NCBI GenBank assembly: GCA_900316245.1
Contig: ONCE01000003.1
Span: forward strand, 114,399 to 178,398
Direction of reading: 5' to 3'
Length of the DNA: 64,000 bases
DNA from: an uncultured Bacteroidales bacterium
GTDB lineage: Bacteria; Bacteroidota; Bacteroidia; Bacteroidales; UBA932
Position 1 is the first letter of the stretch. Each line of letters begins with the position of its first letter. The notes beneath the pieces were generated by a model, which did not search any database, was not told the origin of the DNA, and worked only from the letters and a program-made list of their open reading frames with translations. Both the position numbers and the translations under genes were made by a program. This document shows positions 1 through 64,000 of this stretch, one piece after another.

Positions 1-275
1 AAGAAGTCTTCAAGCAGGAAGTGGAGGATGAGGACGAAAACGTAACGGTAGAAATCTCCATCTACGGAGACTACACCGCCTACGGCCAGATCCAGAAGTA
101 CATTGAAGAGAAAGGCTACGAGCTCATCTCCGGCGGCTTCGAGCAGATTCCCAACGTGGAACTCAAGGAAGTCACCGCCGAGCAGCGAGCCACCCTCGAT
201 AAATTAACGGGCCTGTTGGAAGACGACGAAGACGTCACCAACGTGTACACCACCATGGCCCCTGAGGCCGAATAA
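1..275 (+). CDS. YebC/PmpR-family regulator, C-terminal fragment
   Basis: The frame is open from base 3 to a TAA at 273-275, so this is the 3' part of a gene that begins before the window. The visible residues include an acidic stretch, YGDYTAYGQIQKYIEEKGYE and the ending LLEDDEDVTNVYTTM. This matches the C-terminal domain of YebC/TACO1 proteins, which end in a conserved '(D/E)D-D-V-x-x-V-Y' strand. YebC proteins bind DNA in some species and help ribosomes through proline stretches in others; which role applies here cannot be told. Its stop overlaps the next start codon (TAATG at 273-277), so the esterase gene is probably translationally coupled to it. The family call is fairly secure, although only about 90 residues are visible. 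Confidence 0.85.
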   Translation, partial: EVFKQEVEDEDENVTVEISIYGDYTAYGQIQKYIEEKGYELISGGFEQIPNVELKEVTAEQRATLDKLTGLLEDDEDVTNVYTTMAPEAE

Positions 276-1168
276 TGCGGAGAATACTCCCTCTTATCTT
301 AACCGTCTTACTGAGCTCCTCTTGCGGCATAGTTCGTTTCGGGAGCTCAGAGCTTTTTACGGCCGGACCGGCCATCCGCCAGGACTACACCCCGAAAGGA
401 ATTGTAGAAGAGCGCTTTTACCCCTGCAGCGTTCCGGGGCCCTCGCAGCGCCGCCTCATCGCCTACCTCCCGGCAGACTATTATACCTCCGGAAAGGACT
501 ACCCCGTCATTTACCTGCTGCACGGGGCCCGCGGCTATGAGACTTCCTGGGTCCGTTTCGGCGAAGTTTACCACACGGCCGACAGTCTCTGGGCCCAGGG
601 GAAAGCCGTCCCCTGCATCATTGTGATGCCCAATGTAAACCAGTACAACGACGACCGTGACTATGGAGAGTCCCGCTTCAAGAATGCCTTCGAGAGCATC
701 TTTGAAGTGGACGGCATAGTGGAATCGGCCTTTATGGACGACGTGGTGGGCTACGTGGACAGCGTTTACCGCACCGTCCCGCAGAAGTCCCACCGGGCCA
801 TTGCCGGCCTTTCCATCGGAGCCTACCAGGCCATTTACTTTGGAACCAATTATCCGGATGCCTTTGACTATTTTGGCATTATGTCCCCCTATATGTGGTG
901 TCTGGGACATCCCAGCATTACCCGTCATCGCTTCTTCTCGCATATGCGCCGCCGGATGAAGGTCCAGTTCCAGGATCCGCCCAAGGGTTACTACCTGTAT
1001 GCCGGAACCTGGGACATGGCACGTCCCTCCACTGAAAGGCTGGACCGCTTCATGACCCGCAAGGGCTTTCCGCATGTCTACACCGTCTATCCGAGTTCCC
1101 ACGACTGGCCCACGGGCTGGAAGGAGGAATTCAAAGACTTCCTCCAGCACGCATTCCAGGAGCCGTAG
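275..1168 (+). CDS. Exported lipoprotein esterase, CE1/esterase D-like alpha/beta hydrolase
   Basis: This 297-residue protein starts with a lipoprotein signal (lipobox cysteine C17 in LSSSC). It has the esterase-D (PF00756) layout: an oxyanion-side LLHGARG (about residue 81), the nucleophile elbow GLSIGAY with Ser180, an Asp around 247 in GTWD, and a His at 276 in SSHDWP. Relatives include acetyl-xylan, feruloyl and other carbohydrate esterases, plus siderophore and formylglutathione esterases. With CAZymes all around, a role in de-esterifying glycans at the cell envelope is the best inference, but the substrate is unknown. The start overlaps the YebC stop by one base. It converges with the GH3 gene at 1172, with only 3 bp between the two stops. 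Confidence 0.8.
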   Translation: MRRILPLILTVLLSSSCGIVRFGSSELFTAGPAIRQDYTPKGIVEERFYPCSVPGPSQRRLIAYLPADYYTSGKDYPVIYLLHGARGYETSWVRFGEVYHTADSLWAQGKAVPCIIVMPNVNQYNDDRDYGESRFKNAFESIFEVDGIVESAFMDDVVGYVDSVYRTVPQKSHRAIAGLSIGAYQAIYFGTNYPDAFDYFGIMSPYMWCLGHPSITRHRFFSHMRRRMKVQFQDPPKGYYLYAGTWDMARPSTERLDRFMTRKGFPHVYTVYPSSHDWPTGWKEEFKDFLQHAFQEP

Positions 1169-1171
1169 CCG

Positions 1172-3412
1172 TTAATACTGATAGGTCAGCGTCTTAACAT
1201 CGTGGGAATTTCCTCCATAGAGGAGTTCCCACTTTCCTTTTACGGGAACCATATTCTGCTTCTCCTCGCTCCAGGCCAGGAAGGTCTCTTCCGTCAGGGG
1301 AAGGCTCACCTCCACCGTCTCTCCGGCCGGAATCTCCACCCTTGTAAAGCCGCGCAGGGTCTTCAAGGGGCCCTCGGCGTCATCGGCCTTCCTTACATAA
1401 AGCTGGACCACCTCGGTGGCGTCCACGCTGCCGGTGTTGCTCACGGGAATGATCAGGCTCCTGCCCTTGACCCGGGCCTCACCGTATTCAAAGGTGGTAT
1501 AGCTGAGGCCGAAACCGAAGGGATAGAGAGGCTCACCCTGGAAGAAGCGGTAGGTGCGGCCCGTCATTCCGTAATCCTCGAAATCGGGCAGCTGGTCGAT
1601 GCTCTTATAGAAGGTAAGAGGAAGCTTGCCGGAAGGAACCACATCTCCGAAGAGAACATTGGCAATGGCCGTACCGCCTTCCTCGCCGGGATACCAGGCC
1701 TGCAGGATGGCGTCGCAGCTTTCGGTCTCGGGTTCCAGGCCAATAGCGCTGCCGGAGAAGTTTACGAAGACCACCTTCTTGCCGGCCTCGTGCAGGGCTT
1801 TCAGCAGTTCCCGCTGAACGGCGGGCAGTTGGATATCGGTGCGGTCGCCGCCCTTGAAACCGGGCAGGGCCACGGGCATTTCCTCACCCTCCAGACGGGG
1901 AGAAATACCGCCGGCAAACACCACTACATCAATGTCTTTAAGCTGGTGAAGGACGGCCGGGATGTTGAGGGCAGGCAGGAAGCCGGCCATCATCTTCTTC
2001 TGGTCTTCCACATAATTCTTGAAATCCTGGATGCTGCCACCGCTGCCCTCCGTGGCTTTCTTGATATCTTCCTCGGTCATCCGGGCCAGCCGCTCCACCA
2101 TCTCCAGTTGCTCCTTAACCACGAACTCGGCGCCCAGCAGACCGCAGGCGCGGATCACGGGAACGCCCGGAATACGGGCTTTGAAGGCATCAGCGAGGGT
2201 AACGGTCTTATCCGGAATGGGGTTGTAGTTGCCCCAGAGCATTTCGCGGTCATCCGCATTGGGACCCAGCAGGGCAATACGGGCCGATGGATCCAGCGGA
2301 AGCACGCCACCCCTGTTCTGGAGGAGGACCAGCGTCTCTTCGGCCATCTTGCGGGACAGTGCCACGTGGGCCTCCCCTTCCAGTTCTTCGTCTTTCAGAT
2401 GAGCCCAGGGTTCCACGTTGCCGTCCAGTTCTCCCAGGCGGATACGGGCCGCCAGCAGCCGCTCCAGGGAACGGTCTACATCGGCCTCATCCAGAAGACC
2501 TTTCTCTACGGCCTCCGGAATCTTGGGATAGGCGTTGCCGCACTCCAGATCCGTACCCGCGTGAATGGCGGCAGCCACGGCAGAAGCCGCATCGGGACTG
2601 AAGCCGTGACGGCCGGGCTCATAGAAATCACTCACGGCCCAGCAGTCCGATACCACGAGTCCCTTATAGCCCCATTCTCCGCGAAGGATGGTATTGATCA
2701 GGTAATCGCTGGCCCCGCACGGTTCCCCGCGGAAGCGGTTGTAGGCTATCATCACTTCCTGCACATCGGCCTTGGTTACCAGGTCCTTGAAGGCAGGCAG
2801 ATAGGTTTCTCTCAGATCCCTCTCGGTGACCTCCGCATTGTAGGAATGGCGGTTCCACTCCGGACCGGAATGCACGGCAAAGTGCTTGGCGCAGGCGTGG
2901 GCCTTGAGCACATCGGCCTTGGACGGGCCCTGCAGGCCTCTGACCACGGCCATACCCAACTGACCGGTAAGGAAAGGATCTTCTCCGTAGGTTTCCATGC
3001 CGCGTCCCCAGCGGGGGTCCCGGAAGATATTGATATTGGGGGTCCAGAAGGTAAGCCCCTGATACCAGCCCACGTGGCCGGTTGCGAGAGCCTGACGGTT
3101 CTTGATGCGGGCTTCATCGCTTACTGCGGTAAACACCTCATACACCAGCGGCTGGTCAAAGGAAGCCGCCATGGCGATGGGCATAGGGAACACGGTAGCC
3201 TTTCCGTTACGGGCCACCCCGTGAAGGGCTTCGTTCCACCAGTTGTAGGCCGGGATGCCCAGGGCCTCGATGGGGGCCGATGAATGGGTCATCAGGGAGG
3301 CTTTTTCCTCCAGGGACATCTTGGCTATCAGCTCCTGGGCCCGCTGTTCGGGCGTAGGAGCACAGGACAGCAGCAAAAGAGCCGCCAGTCCCGTTACAAT
3401 GTATTTATGCAT
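1172..3412 (-). CDS. GH3 beta-xylosidase/beta-glucosidase-type lipoprotein
   Basis: This is a 746-residue exported glycoside hydrolase of family 3. It has a lipoprotein signal with lipobox LLLSC (C17), then the GH3 N-terminal TIM barrel and the alpha/beta sandwich. The YNWWNEALHGVAR motif near residue 56 and the VVSDCWAV nucleophile segment (Asp256) are typical of the beta-xylosidase/arabinosidase branch. A fibronectin-III-like domain ends the protein (PFGFGLSYTTFEY onwards). The KHFAVHSGPE segment holds the conserved KH pair near residue 176. Length is normal for the family. It follows the MgtC-like gene with a 12 bp gap, so the two are probably one transcript. GH3 is certain; the exact sugar (xylose, glucose or arabinose) is inference from subfamily motifs. 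Confidence 0.9.
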   Translation of the reverse strand: MHKYIVTGLAALLLLSCAPTPEQRAQELIAKMSLEEKASLMTHSSAPIEALGIPAYNWWNEALHGVARNGKATVFPMPIAMAASFDQPLVYEVFTAVSDEARIKNRQALATGHVGWYQGLTFWTPNINIFRDPRWGRGMETYGEDPFLTGQLGMAVVRGLQGPSKADVLKAHACAKHFAVHSGPEWNRHSYNAEVTERDLRETYLPAFKDLVTKADVQEVMIAYNRFRGEPCGASDYLINTILRGEWGYKGLVVSDCWAVSDFYEPGRHGFSPDAASAVAAAIHAGTDLECGNAYPKIPEAVEKGLLDEADVDRSLERLLAARIRLGELDGNVEPWAHLKDEELEGEAHVALSRKMAEETLVLLQNRGGVLPLDPSARIALLGPNADDREMLWGNYNPIPDKTVTLADAFKARIPGVPVIRACGLLGAEFVVKEQLEMVERLARMTEEDIKKATEGSGGSIQDFKNYVEDQKKMMAGFLPALNIPAVLHQLKDIDVVVFAGGISPRLEGEEMPVALPGFKGGDRTDIQLPAVQRELLKALHEAGKKVVFVNFSGSAIGLEPETESCDAILQAWYPGEEGGTAIANVLFGDVVPSGKLPLTFYKSIDQLPDFEDYGMTGRTYRFFQGEPLYPFGFGLSYTTFEYGEARVKGRSLIIPVSNTGSVDATEVVQLYVRKADDAEGPLKTLRGFTRVEIPAGETVEVSLPLTEETFLAWSEEKQNMVPVKGKWELLYGGNSHDVKTLTYQY

Positions 3413-3424
3413 AAACAGTTAGGT

Positions 3425-4057
3425 TTAGTCCATACTGGTGAGTTCCACGCCGGGAATATCGTGGAAGAATTTCAGGACGCCGGCGGGATATTCTCTCTTG
3501 CGGATCAACAGGGAGAAAGAGGCTTTATAGATGTCTCCGTCCTTGTTCCAGGAGCAGTGGGACACCCGTTTTCCCAGAGTGGTCACCACGTCTTCGATAT
3601 CCTTCTGGGACTGAGCCTTCATGGTAACGCTCACCTGACGTTCACCCAGCTTGAAGGTATAGAAGTGCATGGCTTCCATACAGATGATGAGGACAATCAG
3701 GCAAAGGATGGCCATGGTATACAGGCCGCTGCCGATGGCCAGGCCGATGGCACCGGTTACCCAGATACCGGCCGCCGTAGTAAGACCCATCACGTGGCTT
3801 CCGGTTTTCATAATGATACCGCCGCAGACGAAACCCAGACCGCCCACCACGCCGGCGGCGATACGGGCCGCGTCAAACTTGACGGCCTCCGGGAAGCCAA
3901 ACTGCGAAATGATCATAAACAGACAGGCGCCCATAGCCACCAGAACGTGCGTGCGGACCCCGACTCCCTTGCCGCGGAATTCACGCTCGTAACCAATGAT
4001 TGCGCCTACAATTCCCGCCGATAGCAGGCGGATGCAAAGTTCCAGTTCTAGTGTCAT
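3425..4057 (-). CDS. MgtC/SapB-family inner-membrane protein
   Basis: The chosen start at 4057 gives a 210-residue protein beginning MTLELELCIRLLSAG. The longer frame to 4105 would add a low-quality N-terminus and run through the promoter box. The N-terminal 140 residues carry the MgtC signature (GAIIGYEREFRGKGVGVRTH) and about five hydrophobic helices. The C-terminal 70 residues form a soluble ACT-like domain (VSVTMKAQSQ onwards). Homologues in other bacteria modulate ATP synthase, phosphate uptake or magnesium adaptation, and the role in Bacteroidales is unclear. It is placed directly ahead of a GH3 gene with 12 bp between them, an unexpected pairing. A TACATTTG box lies only 6 bp before the ATG, so the transcript may have almost no leader. 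Confidence 0.85.
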   Translation of the reverse strand: MTLELELCIRLLSAGIVGAIIGYEREFRGKGVGVRTHVLVAMGACLFMIISQFGFPEAVKFDAARIAAGVVGGLGFVCGGIIMKTGSHVMGLTTAAGIWVTGAIGLAIGSGLYTMAILCLIVLIICMEAMHFYTFKLGERQVSVTMKAQSQKDIEDVVTTLGKRVSHCSWNKDGDIYKASFSLLIRKREYPAGVLKFFHDIPGVELTSMD

Positions 4058-4063
4058 AATGTA

Positions 4064-4071
4064 CAAATGTA
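4064..4071 (-). promoter_or_regulatory. -7 promoter box TACATTTG for the MgtC-like gene
   Basis: Read on the minus strand the box is TACATTTG, an exact match to the Bacteroidetes -7 consensus TAnnTTTG. I see no good -33 TTTG at the usual spacing. It lies 6 nt from the ATG at 4057, so transcription would begin at or next to the start codon. Confidence 0.45.
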
Positions 4072-4103
4072 AGTTTTTCTTTCCAAAAATGAAAGACTTA
4101 CAC

Positions 4104-4138
4104 AAAAAAGCGCGCGAGGGAAAGACTCCCCCGCGCGC
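4104..4138 (-). terminator. Intrinsic terminator after the GH3 gene at 4166-6466
   Basis: The arms 4110-4121 and 4127-4138 pair over 12 bp with one mismatch around a 5-nt loop and are very GC-rich (GCGCGCG core). On the minus strand the stem is followed by six T residues (AAAAAA at 4104-4109 on the plus strand). It sits just downstream of the GH3 stop and separates that gene from the MgtC-GH3 unit. Confidence 0.85.
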
Positions 4139-4165
4139 CGGCGTAGCATAAGTTTAAAAAGTGTT

Positions 4166-6466
4166 TTATTTAGCCTGGGGGGCCAGCACGTTGTGAACGG
4201 GCCAGCTCTGTGCTTTCTTGAGGGTGAAGGGAGCGGTGGCGCGGATGTCATCCACGGAGGCGCCGAACTGCACCTTGTAGGAACCGGCGGCAGCTTCCCA
4301 GGCGCTGGTGGCCTCATTGAAGGAAGCCAGCTCGTAGGCACTAACCTTGAGGGTCAGGGTCTGGCTCTCACCGGGTTTGAGTTCCTTGGTCTTGCCGAAG
4401 GCCTTGAGTTCGCGGGCGGGCTTGTCCAGGCCGCCGGCAGGGGCGCTCACATAGAGTTCCACTACTTCCTTACCGGCTACGGAACCGGTGTTGGTCACGG
4501 TGACGCTGGCCTGGAAGCCGTCAGCAACGGCCTTCACCACGGGCTTGCTGTAAGCGAAGTTGGTGTAGCTCAGACCGAAGCCGAAAGGATAGGAAACGGC
4601 CACGTCACGGGTGACGAAGTGACGGTAACCCACCCAGATGCCTTCTTCGTAGTTGGTGTAGTCCACATCCTTCTGAGGCTGACGGGGACCCCAGGAGAAG
4701 CCACGGTTGGCGCTCTGCTGGTAGTTGTACGGGAAGTTGGCGCTGGACGGATGGTCCATAAAGTTCACGGGGAAGGTCATAGGCAGCTTGCCGGAAGGGT
4801 TCACCTTGCCGGTAAGAACGTCTGCAACGGCGTTGGCGCCTTCCTGACCGGGGCTCCAAGGCAGGACAATGGCGTCCACGAGGTTCTTCCAGGAGTTGGT
4901 CTCGATGACACCGCCCACATTCAGGACCACGATCACCTTCTTGCCAAGGGCGTGGTAGGTGGAGCTGACGCGCTGGAGGAGTTCACGCTCTACGGAGGTG
5001 AGCTCGAAATCGTCCATCATCTTACGGTCTGCACCTTCACCGGCGTTGCGGCCCAGGACCACCACGGCCACGTCATTGGCGCGGGCCTGGTTGTTGATGC
5101 CGTTCTCGGGGATGGCTACCTCGGAGAGTTTTCTGCGGGAGAACCAGGACATAACGGAGCCGGACACGGCAGACTGGGCTGCATCATAGGCCTTGAAGGC
5201 CGTATAGAAGTCTACCAGGCTCTTGTCCAGGGTGAAGCCGGCATTCTGCATACCGTCTACCATATTGACCACATAAGCCTTGTTCACATCACCGGAACCG
5301 GTACCACCGGCTACAAAATCGACGGAAGAAACACCGTAGAGGGCCACCTTCTCCGTTCCCTTGAGCGGGAGGGCGGCATTCTCGTTGCGGAGGAGGACGA
5401 TGGCCTCACCGGCGGCCTTGCGGGCAACCTGGGCGTGGGCCTTCAGATCCGGCTTGTTGGAGAACTTGTAACCCTTGAAGCGAGGGGTGCGCACAATGTA
5501 GTTGAGCATATTGCGGACGTTGCGGTCCAGCTCTTCCTGGGAGATGGTGCCATCCTGGACGCCGGCGATGATGCGGTCAATCTCGTTCTGGTTACCGGGT
5601 TCCATAAGGTCGTTACCGGCCTTGGCGCTCTTGACGGTACCGGCCTTGTTGCCCCAGTCCGTCATCACAATACCCTTGAAGCCCCACTCATCACGGAGAA
5701 CCGTGGTAAGAAGGCCTTCGCTCTGCTGGGTATAGTCACCGTTGAGCTTGTTGTAGGAGCTCATCACCGTCCAGGGCTGGGCCTCTTTGACGGCAATTTC
5801 AAAGTTCTTGAGGTAAATCTCGCGGAGGGCGCGCTGGGAGATGATGGCATCGTCCTCGTTGCGGTTGGTCTCCTGGTTGTTGGCAGCATAGTGCTTGATG
5901 GAAGTACCTACGCCATTGCTCTGGATACCCTTCACATAGGCGGCAGCCATCTTACCGGACAGGAACGGATCTTCGGAGAAATACTCGAAGTTACGGCCGC
6001 AGAGGGGATTTCTGTGGATGTTCATACCGGGGGCCAGGAGCACGTCTACGCCGTATTCCAGCACCTCGTTACCCATGGCTTTGGTAACTTCTTCCACCAG
6101 GGAAAGATCCCAGGAACTGGCCAGGAGCGTACCCACAGGGAAACCGGTGCAATAATAGGTGTTGGGGTCACCGGGGCGGGTGGGCTGGATGCGGAGGCCG
6201 GCAGGGCCGTCAGCCAGAACGGTTACAGGAATACCCAGGCGGTCAATGTTGCGGGTGTTACCGGCGGCACCGGGCACGTTGGCCGATACACCGGAGGTCA
6301 CACCGTTCACGATGGCGGCGCGGGCACCGCCCACCAGCAGGGTGGCTTTTTCCTGAAGAGTCATGGCTTTGAGCACCTCTTCAACGTTGTTTTCTTTGAG
6401 CTGGGGCTGGGCAAAGGCCATAAAGGTCATTCCCAGGGCAGCGATTGTCAAAAGGATACGTTTCAT
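4166..6466 (-). CDS. GH3 beta-glucosidase-type enzyme (BglX-like)
   Basis: This is a 766-residue secreted GH3 enzyme with a type I signal peptide (cleavage near residue 19, MAFAQ) rather than a lipobox. It has a TIM barrel with GMNIHRNPLCGRNFEYFSED near residue 147, KHYAANNQET near 191 and the nucleophile Asp270 in GIVMTDWGN. The alpha/beta sandwich contains the PWSPGQEG segment, and a C-terminal Fn3-like domain follows PFGFGLSYTNF. It closely resembles the 6630 and 32105 genes, so the three are paralogues. It is transcribed alone: a -7 box lies upstream at 6502-6509 and an intrinsic terminator downstream. Beta-glucosidase-type activity is expected, but the natural substrate is not determinable from sequence. 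Confidence 0.92.
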   Translation of the reverse strand: MKRILLTIAALGMTFMAFAQPQLKENNVEEVLKAMTLQEKATLLVGGARAAIVNGVTSGVSANVPGAAGNTRNIDRLGIPVTVLADGPAGLRIQPTRPGDPNTYYCTGFPVGTLLASSWDLSLVEEVTKAMGNEVLEYGVDVLLAPGMNIHRNPLCGRNFEYFSEDPFLSGKMAAAYVKGIQSNGVGTSIKHYAANNQETNRNEDDAIISQRALREIYLKNFEIAVKEAQPWTVMSSYNKLNGDYTQQSEGLLTTVLRDEWGFKGIVMTDWGNKAGTVKSAKAGNDLMEPGNQNEIDRIIAGVQDGTISQEELDRNVRNMLNYIVRTPRFKGYKFSNKPDLKAHAQVARKAAGEAIVLLRNENAALPLKGTEKVALYGVSSVDFVAGGTGSGDVNKAYVVNMVDGMQNAGFTLDKSLVDFYTAFKAYDAAQSAVSGSVMSWFSRRKLSEVAIPENGINNQARANDVAVVVLGRNAGEGADRKMMDDFELTSVERELLQRVSSTYHALGKKVIVVLNVGGVIETNSWKNLVDAIVLPWSPGQEGANAVADVLTGKVNPSGKLPMTFPVNFMDHPSSANFPYNYQQSANRGFSWGPRQPQKDVDYTNYEEGIWVGYRHFVTRDVAVSYPFGFGLSYTNFAYSKPVVKAVADGFQASVTVTNTGSVAGKEVVELYVSAPAGGLDKPARELKAFGKTKELKPGESQTLTLKVSAYELASFNEATSAWEAAAGSYKVQFGASVDDIRATAPFTLKKAQSWPVHNVLAPQAK

Positions 6467-6501
6467 ATAAGTGTTTTTAGTTTATGGGTTTTTCAGCAAT
6501 A

Positions 6502-6509
6502 CAAAGTTA
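6502..6509 (-). promoter_or_regulatory. -7 promoter box TAACTTTG for the GH3 gene at 4166
   Basis: On the minus strand TAACTTTG matches TAnnTTTG exactly and lies about 36 nt before the ATG at 6466. No clear -33 TTTG is seen at a 19-21 bp spacing. Confidence 0.5.
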
Positions 6510-6584
6510 CGTCATATTCTGTTCAAAAATTTATCTATTCTGTCTAAAAGTCCTTCTTTTTCTTCTTTTTCCGTGAATTACACC

Positions 6585-6592
6585 TATATTTG
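6585..6592 (+). promoter_or_regulatory. -7 promoter box TATATTTG for the GH3 gene at 6630
   Basis: TATATTTG is an exact match to the Bacteroidetes -7 consensus, 37 nt before the ATG at 6630. The T-rich sequence upstream (6557-6570) has no exact -33 TTTG. Together with the box at 6502-6509 it gives a divergent promoter region between two GH3 genes. Confidence 0.55.
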
Positions 6593-6629
6593 TAAAGTTG
6601 ATAGCACAAGAATTAACCAAAAATATCTT

Positions 6630-8933
6630 ATGAAAAAATCCATCCTGATTTCTGCCGCCATCCTGGCCCTTGCCGGATGCCAGAGCGGCGACCCCCAGTT
6701 GGGCAAATCTTCCGTGGACAAAGTCCTCAAGGCCATGACCCTGGAAGAGAAAGTACATTTTGTCATTGGCATGGGCATGGCCGGAAGTGACGGCAACTCC
6801 GCCGTAGTGGGAGCCACCGAGGACATCGTTCCCGGCGCCGCAGGCACCACCTACCCCATCCCCCGCCTGGGCATTCCCTCCATCGTCCTTGCCGACGGCC
6901 CTGCCGGTCTGCGCATCAACCCCACCCGTGAGAACGACCCTAACACGTACTACTGCACCCACTTCCCCATCGGAACCCTCCTTTCCAGCACCTGGAACCA
7001 GGAACTGGTAGAAAGCGTAGGTGAAGCCATGGGTCAGGAAGTTCACGAATACGGGGCCGATGTTTACCTGGCTCCCGCCCTCAACATCCACCGTCATCCC
7101 CTCAACGGCCGCAACTTCGAGTACTATTCCGAAGACCCCGTGGTGGCCGGCAAGACCGCTGCCGCCTATGTGCGCGGTGTCCAGAAGAACGATGTAGGTA
7201 CGTCTGTCAAGCACTTCGCCTACAACAACCAGGAGACCAACCGCACCGGCAACAACGCCATCATCAGCCCCCGCGCCCAGCGTGAGATCTACCTCAAGGG
7301 TTTTGAAATCACCGTCAAGGAGGCCGATCCCTGGACCATCATGAGCTCCTACAACAAGATCAACGGCACCTACACCTCCCAGAGCAAGGACCTCCTCACC
7401 ACCGTCCTGCGTGACGAGTGGGGCTTCAAGGGCCTGGTGATGACCGACTGGTACGGTGGAGACAACGGAGCCGAGCAGATTGCCGCCGGCAACGATATGC
7501 TCCAGCCCGGTACCGCCCTGCAGTATCAGCAGATCATGGACGCCCTCAAGGACGGTTCCCTCACCGAGGCCCAGCTGGACGTCTGCGTCAAGCGCTGCCT
7601 GGAACTGGTCAAGCGCAGCCCCAAGGTCAAGGGTTACGCCTACAGCAACAAGCCCGACCTCAAGGCCCACGCCACCGTTACCCGTCAGAGCGCCCTGGAA
7701 GGTATGGTTCTGCTGGAGAACAACGGTGTCCTGCCCCTCAAGGATGTCAAGAACGTGGCTGTATTCGGCTGCACTTCCTTTGATTTCATCGCCGGCGGTA
7801 CCGGTTCCGGCAACGTGAACCGCGCCTACACCGTGTCCCTGCTGGACGGCCTCAAGAACGCCGGCTTCAAAGTGGATGAGAGCAACAAGGAAACCTACCT
7901 CAAGCACATTGAGAAGGAAAAGGCTGCCTTCCAGGCTTCCCTGGATCCCAACGACGCCCTGGCTCCCTTCTATCCGGTTCCCCGTCCTTCCGAACTGGTT
8001 CCTTCCCCCAAGGAGATGGCCGCTCTCGTGAAGAACAACGATATCGCCATCATCACCTTCGGCCGCAACTCCGGTGAATTCTTCGACCGCAGCGCAGCCG
8101 ACTTCGAGCTCTCCAAGAGCGAGAGAACCCTCCTCACCGCCGTTACTGCCGCCTTCCACACGGCCGGCAAGAAAGTGGTGGTTGTGCTCAACGTGGGTGG
8201 CGTTATCGAGACCCACTCCTGGAGCTGGATGCCCGACGCCGTTCTCCTGGCCTGGCAGGCCGGTCAGGAAGGTGGCAACTCCGTGACCGATATCCTTACC
8301 GGTGTGGAGAGCCCCTCCGGCAAGCTGCCCATGACCTTCCCGATGAACCTCATGGACGCTGCTTCTTCCCTGAACTTCCCCATCGACGCCACCAAGGACG
8401 TCTACTTCACCAACCGCCGCGAAGACGTGGGCCAGAAGGACGTGGACCAGACCGACTATGCAGAGGGTATCTATGTAGGTTACCGCTGGTTCGACAAGTA
8501 TAACATCTCTGTTTCTTATCCTTTCGGATACGGACTTAGCTACACTAGCTTCGAATATTCCGAGCCCACCGTCAAGAACGACGGAAAGACCGTCACCGCC
8601 ACCGTTACCGTCAAGAACGTGGGTGAAGTGGCCGGCAAGGAAGCCGTTCAGCTGTACGTTTCCGCTCCCGAAAGCAAACTGGACAAGCCCGCCAAGGAAC
8701 TCAAGGCCTACGGCAAGACCAAGAAACTTGCCCCCGGCGAGAGCCAGACCCTGACCCTTACCTTCCCCACCTCCGAGCTCGCTTCCTTCGACGAAGAAGC
8801 CAGCGCCTGGAAGGTAGACGCTGGCACTTATCAGTTCCTCTTCGGTGCCTCTTCCCGCGATATCCGCTGCACGGCTGAAGCCGATGCCGCCGCATCAGAG
8901 GTACCCGCTCATCGCGTACTGCTCAAGCAGTAA
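6630..8933 (+). CDS. GH3 beta-glucosidase-type lipoprotein
   Basis: I chose the ATG at 6630 (MKKSILISAA) because it gives a proper lipoprotein signal with lipobox LAGC (C17) and lies just after a -7 box; upstream codons in the same frame are AT-rich leader. The 767-residue product has GH3 landmarks: LNIHRHPLNGRNFEYYSEDP, KHFAYNNQETNR, the nucleophile Asp273 in LVMTDWYGG, the sandwich domain and a final Fn3-like domain. It is paralogous to the 4166 gene, which diverges from it, and a lipid anchor replaces the secreted form. Its 3' end overlaps the convergent lpd gene by 11 bp. GH3 is certain; substrate specificity is not. Confidence 0.92.
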   Translation: MKKSILISAAILALAGCQSGDPQLGKSSVDKVLKAMTLEEKVHFVIGMGMAGSDGNSAVVGATEDIVPGAAGTTYPIPRLGIPSIVLADGPAGLRINPTRENDPNTYYCTHFPIGTLLSSTWNQELVESVGEAMGQEVHEYGADVYLAPALNIHRHPLNGRNFEYYSEDPVVAGKTAAAYVRGVQKNDVGTSVKHFAYNNQETNRTGNNAIISPRAQREIYLKGFEITVKEADPWTIMSSYNKINGTYTSQSKDLLTTVLRDEWGFKGLVMTDWYGGDNGAEQIAAGNDMLQPGTALQYQQIMDALKDGSLTEAQLDVCVKRCLELVKRSPKVKGYAYSNKPDLKAHATVTRQSALEGMVLLENNGVLPLKDVKNVAVFGCTSFDFIAGGTGSGNVNRAYTVSLLDGLKNAGFKVDESNKETYLKHIEKEKAAFQASLDPNDALAPFYPVPRPSELVPSPKEMAALVKNNDIAIITFGRNSGEFFDRSAADFELSKSERTLLTAVTAAFHTAGKKVVVVLNVGGVIETHSWSWMPDAVLLAWQAGQEGGNSVTDILTGVESPSGKLPMTFPMNLMDAASSLNFPIDATKDVYFTNRREDVGQKDVDQTDYAEGIYVGYRWFDKYNISVSYPFGYGLSYTSFEYSEPTVKNDGKTVTATVTVKNVGEVAGKEAVQLYVSAPESKLDKPAKELKAYGKTKKLAPGESQTLTLTFPTSELASFDEEASAWKVDAGTYQFLFGASSRDIRCTAEADAAASEVPAHRVLLKQ

Positions 8934-10302
8934 AGAGGGTTTCCTTCAGAATCTCTGAAACCGTGGGGTGCGGGAAGACAACTTCCTTGAGCTGCTCCAC
9001 GGTTATTTTTTTGTCTATGGCGATGCAGGCACTCTGGATAATTTCAGAGCAAGGATTGCCCAGCATATGCACGCCCAGGACCGTCTGAGTCTTGGCGTCC
9101 ACAATTACTTTGCACAGGCCCTCTCCCCTTTCGTTCTCGGCCACAAAACGACCGCTGAACGCCATAGGGAGTTTCAGGACGGTGTAATCCAGTCCCTGCT
9201 TGGCAGCCTCGGCCTCCGTCACGCCCACACCGGCCACTTCCGGATTGGTATACACTACGCCCGGAATGGCCTTGTAGCTCATGGCGTCTTCCTTGCCCAG
9301 GATCGTGTTCACGGCCACTTCTCCCTCGCGGGAAGCGGTGTGGGCCAGCATGGAGAAGCCAGTCACATCGCCGGCGGCATATACTCCCGGCACATTGGTG
9401 CGCATCTTTTCGTCCACCTTGATGCCGTAAGGACGGCCGGCAGGATTGAGCGCCAGTTCAACGCCAATCTTCTCCAGGCCCAGGCCTTCGAGGTTGGCCC
9501 TTCGGCCCACGGAAACGAGAATCTTGTCTCCGGCCGCCCGGCAGGTATTGCCCTCCGGATCTTCGTAGACCACCTCGTTGCCTTCCACAGCCACCACTTT
9601 GCAGCTCAGGTGGAACTCCACGCCCTTCTTGGCATACTGGGCCTGCAGCATAGCGCTGATCTCGTCGTCCAGCGGGCCCAGGATCTTGGGCAGCATCTCC
9701 ACCACCGTCACCTGCGTGCCTATGGAATTGAAGAAGCTGGCGAATTCCATTCCTATCACGCCGCCGCCGATGACCACCAGGCGCTCCGGCTGCTCCGTCA
9801 GGGACAGAATCTCGCGGTTGGTCACCACCACGCTGCCCAGTCCTTCGCGAAGGCCCGGAATGGGCGGAACGGCCGCCTCGGAGCCCGTGCAGACCAGGAT
9901 ATTACGGGCCGAATAGGTAGCCTCACCGGCCGTGATGACAAAACCATCGGCCTCCTTTCCGGCAATCGCAGCCTCTTCCTTGACCACCTCTACGTTGGCA
10001 TTTCTCATTTGCACCTTGACACCGCCCACCAGCTTTTTCACCACCTTCTCCTTGCGTTTGAAGATGGCACCGAAATCAATGGCACTCTCGGGCACATTGA
10101 CGCCATAGCGGTCTGCGTGCCGGGTATAATCGTATACTTTGGCGCTGTACAGAAGGGTTTTGGTGGGGATGCAACCCTCATTGAGGCAGACACCGCCCAG
10201 TTCCCTCTTTTCAAAGAGCACAACGGAAAGACCCGCGGCTCCGGCCCTACCGGCGGCTACATAACCGCCGGGGCCTCCACCCAAAATGGCAAGATCGTAC
10301 AT
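8923..10302 (-). CDS. lpdA: Dihydrolipoyl dehydrogenase (E3)
   Basis: This 459-residue flavoprotein reoxidises dihydrolipoamide in 2-oxoacid dehydrogenase or glycine-cleavage complexes, in the cytoplasm. It shows the FAD-binding GGGPGG near residue 8, the redox disulfide GGVCLNEGCIPTK (C39/C44), a second nucleotide-binding VIGGGVIGMEFA, the FAD-contacting YAAGDVTG, and the C-terminal active-site HPT motif (VFPHPTVSE). All residues needed for activity are present. It starts 3 bp after the GH78 stop, so it is probably read with GH2 and GH78. That is odd for a housekeeping enzyme, and no lipoylated partner gene is in the window. It converges on the 6630 GH3 gene with an 11 bp overlap. Confidence 0.95.
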   Translation of the reverse strand: MYDLAILGGGPGGYVAAGRAGAAGLSVVLFEKRELGGVCLNEGCIPTKTLLYSAKVYDYTRHADRYGVNVPESAIDFGAIFKRKEKVVKKLVGGVKVQMRNANVEVVKEEAAIAGKEADGFVITAGEATYSARNILVCTGSEAAVPPIPGLREGLGSVVVTNREILSLTEQPERLVVIGGGVIGMEFASFFNSIGTQVTVVEMLPKILGPLDDEISAMLQAQYAKKGVEFHLSCKVVAVEGNEVVYEDPEGNTCRAAGDKILVSVGRRANLEGLGLEKIGVELALNPAGRPYGIKVDEKMRTNVPGVYAAGDVTGFSMLAHTASREGEVAVNTILGKEDAMSYKAIPGVVYTNPEVAGVGVTEAEAAKQGLDYTVLKLPMAFSGRFVAENERGEGLCKVIVDAKTQTVLGVHMLGNPCSEIIQSACIAIDKKITVEQLKEVVFPHPTVSEILKETLFTA

Positions 10303-10305
10303 AGT

Positions 10306-12876
10306 TTATTTCTTAATGGTATAAGTTCCGGAAACATATTCCTTGGCCACTTCCTCACCGGGCAGGGTTACACTGGCCTTCGCACCTTCGGGAATGGTGA
10401 ACACCCACACCCAGGTATCCCCCTCGTAGTGCCAGCTACTCTTGATTTCGCCGGCGGCGCTCTTGTAAACGGCCTTCACGGAGCGCAGGCGCTTGTTGGG
10501 CACGGGCTTCATAATGATGTGCTTGAAGCCGGGATCGGCCGGGTCGGAAGCAATGCCGGCCACGGTTTCCCAGATCCACTCGCACACGGCGCCGTAAGCG
10601 TAGTGATTGAAGCTGTTCATTCCGTTGGGGCCCATTCCCTTGTCTTCCATATAGCTGTTCCAACGCTCCCAGATGGTGGTGGCGCCATTGTCAATGGAAT
10701 AGAGCCAGCTAGGGTTCTTGCGCTGGAAAAGAAGCTTGTAGGCCATATCCACCATCCCGTTCTCCGTAAGGGTCTGCATAAGGATGGAAGTACCCAGGAA
10801 ACCGGTCTGCAGGCAATCGCCGTGGTCCTCGAAGTTCTTGCGCAGGCGCGCAATCATAGCCTCACGGGCCACACCGTCCACCAGACCCAGTTTCAGGGCA
10901 AAGAGGGCCGGCGTCTGCATAGTATTGAGGATGGGCAGCTTGAAAGAGCCGTCCGCCAGAAGGAACTCCTCCTTCAGGTATTTCTTGGCCTCGTTCTCCA
11001 TAGTCCGGTATTTGGCGGCATCACGGCCGGTATGGGCGGCCATATCCTTCATATATCCGGCATCCAAGGCCCAGTAGCAGGCACCCAGGTAACTCCAGTA
11101 ATGCTCGGACTGGGCACGGGTGGCGGCATCCTTGTTAAAAGCGCCGCTGCAGCTTTCCAGGGCTTCGTAGCTGAGCCAGTCGGCCCAGTTGTAATTGCCG
11201 TTTTCCGCCTTCATAAACTCGTGGGAATACTTGCCCTCGTTCACGTGGGCCATGAATTTCTCCATGGAATCCCAGCTCTCGTCCACGATGGAGGCGTCTC
11301 CATACTGTTTCCAGACAGTCCAGGGCACGATGATGCCGGCATCGGCCCAACCCAGGCGCATCTTCTCATTGCCGTACTGGGCATAGGGCGAAACGCCCGG
11401 ATAACCGCCGGTCTCGCTCTGGCTGTCCCGCACGTCCTTGAGCCACTTGTGGAAGAAGCGGTCGGTGTTGGCAAAGAAACTGCCGGTCTCGGTAAACACC
11501 TGCGTGTCTGCCATCCAGCCCAGGCGCTCGTTGCGCTGCGGGCAGTCCGTGGGAACGGAGAGATAATTGGACAGCTGGCCCCAGTAAGTATTGGAAATGA
11601 GCTTATTGACGAGCACATCCCCGGTTTCGATCTTGCCAATTTCCATCTCCTTGGAAATGGAAGTGACCGGGACGGAAGCAATGGACTTGAACTGCACGGG
11701 GGCGTCGGCGGTCACGGCAATGTAGCGATAGCCCCAGAAGGAAGTACGGGGCCGATATGTCACAAAACCCTCAGACGGGCCGAAGGTATAGGTAAGCCAG
11801 ATCTCGTCCGGATCCACGCGCAGGTTGCGGCGGTGGGTGCTGCCCTCGGGGCCGTCCATACCGCGGCGCTCGGCGCCGTTGCCGTCGTTGAGAATCTCGG
11901 AGGGAAGGCATACGAGATACGTGCCTTCGGCCGCCTTGAACTCAAAGGAAGGAACGGCGGCGGCATTCTGGCCGAAGTCCACCACCAGGGTTTCCCCGGG
12001 GTTGAGTTCTACCACCTCTCCGGCCTTATAGTCGCGTTTGATTACTACTTTGCCATATTCCACCTCATCCTTGACTTCCGACTCCACGGCATCGGTCACC
12101 CCTTCCCAGACATAGGTCTTTACGGGCTGCAGCTTGAGGTCCTCTCTCTGATAGATCTCGGCACCCACGTTGGGCAGGATCTCTCCCGGGAACTCGGTAT
12201 TGACCTCCGGGGTCTTGAGGAGTTCGGGCGTATCGTAACCCATGGGGCAGCGGGCGTCGTACTCCTCACCGTCAAAGATGCCGGAGTGCTTCACGGGGCC
12301 GGCGATACCGGCCGTCCAATGCTGGGTATCGGTGCCGAAGCGTTCCTGACTGCCGTCGGCATAGGTCAGTTCCAGGACACAGCGGAAAGCGCATTTCTTG
12401 CCGTAGGCGCCGGATCCGCCGCCCTTGACAATCTTGTCGGCCCACCAGCCGGGCGTAACCTGGGCGGAGAGGACGTTCTCCTCCCCTGCCTTCTTGAGGA
12501 AGGCGTCCGTCACATCATAGGTGAAGGAACGCTTGGTCTTGCCGTTGTGCGTAAAACCGGGCTTGAGCACTTCCTTACCCACCAGTTCTCCGTTGAGATA
12601 GATATCATAGACACCCAGGCCGGCGGTCATCCACACGGCCTTGGTCACTCTCTTTCCATTCTTTACGGTGGAGAGGAACCAGTTGGCACCGGGAGCGCTC
12701 TTGGAAGCGTTGCCGGCCGCCACCGGGGCATCTACCACGGAAATCCACTGGGAAACATCCCAGGCACCGTTATCCAGGGCATCGGTGAGCGTACCTACCG
12801 GGCCGACAGGCTGGGAGGTACCGCAGGCAGTCAGGGCGATGGCCAGGGCCGCCAGAAGAAACAGACGGGTTTTCAT
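10306..12876 (-). CDS. GH78 alpha-L-rhamnosidase lipoprotein
   Basis: This 856-residue exported enzyme has lipobox LTAC (C18). N-terminal beta-sandwich domains are followed by the GH78 (alpha/alpha)6 catalytic domain. The hallmark TDCPQRNERLGWMADTQ motif carries Asp444 and Glu450, the conserved acidic residues of the family. A C-terminal beta-sandwich begins near KPVPNKRL. It should release terminal alpha-L-rhamnose from pectic or other glycans at the cell surface or periplasm. It starts 2 bp after the GH2 stop and is followed 3 bp later by lpdA, forming a compact minus-strand operon. It is only distantly similar to the second GH78 at 20004. Confidence 0.92.
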   Translation of the reverse strand: MKTRLFLLAALAIALTACGTSQPVGPVGTLTDALDNGAWDVSQWISVVDAPVAAGNASKSAPGANWFLSTVKNGKRVTKAVWMTAGLGVYDIYLNGELVGKEVLKPGFTHNGKTKRSFTYDVTDAFLKKAGEENVLSAQVTPGWWADKIVKGGGSGAYGKKCAFRCVLELTYADGSQERFGTDTQHWTAGIAGPVKHSGIFDGEEYDARCPMGYDTPELLKTPEVNTEFPGEILPNVGAEIYQREDLKLQPVKTYVWEGVTDAVESEVKDEVEYGKVVIKRDYKAGEVVELNPGETLVVDFGQNAAAVPSFEFKAAEGTYLVCLPSEILNDGNGAERRGMDGPEGSTHRRNLRVDPDEIWLTYTFGPSEGFVTYRPRTSFWGYRYIAVTADAPVQFKSIASVPVTSISKEMEIGKIETGDVLVNKLISNTYWGQLSNYLSVPTDCPQRNERLGWMADTQVFTETGSFFANTDRFFHKWLKDVRDSQSETGGYPGVSPYAQYGNEKMRLGWADAGIIVPWTVWKQYGDASIVDESWDSMEKFMAHVNEGKYSHEFMKAENGNYNWADWLSYEALESCSGAFNKDAATRAQSEHYWSYLGACYWALDAGYMKDMAAHTGRDAAKYRTMENEAKKYLKEEFLLADGSFKLPILNTMQTPALFALKLGLVDGVAREAMIARLRKNFEDHGDCLQTGFLGTSILMQTLTENGMVDMAYKLLFQRKNPSWLYSIDNGATTIWERWNSYMEDKGMGPNGMNSFNHYAYGAVCEWIWETVAGIASDPADPGFKHIIMKPVPNKRLRSVKAVYKSAAGEIKSSWHYEGDTWVWVFTIPEGAKASVTLPGEEVAKEYVSGTYTIKK

Positions 12877-12878
12877 AG

Positions 12879-15572
12879 CTATTTCATTTTAATTACAAAC
12901 GTAGGATCCAGCGGATACCGGCCGAAGTCTTTACCAAACAGCGACAGACCGCCTTCGCTTCCGCCGGGAACGGAAATCCGCAGGGTAAGGGTACGGCCCA
13001 CTTCCCCGGCATCCTGCACGGGAAGGGGAATGCGCACCAGCTGGCCATAGGTACCGGCCTCCCGGATGCGGGCCACATTGGGCTGGGCACCCCAGGAAAG
13101 GATGCCACGGTGGTCGGCGGGGCAGTCGGTGAGTTGGGCGCCGCCCAGGGAGTAACCGTTGATGCTCACGGAAACGGACGAAGGCCAGAGTTCTTCGTCG
13201 GTCATAGCAAAGGAATTGAGCGACTTGCAGTGGTCGTAAGTGCCGCCACCCAGCATAAAGTCTCCCTGGATGTCGTTGCCGGCCACATCCTTGCCCAGCA
13301 CCTGGCGGGAAGAGGCTTCAAAGATGAGTTGGGCTGAAGCCACCTTGCTCAGGTCGAGATCCTTGGGAAGGGTTATCTGATACTCGAACCAGCCGTTGCC
13401 AAAGCCGTTGACTTTGAGGCCGTCGTACACGGAAGAAGAGCCCAGGGACCATTTCTGGGCCACATAGGAGTCCACAGGGAAGCTGATCAGGCGCACTCCC
13501 TCAGGGTCGGTTCCGTTCTTGACGCGGAAGGTGGTGAAGTTGCGGTGGAGCACGGTTCCGTCGGCCTTCTTCAAGACCAGACGGAGCAGGTACAGGCCCT
13601 TCTCCTCCGGGATGGCCACGCTCACGCGGCCGGCCTTGCGGTTGAGGTAAGGCTCAAACGCCACGGGGACGGAGCCGCTCTCGTAGGTATTGAACTCTCC
13701 CAGGACATTCCAGCCCACCAGTTCGGTTTCCAGGGTGAGCTGGCCGGGATTCTCGTCCGTCATAAAGGAGGCAAAGAAAGGGACCTCCAGCTTGTCTCCG
13801 CCGCGGACCTCGGAATAGAGGTAACGCATGGGAGAGATGTAGTACGGGCTGTGGAAATCGGCCAGGGTCATTCCGGGAACCAGTTCATCCAGACCGTCAA
13901 TCTTGGGGCTGCGGTCGTACTGGACGTAGCCGTTCCACTCATTGATTACGTCGTGATGCTCCGTGTACAGCCAGCCGGCGCAGCCGGGGTGGCGGCGGAA
14001 GGCATCCATCATGATGTGGTAATCCCAGGTATAGTCTATGTCGCCGGCACTGCCTTCGTAGCCCCATACGTCTCCGCATTCGCTGTTGATCATAGGGGCG
14101 CCGTCCTGCACATTCTCACCAATGAAGTTGAAATGGCTGCCGGGGAAGGTATTGCTCTCGTACTGCTCAATCTCGGCCTCCCACACCCAGCCGCGGTTGT
14201 AGGCGTGCCAGGAGTTGATGTCCGTTTCCACGTGGTCCCGCAGGCAGGCCGAATTGTCTTCGGCCAGACGGGTGGGATCCAGCACTTTGGTCAGGCGGTG
14301 CATCTCCCGCACCCATTCCTGCGTCTCGGGCAGGTACTTGCCGTCGGTATGCAGGCCCCAGCTCTCGTTGAAATTGACCCAGGCAAAGATGGACGGGTGA
14401 TTGAAGTCCCTTTCTATCTGGCCCAGCAGGCAGTGTTCCCAGTCGGCCTTGGCTTCCGTCGTGGGAGCGCCCCAGAAGTTGGGCGTATCGGCCATAATGA
14501 GAAGGCCTAACTTGTCGGCCCAATAGAGCTTGCGGGGCACCTCCACCTTGATGTGGATGCGGTTGCCATTGAGGCCCAGCTGCTTGGAAATCTCAATCTC
14601 GTGCTTCATGAACTCGTCGCTGGGGAAGGTGTAGTAGCCTTCCGGATGGTAGCTCTGGTCCAGCGTGAGCTGCAGGTAAATGGGCTTGTTGTTGAGGGTT
14701 ACATACGTATAATCGGTACCGGGAAGCTTGGCCACGCCCACTTTGCGCTGGCCCCAGTAGCTGTCTACGGCATCGATGCAGCCTTTCCGGCCCTCCAGGG
14801 AAGCCGTCACCTCATACAGGAAAGGATCTTCCAGGTCCCAGAGGTGCTGGTCCTGGATGGGCAGTTCAAAACAGGCTTCGGCCTTTCCTTCCAGATCGGC
14901 CGTGAAGGTTTCCTGGCCTCCGGTCTTGAACGCCAGCTTGAACTGTTCCCCTTCCGCGGCCGGCTGGGCCAGCTTCACCTCCACGGCAACCTTTGAGTTA
15001 TCAATGTTGGGAAGGAAGTGGAGGGACTGGATGTAATTGGTTCCACGAGCCTCCAGATACACCGTCTGCCAGATACCGCGGGCGTTTCCGTAGCCTTGTT
15101 TTCCATAGAGGTGGGCATCGCTGTAGGTGTCGTCCACCTTGAGCACCAGCGGGTAGCTTCCGCCGGCCTTGACGTCCTTGAGTTCAAACTCGAAGGGGGT
15201 ATAACCGCCCTCGTGGCTTCCCAGCTCCTTGCCGTCCAGCCAGGCCTCGGTTTTCCAGTCGCTGGCACCCACCACCAGGAACACCCGCTTGCCTTTCCAG
15301 GACTTGGGGATGGTGACGGTACGGCTGTACCAGGCAATGTCTCCCTTGTTCTCCACCTCCGAGAGCGGACTGCCCCACGGGAAGGGAACCAGGATCTTTT
15401 GATTCAGGCTGTCTTTCTGGAAGCCAAAGTCCCAATAGCCGTTGAGGTTAACCCATTGGGCCCGTTCAAAATCCGGCCTGGGATGTTCCGGAAGCGGAAT
15501 ATCTTCTACGACGGTGGCTGTACAGGCACCCAGCAGGAGCGCCAGACTCAGGAGTAAAATAGGCTTTTTCAT
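12879..15572 (-). CDS. GH2-family lipoprotein glycosidase
   Basis: The ATG at 15572 (MKKPILLLSL) gives a lipoprotein signal with lipobox LGAC (C17). The longer frame upstream runs into the divergent GH20 gene and is rejected. The 897-residue protein has a sugar-binding jelly-roll domain, an Ig-like domain and the GH2 TIM barrel. NGNRIHIKVEVPRKLYWADK and WVNFNESWGL (acid/base Glu in the NE pair) are diagnostic. A C-terminal extension of roughly 250 residues with beta-rich character follows. GH2 includes beta-galactosidases, beta-mannosidases, beta-glucuronidases and others; I cannot choose. It is the first gene of the unit GH2-GH78-lpdA. Confidence 0.88.
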   Translation of the reverse strand: MKKPILLLSLALLLGACTATVVEDIPLPEHPRPDFERAQWVNLNGYWDFGFQKDSLNQKILVPFPWGSPLSEVENKGDIAWYSRTVTIPKSWKGKRVFLVVGASDWKTEAWLDGKELGSHEGGYTPFEFELKDVKAGGSYPLVLKVDDTYSDAHLYGKQGYGNARGIWQTVYLEARGTNYIQSLHFLPNIDNSKVAVEVKLAQPAAEGEQFKLAFKTGGQETFTADLEGKAEACFELPIQDQHLWDLEDPFLYEVTASLEGRKGCIDAVDSYWGQRKVGVAKLPGTDYTYVTLNNKPIYLQLTLDQSYHPEGYYTFPSDEFMKHEIEISKQLGLNGNRIHIKVEVPRKLYWADKLGLLIMADTPNFWGAPTTEAKADWEHCLLGQIERDFNHPSIFAWVNFNESWGLHTDGKYLPETQEWVREMHRLTKVLDPTRLAEDNSACLRDHVETDINSWHAYNRGWVWEAEIEQYESNTFPGSHFNFIGENVQDGAPMINSECGDVWGYEGSAGDIDYTWDYHIMMDAFRRHPGCAGWLYTEHHDVINEWNGYVQYDRSPKIDGLDELVPGMTLADFHSPYYISPMRYLYSEVRGGDKLEVPFFASFMTDENPGQLTLETELVGWNVLGEFNTYESGSVPVAFEPYLNRKAGRVSVAIPEEKGLYLLRLVLKKADGTVLHRNFTTFRVKNGTDPEGVRLISFPVDSYVAQKWSLGSSSVYDGLKVNGFGNGWFEYQITLPKDLDLSKVASAQLIFEASSRQVLGKDVAGNDIQGDFMLGGGTYDHCKSLNSFAMTDEELWPSSVSVSINGYSLGGAQLTDCPADHRGILSWGAQPNVARIREAGTYGQLVRIPLPVQDAGEVGRTLTLRISVPGGSEGGLSLFGKDFGRYPLDPTFVIKMK

Positions 15573-15604
15573 AGGCCGAAAACAATGATTATTAGTATAG
15601 TGTA

Positions 15605-15636
15605 TAAAGTTAGGGCTTTTTCGGGCAAATGCCAAA
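15605..15636 (-). promoter_or_regulatory. Promoter for the GH2-GH78-lpdA unit
   Basis: On the minus strand TTTG (15636-15633) is followed by a 20 bp spacer and TAACTTTA (15612-15605), which matches the -7 consensus at all but the last base. It lies 33 nt before the ATG at 15572 and overlaps the divergent GH20 promoter. Confidence 0.45.
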
Positions 15637-15651
15637 TTTTTCCTACCTTTG
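15620..15651 (+). promoter_or_regulatory. Promoter for the GH20 gene at 15676
   Basis: TACCTTTG (15644-15651) is an exact -7 match, 24 nt before the ATG. A near -33 element TTCG lies at 15620-15623 with a 20 bp spacer. Confidence 0.55.
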
Positions 15652-15675
15652 TCAAGCACTAAAACGACCATCTGT

Positions 15676-17166
15676 ATGAGAACCCGACTCCTGGCCCTCT
15701 GCCTGCTTCTGACAGCCGCCTGCACCCCAAAAACGCCCGTTACCGGCAGCTGGGACCTCTGTCCCCAGCCCCGCAACCTAGAAGAAAACGGAGAGAGCTT
15801 TATGCTCAAGAAAGCCTTTCCCAAAGGCATCACCACCGTCATCGACGCTTCGCTGGGACAGGAACTGAAGCCCTTCCAACAGGCCGAATGTTACCGCCTG
15901 GAGGTGACCTCCAAAGGAATTCGCCTTACAGCCGCTACGGAGACAGGCATCCTGAGAGGTATGCAGACGCTGGAAAAGGCCCTGCCCGCCACTTTACAGG
16001 AAGGCGAGGCAGCGGTTCTTCCCGGAGCCGCCGTGTACGATTATCCGGAGTTCCCCTACCGGGCCTTCATGCTGGACTGCGGAAGACATTTTTTCCCGGT
16101 AGAGACCATCAAGAAGGTCCTGGACATCCTGGCCCTTCACCAGGTTAACGAGTTCCACTGGCACCTTACCGAGGACCAGGGCTGGCGCCTGGAAATCAAG
16201 AAATACCCCAAACTCACTGAGATAGGCTCCTGGCGGGCCGGCAGTCCCGTTGCCGGGCAGCCGGGCCACGACGGCGTACCCGTAAGCGGCTTCTACACCC
16301 AGGAGGAGGCCCGCGACATAGTGGCCTACGCAGCCGCCCGCGGCATAGAGGTCATCCCGGAGATTGACCTTCCCGGCCACATGAAGGCTGCCCTGGCTTC
16401 CTACCCGGAGCTGGGCTGCACGGGCGGCCCGTACGAGGTTGCCTGCGAATACGGCGTGCTGGACGATGTCCTCTGCGCCGGCCGGGAGCACACCCTGGAG
16501 TTTGTCCACGACGTGTTGGAAGAAGTTATGGACATCTTCCCTTCACGCTACATCCATCTGGGAGGAGACGAGTGCCCCAAGGTACGCTGGGAGGCCTGTC
16601 CCCACTGCCAGGCCAAGATCAAGGAACTGGGCTTGAAGGCCGATGGCCATAAAACGGCCGAAGAACTGCTCCAGTCGTGGTTTATGGACCAGGCCATCGC
16701 GCAACTGGAGGCCAGCGGCCGACAGGCCATCATCTGGAACGACGTGCTGGTGGACTGGAGCAACGAGGTCATTGGCGCCCCTTCCAAGAAGGCCGTAATC
16801 GCCGGCTGGATGCGGCCCGTTTCCACGGAAATCGCCGTTAGGGAAGGCTACGAGGCCATCCTCTGCCCGGTAGGCCACCTGTACCTGAGCGCAGCCGACG
16901 GCAACGCCCTCAAGGGAGACGCCTACTTCCGCCGCGTGTACGACCTCCCGGTCCCGGAAGGCATCCTGGGCGTGGAGGCCTGCCTCTGGAGCGAGCGCGT
17001 CCCCAACGAGGAAGACATCCTGTGGAAGCTTCTCCCCCGCCTTTCGGCCGTCTCTGAGTTGCAATGGAATCCCCAGGCCAGAAACTATGAGGGCTTCCTC
17101 CCCAGATTGCAGAGAATGGAAGCCCTCTATACCGCACGCGGATGGAACTGGAATCCTGCGGAATAA
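15676..17166 (+). CDS. GH20 beta-N-acetylhexosaminidase lipoprotein
   Basis: The start at 15676 (MRTRLLALCL) gives a lipoprotein signal with cysteine C16 (LTAAC). The 496-residue protein has the GH20 N-terminal alpha/beta domain (about 30-120) and the TIM barrel. Landmarks are NEFHWHLTEDQGWRLEIK near 158 and the catalytic pair Asp298-Glu299 in HLGGDECPKVRW. These residues activate the substrate acetamido group and act as acid/base. It should remove terminal beta-GlcNAc or GalNAc outside the cytoplasm. It is the only plus-strand gene between the two minus-strand blocks. Its stop abuts the stop of the convergent GH92 gene with no spacer. Confidence 0.94.
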   Translation: MRTRLLALCLLLTAACTPKTPVTGSWDLCPQPRNLEENGESFMLKKAFPKGITTVIDASLGQELKPFQQAECYRLEVTSKGIRLTAATETGILRGMQTLEKALPATLQEGEAAVLPGAAVYDYPEFPYRAFMLDCGRHFFPVETIKKVLDILALHQVNEFHWHLTEDQGWRLEIKKYPKLTEIGSWRAGSPVAGQPGHDGVPVSGFYTQEEARDIVAYAAARGIEVIPEIDLPGHMKAALASYPELGCTGGPYEVACEYGVLDDVLCAGREHTLEFVHDVLEEVMDIFPSRYIHLGGDECPKVRWEACPHCQAKIKELGLKADGHKTAEELLQSWFMDQAIAQLEASGRQAIIWNDVLVDWSNEVIGAPSKKAVIAGWMRPVSTEIAVREGYEAILCPVGHLYLSAADGNALKGDAYFRRVYDLPVPEGILGVEACLWSERVPNEEDILWKLLPRLSAVSELQWNPQARNYEGFLPRLQRMEALYTARGWNWNPAE

Positions 17167-19989
17167 TCATTTATAATAGAAACACGTCGGCGGAATGGAC
17201 TTGAATTCGTTGGTTCCGGGCGCGCACCAGAACCAGCTGAACGCCTCTCCTTCATAATCCTCGAAATACAGGATCTTGAAGGCGTGCAGCCCCTTCTCCA
17301 GCGGGATTTCGCCAAAGGCCGATACTTCCGAATGCGACCCGTCGTTGTTGACCACCAGCACCCCGTCTATATACAGGGCGCTGCCGTCATCGCTGCGCGT
17401 TTCAAAAGTCCACACCCCCGTGATGGGAATGTCAATGTATCCAAAGAAAGTATAGGCAAAATGGTCCTCGCGGTGCGTGCCCCCGATGGTGGGTTCCAGG
17501 ATAACGCCGGTGCCTTCGGCCGGGTCTCCCTCAATTTGGGAGAGAAGCGTAAAGTTGGCTTCGTGATACGTGTAGCGGCAACCGGATTTGAGGTCTTCCC
17601 GCTGGACCGAGGGGTGGAAATACAGTTTGTGGGCCGTCTGGAAAACCATGGGAGAAGGCGTCATGCCCTTTTTGAAAGCCCGGGCACGGATGGGGCCGGA
17701 CTCCCTGAGCGTAAACGGTTCCGTATACACCGGGCTCTCTTCCGTGGGCTCGCTGCCGTCCAGCGTGTAGTGGATGGCGGCGCCCGGCGTCTTGCAGCTG
17801 AGGCTCACTACGGTTTCGTCTTCAAACAAGGACAACTGCCCGTGGATGGCCGGAGGACAGACCGGAGGTTTACGGGTCAGTGAATAAGGACGGGGCAGGT
17901 CATTCCTCTCCGGATTGGGCTTGCGCGAGAGCTTGAAACTAAGAACGCCGCCCTCCATAATCTGCTCATAGGTAAGGAAATGCTGCTCTACCGGCTTCCC
18001 GTTCAGGAAAACCTTGGAAATGTAGGGGCGCCTGGGACGGTCGGCCTTGATGGTGAGGGTCTTTCCATTGCCCAGATGAAGGACCGACTCCTTGAAGAGA
18101 GGGGCGGTCAGCAGATACTCGCCGCTGCCGGGACAGACGGGATACAGCCCCAGGGAAGCCATCACATACCATGCGCCCATCTGGCCGCAATCCTCGTTGC
18201 CGCAGATGCCGCCGGGGTCGGTAGAATAGGTTTCCGTAAGGATCTGGCGTACCACCTGCTGGGAGCGGTAGGGCGCTCCGGTCCAGTAGAAAAGCCAAGG
18301 AAAATGGTGGTCGGGTTCATTGCCCTGGGCATACTGCCCCACTACCCCGCCAATTCCCACCGGATCCACGGTGGTATACCCTTCCGGAGAATAGGTAAAC
18401 AATGAATCCAGCGCATCCTGCAGGTATTTCTCTCCCCCCATAAGGGCGGCCAGTCCCCCCATATCGTGGGGCACGAAGAAACGGTACTGCCAGGGGGAAG
18501 CCTCTGTATAGTCCCTCGAACCTTTCAGCGGATCAAAGTCCTTGACCCACGAACCGTCGGCGTTCCGGCCCCGCATGAAACCGGTTCCCGGCTCAAACAG
18601 CTCCCGGTACCTCAGGGAGCGGGCATCGTATTCCCGGGCTATGTCCCCATGCCCCAGGCTCTCCGCCATGCGGGCTATGCACCAGTCGTCGTAGGCAAAT
18701 TCCAGGGTCTGCGACACCGTCTCTATCTTGAGGTCGGCCGGAATCCAGCCATACAGGTTGTAGAGCTGCGATGCGTTCACATTGTGCTTGTTGGAAGTGG
18801 CTATCATGGCCCGGAGGGCACGCTCCCCGTCAAAGGAGCGGATTCCGCGGAGCCAGGCATCGGCTATGACCGACACGGGATGGTAGCCAATCATGCAGGC
18901 GGTTTCGTCACTGGCGAGCGGCCAGATAGGAAGCTCTCCCAGGCAGTCGTAGTCGTCCAGGAGGGAGTTCACAATGTCTCCCGCGAGTTCGGGGTTGATA
19001 AGGGTCTGCAGCGGATGCCAGGTACGGAACGTATCCCAGATGGAAAGGGTGGAATAAAAGTGCTTCCCTCCTTTCAGCGGCACGTTCCGGCCGCTCTGGT
19101 CCCGGTACAGGCCGTCCACGTCCTCTATCCGGTTGGGTGTCTGGAAAGTGTGGTAGAAGTAGGTATAAAACACATCCGTAGGACCGCCTTTGACCTGGAT
19201 GGTACCCAGGGCCTGTGCCCAGCGGGATTTGGCCCGGGCCAGGGCCTCATCAAAGCCCGTGGTTTCCGCAAGCCGGTTTTTCCGGGCTCCTTCCTCACCG
19301 GTTCCCGAAAGGCCCGCCACCAGGCAGATTTCCTTCACTTCGTCCGGGAAGGTGAACAGCATTTTGCCAGGCCCCACTTCCAGGGCACTCACAAAGGGAA
19401 CGGAGAATTGGGCCGAAAGATAGATATCCCTCCCCTTGGCCCAGCCGTTAACCCGGCGGTGGCCCAGGATCTCCTGCCTTTCCACCCGCAGGGAAACCTC
19501 CTCTGGCACGCACCAGCCTCCCTGGCTATGACGGGCATCCAACAGGACAACCCGCTTGCCCGGCACCTTGAAGGTATAACGGTGATAACCGGTATGCTCC
19601 CAGACGGTAAGCTCGGCCACTACACTTTCCAGCTGCACCTTGTAATAGCCCGGCTCTGCCTCCTCGTTGTCATGGGAAAAAGCCAGGGGCCGGACCTCGT
19701 TGAGGCCCGGGGTTACAAGGAAATCTCCCAAGTCCGGGCATCCGGTACCGGAAAGGTGGGTATGGCTGAACCCTAGAAGAGTCTGATCGCTGTAATGGTA
19801 CCCGCCACAGAGATCCGGGTTGGTATCCGGACTCAGCTGGACAGCCCCGTATGGAACCGTTGCACCCGGATATGTGTTTCCGGATTCAGCCGTTCCGTTG
19901 AACACATTCACTTGCCTGGCAGGGTCTTGGTATTGTGCACAACCGGCCAGCCATAGCAACAACAATATACCCGGATACAATCTTTTCAT
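17167..19989 (-). CDS. GH92 alpha-mannosidase lipoprotein with CHB_HEX and PA14-like tail
   Basis: This 940-residue exported enzyme has lipobox LAGC (C17). The GH92 part (about 25-700) has the N-terminal NVFNGTAESGNTYPGATVPYG motif, the QYAQGNEPDHH segment and the GNEDCGQMGAWYV segment that carries conserved acidic residues of the family. GH92 enzymes are calcium-dependent exo-alpha-mannosidases. After it come a CHB_HEX_C-like domain (AAIHYTLDGSEPTEESPVY) and a C-terminal PA14-like module (EDHFAYTFFGYIDI, RSDDGSALYIDG). The same architecture occurs at 47243. It is the last gene of operon C, 14 bp after GH78, and ends exactly against the convergent GH20 gene. Linkage specificity is unknown. 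Confidence 0.93.
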   Translation of the reverse strand: MKRLYPGILLLLWLAGCAQYQDPARQVNVFNGTAESGNTYPGATVPYGAVQLSPDTNPDLCGGYHYSDQTLLGFSHTHLSGTGCPDLGDFLVTPGLNEVRPLAFSHDNEEAEPGYYKVQLESVVAELTVWEHTGYHRYTFKVPGKRVVLLDARHSQGGWCVPEEVSLRVERQEILGHRRVNGWAKGRDIYLSAQFSVPFVSALEVGPGKMLFTFPDEVKEICLVAGLSGTGEEGARKNRLAETTGFDEALARAKSRWAQALGTIQVKGGPTDVFYTYFYHTFQTPNRIEDVDGLYRDQSGRNVPLKGGKHFYSTLSIWDTFRTWHPLQTLINPELAGDIVNSLLDDYDCLGELPIWPLASDETACMIGYHPVSVIADAWLRGIRSFDGERALRAMIATSNKHNVNASQLYNLYGWIPADLKIETVSQTLEFAYDDWCIARMAESLGHGDIAREYDARSLRYRELFEPGTGFMRGRNADGSWVKDFDPLKGSRDYTEASPWQYRFFVPHDMGGLAALMGGEKYLQDALDSLFTYSPEGYTTVDPVGIGGVVGQYAQGNEPDHHFPWLFYWTGAPYRSQQVVRQILTETYSTDPGGICGNEDCGQMGAWYVMASLGLYPVCPGSGEYLLTAPLFKESVLHLGNGKTLTIKADRPRRPYISKVFLNGKPVEQHFLTYEQIMEGGVLSFKLSRKPNPERNDLPRPYSLTRKPPVCPPAIHGQLSLFEDETVVSLSCKTPGAAIHYTLDGSEPTEESPVYTEPFTLRESGPIRARAFKKGMTPSPMVFQTAHKLYFHPSVQREDLKSGCRYTYHEANFTLLSQIEGDPAEGTGVILEPTIGGTHREDHFAYTFFGYIDIPITGVWTFETRSDDGSALYIDGVLVVNNDGSHSEVSAFGEIPLEKGLHAFKILYFEDYEGEAFSWFWCAPGTNEFKSIPPTCFYYK

Positions 19990-20003
19990 ACTCAGAATAT
20001 TAG

Positions 20004-22415
20004 TTATTCATCGCTTTCTACGGTAACGCCCGGCGGAACGGAGTATTGGACCTCGGTGTCGTGACGTTCTACGGTTATGGGACCATAAGGGGTGGGCTGG
20101 GTAACCTTGACCCAGTCCAGACCGGCGGGCATCTGCGGAGCAATACGGACGCGGCGGAAGCCGGGCTCCAGGGCCACAATGCCGCCCAGGGCCTCATAGA
20201 ACCAGCTTCCGATGCCATTGAAGCAGTTGTGGAGGCGGCTGCGCTCGCCGTTCCAATGTTCCCATACGCCGGTGGCACCGTTGTCCAGCATATAAAGATA
20301 GCCGGGGTATCCGTGCTGCTTGAGCATCCCGTAAATCCAGTCGCACTCCCCGGCCCGGGTGGCCCATTCCGTAAGGACGGGAATCCCTACCAGACCGGTA
20401 GCCAGATGGCCTTTATACAAAGTGGCCGTACGTTCTTTCAGGGTATCCACCACCTGCGGTACCAGTTCTTCAGGCACCACCCCTACCAGCAGCGGATACA
20501 CCAGGTCGATCTGGCTGCCGGAAGCATAGATACCGTCGTGGTAGAAGGTCTCGTGAATCTTGGTCCGGAGGGCCTCCAGGCGCCTTCTGTAGTCGGCGGC
20601 ATCGGCCTGTAAATCCATGGCCTGGGCCATCTTTTCCAAAGCCAGAAAGCTCTGCGCCAACACACAGTTGCTCACCAGGTCCACGGAAGCCGGATCCTGC
20701 ACGTTCACGCCGTCGGGGGCCGCCCAGTCTCCCAGGTACCACCAGCGGTAAGGCGGCGTGGGCCATTCCTTGAGAAGGCCGTCCACGGAATACCGGTCCA
20801 CATACTCCAGCCAGAGCTTCATATTCCCGTAGTAACGTTCCATGGGCCGAGGATCGGCATAGTTCATATACGTACGCCAGGGTGCCTGCACCAGGAAACT
20901 GCACCAATAGGGGCCGCCGCCTGCCTTGTAGGGATTGGGGGCGGTATGGGGCAGGCCGCCGTCGGGACGCTGGGCATCGGCCCACGCCTGCAGCCAGTTC
21001 AAGAAGAGCGGGCTGACCTCGGCCATAATCTGGAGGGACTGGGCCGATGCATTGCCGTCTCCGCCATAGCCCAGCCGCTCGATGCTGGCGCAGTCTACCA
21101 TATAGCCGTCGAAGGCCAGGTTCTCCATGGTACGGAAGACCAGATCGTGGATGGCGTTGAGTTCGGGGTCTGAGCATTCAAAAGAAGCCGGCATGCTGAA
21201 GTTGGTGCGCATCCGGTAGGCCGATGGCTCCTTGGGCGCTTCCTTCAATCCTTCAAACAGCACATAGCGGAACACGTGGTGATTGAAGATGTTCTGGAAG
21301 TGGTCTCCCTCGCCGGCGGCTATGAACTCATCGTAGCCGCAGATGCTGGGATCGAAGAACTCGGGCGAAGCATCGCTATAGGAGATGCGAACCTGGTCTC
21401 CGGCCTTGAGACCGGGGAATTCCACATCCAAAAGGGCGTTGACCACCTGGCCAAAATCGGCCAGCCATTTTCCCTTTCCCAAGGATTCGACGGATACGGG
21501 AGACAGGATTTCCTGAATGGTACAGGGCTCGCACATCTGCATACTGGCCACCATACCCTCAACGGGAACCACTTCCACCGGGCCCCATTCGGGCTCCACC
21601 CGGTTATCCAGGCGTTCTCCCACGAAACCGTTCGGAAACCAGTTGCCCAGGTCCGAATAACCGTTCCAGGCTCCTTTCCAAGAGGCTTCGGTCCAAATCA
21701 CGGGCTCTCCGTTCAAATCCAGTTCCGCCTTTACCAGCGGGCCATCAAACTGGGCGCCAAAAGTGGTCTTCTTGTACCAGCCCGAGCCTATGGCCAGGAC
21801 CAGCTGGTTGGAACCTTCCTGGATGAGGTCGCTCACATCGTATACCACAATGAGCGACCGCTTGTCCAGCTGCGAAACGGCCGGCTGCAGCACAGCCTCC
21901 GACACGCGTTCCCCGTTCAGATAAACCTCGTGATAGCCCAGGGAGTTGACATAGAGAAGGGCCTCTCCGGTCTCCTGAAGAGCGAAATCCTTCTTCAGAA
22001 GCGGGGCTCTCCCCTTTCCCGGAACCGCGCCTATATAATCTCCCTTCAAGCCCTCCAGGGCACCTATACCCAAGCGCTGCCAGGGACTCCAGGCCGATTT
22101 TCCCCGGTTGGTCCAGATACGGACGCGCCAGCAGGTCTGCTGCTTGGAAACCAGGGCCGTTCCCCCATAAGGGACCATCACCTGGTCGTCACTGTCCACC
22201 CTGCCGGAGCGCCACAGGCCGGGGCCCACTTCTATCTCATAAGCCTTCTGCACCACCGGCTTGTCGGAAGCGATCTTCCAACTGAAATGGGGCTGGGTAT
22301 TGTCAATGCCCAGCGGCTCCACCAGGCCTTCGCAGCGGAGGTCGTAAAGTTGCACGGCCGGCTGACAGGCCGCCAGAAGCAGGCCCAGCAGCAGCCAACA
22401 GGAGATTCTACGCAT
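20004..22415 (-). CDS. GH78 alpha-L-rhamnosidase-like lipoprotein, divergent active-site motif
   Basis: This 803-residue protein has lipobox LLAAC (C17). The N-terminal Fn3-like domain (residues about 25-115, EPLGIDNTQPHFSWKI) and the rhamnosidase-N domain (VYLNGERVSEAVLQP) are typical of GH78 and place it in the family. The catalytic region reads VDCASIERLGYGGDGNAS (Asp441, Glu447), whereas the usual form is DCPxRxERLG(W/Y)xGD. The acidic residues remain but the Pro-Gln/His-Arg positions are replaced. The C-terminal beta-sandwich is intact. Relaxed specificity or an alternative sugar is possible. It starts 2 bp after the GH27 stop and lies within operon C. Confidence 0.85.
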   Translation of the reverse strand: MRRISCWLLLGLLLAACQPAVQLYDLRCEGLVEPLGIDNTQPHFSWKIASDKPVVQKAYEIEVGPGLWRSGRVDSDDQVMVPYGGTALVSKQQTCWRVRIWTNRGKSAWSPWQRLGIGALEGLKGDYIGAVPGKGRAPLLKKDFALQETGEALLYVNSLGYHEVYLNGERVSEAVLQPAVSQLDKRSLIVVYDVSDLIQEGSNQLVLAIGSGWYKKTTFGAQFDGPLVKAELDLNGEPVIWTEASWKGAWNGYSDLGNWFPNGFVGERLDNRVEPEWGPVEVVPVEGMVASMQMCEPCTIQEILSPVSVESLGKGKWLADFGQVVNALLDVEFPGLKAGDQVRISYSDASPEFFDPSICGYDEFIAAGEGDHFQNIFNHHVFRYVLFEGLKEAPKEPSAYRMRTNFSMPASFECSDPELNAIHDLVFRTMENLAFDGYMVDCASIERLGYGGDGNASAQSLQIMAEVSPLFLNWLQAWADAQRPDGGLPHTAPNPYKAGGGPYWCSFLVQAPWRTYMNYADPRPMERYYGNMKLWLEYVDRYSVDGLLKEWPTPPYRWWYLGDWAAPDGVNVQDPASVDLVSNCVLAQSFLALEKMAQAMDLQADAADYRRRLEALRTKIHETFYHDGIYASGSQIDLVYPLLVGVVPEELVPQVVDTLKERTATLYKGHLATGLVGIPVLTEWATRAGECDWIYGMLKQHGYPGYLYMLDNGATGVWEHWNGERSRLHNCFNGIGSWFYEALGGIVALEPGFRRVRIAPQMPAGLDWVKVTQPTPYGPITVERHDTEVQYSVPPGVTVESDE

Positions 22416-22417
22416 AA

Positions 22418-24598
22418 CTATTTCACTTTAACATACAGGACCCCGTGAGAAGGGATCATATACTGAGCCTCGGTAGGAATGTCCTTCTGGCGCCACAGGT
22501 CCCGCACCGTTTCGGCCTCCAGGCCAATCTTGGCCAGGGCACCGGAAAGAAGGGTGGGAACCGACTGGCCATTGAGGTTGAAGATGCCCACGGCCTTGCC
22601 GCCATCGGCCAGATCGCGGCTCCAGATCTGCATTCCGTCTTCCTCCACATCCTTGTGGGCCTGCCGGCCCAGGATATCCTGGTTCACGGCATTGACCTCA
22701 TTGTTGCACAGGAGGTTGAAGGTAAAGTCATCCATCTGGGAGAGATCGCAGCCTATGAGCATATTGGCCGCCAGCAGCGACCACAGGCTGATGTGGGTGT
22801 ACTGCTCGTCGGGGGTCAGGCGGCTGTCGCGGAGGTTGTTGCTCCAGCCCACCTTGCCCACCACCAGCATATCAGGGTCGTTCCAATGGCCCGGTCCCGC
22901 ATAGGGATGCAGGCCCACCTGCTGTTTAAAGCCGATGGTGTAAAGCGACTCCCAGGTATCGGTGATGTCTCCGGTAGTACGCCAGGAATTGGCGTCGATG
23001 AAGGCACCCCATTCCCATACCCGGGCATTGCCATACTGGCACAGGGAATAGAAGATATCCCGGGGCTGTTCCCGCAGGTACTGCTGCATCTTCATATAAG
23101 GCCGGATATTAGCGGCCACGGAATGGTCCGCGCTGGCGTTGAACACCTTGGAATATCCGCACCAGTCGTACTTGAGGTAATCCACGCCCCAGGAGGCCCA
23201 GGTCTCGGCGTCCTGCAGTTCGTGGTCCAGCGTACCCAGATAGCCGCCGCAAGTGCGGTCTCCGGGGCTGGAATAGATGCCCAGCTTGAGACCGTTTCCG
23301 TGCAGCCAGTCTCCCAGCGCCTTCATATCCGGGAATTTCTCATTGGGCGAGATGGTGCCGTCGGGATTGCGTTCTTCGGCCTCCCAGGCATCGTCGATGT
23401 TGATATAGGAATAGCCGTAATCGGCCAGGCCGGCATTGATGAAGGCGGCGGCCGAAGCCATTACCTTTTCCTGCGATACGCTCAGGCCCCAGCAGTTCCA
23501 GGAGTTCCAGCCCATAGGAGGCGTAAGGGCAATCTGAGCCCCCACCTTGAGGGTAAAGGCAGCCTTGGCCGAGCCCTTGGAATTGGTAGCCGTAAACACC
23601 AGCGGATAGTCTCCGGCCTGGGTGCAGGTGCCGCTCAGGACGCCCTTGTCCGGATCCAGCACAACGCCTTCCGGAAGGCCTTCCACGGCGTATTTCATAG
23701 GCTTCTCACCCGAGAAAGCCAGGCGGAAGATGACCGGGGAACCGGGCCGTACGCCAAACACGAGGGGTCCGTTGTAACGGGGCGTGGCCGGCGCCTTGGG
23801 AGTAAGGATATACGGGGTGGTTATCTGCTGGGCCACCTCTTCCTCCTCGAAGCGGGGATCCGTGTACACTACCGTAAGCCGCTTATGATGGTCCAAGGGG
23901 ACAAACAGCCTCTTTTCCTTCCAGGAACCCAGGCTCACTTTCTGGGTCTTGGAAGACTCCACCTGGCCGGTCAGGGCATCGGCCACCTCTATCTTGAGGG
24001 TGCCAGCCGTTTTGACGGCCGTGGAAAGGACAACCGTATAGCCGTCTTTTTCCTTTTCCAGATTCAGGCTCACGCAGTCGGTCAGACCCGGTTTCACAAT
24101 CCGGGCGCTCCTTTGATAGAAGCCGCCGGGATCTCCGCCGTTGAATACCCGAACGGCAATGACATTCTCCCCATCCCAGTTGACCCACTTGGGATCTACA
24201 ATGTAACGGCGGGGCTGCTGCCACTCGCCGGAATAGCCGCCTTTATCGGAGGGGAAACGGCCGGTCTTGCCTACCAAGTGGCCGTTGAACCACGTCTCAT
24301 CACTGTCGTCAATGGCGCCCAGGTCCAGCATAATGGCTTCCACCACGCCTTTCTTGAGCGAAGAAGGCACTACAACGTGGATACGGTACCAGCCAATTCC
24401 GTTGGTGTTCTGGATACCCTGCTGGTTCCAGTCCTTGTCCAGGACCAGCACAGGCCACGCGGCATCGGCAAAATCCGGAGCCTGCCAGGCCGGATTGTCG
24501 CCCTTCTGGAAACGGCCGCTTTCCATAATAACTTCCTGGGCCGATGCAAGGCCTCCCGCCAGCAGGAGGGCCCAGCCAATAAGAATCAGTCTTTTCAT
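22418..24598 (-). CDS. GH27 alpha-galactosidase-type enzyme with N-terminal sugar-binding and Ig domains
   Basis: This 726-residue secreted protein has a signal peptide cleaved near residue 20 (LASAQ). Residues 22-170 form a GH2-type jelly-roll sugar-binding domain (VNWDGENVIAVRVFNGGDPG). About 260-352 is a putative Ig/cadherin-like domain (ATPRYNGPLVFGVRPGSPV). The GH27 catalytic barrel follows, with LTPPMGWNSWNCWG at 358, INIDDAWEAEER at 399 and the nucleophile Asp478 in YLKYDWCGY. It should remove alpha-galactose or a related sugar (beta-L-arabinopyranose or alpha-GalNAc in some relatives). It is strongly similar throughout to the 34788 gene, so the two are recent-looking paralogues shared by operons B and C. 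Confidence 0.9.
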   Translation of the reverse strand: MKRLILIGWALLLAGGLASAQEVIMESGRFQKGDNPAWQAPDFADAAWPVLVLDKDWNQQGIQNTNGIGWYRIHVVVPSSLKKGVVEAIMLDLGAIDDSDETWFNGHLVGKTGRFPSDKGGYSGEWQQPRRYIVDPKWVNWDGENVIAVRVFNGGDPGGFYQRSARIVKPGLTDCVSLNLEKEKDGYTVVLSTAVKTAGTLKIEVADALTGQVESSKTQKVSLGSWKEKRLFVPLDHHKRLTVVYTDPRFEEEEVAQQITTPYILTPKAPATPRYNGPLVFGVRPGSPVIFRLAFSGEKPMKYAVEGLPEGVVLDPDKGVLSGTCTQAGDYPLVFTATNSKGSAKAAFTLKVGAQIALTPPMGWNSWNCWGLSVSQEKVMASAAAFINAGLADYGYSYINIDDAWEAEERNPDGTISPNEKFPDMKALGDWLHGNGLKLGIYSSPGDRTCGGYLGTLDHELQDAETWASWGVDYLKYDWCGYSKVFNASADHSVAANIRPYMKMQQYLREQPRDIFYSLCQYGNARVWEWGAFIDANSWRTTGDITDTWESLYTIGFKQQVGLHPYAGPGHWNDPDMLVVGKVGWSNNLRDSRLTPDEQYTHISLWSLLAANMLIGCDLSQMDDFTFNLLCNNEVNAVNQDILGRQAHKDVEEDGMQIWSRDLADGGKAVGIFNLNGQSVPTLLSGALAKIGLEAETVRDLWRQKDIPTEAQYMIPSHGVLYVKVK

Positions 24599-24602
24599 AG
24601 GT

Positions 24603-25532
24603 TTATCTTCTTCCTTTGCTTTCCAAATAGTGAATCAGAAATTCCGGACGGTCGGTCTGGATGATGGAAGTACCCAGGGCCATCACGGGACCGTAGACCG
24701 TATCGGGGTCTTCGCTCTCAAAGGCCTTGTCGTCGTCGTGCCCGCCGCAGAGGGAGGCCCAGATGGTATTGACCCATACCTTGGAGCCGGAATCCAGCAC
24801 CCGCCGGGCGGCATCCTTCACGTTGTCGTTGAGTTCGTTAAAGCAGAGCTCGTAGGCCAGTTGGGGCTCTTCCTGGCAGATATAACTCTCAAAAAGATGA
24901 GCGCCGCCGTCCTGCAGGTTGCTGATCACCGGCATAAACATCATATTGCGGGGATGCTCGGCCAGCTTATCCTGCACTTCCTCCCAAAGCCGGCCGCCCT
25001 TGATGAGAATCTGGTCCGTTACGCCCAGTTCCTCGGTGATGGCCAGCACCTGGTCATAATACTCGTAACCCTGGTCCACGTTTACCGTAATGCGGTCCTT
25101 GCAGAGTTCCAGGGCCTCCTTAAGGGTGGGAATCTTCAGGCCGGGGATGTCTATGCCGTGGCCCCGTTTCAGGTTGAAAGCCTGCAACTCTTCATAGGTG
25201 TAATCGGCCACCCGACCGTGTCCCGTAGTGGTACGGTCCAGGGTGCCATCGTGCATCAGGACCAGCACGCTGTCTTTGGTCATCTTGAGGTCCAGTTCCA
25301 TCATATCCACCCCCATCTTGATAACAGACTCAATGGCGGGGAGGGAGTTCTCAGGGTAATTGCGCCAGTCTCCGCGGTGGGAAACCACTACTACATACTG
25401 GCTCTGAGGGTCGTGCAGAGCGGCCACTACGGCTTCGGCCTTGTTGGCGGCCAGGGGTAAATGGCTCTTGGGCGTGCAGGCCGCTGCTGCCAACAGGGCC
25501 AAAGCACATAGGAAGCTGAATCTTTTATCCAT
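24603..25532 (-). CDS. Lipoprotein glycerophosphodiester phosphodiesterase (GDPD)
   Basis: This 309-residue protein has a lipoprotein cysteine C19 (AAAAC). The GDPD catalytic set is complete: His52-Arg53 (SHRGDWRNYPENS), Glu79 and Asp81 (MMELDLKM), and His94 (VLMHDGTLDRT). It should hydrolyse glycerophosphodiesters to an alcohol and glycerol-3-phosphate outside the cytoplasm. In this operon (between GH27 and the TapB-like gene, 3-4 bp gaps) the substrate may be a phosphodiester decoration or backbone of the target polymer, such as a polyglycerol-phosphate or glycosyl-glycerophosphate, rather than phospholipid debris. That is inference from context. Confidence 0.92.
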   Translation of the reverse strand: MDKRFSFLCALALLAAAACTPKSHLPLAANKAEAVVAALHDPQSQYVVVVSHRGDWRNYPENSLPAIESVIKMGVDMMELDLKMTKDSVLVLMHDGTLDRTTTGHGRVADYTYEELQAFNLKRGHGIDIPGLKIPTLKEALELCKDRITVNVDQGYEYYDQVLAITEELGVTDQILIKGGRLWEEVQDKLAEHPRNMMFMPVISNLQDGGAHLFESYICQEEPQLAYELCFNELNDNVKDAARRVLDSGSKVWVNTIWASLCGGHDDDKAFESEDPDTVYGPVMALGTSIIQTDRPEFLIHYLESKGRR

Positions 25533-25535
25533 AAG

Positions 25536-26240
25536 CTATTGGGTTGGATAGCGACGGTCCTCTATCAGAATCTCCGAGGATTCCAGCCGCATTTTCTTGT
25601 CAAAACAATCGTGACGGACAAAGCCTATTCCGGGCGCGTACCACGTGTCGGACCAAACGTCTCCGTGGTGCATGGGGCCATCCTCCACCTTGCGCTCCCG
25701 CACCACTACGCAGTCATAGGTGCCGGCCGGAGTGATCAGCCGCTCTTTCCTGAGCACCACACGTCCCGTAATGTCTATCTGGTAGGTGAAAGCACTCACC
25801 TTTACCTCGCAATGGCAATCGGGAAGGACATCTCCAACCTCCATTTGGGAAGGCATGATGGCGGCATCTCCCGAATACGTAATCTTGGCTCTGGAAAACA
25901 GGTTCTGAAGAACGGCTTTTACCGTAGCTCCAAAATCCATCCCCACATCTCCGTTTCCTTCGATGCGGGCCGTCAGGTTGGCCGTACCGCCGTACAGGGC
26001 CCTTCCGTTCGGTTTGCGGAGCGTCATTCCGTAATAGACAATCTTTCCGGGGCCGTCCGGCAAGACGGAACCAATGTCCAAGGTTGTGGTCTGAATCACC
26101 TTCTGGGTCCCGGCCTTATAACGCTCATAATAGAGGGTCCGGTTTCCGAAAGTGCAGAAATAGGGCTCCCCGGCCCTGGCCGCCAAGCAACCGAGCAGGA
26201 GAAGTCCCATTGTCAGTATGACAGACTTTATCTGCATCAT
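25536..26240 (-). CDS. Secreted TapB/DUF3108-like protein
   Basis: This 234-residue protein has a signal peptide (cleavage near LAARAG). The rest is predicted beta-rich with repeated strand pairs such as ITPAGTYDCVVVRERK and TWYAPGIGFVRHD. This resembles the DUF3108/TapB-like group, in which 'AGTF(D/E)C' and 'W.apg(V/I)G.vr' recur. No catalytic residues are evident. Members are often periplasmic and poorly understood. Its start overlaps the upstream VanX-like stop by 4 bp (ATGA), and it lies 3 bp before the GDPD gene. I infer a binding or chaperone-like role but do not assign a function. Confidence 0.6.
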   Translation of the reverse strand: MMQIKSVILTMGLLLLGCLAARAGEPYFCTFGNRTLYYERYKAGTQKVIQTTTLDIGSVLPDGPGKIVYYGMTLRKPNGRALYGGTANLTARIEGNGDVGMDFGATVKAVLQNLFSRAKITYSGDAAIMPSQMEVGDVLPDCHCEVKVSAFTYQIDITGRVVLRKERLITPAGTYDCVVVRERKVEDGPMHHGDVWSDTWYAPGIGFVRHDCFDKKMRLESSEILIEDRRYPTQ

Positions 26241-26965
26241 TTGAGAGGGAAGGTGAAATAGGTCTCCGGATAAGGCTCATCCTTAAGGGTGAAATGCCAC
26301 CACTCGGAGGACAGGGGCTTGAAGCCGTGGCGCAGCATGGCCCGGCGCAGGATCATCCGGTTGGCAAACTGCTGCTCGGTAATCTTGCGGGGATGCTCCA
26401 CGGTGGGATCGTATTCTCCGGTATCGGGGTTGCCGCAGAAGTCCGGATGACTTTCCTCGCCAAACCAGTCAAAGGTGCCGCCCATATCCAGTTCCTTTTC
26501 CGTGTTCATATCAAACAGGGTCAGGTCCACGGTAGAGCCGCGGGTATGGCCGGATTTTTCCATAATGTACTCCCGCTCAAACAGCAGGCTCTTGTCCACG
26601 AAGGGATAGAAATACGGTTTCATAGCCACGTCGGAAATGTCGGCCGCCCAACGGACAAAATGGTCCACGGCGCACTGCGGACGGTAGGCATCGTAAATCT
26701 TGAGCCGGAAGCCCTGAGCCTTCACGTCGTCGCTCACGGCCTTGAGGCTGTCGGCCGCCTCCTTGGTGAGCATGGCCGTGGGGGCCAGATAGCCGTCAAT
26801 GCGCGTACCCACAAAGTTATAAGTACCATAGTACCGGATTTCCATTATCACATCCGGAACCACATCGGTAATGTGGACAAAATCACGGGAATCCTCCTGC
26901 GGAGTTATCTTGGCACATCCGACAAACAGGAGTGCGAGGGTGGATAGGACTAGTAATCTTTTCAT
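26237..26965 (-). CDS. Lipoprotein D-Ala-D-Ala dipeptidase, VanX/DdpX family (M15D)
   Basis: This 242-residue protein has lipobox VGC (C17). The zinc site and catalytic residues of VanX are all visible: Arg95 (YDAYRPQ), His140 and Asp147 (SGHTRGSTVDL), and Glu221 and His224 (EWWHF). The family cleaves free D-Ala-D-Ala. Residential forms such as DdpX scavenge dipeptide from peptidoglycan turnover rather than conferring vancomycin resistance, and no VanH or VanA partner is present here. Its place between LacZ and the TapB-like gene in a glycan operon suggests use of peptidoglycan-derived material. Alternatively it belongs to a broader D,D- or L,D-dipeptidase role. It overlaps the downstream start by 4 bp. 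Confidence 0.88.
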   Translation of the reverse strand: MKRLLVLSTLALLFVGCAKITPQEDSRDFVHITDVVPDVIMEIRYYGTYNFVGTRIDGYLAPTAMLTKEAADSLKAVSDDVKAQGFRLKIYDAYRPQCAVDHFVRWAADISDVAMKPYFYPFVDKSLLFEREYIMEKSGHTRGSTVDLTLFDMNTEKELDMGGTFDWFGEESHPDFCGNPDTGEYDPTVEHPRKITEQQFANRMILRRAMLRHGFKPLSSEWWHFTLKDEPYPETYFTFPLK

Positions 26966-26968
26966 ATT

Positions 26969-31074
<4,106 letters not shown>

Positions 31075-31086
31075 CCCGAAACAGGC

Positions 31087-31998
31087 TTATTCAAAAACCG
31101 GCACGGGAACGCCTCTCCAGCTTTCCGGCTGCGGAAGATGGAAGACCTGGGCCACAGTGGCCGCAATATCCATCTGGATAACCGGTTCCGTAATCTGATG
31201 GTTCTTCCTCACTCCTTTTCCAAAAACGACCAGAGGAGTGGTAATCTCCAAATCCGTATCTCCTCCGTGACCGGTTCCGTAGTGGCCGTGATCGGAGGTG
31301 AGGATAATGATGCTGTCTTCATAGATCCCGGCCTCTTTCACGCCTTCCACGATGCGGCGGACGCGGTCGTCTACCAGCGGCAGCTCGGCATAATACTCGG
31401 CCGATCCCTGGCCGTAGGCGTGGCCCATATGGTCCAGGGCGTCTATGTGGATGAATGCGATGGCGGGCTTCTTTTCCTTGATATACTTCACGCTCTCCTC
31501 CACAATGGCGTCCGGATGAGCTTCCGGATCTTCAATCCTTTTGTAGTAGCTCAGGCAAAGGGTATCGGCATAATTGAGGAAATCTCCCCACTCGCACACC
31601 ACACCGGTTTCAGCCTCGGGACGCACCTGCCTCATCACGTGGAAGAAGGTGGGCTGGGCGTTATGCTCCGTCAGCAGGATGGGCGTAAAGGTGGGATGGT
31701 TTTCGTTTCCGGTGATTCCGGAAAACTCTACCGGGGTGCCGTTCATCATAGCCGCCCAGTTGGTGCCGCTGATGGAGGGGCGCATCGTGCGTTTGTCCAG
31801 CGTCCAGCTGCCTTCTTCCATCATCGACTTGATGAAGGGAGCCTCTCCCTTCTCCATACACCAGGTTCCCCAGCCGTCCAGGCCGATTACAATCACGTGG
31901 GAGGCAAGGTCCTTCTGAACACGGGTTTGTTCCTGTTTGGGGGCGCAGGCGGTCAAGATGGCCAGCGCAAAAACCAATAAAGGGAAGATTCTTTTCAT
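31087..31998 (-). CDS. Lipoprotein type I phosphodiesterase / alkaline-phosphatase-superfamily enzyme
   Basis: The start at 31998 (MKRIFPLLVF) gives a lipobox LTAC (C18). The 303-residue product has the alkaline-phosphatase-superfamily core of nucleotide pyrophosphatase/phosphodiesterases. VIVIGLDGWG provides the first metal-binding Asp, the SGTNWAAMMNG loop holds the likely Thr/Ser nucleophile, HIDALDHMGHAYG carries metal ligands, and TSDHGHYGTGHGG completes the site. It should hydrolyse a phosphodiester or phosphomonoester outside the cytoplasm. It is the first gene of operon C, behind its own promoter at 32036-32067. It is shorter than, and distinct from, the PA14-tailed phosphodiesterase at 42202. 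Confidence 0.82.
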   Translation of the reverse strand: MKRIFPLLVFALAILTACAPKQEQTRVQKDLASHVIVIGLDGWGTWCMEKGEAPFIKSMMEEGSWTLDKRTMRPSISGTNWAAMMNGTPVEFSGITGNENHPTFTPILLTEHNAQPTFFHVMRQVRPEAETGVVCEWGDFLNYADTLCLSYYKRIEDPEAHPDAIVEESVKYIKEKKPAIAFIHIDALDHMGHAYGQGSAEYYAELPLVDDRVRRIVEGVKEAGIYEDSIIILTSDHGHYGTGHGGDTDLEITTPLVVFGKGVRKNHQITEPVIQMDIAATVAQVFHLPQPESWRGVPVPVFE

Positions 31999-32035
31999 AA
32001 ACAACGTATTGGTATTCATTAATTAGCGTGGTATA

Positions 32036-32067
32036 CAAATATAAGGTTTCTTCGCAAAGAATGCAAG
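32036..32067 (-). promoter_or_regulatory. Promoter for operon C
   Basis: On the minus strand CTTG (32067-32064), a 20 bp spacer and TATATTTG (32043-32036, exact -7 match) precede the phosphodiesterase start at 31998 by 37 nt. It lies in the only gap over 100 bp between 17 kb and 50 kb, separating operons B and C. Confidence 0.65.
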
Positions 32068-32104
32068 ATATCTCCCTTCCTCTCAACGGGCTTTGCCAAA
32101 GGGA

Positions 32105-34783
32105 TCATTCATAAAAGAGCATAGCTGCCGGAAGGTTGGAAACGGAAATGCCGGGGCCCTTCAGGCCCACCTCAACGGACTCCTCGGCAAAATTGTCCCA
32201 GAAGCCCAGTTCCAGGCGGTGATACCCGGCCTGAAGGGTCAGCCAAATTTCTTCAAACCCGCCGCCGTCGCGGTCCTGATTCAGAAGCTGCTTCCCGTCC
32301 AGGGTGAGGCGGGAGCCGTCGTCCGAGCGCAGCGAAAGCCGGTACAGGCCGTCCCGGTCAATCTTCACCAGGCCCTTGAAGAAAAGGCCAAAATGGTCTT
32401 CCCTTTCCTTGAGGGCCGCCGTAATGACGGGAGTGATGCCGGTGGTCTTTTCCGGAGCGGATAGGAAGGCGTCCACGCTCATATGGTTTCCCTCCCGGTA
32501 GGAATAGCGGAGCCCGTTTCCAGCAGGGGCAGCGTCAGCGAGGGCCGGGAAATACTCCCCTCCCTGCATTTTCAAAACGTCGTGGACCGGCCAGGACAAG
32601 GCTTTTTTAAGCCGATAAGTTCCCTCGGCCCGGATATCCGCACAGCTGGCACCAAAGAGCACTTTGTACTCCCCTTCCGCCGCTTCCCAGGCCGACGAAG
32701 CCTCGTTGAAAGAAGCCAGGGAGTAGGCATCGACCTTCATGGTAAGCACCTGGCTTTCACCGGGCTGCAGAAGGAGGGTCTTGGCAAAGGATTTCAGTTC
32801 CAGGGCCGGTTTCTCCAGACCGCCGGAAGGGGCGTTTACATACAGCTGCATCACTTCCCTGCCGGCCACAGAACCCGTATTGGTAACGGTAACCGAGGCG
32901 GTAAAGCCGTCCTTGTCGGCCTTCACCACCGGCTTGGAATAACCGAAAGTGGTGTAGCTGAGGCCGTAGCCGAAGGGATAGGACACATCCATTCCCACCG
33001 TCTGGTAGTAGCGGTATCCCACCCAGATATCCTCCGAATAGTTGGTAAAGTCCACATTTTCCGTCTTGTGAAAAGAGGCAAAGGGATCGTAGTCGAAGGG
33101 AAAATCCTGCGCCGAAGGAACGTCCAGGTAGTTATTGGGGAAGGTCATCGGCAGTTTGCCGGAAGGATTCACCTTACCCGTCAGCACGTCGGCAAGGGCG
33201 TTGGCTCCCTCCTGCCCCGGGCTCCAGGGCAGCACGATGGCATCCACCAGATGCTTCCAGGAGGCCGTTTCAATGACTCCGCCTATGTTCAGGATCACCA
33301 CCACGCGCTTTCCCCTGGGGTGATACGCCTGGTGAAGGGTCATAAGGAGTTCCTTTTCTTCCGGCCACAGCTCAAAGTCTCCCTCCAGCCGGCGGTCCTT
33401 GCCTTCCCCGGCCTGACGGCCGAAGACCACCACGGCCACATCGTTCAACGTGGACTGATACTGGATGGACGTTGCCGTGAGGGCGGGCTCTTCGCGATGC
33501 TCGCGGTCTTCTTCATACTCCAGATTAAAACGCGCCTGCAGGGCCTTGGCCGCCAGGGCATAGTAATTTTTGAGCTTTTCGTCCAGCGTGAATCCGGCGG
33601 CTTCCAGGGCCTGGGCCATAGTAACCACATAGGGCTTGTGTACCTCGCCCGAACCGGTTCCCCCCGCTATGAAATCCTCGCTGGTAACCCCGTACAGGGC
33701 CACCCGCTCGTTGCCCCTAAGCGGCAGCGTGTTCCGCTGGTTGCGGAGAAGGATAATGGACTGGGCCGCCGCTTCCCGCGCGGTAAGGGCGTGGGCCTTG
33801 AGATCGGGCCGATTGGAATACGCATACCCGCGGAAATGCGGCGTTTTCACTACATATTCCAGGATGCGGCGCACATTGCGGTCTACTTCTTCCATCGTGA
33901 GGCGACCGTCCTTCACGCCTTCCAGAATGCGCTCTATTTCCACATCGGCGCCGGGGTCCATCAGGTCGTTGCCGGCCTTCACGGACAGCACGGTATTATC
34001 TTTGAGCCCCCAGTCCGTAATGACGATTCCTTTATAGCCCCACTCATCGCGCAGGACGGTGGTGAGGAGGTCTTCGTACTGCTGGGTGTAAGACCCGTTC
34101 AGTTTGTTGTAAGAACTCATCACCGTCCAGGGGTTTCCCTCCTTCACGGCAATCTCGAAGTTCTTGAGATAGATTTCCCTCAGGGCGCGGCGGCTTACAA
34201 GGGCGTCGTTCTCTACCCGGTTGGTTTCCTGGCTGTTGGCTGCATAGTGCTTGATGGAAGTGCCGGTTCCGTTACTCTGGATGCCCCGCACATAGGCGGC
34301 GGCCATCTTGCCGGACAACAGCGGATCTTCGCTAAAATATTCGAAGTTACGGCCGTTCAGCGGGTTGCGGTGGATGTTCATTCCGGGGGCCAGGAGCACG
34401 TCCACCCCATACTCCAGAACCTCGTTCCCCAGCACGGCGGTGGTGCGTTCCACCAGGTCCGTATCCCAGGAACTGGCCAGCAGCGTCCCCACCGGGAAGC
34501 CCGTAGCCACTTTCTGCTCAGGATCCCTTTCCGGATCTATGCGCACCCCGGCGGGGCCGTCGGAAAAGACGGTCTGGGGAATGCCCAGCCGGGGAATGGC
34601 CCGGGTGCCTCCCGCCATTCCGGGCACCAGATTGTCAGAGCTGGTTCCCACCAGCAGCGAGGCCTTTTCCTGAAGCGTCATGGCTTTCAGCACCTCGTCA
34701 ATATTATCGGCCCTCAAGCGGGGCTGGGCGGCCATAGACACAACCCATAAGAGAGCCAGCAGTGTCAGGATAGTTTTTTTCAT
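32105..34783 (-). CDS. GH3 beta-glucosidase-type enzyme with C-terminal PA14-like module
   Basis: This 892-residue secreted protein has a type I signal peptide (cleavage near SMAAQ). The GH3 core closely resembles the 4166 gene: GMNIHRNPLNGRNFEYFSED, KHYAANSQETNR, the nucleophile Asp257 in GIVITDWGL, PWSPGQEG and an Fn3-like domain (PFGYGLSYTTFGY). It is about 125 residues longer because of a C-terminal PA14-like module (about 745-892) starting GLRYSYREGNH, with EDHFGLFFKGLVKI and SDDGSRLTLDG. The same tail occurs on the phosphodiesterase at 42202. It is the last gene of operon B, 4 bp after GH27. Confidence 0.92.
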   Translation of the reverse strand: MKKTILTLLALLWVVSMAAQPRLRADNIDEVLKAMTLQEKASLLVGTSSDNLVPGMAGGTRAIPRLGIPQTVFSDGPAGVRIDPERDPEQKVATGFPVGTLLASSWDTDLVERTTAVLGNEVLEYGVDVLLAPGMNIHRNPLNGRNFEYFSEDPLLSGKMAAAYVRGIQSNGTGTSIKHYAANSQETNRVENDALVSRRALREIYLKNFEIAVKEGNPWTVMSSYNKLNGSYTQQYEDLLTTVLRDEWGYKGIVITDWGLKDNTVLSVKAGNDLMDPGADVEIERILEGVKDGRLTMEEVDRNVRRILEYVVKTPHFRGYAYSNRPDLKAHALTAREAAAQSIILLRNQRNTLPLRGNERVALYGVTSEDFIAGGTGSGEVHKPYVVTMAQALEAAGFTLDEKLKNYYALAAKALQARFNLEYEEDREHREEPALTATSIQYQSTLNDVAVVVFGRQAGEGKDRRLEGDFELWPEEKELLMTLHQAYHPRGKRVVVILNIGGVIETASWKHLVDAIVLPWSPGQEGANALADVLTGKVNPSGKLPMTFPNNYLDVPSAQDFPFDYDPFASFHKTENVDFTNYSEDIWVGYRYYQTVGMDVSYPFGYGLSYTTFGYSKPVVKADKDGFTASVTVTNTGSVAGREVMQLYVNAPSGGLEKPALELKSFAKTLLLQPGESQVLTMKVDAYSLASFNEASSAWEAAEGEYKVLFGASCADIRAEGTYRLKKALSWPVHDVLKMQGGEYFPALADAAPAGNGLRYSYREGNHMSVDAFLSAPEKTTGITPVITAALKEREDHFGLFFKGLVKIDRDGLYRLSLRSDDGSRLTLDGKQLLNQDRDGGGFEEIWLTLQAGYHRLELGFWDNFAEESVEVGLKGPGISVSNLPAAMLFYE

Positions 34784-34787
34784 AGTT

Positions 34788-36980
34788 TCATTTCACTTTT
34801 ACATATAGCACCCCGTGGGGCGGAATCACATATATAGCATCCGTAGGAATATCTTTTTGGCGCCAAAGGTCCCGGACAGTGTCTGCTTTCAGGCCGATTT
34901 TGGCCAGTGCGCCATCCAACTGTACGGGGACGGATGCCTCGTTAAGGTTGAAAATGCCCACGGCGTGACCGCCGTCATACAGATCCCGGCTCCAAATCTG
35001 CATTCCGTCTTCCACCACGTCCCGGTGCGCCTGATGGCCCAGGATGTCCTGATTCACGGCATTCACCTCGTTGTTGCACAGCAGGTTGAAGGTAAAGTCA
35101 TCTATCTGGGCTATATCGCAGCCTATAAGCATGTTGGCTGCCAGCAGGGACCAAAGGGAGATGTGCGTATACTGCTCGTCCGGGGTGAGCCGGCTGTCCC
35201 GCAGACTGCTGCTCCAGCCCACCTTGCCCACGATGAGCATATCCGGGTCGTTCCAATGACCGGGGCCGGCATAGGGATGCAGCCCGGGCTGCCGCTCGAA
35301 GCCCGTCACGTATAGGGACTCCCAGGTGTCCACAATATCGTGCGACGTGCGCCAGGAATTGGCATCTACAAAGGCACCCCATTCCCATACCCGGCCCCAG
35401 CCGTACTGGCAGAGGGAATAGAAGATGTCGCGCGGCTGTTCCCGGAGGAACTGCTGCATCTTCAGGTACGGGCGGATGAAAGCGGCCTCGGACTTGTCCC
35501 GGCCGGCATCAAAGACCTTGCTATAGCCGCACCAGTCGTATTTCAGATAATCCACCCCCCAGCTGTTCCATACCTCGGCGTCCTGCTTCTCGTGGTCCAG
35601 CGAGCCCAGATAGCCGCCGCAGGTGTAGTCCCCGGGACTGGAATAGATTCCGAATTTGAGGCCGTTGCCGTGCAGCCAGTCTCCCAGCGCCTTCATATCC
35701 GGGAACTTCTCATTGGCCTGGATATAGCCCTCCGGCGTACGCTCTTCGCCCTCCCAGGCATCATCGATGTTGATGTACGAATAACCGTAATCGGCCAGGC
35801 CCTTGTTGATGAGGGCGGCGGCCGATGCCATCACCTTCGCCTGGGAAACGCTCAGCGCCCAGCAGTTCCAGCTGTTCCATCCCATAGGCGGGGTAAGGCC
35901 TATCTTGTCCTCCCCTACATAAAGGGTAAAGGACGCCTGCGCACTTCCCTTTCCATTGGTAGCCGTAAACACCAGCGGGTACTCCCCGGGACGGCTGCAG
36001 CTGCCGCTCAGGACGCCCTTGTCCGGATCCAGCTTAACCCCCTCCGGAAGGCCTTCTACGGCATATTTCATAGGCTTTTCGCCCGAGAAAGCCAGGCGGA
36101 AAACAACCGGCGAACCAGGACGGACGCCAAACACCAGCGGACCGTTGTAACGCGGCGTAGCAGGAGCCGGGGGCGTAAGGATATAGGGGGCACAGACTTC
36201 GGCCTCCAGCACCTCCGGGAAGCGGGGGTCCATATACGTAACCTTGAGCCGCTTCTGGGGAGCCAGGGGGCAGAACAGCTGCTTTTCTTTCCAGGCCGGA
36301 AGAGTGACGCTCCGGGTCTCGGACTTCTCCACGCTCCCGGTGATGACATCGGAAACGGTAATCCGGAAGGAACCGGTTGTTTTCACAGAGGTGTTCAGAA
36401 GCACCTGATAGCCGCCATCGCCGGCCACCAGGGAAAGTTTGGCAAAGTCCTTCAGGCTGGGTTTGACCACCTTCACTTTTTCCCGGTAGATTCCGCCCGG
36501 ATCTCCGTAATTGTACACGCGGACGGCAATCACGTTGTCCCGGTCCCAGCGCACCCACTTGGGGTCTACCACGTAATAGCGGCGTCTCCCCCATTCACTG
36601 CTGTATCCGCCCGGATCTTCCGGGAAGGTCCCATCCTTTCCCACCGGATAGCCGTTCACCCAGGTCTGGTCGGAATCGTCAATGGCTCCCAGATCCAGCA
36701 TAATGGCCTCTACCACTCCCTTCCTGAGGGAGGAAGGGATGACCACGTGGATGCGGTACCAGCCTATTCCGTTGGCACTCTCCAGCCCCAGCGACTCCCA
36801 GGGCTGGTCCGTTAAGGATACCTCCTGCCAGGCACCGTCGTCATAGGCAAATGCATTCCAGGCTGGGTTATCCCCTTTCTGAAAACGGCCATTCCCAATG
36901 GATAGGTTCTGCGCCTGTAAGGCCAGCGGAAGCAGAATCAGTAGCGCCAAAAGGCGTGGACGTAACTTGTTCTTTATCAT
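34788..36980 (-). CDS. GH27 alpha-galactosidase-type enzyme, paralogue of the 22418 gene
   Basis: This 730-residue secreted protein has a signal peptide ending near ALQAQ. It has the same order of domains as the 22418 gene: jelly-roll sugar-binding domain (RWDRDNVIAVRVYNYGDPGG), Ig-like domain (ATPRYNGPLVFGVRPGSPV) and GH27 barrel (LTPPMGWNSWNCW, INIDDAWEGEER, YLKYDWCGYSKVF with the nucleophile Asp). The two proteins share long identical stretches across all domains, so they arose by duplication. Differences lie mostly in the N-terminal domain and around the active-site loops (NASADHS versus DAGRDKS). A 62 bp gap with a hairpin separates it from the upstream GH9 gene. Confidence 0.9.
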   Translation of the reverse strand: MIKNKLRPRLLALLILLPLALQAQNLSIGNGRFQKGDNPAWNAFAYDDGAWQEVSLTDQPWESLGLESANGIGWYRIHVVIPSSLRKGVVEAIMLDLGAIDDSDQTWVNGYPVGKDGTFPEDPGGYSSEWGRRRYYVVDPKWVRWDRDNVIAVRVYNYGDPGGIYREKVKVVKPSLKDFAKLSLVAGDGGYQVLLNTSVKTTGSFRITVSDVITGSVEKSETRSVTLPAWKEKQLFCPLAPQKRLKVTYMDPRFPEVLEAEVCAPYILTPPAPATPRYNGPLVFGVRPGSPVVFRLAFSGEKPMKYAVEGLPEGVKLDPDKGVLSGSCSRPGEYPLVFTATNGKGSAQASFTLYVGEDKIGLTPPMGWNSWNCWALSVSQAKVMASAAALINKGLADYGYSYINIDDAWEGEERTPEGYIQANEKFPDMKALGDWLHGNGLKFGIYSSPGDYTCGGYLGSLDHEKQDAEVWNSWGVDYLKYDWCGYSKVFDAGRDKSEAAFIRPYLKMQQFLREQPRDIFYSLCQYGWGRVWEWGAFVDANSWRTSHDIVDTWESLYVTGFERQPGLHPYAGPGHWNDPDMLIVGKVGWSSSLRDSRLTPDEQYTHISLWSLLAANMLIGCDIAQIDDFTFNLLCNNEVNAVNQDILGHQAHRDVVEDGMQIWSRDLYDGGHAVGIFNLNEASVPVQLDGALAKIGLKADTVRDLWRQKDIPTDAIYVIPPHGVLYVKVK

Positions 36981-36994
36981 ATCTTTATCCCCAC

Positions 36995-37021
36995 GACTCC
37001 CCTCCCACGAGGGCGGGAGTC
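36995..37021 (-). other. Hairpin in the leader of the 34788 GH27 gene
   Basis: The arms 36995-37006 and 37011-37021 (GACTCCC / GGGAGTC outer stem, CCC/GGG inner pairs, loop ACGA) form a strong GC-rich stem with one bulge. It lies 15-41 nt upstream of the ATG. No T-run follows on the minus strand, so it is not a clear intrinsic terminator. It may be an mRNA stabiliser, processing site or attenuating structure between GH9 and GH27. Confidence 0.45.
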
Positions 37022-37042
37022 ATTTACTTAAGTATTTAAATT

Positions 37043-39319
37043 TCAATAACTTATATCCACAGGGCTCCGGAGGAACAGCGACAGGGTACCCACAAAGCGG
37101 GAAACAGGTTCTATCCAGATTTCGTGGGAGGTAGCGTGGGCGGTTCCGTTCCAGAAGGGTTCATCATTGTGGAAGCAATCCACGCCCACAGGCAGGGCTC
37201 CCACTATGTTGTGCGTGCAGTAGGCAAAGTTGGGGGCATAATTGTAACCCACGCCATACATCAGACTGGAGCCAAAGGGATTGAGTCCCAGGGTCCATTC
37301 CAGCTGCATCTGCACCAAAGGCTTGGCATCCCCGTCCAGCAAATGGGAAGCCGCCGCCAAGGCCCACGCCTGCGAGAGGTGGAAGTTGGTGGCCCCGTGG
37401 AAGACGTGGTCCGTCCAGATGGGGAAGGTGCGGATGGCGTAATTCTCATTGATCTGCGTACCGGCTTCGTACTGTTCCAGCTGGGCCGGAGCGCTGATAT
37501 CGGCCCGCCTGAAAATGCCGGCCGGCAGCAGTTGATAAGGGGCCGATATACGGCTGCCCGGAATCAGATAATGCCGCACAAAAAGCGCGGCTGCCTCCTT
37601 CCAGGGGGCCGACAGTTCCGGAAAAACGGAGGACAGTTCCTTCAGGGCCAGCATAGGAGCCTCATTGAAGGCGGCGTGATGGTCGTGCAGCAAGCTCCTT
37701 CGACGAGTATCCGTATAGAAATAGCCGGCATAAGGAAGGCCGTCCACCTCTTCCTGCTCCTGGCACCCGAGCACCAGGGAAGCAAAATGCAAAGCGGCGT
37801 CTTTAAAGCGATCCTCTCCCAGGCGCTCGTACAGACGGGCCGATGCAATGGCTCCCCAGGAAGCCTCCAGGTAACTGGCTTCTTCCCAGTCCGAAGCCCC
37901 CATGGCATACTCCCAGTCCTCAACGGCAGCCCTTTCCTCCCCGGCGCCGGAGAAGACGGCCGATTTGAGGAAGAGTTCCCAGGGGATGAATTCGGCCGGG
38001 GACACTACGTCGTCCAGCGTACCCACTTTCCCGTCGGTATACATCCGGACCTTGGACCAGCTCAGATGGCGGCCATCGGCAAAACGGGTCTTCAACAGCC
38101 AGTCTACGCCCCAGGCAGCCTCGGCCTGGAGGGCAGGAGTCAGTTCGGGGAAGGCGTCAGCCTTCAGGACCTCCTGAAGGGCGAAACAGGCATAGGCTGT
38201 ACGCCAGGCGCCCTGCGAAAGGTCTCCAGCATCGTGCCAGCCTCCGTTCACCGGCTTCACTTCATTCCCGTAAAAGCCCAGGACATCCTGGTGACAGACC
38301 CCGTGGATTCCCTCTACGGGATAGCCACAGCGCTGGTGATAATAGAAATTGACGGCGGCTCGCAGCGGCTCTTTCCAAACCTTTTCACCAATGGAGAAAG
38401 GAAGGGACGAGGCCTCTCCATACCGCAGGGTATACGTTCCGGGGCGGGCCCACTCAGAGAAACCTAGCCGGGCATACCGGATTCCTTTGTATTCGCTCAG
38501 CTCCGGCGTTCCTTCGTAAACCACTTTTCCGCGCTTGTTCAGCAATTGGAAAGAGGGGGCATCCGATGCAGCGGCCAAGGCCCTCTTGGGATCCTGGGGC
38601 CGGTATCCTATATGCGGGACCAGGACTTCCCCTGCCGGGATGTCCCAGCCCTCGTAATGGTCCGGTTCCACCTTCTGCAGTTCCAGGGAATCGAAATCAA
38701 TGGTGACATACGGTTCCCCCATTTCCGGGTCATACCCGGTACTGGTCTGGCAAATCTCCAGGCGCACCACGCTGTCTCGGGGAAAGTAATCGATTTCCCA
38801 CAATACCTGCACCCAGCGGTCCTGGGGAAGATCCAGATTGGTTTCCCGGCTGGGAGTGAGCGTTCCGTCCGGAGTGGTGCTCACCAGGTCCAGGGCAAAA
38901 CTGACGTTGGGGTTCCGGGAGGGATGGATGTACACCCAAAGGGACAGGCGGTTCCACTCGCTCCAGTCCTGGGGGCTATTCCATTCCAGCGCCACGCACG
39001 TGGTGCCTCCCTGCTCTCCGCTGAAACTGTTCCAAGAAGTCCGGTTGGCCGGATCCTTCAGCTGCGTGCTGTCCACCAGGGAAAACCGCTCCCGCAGCGC
39101 CTGTCGGCCGCTGTGCACATTCTCCCGGGTATATTCCAGGGTAGGGTTTCCTTCCCGGACCACCCATCGGCCTTCTTCCTCCATATCATCCAACAGGCAG
39201 GAAGCCAGCACCGGTTTCTGTGCCCAGCGGTCCAGCATGGAGACCCCCGGCTGCCTTCCCGAGCAGGAAAGCAGCAACAGAAGGGCGGCAGCGCCGGACA
39301 GCAGTCTACTTGGACTCAT
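37043..39319 (-). CDS. GH9 family lipoprotein (endoglucanase/exo-glycosidase type) with N-terminal CBM-like and CelD_N domains
   Basis: The ATG at 39319 (MSPSRLLSGA) gives a lipobox LLSC (C19) and a 758-residue protein. Residues about 30-200 form a carbohydrate-binding-like beta-sandwich. About 220-310 is the CelD_N immunoglobulin domain (VLVPHIGYRPQDPKRALAA). The GH9 (alpha/alpha)6 domain carries NGGWHDAGDLSQG with the catalytic Asp pair, and LGLNPFGSSLMYGVGYN near the C-terminus. Most GH9 enzymes are endo-beta-1,4-glucanases, but some act as exo-glucosaminidases or on mixed-linkage glucan. Translation overlaps the upstream GH20 stop by 14 bp, which may link the two functionally (HexNAc- or GlcN-containing substrate). 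Confidence 0.85.
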   Translation of the reverse strand: MSPSRLLSGAAALLLLLSCSGRQPGVSMLDRWAQKPVLASCLLDDMEEEGRWVVREGNPTLEYTRENVHSGRQALRERFSLVDSTQLKDPANRTSWNSFSGEQGGTTCVALEWNSPQDWSEWNRLSLWVYIHPSRNPNVSFALDLVSTTPDGTLTPSRETNLDLPQDRWVQVLWEIDYFPRDSVVRLEICQTSTGYDPEMGEPYVTIDFDSLELQKVEPDHYEGWDIPAGEVLVPHIGYRPQDPKRALAAASDAPSFQLLNKRGKVVYEGTPELSEYKGIRYARLGFSEWARPGTYTLRYGEASSLPFSIGEKVWKEPLRAAVNFYYHQRCGYPVEGIHGVCHQDVLGFYGNEVKPVNGGWHDAGDLSQGAWRTAYACFALQEVLKADAFPELTPALQAEAAWGVDWLLKTRFADGRHLSWSKVRMYTDGKVGTLDDVVSPAEFIPWELFLKSAVFSGAGEERAAVEDWEYAMGASDWEEASYLEASWGAIASARLYERLGEDRFKDAALHFASLVLGCQEQEEVDGLPYAGYFYTDTRRRSLLHDHHAAFNEAPMLALKELSSVFPELSAPWKEAAALFVRHYLIPGSRISAPYQLLPAGIFRRADISAPAQLEQYEAGTQINENYAIRTFPIWTDHVFHGATNFHLSQAWALAAASHLLDGDAKPLVQMQLEWTLGLNPFGSSLMYGVGYNYAPNFAYCTHNIVGALPVGVDCFHNDEPFWNGTAHATSHEIWIEPVSRFVGTLSLFLRSPVDISY

Positions 39320-40811
39320 ACACATTATACCCCATCTGACGGGCCACGGCAGACCAGGCGCGGGCCCGGCGTTCGAAGTCCGGATAATTCTTCTTTTCAG
39401 GCTGGCTCCAACCCACTTCGGCCAGGGCGAAAGCCCGGGGATAGAACTGGATTTCCGCGTGCCAGGCTTCGTGGACCCATTCTGTCCACAGGTTACCCTG
39501 CAGGCCCAGCACGTGGCGGGCATCGGCCTCGGAAATTCCTTCTACCAAAGGTTCAAAAGAGTAGACCTTTTCCAGCGTCAGGAGCCGCCCCGCAGGCTTG
39601 TACTGAAGGGGATCCTGGTGATAATCCAGATAACAGTATTGCGTGGGTGTGAAGATGACATCGTGGCCCTGGGAGACCGCCTTCAGGCCACCCTCCGTTC
39701 CGCGCCAGGACATCACGGTGGCATCCGGAGCCAGGCCTCCTTCCAGGATTTCATCCCAGCCGATGATGCGCTTTCCGTGTTCGTGGGCAAAGCGCTCCAT
39801 CCGCCGGATCATATAGCTCTGCAGTTCTTCCACGCTTTGGAGCCCTTCGGCCTTCATCCGGGCCTGGCAGTCCGGACACAGTTCCCAGTTCCGCTTGCCG
39901 GCCTCGTCTCCACCGATGTGGACATAGGGGCTGGGGAACATCTCAAAGGTTTCCAGAAGCACCTTTTCCAAGAACTCATAGGTGCTTTCCTTGCCGGGGC
40001 AGAGTTCCCAGTCGTCCGGCGTTTTCTTCAGGCTGCAAGCCAGTTCGGGATAGGCCGCCCGGGTCTCAAAATTGTGGCCCGGCATCTCTATTTCCGGAAT
40101 GATCTCGATATGCCTTTCAGTCGCAAAGGCCAGGAGCTCAGCTATGTCTTTCTTGCTGAAATAACCGCCATAGGCTCCCGGGGTACCTTCCTCCACAAAA
40201 CGGCCTCCCAGCACTTCTCCCCCACTTTCTTCCCATTCCCAGAAATCCGCAATGGGCCTCCAGGCGGCCAACTGGGTGAGCCTGGGATAGGCGTCTATCT
40301 GCAGCCGCCAGCCCGGGTTGTCCACCAGGTGGAAATGGAAGCGGTTCATCTTCAGAAGGGCCATCATTTCCAACTGCTTCTTCACGAACTCCTTGTCCTG
40401 GAAATTACGGCTCACATCCAGCATCAGTCCCCTGTATTGGAAACGCGGCCAGTCCAGGATGGTGCAGCAGGCAACCGTACTGTCCAGGGCCTCCAGCATC
40501 TTCAGGGACTGCCGGGCATAAAACACGCCTTCTTCATCGGCCGCCTCTATTTTCACGCCTCTCTTTCCCACCTCCAGCCAATAGGCTCCTCTGAGTTGCC
40601 AGTCGGTCAGCTTCCGGCCATTCAGCCGTTTGAGGAAGGCCTTCTGAGAGACTTTCACTTTTTCAGGCAGTTGAGCCAACTTAGCGGATTCCACGTTGCC
40701 GGAAGTGAGGGAATACTCCACCGGAGCCGGAATAAGGTCTCCCGGCGTTGCACCCGGAGCAGTCTTTCCGGCAAAAAGAAGAGGCAGCAGTATCCAGAAG
40801 ATTTTACGCAT
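39306..40811 (-). CDS. GH20 beta-N-acetylhexosaminidase
   Basis: This 501-residue secreted protein has a signal peptide (MRKIFWILLPLLFAG, no obvious lipobox). It has the GH20 N-terminal domain (about 25-125) and the barrel with RFHFHLVDNPGWRLQIDAYP near 157 and the catalytic pair Asp302-Glu303 in VHIGGDEAGKRNW. The C-terminal barrel includes SWRGTEGG and NLWTEWV. It differs clearly from the 15676 GH20 in sequence, so the two are not recent duplicates. It sits in operon B, 3 bp after GH43, and overlaps the downstream GH9 start by 14 bp. Confidence 0.93.
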   Translation of the reverse strand: MRKIFWILLPLLFAGKTAPGATPGDLIPAPVEYSLTSGNVESAKLAQLPEKVKVSQKAFLKRLNGRKLTDWQLRGAYWLEVGKRGVKIEAADEEGVFYARQSLKMLEALDSTVACCTILDWPRFQYRGLMLDVSRNFQDKEFVKKQLEMMALLKMNRFHFHLVDNPGWRLQIDAYPRLTQLAAWRPIADFWEWEESGGEVLGGRFVEEGTPGAYGGYFSKKDIAELLAFATERHIEIIPEIEMPGHNFETRAAYPELACSLKKTPDDWELCPGKESTYEFLEKVLLETFEMFPSPYVHIGGDEAGKRNWELCPDCQARMKAEGLQSVEELQSYMIRRMERFAHEHGKRIIGWDEILEGGLAPDATVMSWRGTEGGLKAVSQGHDVIFTPTQYCYLDYHQDPLQYKPAGRLLTLEKVYSFEPLVEGISEADARHVLGLQGNLWTEWVHEAWHAEIQFYPRAFALAEVGWSQPEKKNYPDFERRARAWSAVARQMGYNVYESK

Positions 40812-40814
40812 AGT

Positions 40815-42209
40815 CTATTCAAATCTAAACCAATCTATCTCAAACAGTTCCACAGGACTTCTCCAGGATCCATACTCCCCGGAGAAGGTGAACCAGAGTG
40901 CCTGGGGGCCTTCCTTATACTCATCCAGTTTACACTCCAGGGTTACCCACTCCCCCTTTCCGGCGGGAACGTCCACCCCGGCAATCTCTCCGTAGAAAGA
41001 CTGGTCCTGGTGGACAGAAATGTAACCTCCGGAGAGGGAACGCACCCGGACGGTAAACTTGGTAAGACCGGCGGGGAAGTCCACATATTTCCAGGCGGCC
41101 TTGCTGCCATCCAGGATGCCGGAGAGGATCTCCCGGTTGGCGGTTTCCAGACGCACGTGGGGACCTCCGTTAACCAGGCAGGCGCGGGCTGCGTCAATGG
41201 TACGGGTGGCCGGAATGGGCTTACCGGCGCCCTGGGAGGTCATTTCCACTTCACGGATGGTGCCGTCCTCATTGAAGGTAATGGGTTCTATGCAAGCCTT
41301 GCGCAGCTTGCTGGAATGGTGGGTGGAACGGTGGTACAGCACATACCACTGCCCACCAAACTCCACTACGGAGCCGTGGTTGTTCCACACGTCGGGGTCG
41401 CAGCCGTTGCTGTCTATGATAACGCCCTTGTACTCGTAAGGGCCAAAGACATTCCGGGACATGGAATAGGCCAGACAAGAAGGCATATCCTGGCGGCTTA
41501 CGGCAGCATATACATAGTAATACCAGCCATTCCGCTTGAACACGAAACTGCCTTCGTGGAAGAAGTGTTCATCCTCCGTCACCAGTCCCTGATGCAGCGT
41601 GGACATATCCAGCGAGGTCATATCGGCATTCAGCCGGGCGCCCTGGGCACTGAACTGGTCCCAGAAATAATAGGCCTGCCCGTCATCATCTATGAACACG
41701 CAAGGGTCTATGCCCCGGATGCCTTCTATGAGTTTCCCGTCCCGGAAGGGTCCGGTGGGAGAATCGGAAACGGCTACGCCCTCGGTCCATTCGGAGAGGT
41801 CGTAGTACAGGTAATACTTCCCGTCTTTCTGGGCAATATCGGGGGCATAGAGGTCTGCATCACTGTAGGACACCCCGTCGTAGGGTCCCTTGGTAGCAAA
41901 AATATTGGGATGAAGCGTCCAGTGCAGCATATCATCCGTAGACAGAAGGTGATGATAGGCCGAGCACCAAAGATCCAGGTTCAGGTCCAGTGAACAGGCC
42001 ACATACAGTCTTCCGTCCAGCACCTTGGCGCTGGGGTCGGCCATATAGACACCCATAGGGCAGATGGGATTGTAGCCATATTCTCCGGCAGGCACCGGCT
42101 CGCGGTCCGGATGGAGGGCCACCTTCACTTCCTGCCGGTTGTTCCGGCAGGAAAGAAAAACTGGCAGCACACACAGTGCCGCCAGTAGAAAAAGACGAAT
42201 CTTATTCAT
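40815..42209 (-). CDS. GH43 lipoprotein with C-terminal CBM6-like domain
   Basis: This 464-residue exported protein has a lipobox FLSC (C21). The five-bladed propeller of GH43 is supported by MADPSAKVLDGRLYVACS (base Asp), RGIDPCVFIDDDGQAYYFW (pKa-modulating Asp) and FFHEGSFVFKRNGWYYYVY (acid Glu). A CBM6-like beta-sandwich follows from about residue 330 (TRTIDAARACLVNGGPHV to FEIDWFRFE). Expected activities are exo-alpha-L-arabinofuranosidase, beta-xylosidase or a galactan exo-enzyme. Its start overlaps the upstream phosphodiesterase stop by 8 bp. Confidence 0.9.
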   Translation of the reverse strand: MNKIRLFLLAALCVLPVFLSCRNNRQEVKVALHPDREPVPAGEYGYNPICPMGVYMADPSAKVLDGRLYVACSLDLNLDLWCSAYHHLLSTDDMLHWTLHPNIFATKGPYDGVSYSDADLYAPDIAQKDGKYYLYYDLSEWTEGVAVSDSPTGPFRDGKLIEGIRGIDPCVFIDDDGQAYYFWDQFSAQGARLNADMTSLDMSTLHQGLVTEDEHFFHEGSFVFKRNGWYYYVYAAVSRQDMPSCLAYSMSRNVFGPYEYKGVIIDSNGCDPDVWNNHGSVVEFGGQWYVLYHRSTHHSSKLRKACIEPITFNEDGTIREVEMTSQGAGKPIPATRTIDAARACLVNGGPHVRLETANREILSGILDGSKAAWKYVDFPAGLTKFTVRVRSLSGGYISVHQDQSFYGEIAGVDVPAGKGEWVTLECKLDEYKEGPQALWFTFSGEYGSWRSPVELFEIDWFRFE

Positions 42210-43761
42210 GATAAAGCATCTCGGCAGGGATGCGGGACACCTCTACACCGGGTCCGGAGAGACCGATTTCCACATCGTCTCCGCCGTAGTTTTCAAAGTA
42301 CTGGACCTCCAGGCTGTGATAACCGGCATTGAGTTTCAGGAAGATATCCTTGAAGCCGCCGCCGTCGCGGTCCATATCCCAGAGGAGTTCACCGTCCATC
42401 CAGCCTTTGGAACCGTCGTCCGTGCACACGGAGAGCACGTACTCCCCTTCCTTGTCAATCTTCAGCAGGCCTTTAAAGACAATGCCGAAATGATCTTCCT
42501 TCTGCTTGATGGCTTCGGTGCCAAAAGCCGGAGTGATGCCGCTGGCCTTCACGGGAGCAGCCAGTACATCCTGGCAGCTCTTGAAGTCTCCTTCACTGTA
42601 GGTATACCGCAGGCCCTTTCCCTTGGGGGCAGCCTTGACAGCCTCAAGGGGAATGATCACGGGCTTGGCTTCCTCGCTCTGGAGAGCCGGGTCAAAAGGC
42701 AGGCACTTTTCTCCGTTGCCGGGCGTGAAGTCCACGCCCAGGATATCAGCGATGGTAGCGGCGAACTGCTTGTTATAGAAAACCCCGTTGTCAGAGGTCT
42801 CGCCCAGAACAGGAATGCCCTTGCCAAAAGCTACGAACCAGGTTTCGTTGGAGCCGCGGACGCTTTCTCCGTGTCCACGGAAGGCTTCGCCGCGGCCACG
42901 ACCGTGGTCACAGGTGAGGATATAGGTGGTTTTGCCCTTATAGAAAGGATCGCTCTCGCAATACTCTACGATACGGCGGATATACAGGTCCGTCCAGTGG
43001 GCGGCATCCAGATACAAGTCGTACTTGCCTTCGTGGGCAAACTCATCGGTATCTCCAAAACCCACATAGAACACCTTGGGGTGCTCTTTCATAAGGGTTT
43101 CCATGGCCATGCCGTAGGTAACGCAGTCCAGGCGTTCGGAATCCCCGAAACCGCCATCCGGGACCCCTGCATCCACATCCTGAAGCAGGCGGGCTACATA
43201 GCTGTCCGTATAGGAGGGTTCGTGGGCGCTGCTGGCCTTGAAGCCGCCGCGCTCATTGTTCACGGCAAAGCGGATGCTCTCCCAGGAGGTAAACATCATC
43301 ACCTGGCCCTTGTAGCGAGGATCCTGGTTCACCACCTCCAATACGCTCACGTTGGGGTTAGGATTGGGATCGTTGGAGTCTATGCGGGCATCATCGGCCC
43401 AGCCGCAGAACATTTCGCTGTAACCAGGATAGGAGAAGTTCATGGTGTTGGACACCGTCATCTGGCTTCCTTTGTAGCGGTTACCCAGCATATAGCCGTG
43501 CGTGGGGGCATAACTCCACACGAAAGGCATCAGGGCCTCACGGCGCTCCTCGGGCGTTTCTTTCCAATACTTGTCTTTCAGAATCTCGGGGTGCCTCACA
43601 AAGCGGGTATCCACGGCCAGGGCGTCATCGGCCCCGCCATAGAGTTCCTGCCAGCGCAGGCCGTCAAAGGTAATGACTACCAGACGGGGATCGTTGTCCC
43701 CCTTGCTGCAGGACACCAGCGCAGCCAGCGCCAAGGCTCCCAGGATGAGAATCTTTTTCAT
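42202..43761 (-). CDS. Alkaline-phosphatase-superfamily phosphodiesterase lipoprotein with PA14-like tail
   Basis: This 519-residue exported protein has lipobox LVSC (C18). The N-terminal 370 residues resemble type I phosphodiesterase/sulfatase-like enzymes: RLVVITFDGLRWQELYGG (metal Asp), SNTMNFSYPGYSEMFCG (nucleophile loop), GFGDTDEFAHEG, and LTCDHGRGRGEAFRGHG (metal Asp-His). A PA14-like module follows (about 385-519: GLRYTYSEGDFKSC, EDHFGIVFKGLLKI, TDDGSKGWMDG), nearly the same as the tail of the 32105 GH3. Such a tail on a phosphodiesterase is unusual and suggests that this enzyme acts on the same polymer as the GH3. The exact ester cleaved is unknown. Confidence 0.8.
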   Translation of the reverse strand: MKKILILGALALAALVSCSKGDNDPRLVVITFDGLRWQELYGGADDALAVDTRFVRHPEILKDKYWKETPEERREALMPFVWSYAPTHGYMLGNRYKGSQMTVSNTMNFSYPGYSEMFCGWADDARIDSNDPNPNPNVSVLEVVNQDPRYKGQVMMFTSWESIRFAVNNERGGFKASSAHEPSYTDSYVARLLQDVDAGVPDGGFGDSERLDCVTYGMAMETLMKEHPKVFYVGFGDTDEFAHEGKYDLYLDAAHWTDLYIRRIVEYCESDPFYKGKTTYILTCDHGRGRGEAFRGHGESVRGSNETWFVAFGKGIPVLGETSDNGVFYNKQFAATIADILGVDFTPGNGEKCLPFDPALQSEEAKPVIIPLEAVKAAPKGKGLRYTYSEGDFKSCQDVLAAPVKASGITPAFGTEAIKQKEDHFGIVFKGLLKIDKEGEYVLSVCTDDGSKGWMDGELLWDMDRDGGGFKDIFLKLNAGYHSLEVQYFENYGGDDVEIGLSGPGVEVSRIPAEMLYHE

Positions 43762-43766
43762 AGTGG

Positions 43767-45321
43767 TTAGTATTTGATTTTTCCTGATTTATCTACGTGT
43801 ACGGTGCTGCTTTGCCCGTCTCCCCACAGGAGCACCAGGTCAAAGGGAACGTTGGTGGTTACGGTGATCACCGGTTTTTCGGAGGCCGATTTGCGGGCGG
43901 CCACCTTGAGACCCACCACCCCTTCAGGGCCGAAGGGATAGCGCTCGATTCCGTGGGCTTCCAACTGACGGACGTCCCATTCGATCTTATTCTCGGAATA
44001 CTGCCCCCGGATGCCCAGGATGGCCTCGATGAATTCTGCGATGGGCGGCAGGCCGGTCCAGCCCACAAAGTCCTTGCGGGCCATAAAGCCGGGCTCGATG
44101 CTCTCCGGAGCGTAATACTCCCAGAAGGTTCCGGTGTTTTTCCATACCTGGAACACATTGTCATAATGGTTGGTGGCAATCTGGCGGGAAAGGTCTTTGT
44201 AGCCCTTCCGCCACAGACCGTCTATCACCATATAGTTGGTGCCCGGCCAGATACCGCCCTGCCAGTAGCGGCCCAGGGGGTTGTATTTCTTATGGTCTGC
44301 ACTCAGGGAAGGCACGCGGTGGGGGCGGTCGAACTCCGTCGTATCCGAGAGATGCGCCACCAGCGTATCCAGTTTTTCTCCGTCCAGGACATCGGTCTGA
44401 AGGGCCCAGAAGGCCGATATGCCCTTGGTGGTGCTGCGGGAGCCGTCGGCAAAGACGTCGTAGAGGAAGCCGGTGGCGGGGTCCCACATATTCTCGTTGA
44501 TCCAGGACTTGAGGAATTTCATTTCATCTTCCATCTCCTCAATCTCCTGCCAGCGCTCCGTGTAAAAGCCTATCTGCATAAGGCAGTTGTTCACCAGATA
44601 CTGCTGCAGATTGGTATCCAGCCAGGTCAGGTGGCCGTTGGAGAAAATCTGGTTGTACCCTTCGGGCACGCGGGGCATATTGTCCATTCCGGTTCCCCAA
44701 CCGCTGCTCCAATAGGTACCGTTCTGCCAGGTGCGGTTGAGTTTCCACCACTGGGCGTAGGCCACCAGGGCCGGAAATACGCGGTGCAGGCGGTCTATGT
44801 CTCCAAACTGTTCGTAATACAGCAGTTCGGCCCAGGGAAGCAGGTTGGGGCCCGTGCTCACAGGGTCGTACCTTTCAAAGCAGTCGGAGCCGTCGGCCCG
44901 GATCTCTCGGCAGATGAAGCCGTCCTGGTGCTGCTTGGCGTAGAAGTTATCCAACGTCTTCTGGAATGTCGTCCCACATAAAGATGTTGCCGTTGTAGGC
45001 CACATCCAGGTAGGGGCTCACAAAGCCGGAGCCCTCCTGCGGCTGCCGGATATTGCCGATGGCAATCTTCCAGGCGTGCCAGTACATATCCACCTGGTCC
45101 TGGTGCCCTTCCCAGAAGGGGGCGGGCAGCACTTTGCGGGCCTGTTCAAAGCTACCGGGCTCCCGGGTTTCCCGGGGCATCGTGCGGTAGGGATTTTCGG
45201 CCACGAAGATGTTCTTCACGTACGTATTCTTGTACGGAAGTTCATAAGGACCGCTTCTGAGATCCTGTCCCCACACCGGGAGGCAGGTCAGGAGCAGGCA
45301 TAGGGCTAGGGTCTTTCTCAT
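43767..45321 (-). pseudogene. GH63-like / MGH1-type (alpha/alpha)6 glycosidase, frameshifted
   Basis: The N-terminal part (45321 down to about 44965) has a signal peptide (LPVWGQ) and ends ...GNIFMWDD before running out of frame to a stop at 44947. The remainder continues in another frame from ...TFQKTLDNFYAKQHQDG to ...VHVDKSGKIKY at 43767. Together they cover a full GH63-type protein of about 510 residues, with SSGWGTGMDNMPRV, RYWQGGIWPGTNY and WEYYAPE. The break at about 44963-44972 falls in a conserved region where family members usually have around ten more residues between the WD motif and FQ-TLDNFY, so a short non-triplet deletion is more likely than one missing base. It could be a real lesion or an assembly error. 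The start overlaps the downstream stop of the fusion gene (45318) by 4 bp. Confidence 0.75.
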
Positions 45322-47243
45322 TTGGTTACCAGGCGTTTGATGGTACGGGCAATCTCAATGTTCAGATAGGTTCCGGTGAACTCGCGGGAACCGGGGCCGT
45401 AAGCGAACACGGGCACCACGGTGGGCGTATGGTCATCGGAATTGTAGACGGCCAGGACGTGGCCGGTGGACAGGTCTCCGTCCAGCAGGGTGAGGCCACC
45501 GGTCTCGTGGTCTGCCGTAACGACCACCAGGGTTTCTCCGTTGGAGTCTGCAAATTTGAGGGCTTCGGCCACGGCCAGGTCAAAGCTGAATTCCTCGATG
45601 ACGGAAGCCGGGAAGCAGTCGCTATGGCCGGCATAGTCAATCTTGGCGCCCTCCACCATCAGGAAGAAGCCCTTCTTGGAATCCTTGGAAAGCTTTTCGA
45701 TGGAGGATTTGGTAATCCGGGCCAGGAAGTCCAGCGTTTCCTCGGTGGCATAGGCTCCCATACGGTCGTCCAGGCAGATGAGTTTGCCGCTCACTTCATT
45801 CACGGCCGTAGCGTCTTTTGTATAGCTGTAGCCATTGGCCTTGATGCCGGAGAGCATATCGATGCCATCCTTCCTGGGTCTTTCCAGATAGCCGGTGCCG
45901 GGGCCGCAGATGAGGTCCACGTCGCTGGTGAGCCAGTAACTGGTGATGCGGTCCGTGCTGTCCCGCTCGGAGGTGTGGCCGTAGAATACGGCGGGGGTGG
46001 CATCGGCAATATCTCCCAGAGAGACCACGCCCGTGGCCTTGCCCTGTGCCTTGAAATAGTCCGTGAGGGCGGGATATTCCACGGAACCGTCCTTGTTGGA
46101 GGAGATATGGCGGGTCCAGGATATCTCTCCCGTGGCCAGTGCGCTGCCGCCGGAAGCGGAATCTCCAATGAAATCGTCGTTGGGATTGTAATACTGTATG
46201 CCCACACTCTTGAGTTTGAGCATACTCAGTTCATACTGGTTGGCATAGGCCGCGGCCATCACCTGGTTGATGCCCATTCCGTCTCCAATCAGGAGGATCA
46301 CGTTCTTGATCTTCTTGTTGGAGCCGTCGTTGCGGTACGTGGGCGTGTACGTGGGTACACGGTGGCTCAGCTGCAGTTTCTCGTTCTGGAAACCGGAGAA
46401 ACTGCGGGTGGCGGCATCCAGTTTCTTGGTACCGGTCACGCCGGCCTGCACCTCGTGCTTGCCCATAATGAAGTTCTTGTTGCCCCAGTCGCTGAAGAAG
46501 AGCGAGGCCACGGCGGGCTTGTCCGTGTTGATGATATCCACACCCAGCTTCCAGAAGGTAAAATAGGCCGTGGTGCCCTCGGGAGCCTCCCAGAAACGGA
46601 TGGGCTTGCCCCAGGAATGCACCCGTTCGATGGCGGCCGTCACGGCGTCCAGTTCGGAATCGATCATCCTGCCCTTTCCGTTCCACTTTTTGGCAAACAT
46701 CCGGAAGGAATTGCTCACCAGGGCTACGCGCTCCAGCTGGGCCGGGGTATAGGTTTCCCGGATATCGCCGTCAAAGCCCACCCAGGCGGGATAGTCCTGG
46801 AAATGTTCTTTGGCAGGGACATTGCCGGTGATGGCCACCTGAACGGCACCCGGGGCGCAGAATACGTCCGGGAACTGCTCCAGCTGTCTGACCACTTCCG
46901 CCAGCGTGGGTTCCGTAGCGCTCTTGAGCTCGACCAGAAGCATCAGGCGGTCATCGGAACCGGCCCACATCCGGTTTCCGTTGGCGTGGAAGGTACGGAC
47001 AATGGGATCCACATACATTCTAAGGAAGCTGTTTTCCAGCTTCAGATCCTCCAACTCATGTCCCACCAGCAACTGGCCCTCGTGCAGGAACACATCGGCC
47101 TCAATGGAACGGCAATGCTGGGAATAAGCTTCCCAGAAGGGAGCCGTGCGGTTATAATCGTTGTGCGAATGCAGCACCACAGGCTGCTGGGCAGCGAGGG
47201 AAAGCGGCAGCAGGACTGCCAGACCAAGTAGGAAGTTTCTCAT
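45318..47243 (-). CDS. Secreted PLC/GDPD-like - alkaline phosphatase fusion protein
   Basis: This 641-residue protein has a signal peptide (LSLAAQ). Residues about 22-285 form a PI-PLC/GDPD-superfamily domain (VVLHSHNDYNRTAPF with catalytic His and Asn-Asp, SIEADVFLHEG with Glu-Asp, and LLVGHELEDL). Residues about 313-641 are an alkaline phosphatase domain: LIGDGMGINQ (metal Asp), the nucleophile Ser362 in GDSASGGSALATG, and TADHETGG. One chain could open a phosphodiester and then remove the resulting phosphomonoester. It is in operon B between GH92 (1 bp overlap) and the broken GH63 gene (4 bp overlap). The lone GDPD at 24603 in operon C is the partial counterpart. Confidence 0.87.
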   Translation of the reverse strand: MRNFLLGLAVLLPLSLAAQQPVVLHSHNDYNRTAPFWEAYSQHCRSIEADVFLHEGQLLVGHELEDLKLENSFLRMYVDPIVRTFHANGNRMWAGSDDRLMLLVELKSATEPTLAEVVRQLEQFPDVFCAPGAVQVAITGNVPAKEHFQDYPAWVGFDGDIRETYTPAQLERVALVSNSFRMFAKKWNGKGRMIDSELDAVTAAIERVHSWGKPIRFWEAPEGTTAYFTFWKLGVDIINTDKPAVASLFFSDWGNKNFIMGKHEVQAGVTGTKKLDAATRSFSGFQNEKLQLSHRVPTYTPTYRNDGSNKKIKNVILLIGDGMGINQVMAAAYANQYELSMLKLKSVGIQYYNPNDDFIGDSASGGSALATGEISWTRHISSNKDGSVEYPALTDYFKAQGKATGVVSLGDIADATPAVFYGHTSERDSTDRITSYWLTSDVDLICGPGTGYLERPRKDGIDMLSGIKANGYSYTKDATAVNEVSGKLICLDDRMGAYATEETLDFLARITKSSIEKLSKDSKKGFFLMVEGAKIDYAGHSDCFPASVIEEFSFDLAVAEALKFADSNGETLVVVTADHETGGLTLLDGDLSTGHVLAVYNSDDHTPTVVPVFAYGPGSREFTGTYLNIEIARTIKRLVTK

Positions 47244-50044
47244 TATCTGTAATATAATTGTTCTTCAGGTACAAGGGTAAAGTCCACTTCGTTCTCGGGA
47301 CACCAGTGCCAGACCAGGGCCTGTCCTTCGTAGTCTTCCAGGTATACCAGCCTGTAAGCGTGCATACCTTTGAGAAGCGGAATGCGGCCCATGGTGGTAA
47401 TGGCCGAATGGGAGCCGTCGTTGTTCACTACCAGCTGGCCGTCTATTTCCAGGATGGCGCCGTCATCACTGGTAAGGGCGAAACTCCAGATGCCGTCGGC
47501 AGGGATGTCGATGTAGCCGGTGAAGATATAGCCAAAATGGTCTTCGTCCGGGGCGCCGGCAATGGAAGGGCTCTTCATTACGCCACTCCCCTTCACGGGG
47601 CTTTTTTTCACATCGGCGGCCCAGGCGAACTCACCCTGGTGGTAGGTATAGCGGCAGCCGTTCTTGAGGGCGCCCACCTTGGCGGCCGGGAAATACTCGG
47701 CCTTGGTGGCCAGGGCGAAAGCCTCAGGAGAAGGCTTCATCCCCGCCTTGAAAGCCCGGGCACGGATAAGGGCCGAATGGTCCAGCTGGACAGGGCCCGT
47801 ATACAGGGGACTGTCCTGCGTGGGTTCGCTGCCGTCCAGGGTATAATGGATGGCGGCGCCTTCCGTGCGGCTGGAGAGGACCAGGTCCAGGGATTCCTTG
47901 AACAGGGACAGGCCTTCCGGCAGGGCGGGTGTGGAAACGACGGGCTCCTTGCTCAGGGAATAAGGGGCAGGAAGGGCATCCCTGCGGTGGTCCGGCCGCT
48001 TGGAAAGCGTGAAGGCCAGGGTACCGCCGGCCATAATTTCCTCATAGGTGATGTAGTTGCGGTCCAGGGACTGGCCGTTGAGTTTCACTCCGGACACAAA
48101 CTTCCAGTTGGGATAGTCGGCCGTGATGGTCAGGGTTTTCCCATTACCTAACGAAAGAGTGGCTTTCTTGAACAGAGGAGCCGCCAGGACATATTCTCCG
48201 CTGGCGGGGCAGGCGGGATAGATACCCAGGGAGGAGAGAACGTACCAGGCACTCATCTGGCCGCAGTCTTCGTTGCCGCAGACGCCTTCGGGAGTGGTAT
48301 CGTACATTTCTTCCAGCAGGGAGCGGACGGTCTCCTGGCTGCGGGACGGAGCGCCCAGCCAGTTATAGATCCAGGCCATATGGTGGCTGGGCTCGTTGCC
48401 GTGGGCATACTGACCCATCAGGCCGGTGATGTCCGAAACCTTCACTTTGTCACTGCGCTCCTGATAGGTAAAGAGGGAGTCCAGGGCCGCCAGCATGGGC
48501 TGGGTGCCGCCCATCAGGTCCGTATGGCCGGCTACGTCGTGCGGGACAAAGAAACGGGCCTGCCAGGGAATGGCTTCCGTATAATCGTACGTGGAGGCAA
48601 TGGGGTCGAAGGGCTCCACCCAGTTACCGTTGTGGTCCCTTCCGCGCATGAAGCCGGTGGTGGGATCAAAGACATTCTGGTAACGCAGGGAACGGGCGTA
48701 GTATGTGGCGGCTATATCGGCCTGGCCCAGACTCTCTGCCATACGGGCTATGCACCAGTCGTCGTAGGCCATCTCCAAGGTTTGGGAAACGGACTCGCGC
48801 ATAAGGTCCGAAGGAATGTAATCATACTTGTTGTAGAGGTCCGAGGTAATGCCCTTGTTCTTGTTGGAAGAAGCCACCATGGCGGCGAGGGCCTCGTTTC
48901 CGTCGTAGCCGCGGATACCGTGGAGCCAGGCATCGGCAATGACGGGAATGCTGTGGTAACCGATCATACAGCCGGTCTCCCCGTAGCCCAGGGGCCAGAT
49001 GGGAAGTTCTCCCCAACGGCGGTACATCTCCAGCATGCTATTGATCATATCATTGACCAGGGTGGGGTTCAGCAGGGTCTGCAACGGGTTCCAGCTACGG
49101 AAGGTATCCCACAGCGAAAGGGTGGAATAGAAGGGTCTGGGACTGGTGAAATCGGCAATGTTGTTGGGCTCCACGAAAGTGTGGTAGAAACAGGTGTAAA
49201 ACTGCTCCACGGGACCGCCTTCTACGGTAATACGCCCGAGGGCCTCATTCCAGGCCCTGGTAGCCTGACCCAGGACGGCATTGAAGTTCTTTCCGTCCGT
49301 TTCCGCCACGCGGTTGGTCCTGGCTTCCTCTATACCGGTATAGGACAGGCCCACCCAGACGGTGAGTTCCGACAGGTCTTCCGGGAAAGTGAGCAGGAGT
49401 TCTCCGGGGGCCACTTCTTCGGCCTCCTCGAATTCCTCGGAGAAGGCGGCGTTGAGATAAATGGCTCTGCCCTGCACCCATCCGTTTACCAGGCGCTTGC
49501 CGCTTACCTCGTCGTCATCTTCTTCCTTGAACCAGGCTTCGACGGCCACATTGCCGTTTCCGATGCAGTGGTTGGCATTGAGCAGCAGGCGGCGCTTCCC
49601 TTCTGCGGTAAACGTGTAACGGTGCACGCCCACGTGCGGGGCAGCGGTAAGCTCCACCGTCACCTCAGGGGTTACCACCTTGTAATAACCGGGACGGGCC
49701 TCCTCCATTTCGTGGTCCAGCGGGAGGGGCTTGATATCCTCCACGCCGGGGGTAAAGAGAAAATCTCCCAGGTCTGCGCAGCCCGTACCGGAAAGATGCG
49801 TATGGCTGAAACCCAGGATGGAGGTATCGGAATAGTGGTAGCCGGAGCAGCCGTCCCATCCGTAAGTGCGGGTATCCGGGCTCAGCTGGACCAGGCCGAA
49901 GGGCGTGGTGGCACCGGGATACGTATGACCATGGAAGCCGGTACCGTTGAAGACATTCGCCGATTCGAGGGCCGAAGGGGACGTCTGCCGGGCGCAGGCG
50001 ACCGTGACGGCCAACAAGATGATAAACAGCTGGTTAAGTCTCAT
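47243..50044 (-). CDS. GH92 alpha-mannosidase lipoprotein with CHB_HEX and PA14-like tail
   Basis: This 933-residue exported protein has lipobox-like VAC (C17). The GH92 core has NVFNGTGFHGHTYPGATTPFG, QYAHGNEPSHH and GNEDCGQMSAWYV, the family's conserved acidic motifs. It is followed by a CHB_HEX_C-like domain (AAIHYTLDGSEPTQDSPLY) and a PA14-like module (GCRYTYHQGEF, EDHFGYIFTGYIDI, TSDDGAILEIDG). It parallels the 17167 gene domain for domain but is clearly diverged in the core, so linkage preference may differ. It is the first gene of operon B, behind the promoter at 50092-50123. Confidence 0.93.
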   Translation of the reverse strand: MRLNQLFIILLAVTVACARQTSPSALESANVFNGTGFHGHTYPGATTPFGLVQLSPDTRTYGWDGCSGYHYSDTSILGFSHTHLSGTGCADLGDFLFTPGVEDIKPLPLDHEMEEARPGYYKVVTPEVTVELTAAPHVGVHRYTFTAEGKRRLLLNANHCIGNGNVAVEAWFKEEDDDEVSGKRLVNGWVQGRAIYLNAAFSEEFEEAEEVAPGELLLTFPEDLSELTVWVGLSYTGIEEARTNRVAETDGKNFNAVLGQATRAWNEALGRITVEGGPVEQFYTCFYHTFVEPNNIADFTSPRPFYSTLSLWDTFRSWNPLQTLLNPTLVNDMINSMLEMYRRWGELPIWPLGYGETGCMIGYHSIPVIADAWLHGIRGYDGNEALAAMVASSNKNKGITSDLYNKYDYIPSDLMRESVSQTLEMAYDDWCIARMAESLGQADIAATYYARSLRYQNVFDPTTGFMRGRDHNGNWVEPFDPIASTYDYTEAIPWQARFFVPHDVAGHTDLMGGTQPMLAALDSLFTYQERSDKVKVSDITGLMGQYAHGNEPSHHMAWIYNWLGAPSRSQETVRSLLEEMYDTTPEGVCGNEDCGQMSAWYVLSSLGIYPACPASGEYVLAAPLFKKATLSLGNGKTLTITADYPNWKFVSGVKLNGQSLDRNYITYEEIMAGGTLAFTLSKRPDHRRDALPAPYSLSKEPVVSTPALPEGLSLFKESLDLVLSSRTEGAAIHYTLDGSEPTQDSPLYTGPVQLDHSALIRARAFKAGMKPSPEAFALATKAEYFPAAKVGALKNGCRYTYHQGEFAWAADVKKSPVKGSGVMKSPSIAGAPDEDHFGYIFTGYIDIPADGIWSFALTSDDGAILEIDGQLVVNNDGSHSAITTMGRIPLLKGMHAYRLVYLEDYEGQALVWHWCPENEVDFTLVPEEQLYYR

Positions 50045-50091
50045 TTGTATAGGAATAACTTTAATAATTGGCCAGGCATAGTGTTATTTCA

Positions 50092-50123
50092 CAAATTTAA
50101 CAAAAAAACACGCAAAAATCAAA
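50092..50123 (-). promoter_or_regulatory. Promoter for operon B
   Basis: On the minus strand an exact TTTG (50123-50120), a 20 bp spacer and an exact -7 TAAATTTG (50099-50092) precede the GH92 start at 50044 by about 47 nt. This is the best-formed promoter in the window. Confidence 0.75.
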
Positions 50124-50140
50124 AGGTTTTTTCTTACAGA

Positions 50141-50170
50141 AAAAAAGGGCGGAGCCTTGCGGCTTCGCCC
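50141..50170 (-). terminator. Intrinsic terminator of operon A
   Basis: The arms 50147-50156 and 50161-50170 pair over 10 bp with one G-T position around a TTGC loop. On the minus strand the stem is followed by six T residues (AAAAAA at 50141-50146). It lies 31 nt past the stop of the beta-helix lipoprotein and just upstream of the operon B promoter, so susCD and the enzyme operon are separate transcripts. Confidence 0.88.
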
Positions 50171-50200
50171 TGATGAAATTCTTCGTTTAAGCTAAAGATT

Positions 50201-51889
50201 CTACTGGACCTGATAGCAGCCCATGTTGATCTTACCATCTACGACACGGTTCTTACCCAGGAGGTCTTTACCGTAGTCTTTCATGATCTTGGCCACATCG
50301 TCGCTGTAGTCACCGTTGAGGGCGTCTCCCTTGGGCATGTAGTCGCCCTTGGCAGGATCAGCGAAGATGGTGGTAAGGTCGAAGCCCACCTTGGGAATGA
50401 TGTTGCCCTTCTCGGCATCCGGTTCGGGTTTGCCGTCACCGTAGATACCACCCTCGATGATGTTGCTGCGCACCACGCAGTCTTCACGCACCACGCAGTC
50501 CAGCTTGGCCTGGTAGGCCTGGCGGTAGAACACGTCGGGGTTGTCCTTGATGGCGGAGAGATTACCGGCCACGATATTGTTCACCATGAACATCTTGATC
50601 TGCTCACGGGTCTGGATGCAGAACCAGGGGCTTCCATCATTCTCATCGTAGTTCTTGTTAGCGGTGATGGTGTTGTTGATCATGTACATCTCAACATTCT
50701 TGTAGATCATCACGGCAGCGCAGTAACCGTCGAACTTCTTGGCGAAGTTGCCGGTGATGAGGTTGTTGATCAGGTAAACCTTCTGGTTAGCCTCGCCGTC
50801 GAAGCAGAAGCCACCGGCGTGGTGACCCGTGCTCACGTTGTCCTTGATAATGCTGTTCTTGACGATGCAGGTACCATCTACGCCTTCTGCGGTGAGCAGG
50901 GCGCCACCACGGTTGGTGGAGGTGTTGTCGTGAATGTAGCAGTTGTCTACGATCACGTCGCCGCATACATAGATGCCGCCGCCCTTGTTCACGATATCGT
51001 TGGCGTAGCCGTTACGCAGCTCGAAGTTGGAGATGGTAGCCGGGCTCTCGAGGGGTTCTTTCACCTTGGTCTGGGGGTTGAAGCCCACGAATACGCAGTT
51101 CACGGTATTGTTACCGTCGATGACGGACTTCTTGTCCACGTTCTGCTCCGTAAAGCCATTCTCCCAACCACCGGAAACGGTCACATCGGCCTTGAGGCAT
51201 ACTCCGCCAGGGAATACGGCACCGGCAGCGACACGCACCTCAGAATAGGCGGGAGCGCTGTTGATGGCAGCCTGGAGGTCTTCACCCTGGGCCACAACGA
51301 TGGGCTTGATGAAGCCGAAGGGCTTGTCGCTTTCCACCTTCATACCCTCCAGGGACTCAACATAACCCCAGATGTAGTACATGGTGTTCTTTTCCAGATT
51401 GGAAAGGGTGATCTTGTTCTTTCCGGCCACCAGGGCGGTGGTACCGGACTGCTTGGTAGCTTTGGACTTGTCGTTCTCCTTGCTGAAGAGGACACCCCAA
51501 CCGGCATAGTCATCCAGGTTGGACGTATTCACATCCACGGCAATGGTGGCATAGTCGTCACCAAATGCGGCAACGGAAAGTGCGAGAGCAGCGTCCAGAT
51601 CCTGCGTCTTCTGGCTGATGACGCAGACACCGCCACCGGCGATGGGGAACTCGGCGCGACGCACCAGGCCCGTGGTGTTGAGCTTGGTGGTGAAAGTGGC
51701 CGTAGTGCCGGACTGGGTCATGGTGATCCAGGAGGCATTGATGGGAGTCAGGTTACCGGGAACGGTCATCGTGAAGGTAGAGGGCTTGTAGTCCACTACC
51801 TTACGATACGGGTTGGCTTCTTCCTTCACCTTTCCACAGGAAACAGCGAGAAGGGCCACGCCCAAGATAGCAAATAATATCTTTTTCAT
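50201..51889 (-). CDS. Surface lipoprotein with Fn3-like and parallel beta-helix (pectate-lyase-like) domains
   Basis: This 562-residue protein has lipobox AVSC (C18). The N-terminal 200 residues hold beta-sandwich (Fn3-like) sequence, for example ITLSNLEKNTMYYIWGYVES. Then EDLQAAINSAPAYSEVRVAAG and a run of beta-helix coils rich in Asn/Gly/Val (NFELRNGYAND, DNCYIHDNTSTNRGGALL, NSIIKDNVSTGHHAGGF) extend to about residue 480. The fold resembles polysaccharide lyase or choice-of-anchor surface proteins, but no canonical lyase catalytic triad is recognisable. Following susD by 21 bp, it is in the usual position of a surface glycan-binding protein or first-cut enzyme for the system. Function is not proven. 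Confidence 0.72.
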   Translation of the reverse strand: MKKILFAILGVALLAVSCGKVKEEANPYRKVVDYKPSTFTMTVPGNLTPINASWITMTQSGTTATFTTKLNTTGLVRRAEFPIAGGGVCVISQKTQDLDAALALSVAAFGDDYATIAVDVNTSNLDDYAGWGVLFSKENDKSKATKQSGTTALVAGKNKITLSNLEKNTMYYIWGYVESLEGMKVESDKPFGFIKPIVVAQGEDLQAAINSAPAYSEVRVAAGAVFPGGVCLKADVTVSGGWENGFTEQNVDKKSVIDGNNTVNCVFVGFNPQTKVKEPLESPATISNFELRNGYANDIVNKGGGIYVCGDVIVDNCYIHDNTSTNRGGALLTAEGVDGTCIVKNSIIKDNVSTGHHAGGFCFDGEANQKVYLINNLITGNFAKKFDGYCAAVMIYKNVEMYMINNTITANKNYDENDGSPWFCIQTREQIKMFMVNNIVAGNLSAIKDNPDVFYRQAYQAKLDCVVREDCVVRSNIIEGGIYGDGKPEPDAEKGNIIPKVGFDLTTIFADPAKGDYMPKGDALNGDYSDDVAKIMKDYGKDLLGKNRVVDGKINMGCYQVQ

Positions 51890-51910
51890 AATGATCTCTG
51901 TTCTGAAAGA

Positions 51911-53560
51911 TTACTGCCAAGCCGGTACATTCTTGAGGGCGCCGGCGCTCTTGTTAATCTGCTCGGAAGGATAAGGGAAGGTCATGTACTTGTCGCTCCA
52001 ATGCTTCTCCGGAGTCTTGTAGTCCTCGTAAGCACCTACGGTAGGAACACCGGCGGGGTCTGCACGGTCTACATAGTGACGGGCACGGGGATGGGCGTTG
52101 AGTTCGGCCACGGCAAGAGCCTTGATGGCATCGGCACCGGAATAAGCCCAGCGCTTGCAGTCAGCGGCATGGTCGGCGGCCAGCTCGAAGGCCAGCTCGC
52201 AGCGACGCTCGTGGTAGAGGTCGGCCCAGGTGGCGTTGCCGGGGAGAGGAGACAGGTGAGAGCGGGTGCGGATACGGTTGATATCGGAAGCAGCCTTTCC
52301 GGCTTCACCGGCTACGAGGTAAGCCTCGGCACGGAGCAGCAGGCAGTCTGCAAAGCGGACGATGGGCCAGTTGATGCGGGTGGTGGGCCAGTCACCATTG
52401 GGGTTCACAAGACCGGAGCCCGTAGGATCTGCGGGAGCGAAGGCCTGCATGAACTTGTAGATGGCAAAACCGGATTCCACATCGGAGGTGGACCAGAACT
52501 TGCGGGTTTCACCGAAGAACGGGAACTCGTCGCCGTATTCCAGGATGGAAGCCTTGAGACGCTCGTTGCCGGCGCCGTCCTTCAGCATTTCCTCGTAGAT
52601 ATCGTAGGAGGGTTTGAACTGGCCCCAGCCATTGAACTTACCCCAGCCCTTGTTCTCCAGCAAAACGCCGGTGATTTCAACACCACCGCCGTCGGTGCCG
52701 CCGTCAGAAGGCCAGCCCCAGCAGTATTCAACGGTCCAGAACTTGGCATAGTCGGGGGCAAAGAGGTCTGCAAACTTGGGAGCCAGGTCACGGCCATATT
52801 CGCTTTCCAAGCGGTTTACGCAAGTGATCACATTGGGCCACTGGGTCTTGTCCCAGGTTGCCCAGTAGGCATACGTCTTGGCCATGAGGGCAGCGCAGGC
52901 AGCCTTGTGGACACGGCCACGGTCTGCAGCGCTGTATTCCTCAAACTTGGGGACTAGGGCCTCAGCCTTCTCCAGGTCGGAGACGATGTACTTATAGTCG
53001 TCCATCACAGTGGCCTGCTGGGCAGGAATCTCGTTGTTGTATCCACCTTCCACATCTTCGTACGCCACGAAGGGAACGCCCAGGTCCTTGGTACCGTAAC
53101 GGTAGGCAATGAGGAAGTGCCAGTAGGCGCGGAGGAAATAAGCCTCGCCCAGGCTGCGGGTTTCAATAGCGGTAAGAGAAGTCTCGTCCGCCTTGAGGAG
53201 GAGCTGCTGGATGACCCAGTTGCAACGGTTCATACCTTCTTTGTAGGCTTTCTCAAAGACACCGCGAAGAGGGCTCTCGTCACCGGTATAGTTAAGGGTG
53301 GCCAGCGTAGGATAGCTGCGGGTACGGCCCCACACGATATCGTTGGCGCAAGCCTGCTCCCAATAGATTTCACGGCCCAGTACGGCTTCCTGAGGAAGGC
53401 GGGCATAGCAGCCGTCCACGGCGTCAATGGCCTGCTGGTCGTTCTGGAAGAACTGGTCCTGGGTAGGATAACCCTGAGTCTGGACATCCAGGAACTTTTC
53501 GCAGGATGCTGCGCTCAGAGCGCCAAGGGCAATAGCAGTGATAACAATATACTTTTTCAT
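51911..53560 (-). CDS. SusD/RagB-family starch-binding-type lipoprotein
   Basis: I use the ATG at 53560 (MKKYIVITAI); an alternative two codons upstream cannot be excluded. The 549-residue protein has a lipobox AASC (C20). It has the SusD alpha-helical TPR scaffold: FLDVQTQGYPTQDQFFQND at the N-terminus, AYFLRAYWHFLIAYRYG, RFADCLLLRAEAYLVAG and the RRCELAFE motif. SusD proteins cap the SusC channel at the cell surface and deliver glycans to it. It follows susC by 13 bp. Ligand specificity cannot be read from sequence. Confidence 0.95.
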   Translation of the reverse strand: MKKYIVITAIALGALSAASCEKFLDVQTQGYPTQDQFFQNDQQAIDAVDGCYARLPQEAVLGREIYWEQACANDIVWGRTRSYPTLATLNYTGDESPLRGVFEKAYKEGMNRCNWVIQQLLLKADETSLTAIETRSLGEAYFLRAYWHFLIAYRYGTKDLGVPFVAYEDVEGGYNNEIPAQQATVMDDYKYIVSDLEKAEALVPKFEEYSAADRGRVHKAACAALMAKTYAYWATWDKTQWPNVITCVNRLESEYGRDLAPKFADLFAPDYAKFWTVEYCWGWPSDGGTDGGGVEITGVLLENKGWGKFNGWGQFKPSYDIYEEMLKDGAGNERLKASILEYGDEFPFFGETRKFWSTSDVESGFAIYKFMQAFAPADPTGSGLVNPNGDWPTTRINWPIVRFADCLLLRAEAYLVAGEAGKAASDINRIRTRSHLSPLPGNATWADLYHERRCELAFELAADHAADCKRWAYSGADAIKALAVAELNAHPRARHYVDRADPAGVPTVGAYEDYKTPEKHWSDKYMTFPYPSEQINKSAGALKNVPAWQ

Positions 53561-53573
53561 AATCATGCTCGTA

Positions 53574-56500
53574 TTAGTAGGTCAGTTTTACACCAAAGGC
53601 GAATACGCGGGAAACCGGGTACATGAGGCCGTCCCAGCCGCCCACTTCGGGATCCATACCGGAGTACTTGGTGATGGTAAGAAGGTTCTCACCGCTGAAG
53701 TACACGTTCAGGGAGCTTCCGCGATCGTTGAAGTGCTTGCACTTGCGAAGGAGGGAGGTGAAGTCGTAGCCGATGGTTACGTTCTTGAGACGGAGATAGG
53801 AACCGTCCTCGATGTACCAGTCGGAAGGAGTGGAGAAGTTACCGTTGGGGTCGTTCTTGCTCAGACGAGGGATGGAGGAACCGGTGTTGGTGGGGCTCCA
53901 GGCATTCAGGATCTCCACGCTGCGGTTGAAGTTACCTTCCACATCGCCCAGGATCATCTGCTTACCCACATAGGCAATCTTGTTGCCGGCAACACCCTGC
54001 CACATCATGGAGAAGTTGAAGTTCTTGTAGTTGAAGCCAGCGCTCAGGGCAAAGGTGTACTTGGGCATGGCGGAACCTACATACTGACGGTCGTTGTCGT
54101 CAATCTTGCCGTCACCGTTGGCATCCACAAAGCGGAGGTCACCGGCCTGGGCAGCGGGCTGGATGAGCTTACCGTCCTTCACGTGGTCGTAAACGTCTTC
54201 TTCGCTCTGGAAGATGCCGTCGGTCTTGATCACATAGAAGGAATTCAAAGGCTGGCCGGCCTCGGACTGATAGATCCAGGGCATCATACGGAAGTCTCCG
54301 CCGCCGGTCCACTTACCGGCGTTGCCATCCTCGTCCAGAACGCCGGTGGAAATCACCGCGTTGTGGTTGTAAGCGAAGTTACCCGTTACATAGTAGTTGA
54401 AATCCTTACCGATCTTGTCTTTCCAGTTGGCCAGGAACTCGACACCGGTGTTGCGGATTTCACCCTGGTTCACCTTCATGGCATCCAGGCCGATGGTCTG
54501 GGGCCAGCCCATGGTCTGGTCCTGGATCAGGTTGAACGTGCGCTTGTTGTAGTAGTCAACGGACAGGGAGAGGCGGTCGCGGAAGAGATCCACGTCAATA
54601 CCACCATCAAACTGCTCGGAGGTTTCCCAGGTCAGAAGCTGGTTCACAGCCTTCTGGGGGAACCAGAAAGTACCATACTGGGCACCGGTTTCCACACCGT
54701 AGATAGCAGACTCATTCCAGTTGCTGCTGCTCAGGTTGGCGCTCTTGTAGTTGAGGCCGATGGAACCCAGGTTACCTACGCGACCCCAGGAAGCACGGAG
54801 CTTGAGGAGGCTGATGGCGTCGGTCTGGGGGAAGAAAGGCTCGCTGGAAATCTTCCAGGCACCGGTCACGGCCGGGAAGTCACCCTTGTTGTGACCCTTG
54901 GGCAGGCGGCCGGCATAGTCACGGCGCCAGGATGCGGTCACAAAGTAGCGGTCGTCATAGCTGTAGGAGCCACGGGCAATGAAAGCCACGTTGGCATCGT
55001 CACCGGTGTACCAGTCACCCTTGGTGTCGTTGTCACCCGCGGTAACGGTACCGGCGAAGGCGATATACTGGAGAGCTTCGGATTCATCCTCGAAGTCTTT
55101 ACCCACGAGGGAGAAGCCGCGGCCCCAGGAACGGTTGGCCGTAGTAGAGAGGAGAGCGCCCACCGTGTGCTTGCCGAAGGTACGGTCAAAGGTGAGGGTG
55201 TTTTCCGTGCGCCACTCTTCGTCGCGGCTGGTGATCCACTTGAGCTTGTTGTCCAGAGCGGGCTTACCAATCTCGGGACGCTTGGGATTGAAGTTCTTGT
55301 ACAGCCACTGGGAGTTGTTGTAGGTGAACTTGGAATTGAACTTGAGACCCTTCACGATGTTGGCAATCTCAAGGCCCGTGGTGGTCCAGAACTTGGTGGT
55401 GTGGTCATAACGGGTATCGGCCAGCAGGAGGCGGAGCGGGTTGATGGCATCACCGTGGATATCGGCAAAGTTGCTGCCGTACTTGGCAATGTAGGCGGGA
55501 TCCTCGGTCACGGTACCGCCGTAAGAACCGGCGTAAGGACCGGCAGTAGCATAGGCTTCTGCACTCTGAGGCATGTAGATAGCGGAAAGGATGGAACCGC
55601 TGTAAGCGCTGCTGGTGTTGGTACCGCGGCTGCTCACGTCACCGTAGGAGAGGTCCTCCGTGATCTTGATGTACTTGTTCAGCTGGTACTCTCCGTTGTA
55701 GCGGACACCCAGCTCTTTCTTGAACGTACCCACCAGGACACCGGGGTTGTCCTGATAGCTGAAGGTCAGACGGCTCTTGAGCTTGTCGCTACCATAATTG
55801 AGGGTGAGACCATGACGCTGATAGAAAGCCGTGCGGAAGATCTCATCCATCCAGTTGGTGCGGGTGGTTCCCACCCAGGGGTTCACGTTGGTATCCCAGC
55901 CGGTAGGCAGGGTAAGGCCGGCGTTGGCATAGGAGATCTTGCGCATCTCAATCTCCTGCTGAGCGTTCAGCGACTGGGGAAGATTGGAAGCCACATTGGC
56001 ACCAGTCACGAGATTGTACTCTACATGGATGCCCTGGGAGCCCTTCTTGGTGGTTACCAGGATAACGCCGCCGGCACCGGAAGTGGCACCGTAGATAGCG
56101 GCAGAGGCAGCGTCCTTCAAAACGACGATGCTCTCGATATCGTTCATGGAGGTGATGGGAGCGCCGGGAACGCCGTCTACTACCCACAGCACGGAGTCTC
56201 CGTTACGGGAGCCCTGGCCACGGATAATGACCTGGGGCGTGGAATCCGGAGAACCGCCGTTGGCAGAGATAGTCACGCCAGGGATCTGGCCCTGGAGCAT
56301 GCCCTCCGTGGAGGTAACCGGACGGGAGGCCAGCTCTTCGGCGTTGTTCACGATACCCACAGAAGCGGACAGGTCCTTCTTCTTGGTCTGGGCACCGTAA
56401 CCGAGGGCAACGGCTTCCTGAAGCATTTCAGCATCTTCCACGAGGACGATGTTGATGTTGGTGCGACCGTTCACGTTCACCTGTTGCGTGGCGTAGCCCA

Positions 56501-56723
56501 GGCAGGAGACTTCGAGAACAGCGTTGGACGGAACGGAAATGGTATAATTACCATCCAAGTCCGTAACGGCGTTGGCACTACCGGAGAGCACTACGGCACC
56601 AGCGACAGGTCCCATAGCGTCACTCACGGTTCCACGCACTGTCAGATTCTGGGCTTGCGCCGAGAAGGTTACCACCAGGCACATAAGTGCGGCGGCAAAA
56701 CCGAACAGTTTCTTGGAAATCAT
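53574..56723 (-). CDS. SusC/RagA-family TonB-dependent outer-membrane transporter
   Basis: This 1049-residue protein has a signal peptide (cleavage near FSAQAQ). A carboxypeptidase-D-regulatory-like domain (about 27-105, LTVRGTVSDAMGPVAGAVV) is followed by a plug domain (LQGQIPGVTI, VIIRGQGSRNGD, LWVVDGVPG) and a 22-strand barrel ending VFAFGVKLTY. There is no N-terminal STN domain, so no sign of direct anti-sigma signalling. It would import the oligosaccharides captured by SusD using TonB energy. It is the first gene of operon A behind the promoter at 56812-56843, with an unusually long (about 80 nt) AT-rich leader. Confidence 0.96.
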   Translation of the reverse strand: MISKKLFGFAAALMCLVVTFSAQAQNLTVRGTVSDAMGPVAGAVVLSGSANAVTDLDGNYTISVPSNAVLEVSCLGYATQQVNVNGRTNINIVLVEDAEMLQEAVALGYGAQTKKKDLSASVGIVNNAEELASRPVTSTEGMLQGQIPGVTISANGGSPDSTPQVIIRGQGSRNGDSVLWVVDGVPGAPITSMNDIESIVVLKDAASAAIYGATSGAGGVILVTTKKGSQGIHVEYNLVTGANVASNLPQSLNAQQEIEMRKISYANAGLTLPTGWDTNVNPWVGTTRTNWMDEIFRTAFYQRHGLTLNYGSDKLKSRLTFSYQDNPGVLVGTFKKELGVRYNGEYQLNKYIKITEDLSYGDVSSRGTNTSSAYSGSILSAIYMPQSAEAYATAGPYAGSYGGTVTEDPAYIAKYGSNFADIHGDAINPLRLLLADTRYDHTTKFWTTTGLEIANIVKGLKFNSKFTYNNSQWLYKNFNPKRPEIGKPALDNKLKWITSRDEEWRTENTLTFDRTFGKHTVGALLSTTANRSWGRGFSLVGKDFEDESEALQYIAFAGTVTAGDNDTKGDWYTGDDANVAFIARGSYSYDDRYFVTASWRRDYAGRLPKGHNKGDFPAVTGAWKISSEPFFPQTDAISLLKLRASWGRVGNLGSIGLNYKSANLSSSNWNESAIYGVETGAQYGTFWFPQKAVNQLLTWETSEQFDGGIDVDLFRDRLSLSVDYYNKRTFNLIQDQTMGWPQTIGLDAMKVNQGEIRNTGVEFLANWKDKIGKDFNYYVTGNFAYNHNAVISTGVLDEDGNAGKWTGGGDFRMMPWIYQSEAGQPLNSFYVIKTDGIFQSEEDVYDHVKDGKLIQPAAQAGDLRFVDANGDGKIDDNDRQYVGSAMPKYTFALSAGFNYKNFNFSMMWQGVAGNKIAYVGKQMILGDVEGNFNRSVEILNAWSPTNTGSSIPRLSKNDPNGNFSTPSDWYIEDGSYLRLKNVTIGYDFTSLLRKCKHFNDRGSSLNVYFSGENLLTITKYSGMDPEVGGWDGLMYPVSRVFAFGVKLTY

Positions 56724-56811
56724 AGTGGTTGGTTAAAATTAATAAAATAAGAAGTAATAAAAAGTTTTAATCTAGGTTTCGGTTTTAAGTTTTTAGTGCA
56801 AAAAGGAAAGA

Positions 56812-56843
56812 CAAAAATAGGCCAATTTGAACAAATACGCAAG
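56812..56843 (-). promoter_or_regulatory. Promoter for the susCD operon A
   Basis: On the minus strand CTTG (56843-56840), a 20 bp spacer and an exact -7 TATTTTTG (56819-56812) are present. Transcription would start about 80 nt before susC. The leader (56724-56805) is AT-rich, and I see no riboswitch-like fold in it. Confidence 0.6.
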
Positions 56844-56879
56844 GATTTAAACTAAAATCAAAAAGGGAAAAAGACTAAT

Positions 56880-58496
56880 TCATTGTCCTGGAACCAGATA
56901 ACGCTCCCCAGTCTGTTGGACGACGGCATCATAAAAAGGCTGGTCCCACGATCCGGGCTCGTCATTATACTTTACAATAAGCAAATGAGCCAGGTCCTTC
57001 CAGCGTAACATCATTGTTTCAACGCAAGAAAAAGTAACCTTTTCCAAGTAAGAAACCCGCTCCTGAGGCGTTAGGGAGGGTATTATCTTCTCCACTTCCG
57101 TCTGCTGTGCCAGAAAACCGGCTTCCAATTCCCCGCGGGCGGCCACCAGGTCACCGGACAGCGCGCTCCAGCGCGGATACACCATATTGGCCACCCAGTT
57201 GCACAGCCAGAAAGCTCCCTCCTCGTCAAAGACTCCGTTTCGGTTATGTTCGGCCCGGAAGGCGTCCGGAATTCTCTTAATTCCGGCATACACCGGCACA
57301 TAGGCAATGGCCGAAGGTTCATCACAGTTGAACCAGTACACTCCGCCCACTTCATCGGGCAGAGAGGAGCGCATCTGCGCCACTACAGAGAAACCCGCCT
57401 GCTGGGTAGAGATGGGCCTTTCACGGAAATATTTCTTACCTCCAGAGATAAAGCCCTTGGCACGGGGCCGATAGGGAGAACTCCAGGGGCCGGCGCTCAT
57501 ATCGGCCGTCATATCCAGCGGAGTCCCCTCGTAGTGATCACGCATATCGGCCATCACATCCTGCAGCGTGAGGGGTTTGTCGGGCTTGATCCAGAGCGGA
57601 AGCTCGTCACAAACGTCAAACTGGCCGTTCAGGTACGGAAGGAAGCTGTCCATATACGCAGGGTCCGTGTGGTGACGGAAGACGCTCCATACGCGCGGCT
57701 CGCAGAGGCGCATGTTCACAAACTCCAGCGGGCAGTAGGCATCCCGGAAACTGAACTCCTTGTCCGGCCCGTTGTAGTAACCCATTTCCCGGGCAAAGGA
57801 GATTACATCGGCACTGTACATACAGACTCCAGGCACTTCATAAATTCCCTTCTTCTTATCCAGTTTCTTAGCCTGCGGGAAAGTCCGGATGCGGCTGTGG
57901 TTGGCATGGGCCGTGATGCAGTCGTCGGGAATACGCACCGCCACCCAGACGGCCCCCTTTCGGCCCGGACCTTTGCCAATGAAATCCATCATCCAGGCCT
58001 CCTCCTTGTCGCAGACCGAAAAGGTCTCCCCGCTCTCGAAATAGCCGTATTCACTAGCCAGCCGTCCCATTTCCAGGATGGCTTCACGGGCCGACGTGCA
58101 GCGCTGCAGTGCCAGCTGCATCAGGTTGTCATAGCCCAGGATTCCCTCGGGATTCACCAGTTCCTCCCGGCCCCCGAAGGTGGTCTCAAAGATAGTGAGC
58201 TGGTGTTCGTTCATATAGCCCACAACATGATAGGTATAAGGAACCTGGTCCACGTAACCGCGGACCTCTCCCCCGTGCCAGAAGTGGCGGATGGCTATCT
58301 TCTCCCCGGGAGCGTGGGCTCCGGCCGGCGAAGAGGTGAGCCATCCGGTATATCCAAATGTATCGCAGTTGTAAGTGCAGAAGACCGAACCGTCGGCCGA
58401 TGCCGCCTTGCCCACAATCACATTGGTGCAGGCAAACGAGGGAACCATCCAACCAGCGCACAGCGCCAGCAGGAGCAACCATTTGAGTTTTTTCAT
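56880..58496 (-). CDS. Peptidase family C69 dipeptidase
   Basis: This 538-residue exported protein carries a signal sequence ending near SFA, with the N-terminal nucleophile Cys23 exposed after processing (ACTNVIVGKAAS). That arrangement is diagnostic of C69/dipeptidase A Ntn-hydrolases. Other family segments are DGSVFCTYNCDTFG, YTYHVVGYMNEHQL, SVCDKEEAWMMDF and HANHSRIRTFP. Length is normal. It should cleave dipeptides in the periplasm or extracellularly. It starts 18 bp after the M48 gene, suggesting co-transcription of two proteolytic functions. A 156 bp AT-rich gap separates it from susC, and I saw no terminator in it. Confidence 0.92.
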   Translation of the reverse strand: MKKLKWLLLLALCAGWMVPSFACTNVIVGKAASADGSVFCTYNCDTFGYTGWLTSSPAGAHAPGEKIAIRHFWHGGEVRGYVDQVPYTYHVVGYMNEHQLTIFETTFGGREELVNPEGILGYDNLMQLALQRCTSAREAILEMGRLASEYGYFESGETFSVCDKEEAWMMDFIGKGPGRKGAVWVAVRIPDDCITAHANHSRIRTFPQAKKLDKKKGIYEVPGVCMYSADVISFAREMGYYNGPDKEFSFRDAYCPLEFVNMRLCEPRVWSVFRHHTDPAYMDSFLPYLNGQFDVCDELPLWIKPDKPLTLQDVMADMRDHYEGTPLDMTADMSAGPWSSPYRPRAKGFISGGKKYFRERPISTQQAGFSVVAQMRSSLPDEVGGVYWFNCDEPSAIAYVPVYAGIKRIPDAFRAEHNRNGVFDEEGAFWLCNWVANMVYPRWSALSGDLVAARGELEAGFLAQQTEVEKIIPSLTPQERVSYLEKVTFSCVETMMLRWKDLAHLLIVKYNDEPGSWDQPFYDAVVQQTGERYLVPGQ

Positions 58497-58514
58497 AGTG
58501 TATTTGCTAATGGG

Positions 58515-59300
58515 CTAACGGGTAGGGCGGCTGTAGCCGTCGTTGATGCAACGCTGAGTGATATGCTCAATGCGTTTGGCCGTCTCGGGATGCGAGGAGA
58601 AGAGGTTGCTTACCATGCTGCTGGACTTTGAACCTTCCGACAGATTGTCCAGCTTCTCAAAGGCCATCACCATGGTCCAAGGGTTCTTGCCGGCTTCGCA
58701 CAGGAAGTTGTAGCCGTAGTCATCGGCCTCGGTTTCCATCGTGCGGGAGAACTTGGCGTTCAGGATTACCTCACCCAGCGCGCCCAATTGCGAATCCGTA
58801 AGGGTGGCCACCTTTTCGGAAGTGGAAGCCAGGCCCGCCAGCGTGGCCGACGTAAGCATCTGCTTCTGCATCTGCTTGCGGGTGTGGTGCAACGCCACGT
58901 GGCCCATCTCGTGGCCCAGCACGCCCACCAGTTCCTCGTCCGTCATCACATCCATAATGCCGCTGTACACACGTACGCTGCCGTCTGCGCAGGCAAAGGC
59001 ATTCACCTGGTCTTCCTTATATACCTTGAAATTAAGGGGCAGTTCATTGACGCCGTCCATGCTGTTGATGATCTTGCGGAGGCGCTTGGTGTAGGCATTG
59101 CTCTCCGGGAGCACCTGGCTCTGGGCATCCAACTGGGTAATATACTGGTGGACATACTGCTCTACCTGCGCATCGGTAAGGGTCAGCGCCTGGGCGGCAT
59201 ATACGCCGCCTTCCAGCAGCCTGCCGGCATCCAACTGAGACATTACACCGCAAGAAGAAAGGCCGAAAGCTACGGCCAAAAGGCATAGAAGTCGTTTCAT
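58515..59300 (-). CDS. M48-family metalloprotease lipoprotein (LoiP/YcaL-like)
   Basis: This 261-residue protein has lipobox LSSC (C17). The zinc motif HEMGH (His130-Glu131-His134) lies in VLGHEMGHVALHH, and the third ligand Glu191 in METEADDYGYNF. Members of this group are periplasmic outer-membrane-linked proteases involved in envelope quality control. It precedes the C69 gene by 18 bp. A -7 box at 59319-59326 lies just upstream of the start. There is no link to glycan use in its sequence. Confidence 0.93.
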   Translation of the reverse strand: MKRLLCLLAVAFGLSSCGVMSQLDAGRLLEGGVYAAQALTLTDAQVEQYVHQYITQLDAQSQVLPESNAYTKRLRKIINSMDGVNELPLNFKVYKEDQVNAFACADGSVRVYSGIMDVMTDEELVGVLGHEMGHVALHHTRKQMQKQMLTSATLAGLASTSEKVATLTDSQLGALGEVILNAKFSRTMETEADDYGYNFLCEAGKNPWTMVMAFEKLDNLSEGSKSSSMVSNLFSSHPETAKRIEHITQRCINDGYSRPTR

Positions 59301-59318
59301 ACGTGGTCAGATTTTTCC

Positions 59319-59326
59319 CAAAGTTA
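59319..59326 (-). promoter_or_regulatory. -7 promoter box TAACTTTG for the M48-C69 unit
   Basis: The minus-strand TAACTTTG is an exact match to TAnnTTTG, 18 nt before the ATG at 59300. No -33 TTTG was found at the usual spacing. Confidence 0.5.
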
Positions 59327-59362
59327 CAAAAATTCCGGGACATTGTCCCGAGCTCTCTATTT

Positions 59363-59446
59363 CCCGAGCACATTTTCGGCCCTCTGGGTGCTCGAACCCT
59401 TCCAAAACCACCTTTCGAGCACAAATACTGCCTCTCTGGTGCTCGG
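59363..59446. repeat. Paired-hairpin repeat, copy 1 (3' side of the RAYT gene)
   Basis: Two 7-bp inverted repeats are arranged in tandem: CGAGCAC 59365-59371 with GTGCTCG 59388-59394, and CGAGCAC 59416-59422 with GTGCTCG 59439-59445. Both loops are 16 nt and a 21-nt spacer separates the hairpins. It ends 4 bp from the transposase stop. The first ~45 bases are identical to copy 2. The layout recalls REP/BIME elements mobilised by RAYT transposases. Confidence 0.85.
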
Positions 59447-59448
59447 GA

Positions 59449-60369
59449 CTAGCGCACGGCCGCCAACGGGAACAATTCGTCCACTTCCCGCTGCAATAAC
59501 TTTGTCTGTCGGGCAATCTGCTTATTCGATGCAGCCAACTCGTTTTTGAGCCAAACCGCCAACTCCTTCTTCGACGAATGATCCAAGTCATTCACTTCGG
59601 ACACCTTAAACTGCTTCCGACAACGTTTAAACACCAATGGCACCAATTCTTCATCGCTTAGGCAAGGCTTTTCCCCATGCCTTTTAGCCGTTTCCACCTG
59701 CGCTTCCACATTCTTCAGCACGGTGTGAACAAACTGACGCGCGTTTTCAAAGAAACTTTCCGTATACTCGTAATCAACGAAACTCCACATCTGAGCCCGG
59801 CCGTCTTTTACAAAGATGCCGCCGTCCACTTCCGTAATTGTCCGGCTACAGGTGAATTCTCGAATCTTCCGCCCTTTAAGAGTAGATGCCGGGATGCCTT
59901 CCTTCACCAGCATCGGATTAAAGTACAGATGCCCGCTAGACCACGGATCCGCAAATACGTGCACATCAGTCCTCACCACAAATGCGTTCCTGATCACATA
60001 AGCTATCTCCGTGCGAAGCTGCTGTAAATTATTAATAATCACCGTTTTCGTCTCAACACCGTCTAGCATTTTCGGGCGTCCGTGACGGTCCAGATAGGTT
60101 TCAAACAGTTCTTTGAAAATGTTCCAGAAAACGGCAATCTGCCGCTCACTTGCCTCAATAATAAAGTGAAAGTGATTGGTCATAATGGCGAGAGCCAGTA
60201 ATCTGCATCCACTGTTGACTTTGGCTATTGCGATATAATTGAGCGCCAGCGCTCGCTCGGAATCATCCTTAAAGAAGAAATCAGACTCCAGCGGTTTAGT
60301 ACAGAGGTGGTAGATAGTACCCGCTTCCCTAAATTGCCGTTCGGCCTCCGTCTCTTTGTAGTAACTCAT
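59449..60369 (-). mobile_element. RAYT-type (Y1, IS200-like) HUH transposase gene
   Basis: This 306-residue protein belongs to the Y1_Tnp superfamily: the HUH motif His66-Phe-His68 in IMTNHFHFI, and a candidate catalytic Tyr124 in EIAYVIRNAF, which matches the 'Y..RN' helix of REP-associated tyrosine transposases. It is longer than classic IS200 TnpA (about 140-150 residues), with a long C-terminal helical region including RCRKQFKVSEVNDL and a Lys/Gln-rich end. The gene is noticeably more A/T- and Lys/Asn-rich than its neighbours, which suggests transfer. It is bracketed by two direct copies of a paired-hairpin repeat (59363-59446 and 60522-60604), as expected for RAYT systems. Confidence 0.85.
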
Positions 60370-60461
60370 GGCTTTTTTGCAAACAAGTTACTAAGGGCCG
60401 GCTCAACAGCGCCCTCTCAAACAGAAAAAAGTGACGAGAATCGACTATTTGGGATGAAAGA

Positions 60462-60486
60462 TGCTCAATCGTAAAAAACTTGAGCA
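60462..60486. repeat. Short inverted repeat upstream of the RAYT gene
   Basis: TGCTCAA (60462-60468) and TTGAGCA (60480-60486) form a 7-bp stem with an 11-nt loop. The TGCTC/GAGCA core is shared with the flanking repeats but in the opposite order. It lies in the 360 bp gap between the transposase and the next gene, which otherwise holds only repeat copy 2 and a -7 box. Confidence 0.4.
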
Positions 60487-60521
60487 ATCGGTTAAATAAT
60501 TCTAATGTTGTATTACGCCCT

Positions 60522-60604
60522 CCCGAGCACATTTTCGGCCCTCTGGGTGCTCGAACCCTTCCAAATCCACCTTTCGAGCACAAAAGTGCTCCTCTGGGTG
60601 CTCG
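60522..60604. repeat. Paired-hairpin repeat, copy 2 (5' side of the RAYT gene)
   Basis: This is a direct copy of the 59363 element: CGAGCAC 60524-60530 with GTGCTCG 60547-60553, and CGAGCAC 60575-60581 with GTGCTCG 60598-60604, again with 16-nt loops and a 21-nt spacer. Differences from copy 1 are confined to one spacer base and the second loop (which reads AAAAGTGCTCCTCTGG). Orientation is the same as copy 1 relative to the plus strand. Confidence 0.85.
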
Positions 60605-60695
60605 AGTGAGGGAAAGGGCGGGCCGAAGCAAACCCATTCGTCGAAGGAAAAGGGGCGTTCGTCTAAAAGCGGGAACAGGGGCTTGGAAATGTGTG

Positions 60696-60703
60696 TACTT
60701 TTG
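60696..60703 (+). promoter_or_regulatory. -7 promoter box TACTTTTG for the outer-membrane barrel gene
   Basis: TACTTTTG matches TAnnTTTG exactly, 26 nt before the ATG at 60730. No convincing -33 element is present. Confidence 0.5.
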
Positions 60704-60729
60704 CTCCCGGAAATAAAACGCAACGAAAT

Positions 60730-63198
60730 ATGAAAAAGCTTATCGTCCTTTTTACCGCCGCCCTGCTGGGCATCCAGGCCTTGGGTCAGACCACTACCGT
60801 GGAAGGTGTGGTGCTGGATTCTCTCACCCGTGCGGGCGAGCCGGCCGCGATCCTTCAGTTCTACCGCCTCCCGGATACGGAGAAGGCCGTGGCCTTTACC
60901 ACCACCGATGAGGAAGGCCGCTTCTCCCACAGCTTCACCCTTTCCGGAGATTATGTAATGGTCTTTGACAATCTGGGCCGAAAAGTGCAGCGCCGCTACT
61001 TTACCGTCCCGGCCGGAACGCCCGTAGTGGACCTGGGAGAAATCCTGGCCCAGGACAGCGCCGAAACCCTGAAGGCCGGCACCGTCACCGCCATGCGTAC
61101 GCTGGTGAAGATGGAAGTGGACAAGATGACCTACAATGTAGAGGACGACGTGGACTCCAAGACTTCCACCGTCCTGGACATGCTCCGCAAAGTCCCTATG
61201 GTGAGCGTGGACGGCCAGGACAAGATTACCGTGAACGGGAGCAGCAACTTCCAGGTCTACGTGGACGGAAAACCCAATCAGATGCTCTCCCAGAACGCTT
61301 CTACTATTTTCAAGATGATGCCGGCCAGCAGCGTCAAGAACATTGAGGTGGTGACCAACCCCGGCGTCAAGTACGATGCCGAAGGCGTGGGCGGCGTGCT
61401 CAACATCACCACCAATAAAGTGGCCACCGGCGGTTCCTCCGTGGCCGACGGGTATTATGGAAGCGTCATGCTCCTGGGCACCAACCTGGGTGGCGGTGCC
61501 GGCGTAAACGCCAGCCTGCAGAAAGGCAAGTTCGCCGCCAGCCTCAGCGCCTCCGGCACTTATCTTACCGTTCCCAAGACCGAGACCAGCGTAGAGAGCG
61601 CACAGGACAACGGCTTCTCCACCACGAGCCGGACTCTGTCCGATATGAAGATGCCCGTGGGTATGTTAAACGGCAGCGCCAGTTACGACATCGACTCCCT
61701 CAACCTGGTCAGCGCCAGCCTGGGCCTGATGCACACCGGAGTGCGCAGTTTCAGCAGCCTCGACAACAGCATTGTGATGTATCCGGGGGCCGATCCCCTG
61801 AGTTATACCGGCTCCTCGGAGGGCCTGAACACCCGCACCAGCATCAGCGCCAGCGCCGACTACCAGCACCTCTGGGCCGATGCCCCGGGCCGCAGCTTTG
61901 TCCTGAGCTACCAGTTCAACGCCGCCCCTTCCGTGAACAACACCCTCAACACCTTTGACGGCTCCTTCATCCCCGGTTTCGACCTCACCAACCGCAAGAG
62001 CGACGGCCGCACCGGCTCCACGGACCACACCGTCCAGGCCGACTTCACCACCCCGCTGGGTTCCAAGCACACCCTCTCCACCGGTGCCAAGTTCATCGGC
62101 CGGCACAATTCATCGGCCCAGACGGACTATCTGTGGGACGGCAGCGCCTATGTGGAGAATCCTTTCAGCAGCCTTACCTACGATTTCTACAACCGCATCG
62201 GTGCCGCTTATGCCGAACTGGAGGGCAAGTACGGGGCCTTCGGCCTCAAGGCCGGCGTCCGCTACGAGCACACCTGGCAGACCTACAACTCATCGGCCCA
62301 GAGCGGCAGCTTCTCCGTGAACTATGGCAACCTGGTGCCCAGCGCCAGCTTCCAGTGGAGCCCTACCATGACCCAGAACATAGGCATCAGCTACAATATG
62401 CGCATCTCCCGTCCGGGCATCTCTTACCTGAACCCGTACGTGAACACCTCGGACCCCACCGCCCTTTCCTACGGTAACCCCGACCTGGACACCGAGCGCG
62501 GCCACAATATCTCCCTGGTGTACAACTTCTACTCGCCGCTCATTATGGTCAACGCCACGCTGCGCCACAGTTTCACCGGCAACGGCATCCAGTCTTACAG
62601 CTTCTACGATGAGGACAACCTCCTCAATACCACCTACGGCAACATTGTATCTTCCCGCAATACCGGCCTCAACGGATTCATTATGTTCAATCCCGGCAGC
62701 AAGACCCGGATTATGCTCAACGGCGGTGTAGGTTATGCCGACCTCCGCAGCGCCCAGCTGGGCCAGCAGAACAGCGGCTGGAACTACAACATCCTGCTGG
62801 GCGTACAGCAGACCCTCCCCTGGGATCTCCGCCTGAGCGCCAATGTGATTACGATGGGCCGGACCATCAGCCTGCAGGGTTGGAGCACCGGTATGTCGCT
62901 GGGCACCCTGGGCCTCACCAAGACCTTCCTGGACGACCGTCTGAGCCTCTCCCTGAGCGGGGTCATCCCTATGGCCAAGGGACTCAAGATCAATATGACT
63001 TCCCACACCCGAGGCAACGGCTTCACCACCGATATGAACACCTCCATCCCTATGGGCGCCGTAACCTTCCAGGTAAGCTGGAGCTTTGGCAAGCAGGGGA
63101 ACTACAGCGCCAAGAAGGCCCGCCGCACCATTGAGAACGACTCCCAGCTCAATACCACCACCACGGCCGAAAGCATGAGTGGAATAATTTCGATGTAA
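60730..63198 (+). CDS. TonB-dependent-receptor-like outer-membrane beta-barrel protein
   Basis: I chose the ATG at 60730 (MKKLIVLFTA), which gives a signal peptide ending near ALGQ and lies downstream of a -7 box; the upstream in-frame start falls on that box. The 822-residue protein has a carboxypeptidase-regulatory-like domain (about 22-115), a plug-like domain (STVLDMLRKVPMVSVDGQD, FQVYVDGKPNQML, IEVVTNPGVKYDAEG) and a long barrel (OMP_b-brl_3 type). Motifs include GISYNMRISRPGISYLNPYV and NPDLDTERGHNISL. Relatives are outer-membrane receptors of unknown ligand, frequently paired with LytS/LytTR signalling genes. The sensor kinase starts 17 bp downstream, so the two are probably linked. 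Confidence 0.88.
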   Translation: MKKLIVLFTAALLGIQALGQTTTVEGVVLDSLTRAGEPAAILQFYRLPDTEKAVAFTTTDEEGRFSHSFTLSGDYVMVFDNLGRKVQRRYFTVPAGTPVVDLGEILAQDSAETLKAGTVTAMRTLVKMEVDKMTYNVEDDVDSKTSTVLDMLRKVPMVSVDGQDKITVNGSSNFQVYVDGKPNQMLSQNASTIFKMMPASSVKNIEVVTNPGVKYDAEGVGGVLNITTNKVATGGSSVADGYYGSVMLLGTNLGGGAGVNASLQKGKFAASLSASGTYLTVPKTETSVESAQDNGFSTTSRTLSDMKMPVGMLNGSASYDIDSLNLVSASLGLMHTGVRSFSSLDNSIVMYPGADPLSYTGSSEGLNTRTSISASADYQHLWADAPGRSFVLSYQFNAAPSVNNTLNTFDGSFIPGFDLTNRKSDGRTGSTDHTVQADFTTPLGSKHTLSTGAKFIGRHNSSAQTDYLWDGSAYVENPFSSLTYDFYNRIGAAYAELEGKYGAFGLKAGVRYEHTWQTYNSSAQSGSFSVNYGNLVPSASFQWSPTMTQNIGISYNMRISRPGISYLNPYVNTSDPTALSYGNPDLDTERGHNISLVYNFYSPLIMVNATLRHSFTGNGIQSYSFYDEDNLLNTTYGNIVSSRNTGLNGFIMFNPGSKTRIMLNGGVGYADLRSAQLGQQNSGWNYNILLGVQQTLPWDLRLSANVITMGRTISLQGWSTGMSLGTLGLTKTFLDDRLSLSLSGVIPMAKGLKINMTSHTRGNGFTTDMNTSIPMGAVTFQVSWSFGKQGNYSAKKARRTIENDSQLNTTTTAESMSGIISM

Positions 63199-63203
63199 TT
63201 TGT

Positions 63204-63211
63204 TATCTTTG
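63204..63211 (+). promoter_or_regulatory. -7-like box TATCTTTG before the sensor kinase
   Basis: TATCTTTG matches the -7 consensus exactly but ends only 4 nt before the ATG at 63216. If used, the transcript would be leaderless, or translation would start at the next Met (63261). It may be a chance match within an operon. Confidence 0.35.
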
Positions 63212-63215
63212 CAGT

Positions 63216-64000
63216 ATGCAGACTAGGAGCAGAAGAAACTTCATCATAAACACCACCCAGATGGTTGTCTGGGTGGCTGTTTTCCTGATTCCGGCCATCA
63301 TTACCGGCGTTACCACCCGGTCCGTTATGTCGGCCTGGAGCGTCTTCTCCACCAGCACCGTCATCCTTCTTCCGTTCTTTGTGCTGTACGGCCTCAACTA
63401 TTATTACCTCATTCCCAAGTTCCTGTACGGCGACCGCCCCAAGTGGTTCTATATTGTGAATGTGGTACTTATTGTGGCCTGGAATGCGTACAAGTACATT
63501 CCTCGCGAGGATATGCAAATGCCCCAGGAGGTAATTGACCAGTTTGGGGAGAGTTCCCTTTGGGCCTTTTATGTGGGCGGCGTCTTCATCCTCCTGTTCA
63601 TGGAGATCATGGTTATCCTGCTGGCCGTGGGAATCCGCAGCGTAATGCGCTCCAATGACGCCCGGATGCAGTTGGAGGAAGAGCGCCGCAAAAGTGCCGA
63701 GGCCGAACTCGTCTGGCTCAAGCACCAGCTGAACCCGCATTTCCTGTTCAACACGCTCAATAACATCTCCTCCCTTACGCAGATAGACCCTGACAAGGCG
63801 CAGGAAAGCATTGGCCAGCTAAGCGACCTGCTGCGTTATGCGCTATATGACAGCGAGGCCGAAAAGGTGTCCCTGGCGGCCGAAATGGAGTTTATGAGCA
63901 ACTACGTGGACCTGATGGCCCTCCGCTGCAACGAACTCACCACCGTTACCAAGGATTTCCAGGTTCCCCAGGGCTCGGTGGAAGTGGCTCCGCTGCTGTT
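63216..64000 (+). CDS. LytS/YehU-type sensor histidine kinase, N-terminal part (runs off the window)
   Basis: The frame opens at ATG 63216 (MQTRSRRNFI) and is still open at the last base, giving 261 visible residues. Four hydrophobic helices (about 15-32, 45-66, 76-90, 117-143) are followed by a coiled-coil linker (DARMQLEEERRKSAEAELVWL) and the His_kinase (PF06580) dimerisation segment LKHQLNPHFLFNTLNNI near residue 168, then LLRYALYDS. The ATPase domain lies beyond the window. Such kinases usually act with a LytTR response regulator, expected just downstream. It is probably read with the barrel gene 17 bp upstream, suggesting an outer-membrane cue coupled to inner-membrane signalling. Confidence 0.9.
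   Translation, partial: MQTRSRRNFIINTTQMVVWVAVFLIPAIITGVTTRSVMSAWSVFSTSTVILLPFFVLYGLNYYYLIPKFLYGDRPKWFYIVNVVLIVAWNAYKYIPREDMQMPQEVIDQFGESSLWAFYVGGVFILLFMEIMVILLAVGIRSVMRSNDARMQLEEERRKSAEAELVWLKHQLNPHFLFNTLNNISSLTQIDPDKAQESIGQLSDLLRYALYDSEAEKVSLAAEMEFMSNYVDLMALRCNELTTVTKDFQVPQGSVEVAPLL

Follow-up and report, generated by a model that had tools for sequence, protein, structure and literature searches.

A putative utilization locus for a phosphate-bearing mannose glycan in an uncultured Bacteroidales bacterium, with a phosphodiesterase-like/alkaline phosphatase fusion

The PUS clusters of Flavobacterium pair SusCD with phosphodiesterases and phosphatases and are contrasted, in the accessible text of their description, with PULs that carry CAZymes (PMC8115612). 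In PUSII of F. johnsoniae, which is induced by phosphate depletion, PusCD2 is paired with PhoA1, where a pf13653 domain is added to an alkaline phosphatase (PMC8115612). During mannan breakdown by Bacteroides thetaiotaomicron, phosphatases remove the mannan phosphate (PMC10154615). As far as the accessible parts of these two reports go, the phosphate chemistry of the locus described here is therefore less of an oddity than a preliminary description had implied. Searches of open-licence PMC papers listed none that evidently described the combined locus.

The window, i.e. the whole stretch of DNA that was analysed, comprised 64,000 nucleotides from an uncultured Bacteroidales bacterium, a gut bacterium that probably lived in a rumen. 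Families were called with Pfam and NCBIfam profiles against their cut-offs. Positions 17167–56723 form a single near-gapless run with all genes on the minus strand and intergenic gaps of −20 to 156 bp (Table 1). More than 10 glycosidases (Pfam) lie co-directional with the only SusC/SusD pair of the run, the combination of transporter pair and degradative enzymes by which a PUL is recognized. The nine glycosidase families listed in the preliminary description (GH92, GH27, GH78, GH20, GH2, GH3, GH43, GH9 and GH63-type), its SusC/D pair and its GDPD were all recovered, whereas its three operons (A–C) could not be clearly distinguished in one run with one SusC/SusD pair. Homologues of the lipoprotein encoded after SusD also adjoin SusD in relatives. 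Export signals of the locus proteins are predictions made by eye from the N-termini. Scans for promoters (8 against 5.1 expected from shuffling) and terminators (12 against 10.7) were near chance and were given no weight.

Table 1. Genes of the run at 17167–56723, with the profile matches on which the family calls are based
Feature	Coordinates	Strand	Evidence
SusC/RagA TonB-linked outer-membrane transporter	53574..56723	-	TIGR04056 750 bits, cut-off 368
SusD-family binding lipoprotein	51911..53566	-	PF07980, PF14322 above cut-off
Post-SusD lipoprotein, putative surface glycan-binding protein	50201..51889	-	Role from position; no Pfam match
GH92 (b) + CHB_HEX_C_1 + PA14 tail	47243..50044	-	PF07971 532.1 bits
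Fusion: GDPD-like domain (~20–245) + alkaline phosphatase (~312–640)	45318..47243	-	PF00245 162.6 bits
GH63/MGH1-like glycosidase, frame-broken	43767..45321	-	C-part PF22422 108.7 bits, PF03200 41.4 bits
AlkP-superfamily phosphoesterase-like lipoprotein + PA14 tail	42202..43761	-	PF07691 above cut-off, PF01676 below
GH43 + CBM6	40815..42209	-	PF04616 151.9 bits
GH20	39306..40811	-	PF00728 359.5 bits
GH9-like + CelD_N domain, corrected start	37043..39325	-	PF00759 56.4 bits, PF02927 48.8 bits
GH27 (b)	34788..36980	-	PF16499 166.2 bits
GH3 + PA14 tail	32105..34783	-	PF01915, PF00933, PF07691 above cut-off
Type I phosphodiesterase (NPP/AlkP superfamily), lipoprotein	31087..32019	-	PF01663 83.7 bits
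DUF2490 protein	30445..31074	-	PF10677 48 bits
GH2 LacZ-type + ricin-B lectin domain, corrected start	26969..30436	-	PF02836 273.4 bits, PF14200
M15 D-Ala-D-Ala dipeptidase-like	26237..26965	-	PF01427 113.1 bits
DUF3108-like protein	25536..26240	-	PF21347 66.9 bits
GDPD-DUF4996 lipoprotein	24603..25532	-	PF03009 96.5 bits; nearest solved 3i10, E 1.8e-59
GH27 (a)	22418..24598	-	PF16499 175 bits
GH78	20004..22415	-	PF17389 294.1 bits
GH92 (a) + CHB_HEX_C_1 + PA14 tail	17167..19989	-	PF07971 522.5 bits

Other assignments held in part. Two type I phosphodiesterases had been proposed, of which the 31087–32019 protein reached PF01663, whereas the 42202–43761 protein matched, besides its PA14 tail, only PF01676 (Metalloenzyme) at 19.4 bits, below the cut-off of 24.3. 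The supposed VanX belongs to the M15 family but scored 188 bits against the VanX equivalog, with a cut-off of 320. The GH63-type enzyme was confirmed as to family but not as an intact gene, its N-terminal part being open from 45321 to 44947 and its C-terminal part lying in a different frame (ORF 43767–45005). GH3 and the AlkP-superfamily protein have PA14 tails that are identical at 77 of 142 positions (54 %), and the tails of the two GH92 enzymes agree at 71 of 140. Neither EEP nor metallophosphatase domains were detected in the window, all matches there arising via PA14 tails or the PDE domain; elsewhere in the same genome an EEP homologue is encoded, and ROK matches were distant.

The presumed PLC/GDPD–alkaline phosphatase fusion was secure in its C-terminal half, which belongs to the alkaline phosphatases (PF00245) by both family match and active-site residues: D321, S362, E531, D536, H540, D578, H579 and H605, to which active-site roles are assigned, were invariant in seven rows. 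Its N-domain scored 19.5 bits against PF13653 (GDPD_2), under the Pfam cut-off of 27, and a sequence-profile search of the PDB returned nothing significant for it (best E 0.32). When this domain was modelled alone (271 residues, pLDDT 86, compared with 73 for the two-domain model), the best PDB matches were GDPDs and spider phospholipase/sphingomyelinase D (1zcc, E 2.3e-7; 9die, E 7.1e-7), with modest TM-scores of ~0.5, so that it is GDPD-like by a modest fold match. Its H/E/D/H residues were invariant across 31 aligned rows, including the fusion of the window. The N-domain resembles these enzymes in fold and differs from them in being joined to an alkaline phosphatase. Relatives of the fusion were not found in viral contigs (20 pattern matches, none confirmed).

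Related loci were found through homologues of window genes, and 80 of 147 relatives were kept, 77 of them with both fusion domains. GH92 accompanied the fusion in 61 of the 77 loci, GH63 in 66 and both in 58, a ROK kinase in 43, SusC in 38 and a further phosphoesterase in 53, counts that are not independent because many of the 80 loci are from close relatives. The 20 control loci, built around plain alkaline phosphatases of the same family, contained no GH92, GH63, EEP or metallophosphatase (0/20 for each), indicating that the coupling of the fusion to GH92 and GH63 exceeds chance; SusC was not specific to the fusion (12/20 controls). Besides gut or rumen Bacteroidales, the carriers included Alistipes, Dysgonomonas and an unclassified Chitinophagaceae. 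A compact form was present in Dysgonomonas alginatilytica (L132), in the order SusC–SusD–GH92–EEP–fusion–metallophosphatase (PA14)–GH63–ROK. Accessory gene order differed between close relatives. The claimed coupling of glycosidases with exported phosphoesterases was thus supported by the conserved linkage and the shared PA14 tails, as well as by the phylogeny of the fusion (below).

The retention of the GH92–phosphoesterase pairing by many gut relatives suggests that a phosphate-bearing mannose glycan is eaten. We consider it probable that the locus is a PUL for an α-mannosylated glycan bearing phosphodiesters, in which a phosphate-utilization-type cassette has merged with an α-mannosidase set; the substrate class and its diester nature, and the order and cellular places of the following steps, are what we infer from the gene content. 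SusC/SusD would import the glycan. The GDPD-like half of the fusion may, in the manner of GDPD and sphingomyelinase D, open a phosphodiester of glycerol or inositol type, and the alkaline phosphatase half of the same polypeptide would take off the resulting phosphomonoester, whilst further esters might be attacked by the type I phosphodiesterase, the PA14-tailed AlkP-superfamily protein and the GDPD. GH92 would trim α-mannose and the GH63/MGH1-like enzyme a further α-linked residue, with GH20, GH27, GH2, GH3, GH43, GH78 and GH9 presumably acting on side chains. As to descent, the cassette (fusion plus SusC/SusD) may have been joined to the α-mannosidase set in gut Bacteroidales. Several observations speak against this reading of the locus: the window's own GH63 is frame-broken, EEP and metallophosphatase were not detected there, SusC occurs in the controls as well, some fusion loci show no GH92, and PDE310, PDE519 and GDPD recur in only seven, four and one of the 80 related loci, respectively.

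Among the substrates initially put forward, GPI-like or GIPC-type glycans would fit the phosphoesterase set best and may be the substrate. A narrower version, which we offer tentatively, takes the conserved module (GH92, EEP, fusion, metallophosphatase, GH63-like, ROK and sometimes GH20) to be a pathway for GPI or glycosyl-inositol-phospho-glycans. The GDPD-like half would then free inositol from the lipid phosphate. Removal of the inositol phosphate would fall to the alkaline phosphatase, and that of mannose-6-phosphate and ethanolamine-phosphate to EEP and the metallophosphatase, while the mannose, hexosamine and glucosaminyl-inositol core would be dismantled by GH92, GH20 and the GH63-like enzyme.

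Alternatively, the locus could collect organic phosphate in the manner of a PUS, its glycosidases merely exposing phosphate groups. PUSII, with its phosphate-responsive PusCD2 and PhoA1, is a precedent (PMC8115612), and the fusion shows pf13653 weakly. Twenty outgroup fusion loci, mostly from other orders, adjoined SusC/SusD, with SusD ≤700 bp from the fusion in 10 of them, GH92 in one and GH63 in none. Within the gut group, 16 of the 77 fusion loci showed no GH92, some being cut by contig ends, and loci of Proteiniphilum (L122) and Parabacteroides faecis (L125) combined SusC/SusD and the fusion without a GH92 or GH63 match; because of these GH92-less loci, part of the fusion family may serve phosphate alone. 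In gut Bacteroidales, however, the fusion accompanies GH92 and GH63, often with the ROK sugar kinase, and XylR-type regulators, whose family would imply a response to sugar, were found in 16 of the 80 related loci compared with 1/20 controls and 0/20 outgroup loci. In the fusion tree, the gut clade (48 rows) was split from the 20 outgroup rows by a branch with SH-aLRT 100; the GH label changed eight times, GH92/GH63 being absent in 7/48 gut rows and present in 1/20 outgroup rows. Phosphate scavenging as the main function of the locus is therefore unlikely, given these companions of the fusion.

We judge equally unlikely a fungal or yeast phosphomannan locus that resembles the MAN-PULs of B. 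thetaiotaomicron but is supplemented with phosphatases. The window encodes GH92 and GH27, phosphatases do act on mannan phosphate (PMC10154615), and EEP was present in 41/80 related loci, where it matched a solved 'mannosyl-6-phosphatase' (4c1r, E 2.7e-47) but was closer to the unassigned 3g6s. The classical form of this substrate loses support from the organism's own genome (92.8 % complete), in which none of GH76, GH99 and GH38 exceeded its cut-off: GH38 and GH99 gave no match and GH76 reached 22.4 bits against a cut-off of 25.9. For this genome, a B. thetaiotaomicron-type mannan locus was accordingly rejected. GH125 lay on another contig. The GH92 (b) enzyme was nearest to the solved chain 7zgm, which we take to be an enzyme of the Bacteroides N-glycan paper, and matched CcMan5, presumably a GH92 for Man-P-Man uncapping with its catalytic Glu replaced, only at E 1.3e-29. 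Both GH92 enzymes retain the Glu of the YTEA.PWQ stretch, which we assume to be the acid. A Man-P-Man uncapping role for GH92 is disfavoured by this Glu and by the distance from CcMan5, and it is hard to see what the GDPD-like domain would do on Man-1-P-6-Man.

A teichoic-acid or peptidoglycan polymer had been suggested by the presence of GDPD, M15 and GH20 within the run, and GDPDs cleave glycerophosphodiesters. This substrate was weakened, and rejected as the main reading, because M15 recurred in 0/80 and GDPD in 1/80 related loci; the most conserved partners are instead GH63 and the α-mannosidase family GH92, and we regard it as improbable. Chance clustering of housekeeping phosphatases in a general plant-fibre locus would suit GH78, GH43, GH3, GH2 and GH9, which are common in fibre loci, and the variable accessory gene order, but is very improbable given the controls devoid of GH92 and GH63, the shared PA14 tails, and the genome's five further GH92 genes, in four loci, without homologues of the module's phosphoesterases nearby.

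If the locus does serve an α-mannosylated glycan bearing phosphodiesters, as we favour, gut and rumen Bacteroidales would share the use of a phosphodiester-bearing mannose glycan outside the reach of classical mannan loci, a use that would have arisen by merger of a phosphate-utilization cassette with an α-mannosidase set. They would also possess a diesterase and a phosphatase in one chain for dismantling phosphoglycans such as GPI anchors. Compact versions in cultured organisms, such as that of D. alginatilytica, make the substrate accessible to growth and enzyme tests.

Amongst known systems, the Bacteroides N-glycan loci have GH92 in common with the locus, and no phosphoesterase partner is noted in the accessible text on them (PMC9522356). 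The α-mannan PULs of B. thetaiotaomicron share SusC/SusD, GH92 and phosphatases for phosphorylated mannan, but rely on GH76, GH99, GH38 and GH125, with no GDPD-like/alkaline phosphatase fusion noted in the accessible parts of their descriptions (PMC10154615; PMC7825182); their endo-enzymes (GH76/GH99) and GH38 have no above-cut-off counterpart in the present genome. PUSI and PUSII of F. johnsoniae resemble the locus in placing a SusCD-like pair beside a phosphodiesterase or phosphatase, and PhoA1, going by its domain description, may be built like the fusion (PMC8115612). The lack of neighbouring CAZymes that sets PUS apart from PULs in the same accessible text does not extend to the locus, which carries GH92, GH63 and many other glycosidases; the outgroup fusion loci, mostly from other orders, are those that resemble PUSII (PMC8115612).

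Every gene between SusC and the distal GH92 is encoded on the same strand, with intergenic gaps of −20 to 156 bp. Matches in Pfam and NCBIfam gave the order SusC, SusD, an unmatched lipoprotein, GH92, the phosphodiesterase–phosphatase fusion, GH63/MGH1-like, PDE519 (AlkP superfamily, with PA14), GH43-CBM6, GH20, GH9-like, GH27, GH3-PA14, PDE310 (type I phosphodiesterase), DUF2490, GH2 with a ricin-B domain, M15, DUF3108-like, GDPD-DUF4996, GH27, GH78 and GH92. Signal peptides or lipoboxes were apparent by eye at the N-termini of these proteins. The C69 and M48 peptidase genes directly upstream of SusC each recur in one of 80 related loci. The two parts of the GH63/MGH1-like gene lie in different frames, compared with an open frame of ~530 aa in many relatives, reflecting either an assembly error or a real loss. 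The set beyond the distal GH92 comprises two GH3, GH78 and GH2, with GH20 on the plus strand; it also has MgtC, a gene resembling dihydrolipoamide dehydrogenase, and a 561-aa protein that had no match. The genome (2.24 Mb, 35 contigs, 92.8 % complete) is likely to be that of a rumen member of the Bacteroidales, because, among named loci, the fusion N-domain was closest to that of uncultured Bacteroidales RUG720 (90 %), followed by that of a MAG from dairy-cattle reticulum (88 %).

Coordinates of the features discussed
Feature	Sequence	Coordinates	Strand
Window	contig C21	114399-178398	
Gene run, SusC to distal GH92	window	56723 to 17167	−
C69 and M48 peptidases	window	56880-59300	−
Fusion	window	45318-47243	−
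GH63/MGH1-like	window	43767-45321	−
PDE519	window	42202-43761	−
PDE310	window	31087-32019	−
Further set	window	1172-17166	
GH92-GH125-GH92	contig C35	31647-36032	
Second phosphatase–glycosidase set	L142 (contig C18:38000-57999)	~7064-14124	
EEP/GDPD-like gene, cluster c8	rumen locus L087	13904-15370	
Fusion with altered motif	genome G107, contig C23	38760-40637	

The alkaline phosphatase half of the fusion (residues ~312–640; PF00245, 162.6 bits) has active-site residues that were invariant across seven aligned rows. Residues ~20–245 had no Pfam match above cut-off; the predicted structure of this N-domain (pLDDT 86) came nearest to those of GDPDs and of the phospholipase/sphingomyelinase D of spiders (E 2e-7 to 7e-7, TM ~0.5), with H, E, D and H at the expected places and invariant in 31 aligned rows. 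Among 149 genomes of the host's family, 128 had a match, mostly to the phosphatase half alone; eight, including the host, possessed the full-length fusion and two a partial one. The full-length fusion of one family member, G107, has an altered first GDPD motif, and its diesterase half may be inactive. At loci L052 and L053 (genomes G014 and G144) a GDPD-like domain lacking the phosphatase half adjoins a GH92 gene on the opposite strand.

A scan of named genomes for the N-domain gave 147 relatives, and both fusion domains were present in 77 of the best 80 of these. Partners were detected by similarity to proteins of the window or of loci L132 and L127, in fetched stretches of up to 10 kb each side of the fusion. 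GH92 was found in 61 of the 77 loci, many of the 80 being close kin, and GH63 in 66 (both in 58), compared with 0/20 each among control loci, which were plain alkaline-phosphatase loci drawn from the family-wide search matches. ROK (43/77), SusC (38/77) and a second phosphoesterase (EEP, metallophosphatase, or PDE310-, PDE519- or GDPD-like; 53/77) also accompanied the fusion. EEP, metallophosphatase and SusD were each found in none of the 20 controls, ROK, GH20 and XylR in one each and SusC in 12. Around the host's five other GH92 genes, at four loci, neither homologues of the module phosphoesterases nor PA14 tails of the module type were detected. The coupling of glycosidases with phosphoesterases proposed in the preliminary description is thus real and conserved.

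The Dysgonomonas alginatilytica locus (L132) reads SusC-SusD-GH92-EEP-fusion-metallophosphatase(PA14)-GH63-ROK. The EEP matched PDB 4c1r, named a mannosyl-6-phosphatase (E 2.7e-47), 3g6s, of unassigned function, being closer. Proteiniphilum (L122) and Parabacteroides faecis (L125) had SusC/SusD and the fusion, with no GH92 or GH63 match. In rumen relatives the EEP gene often encodes ~575 aa with a C-terminal GDPD-like part and is a second phosphoesterase fusion within the module. XylR-type regulators (periplasmic-binding-like plus AraC HTH) occurred in 16 of the best 80 of 147 loci. The host also has a second small set adjoining an SSF symporter, comprising a XylR-type regulator (43 % to its L127 counterpart), a GH2 resembling exo-β-glucosaminidase/mannosidase, a plain alkaline phosphatase and GH20.

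Of the PA14 tails in the window, those of GH3 and PDE519 were identical at 77 of 142 positions and those of the two GH92 at 71 of 140. Six tails were compared, two of them from other loci (one metallophosphatase, one type I phosphodiesterase), and all 15 pairs scored far above 100 shuffles per pair. Because they have this binding tail in common, phosphoesterase and glycosidase probably encounter the same polymer. The substrate would probably be an α-mannoside with phosphodiesters open to a GDPD/SMase D-like domain, that is, of glycerol or inositol type. Such diesters occur in GPI anchors and inositol-phospho-glycans, and a GPI-type glycan is a tentative, rather doubtful candidate. Yeast-type phosphomannan would need GH76, GH99 and GH38, none of which was above cut-off in the 92.8 % complete genome, and GH125 is on a different contig, between two GH92 genes in a possible separate α-mannoside locus. 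In both window GH92 the Glu within YTEA.PWQ is conserved, and 7zgm and 6f8z are nearer relatives of the two than is CcMan5, the Man-P-Man enzyme. Teichoic acid, suggested earlier, is not favoured, M15 recurring in 0 and GDPD in one of the best 80 of 147 related loci.

The N-domain was found in 37 of 394 genomes drawn from the phylum; 20 of the other 36 (19 from other orders, one from the same order) served as the outgroup. SusC was present in 18 of these 20 loci, SusD ≤700 bp from the fusion in 10, GH92 and EEP in one each and GH63 in none. A tree of 68 of the 97 fusion sequences, the 29 omitted being nearly all close rumen relatives, contained a branch (SH-aLRT 100) splitting 48 gut-type rows from the 20 outgroup rows; a GH92 or GH63 label was carried by 41/48 and 1/20, respectively, with eight changes on the tree. 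The coupling therefore characterises the gut lineage, the exceptions being losses, incomplete contigs or local gains. In the literature searched, which included few subscription papers, no description of a combined PUL and PUS-type locus was found. According to PMC8115612, PUSII of Flavobacterium johnsoniae, which is induced at phosphate shortage, has PusCD2 next to the alkaline phosphatase PhoA1, which carries an additional pf13653 domain, and the outgroup loci resemble this arrangement. The window locus combines a PUL with a cassette of PUS type, a variant on known kinds.
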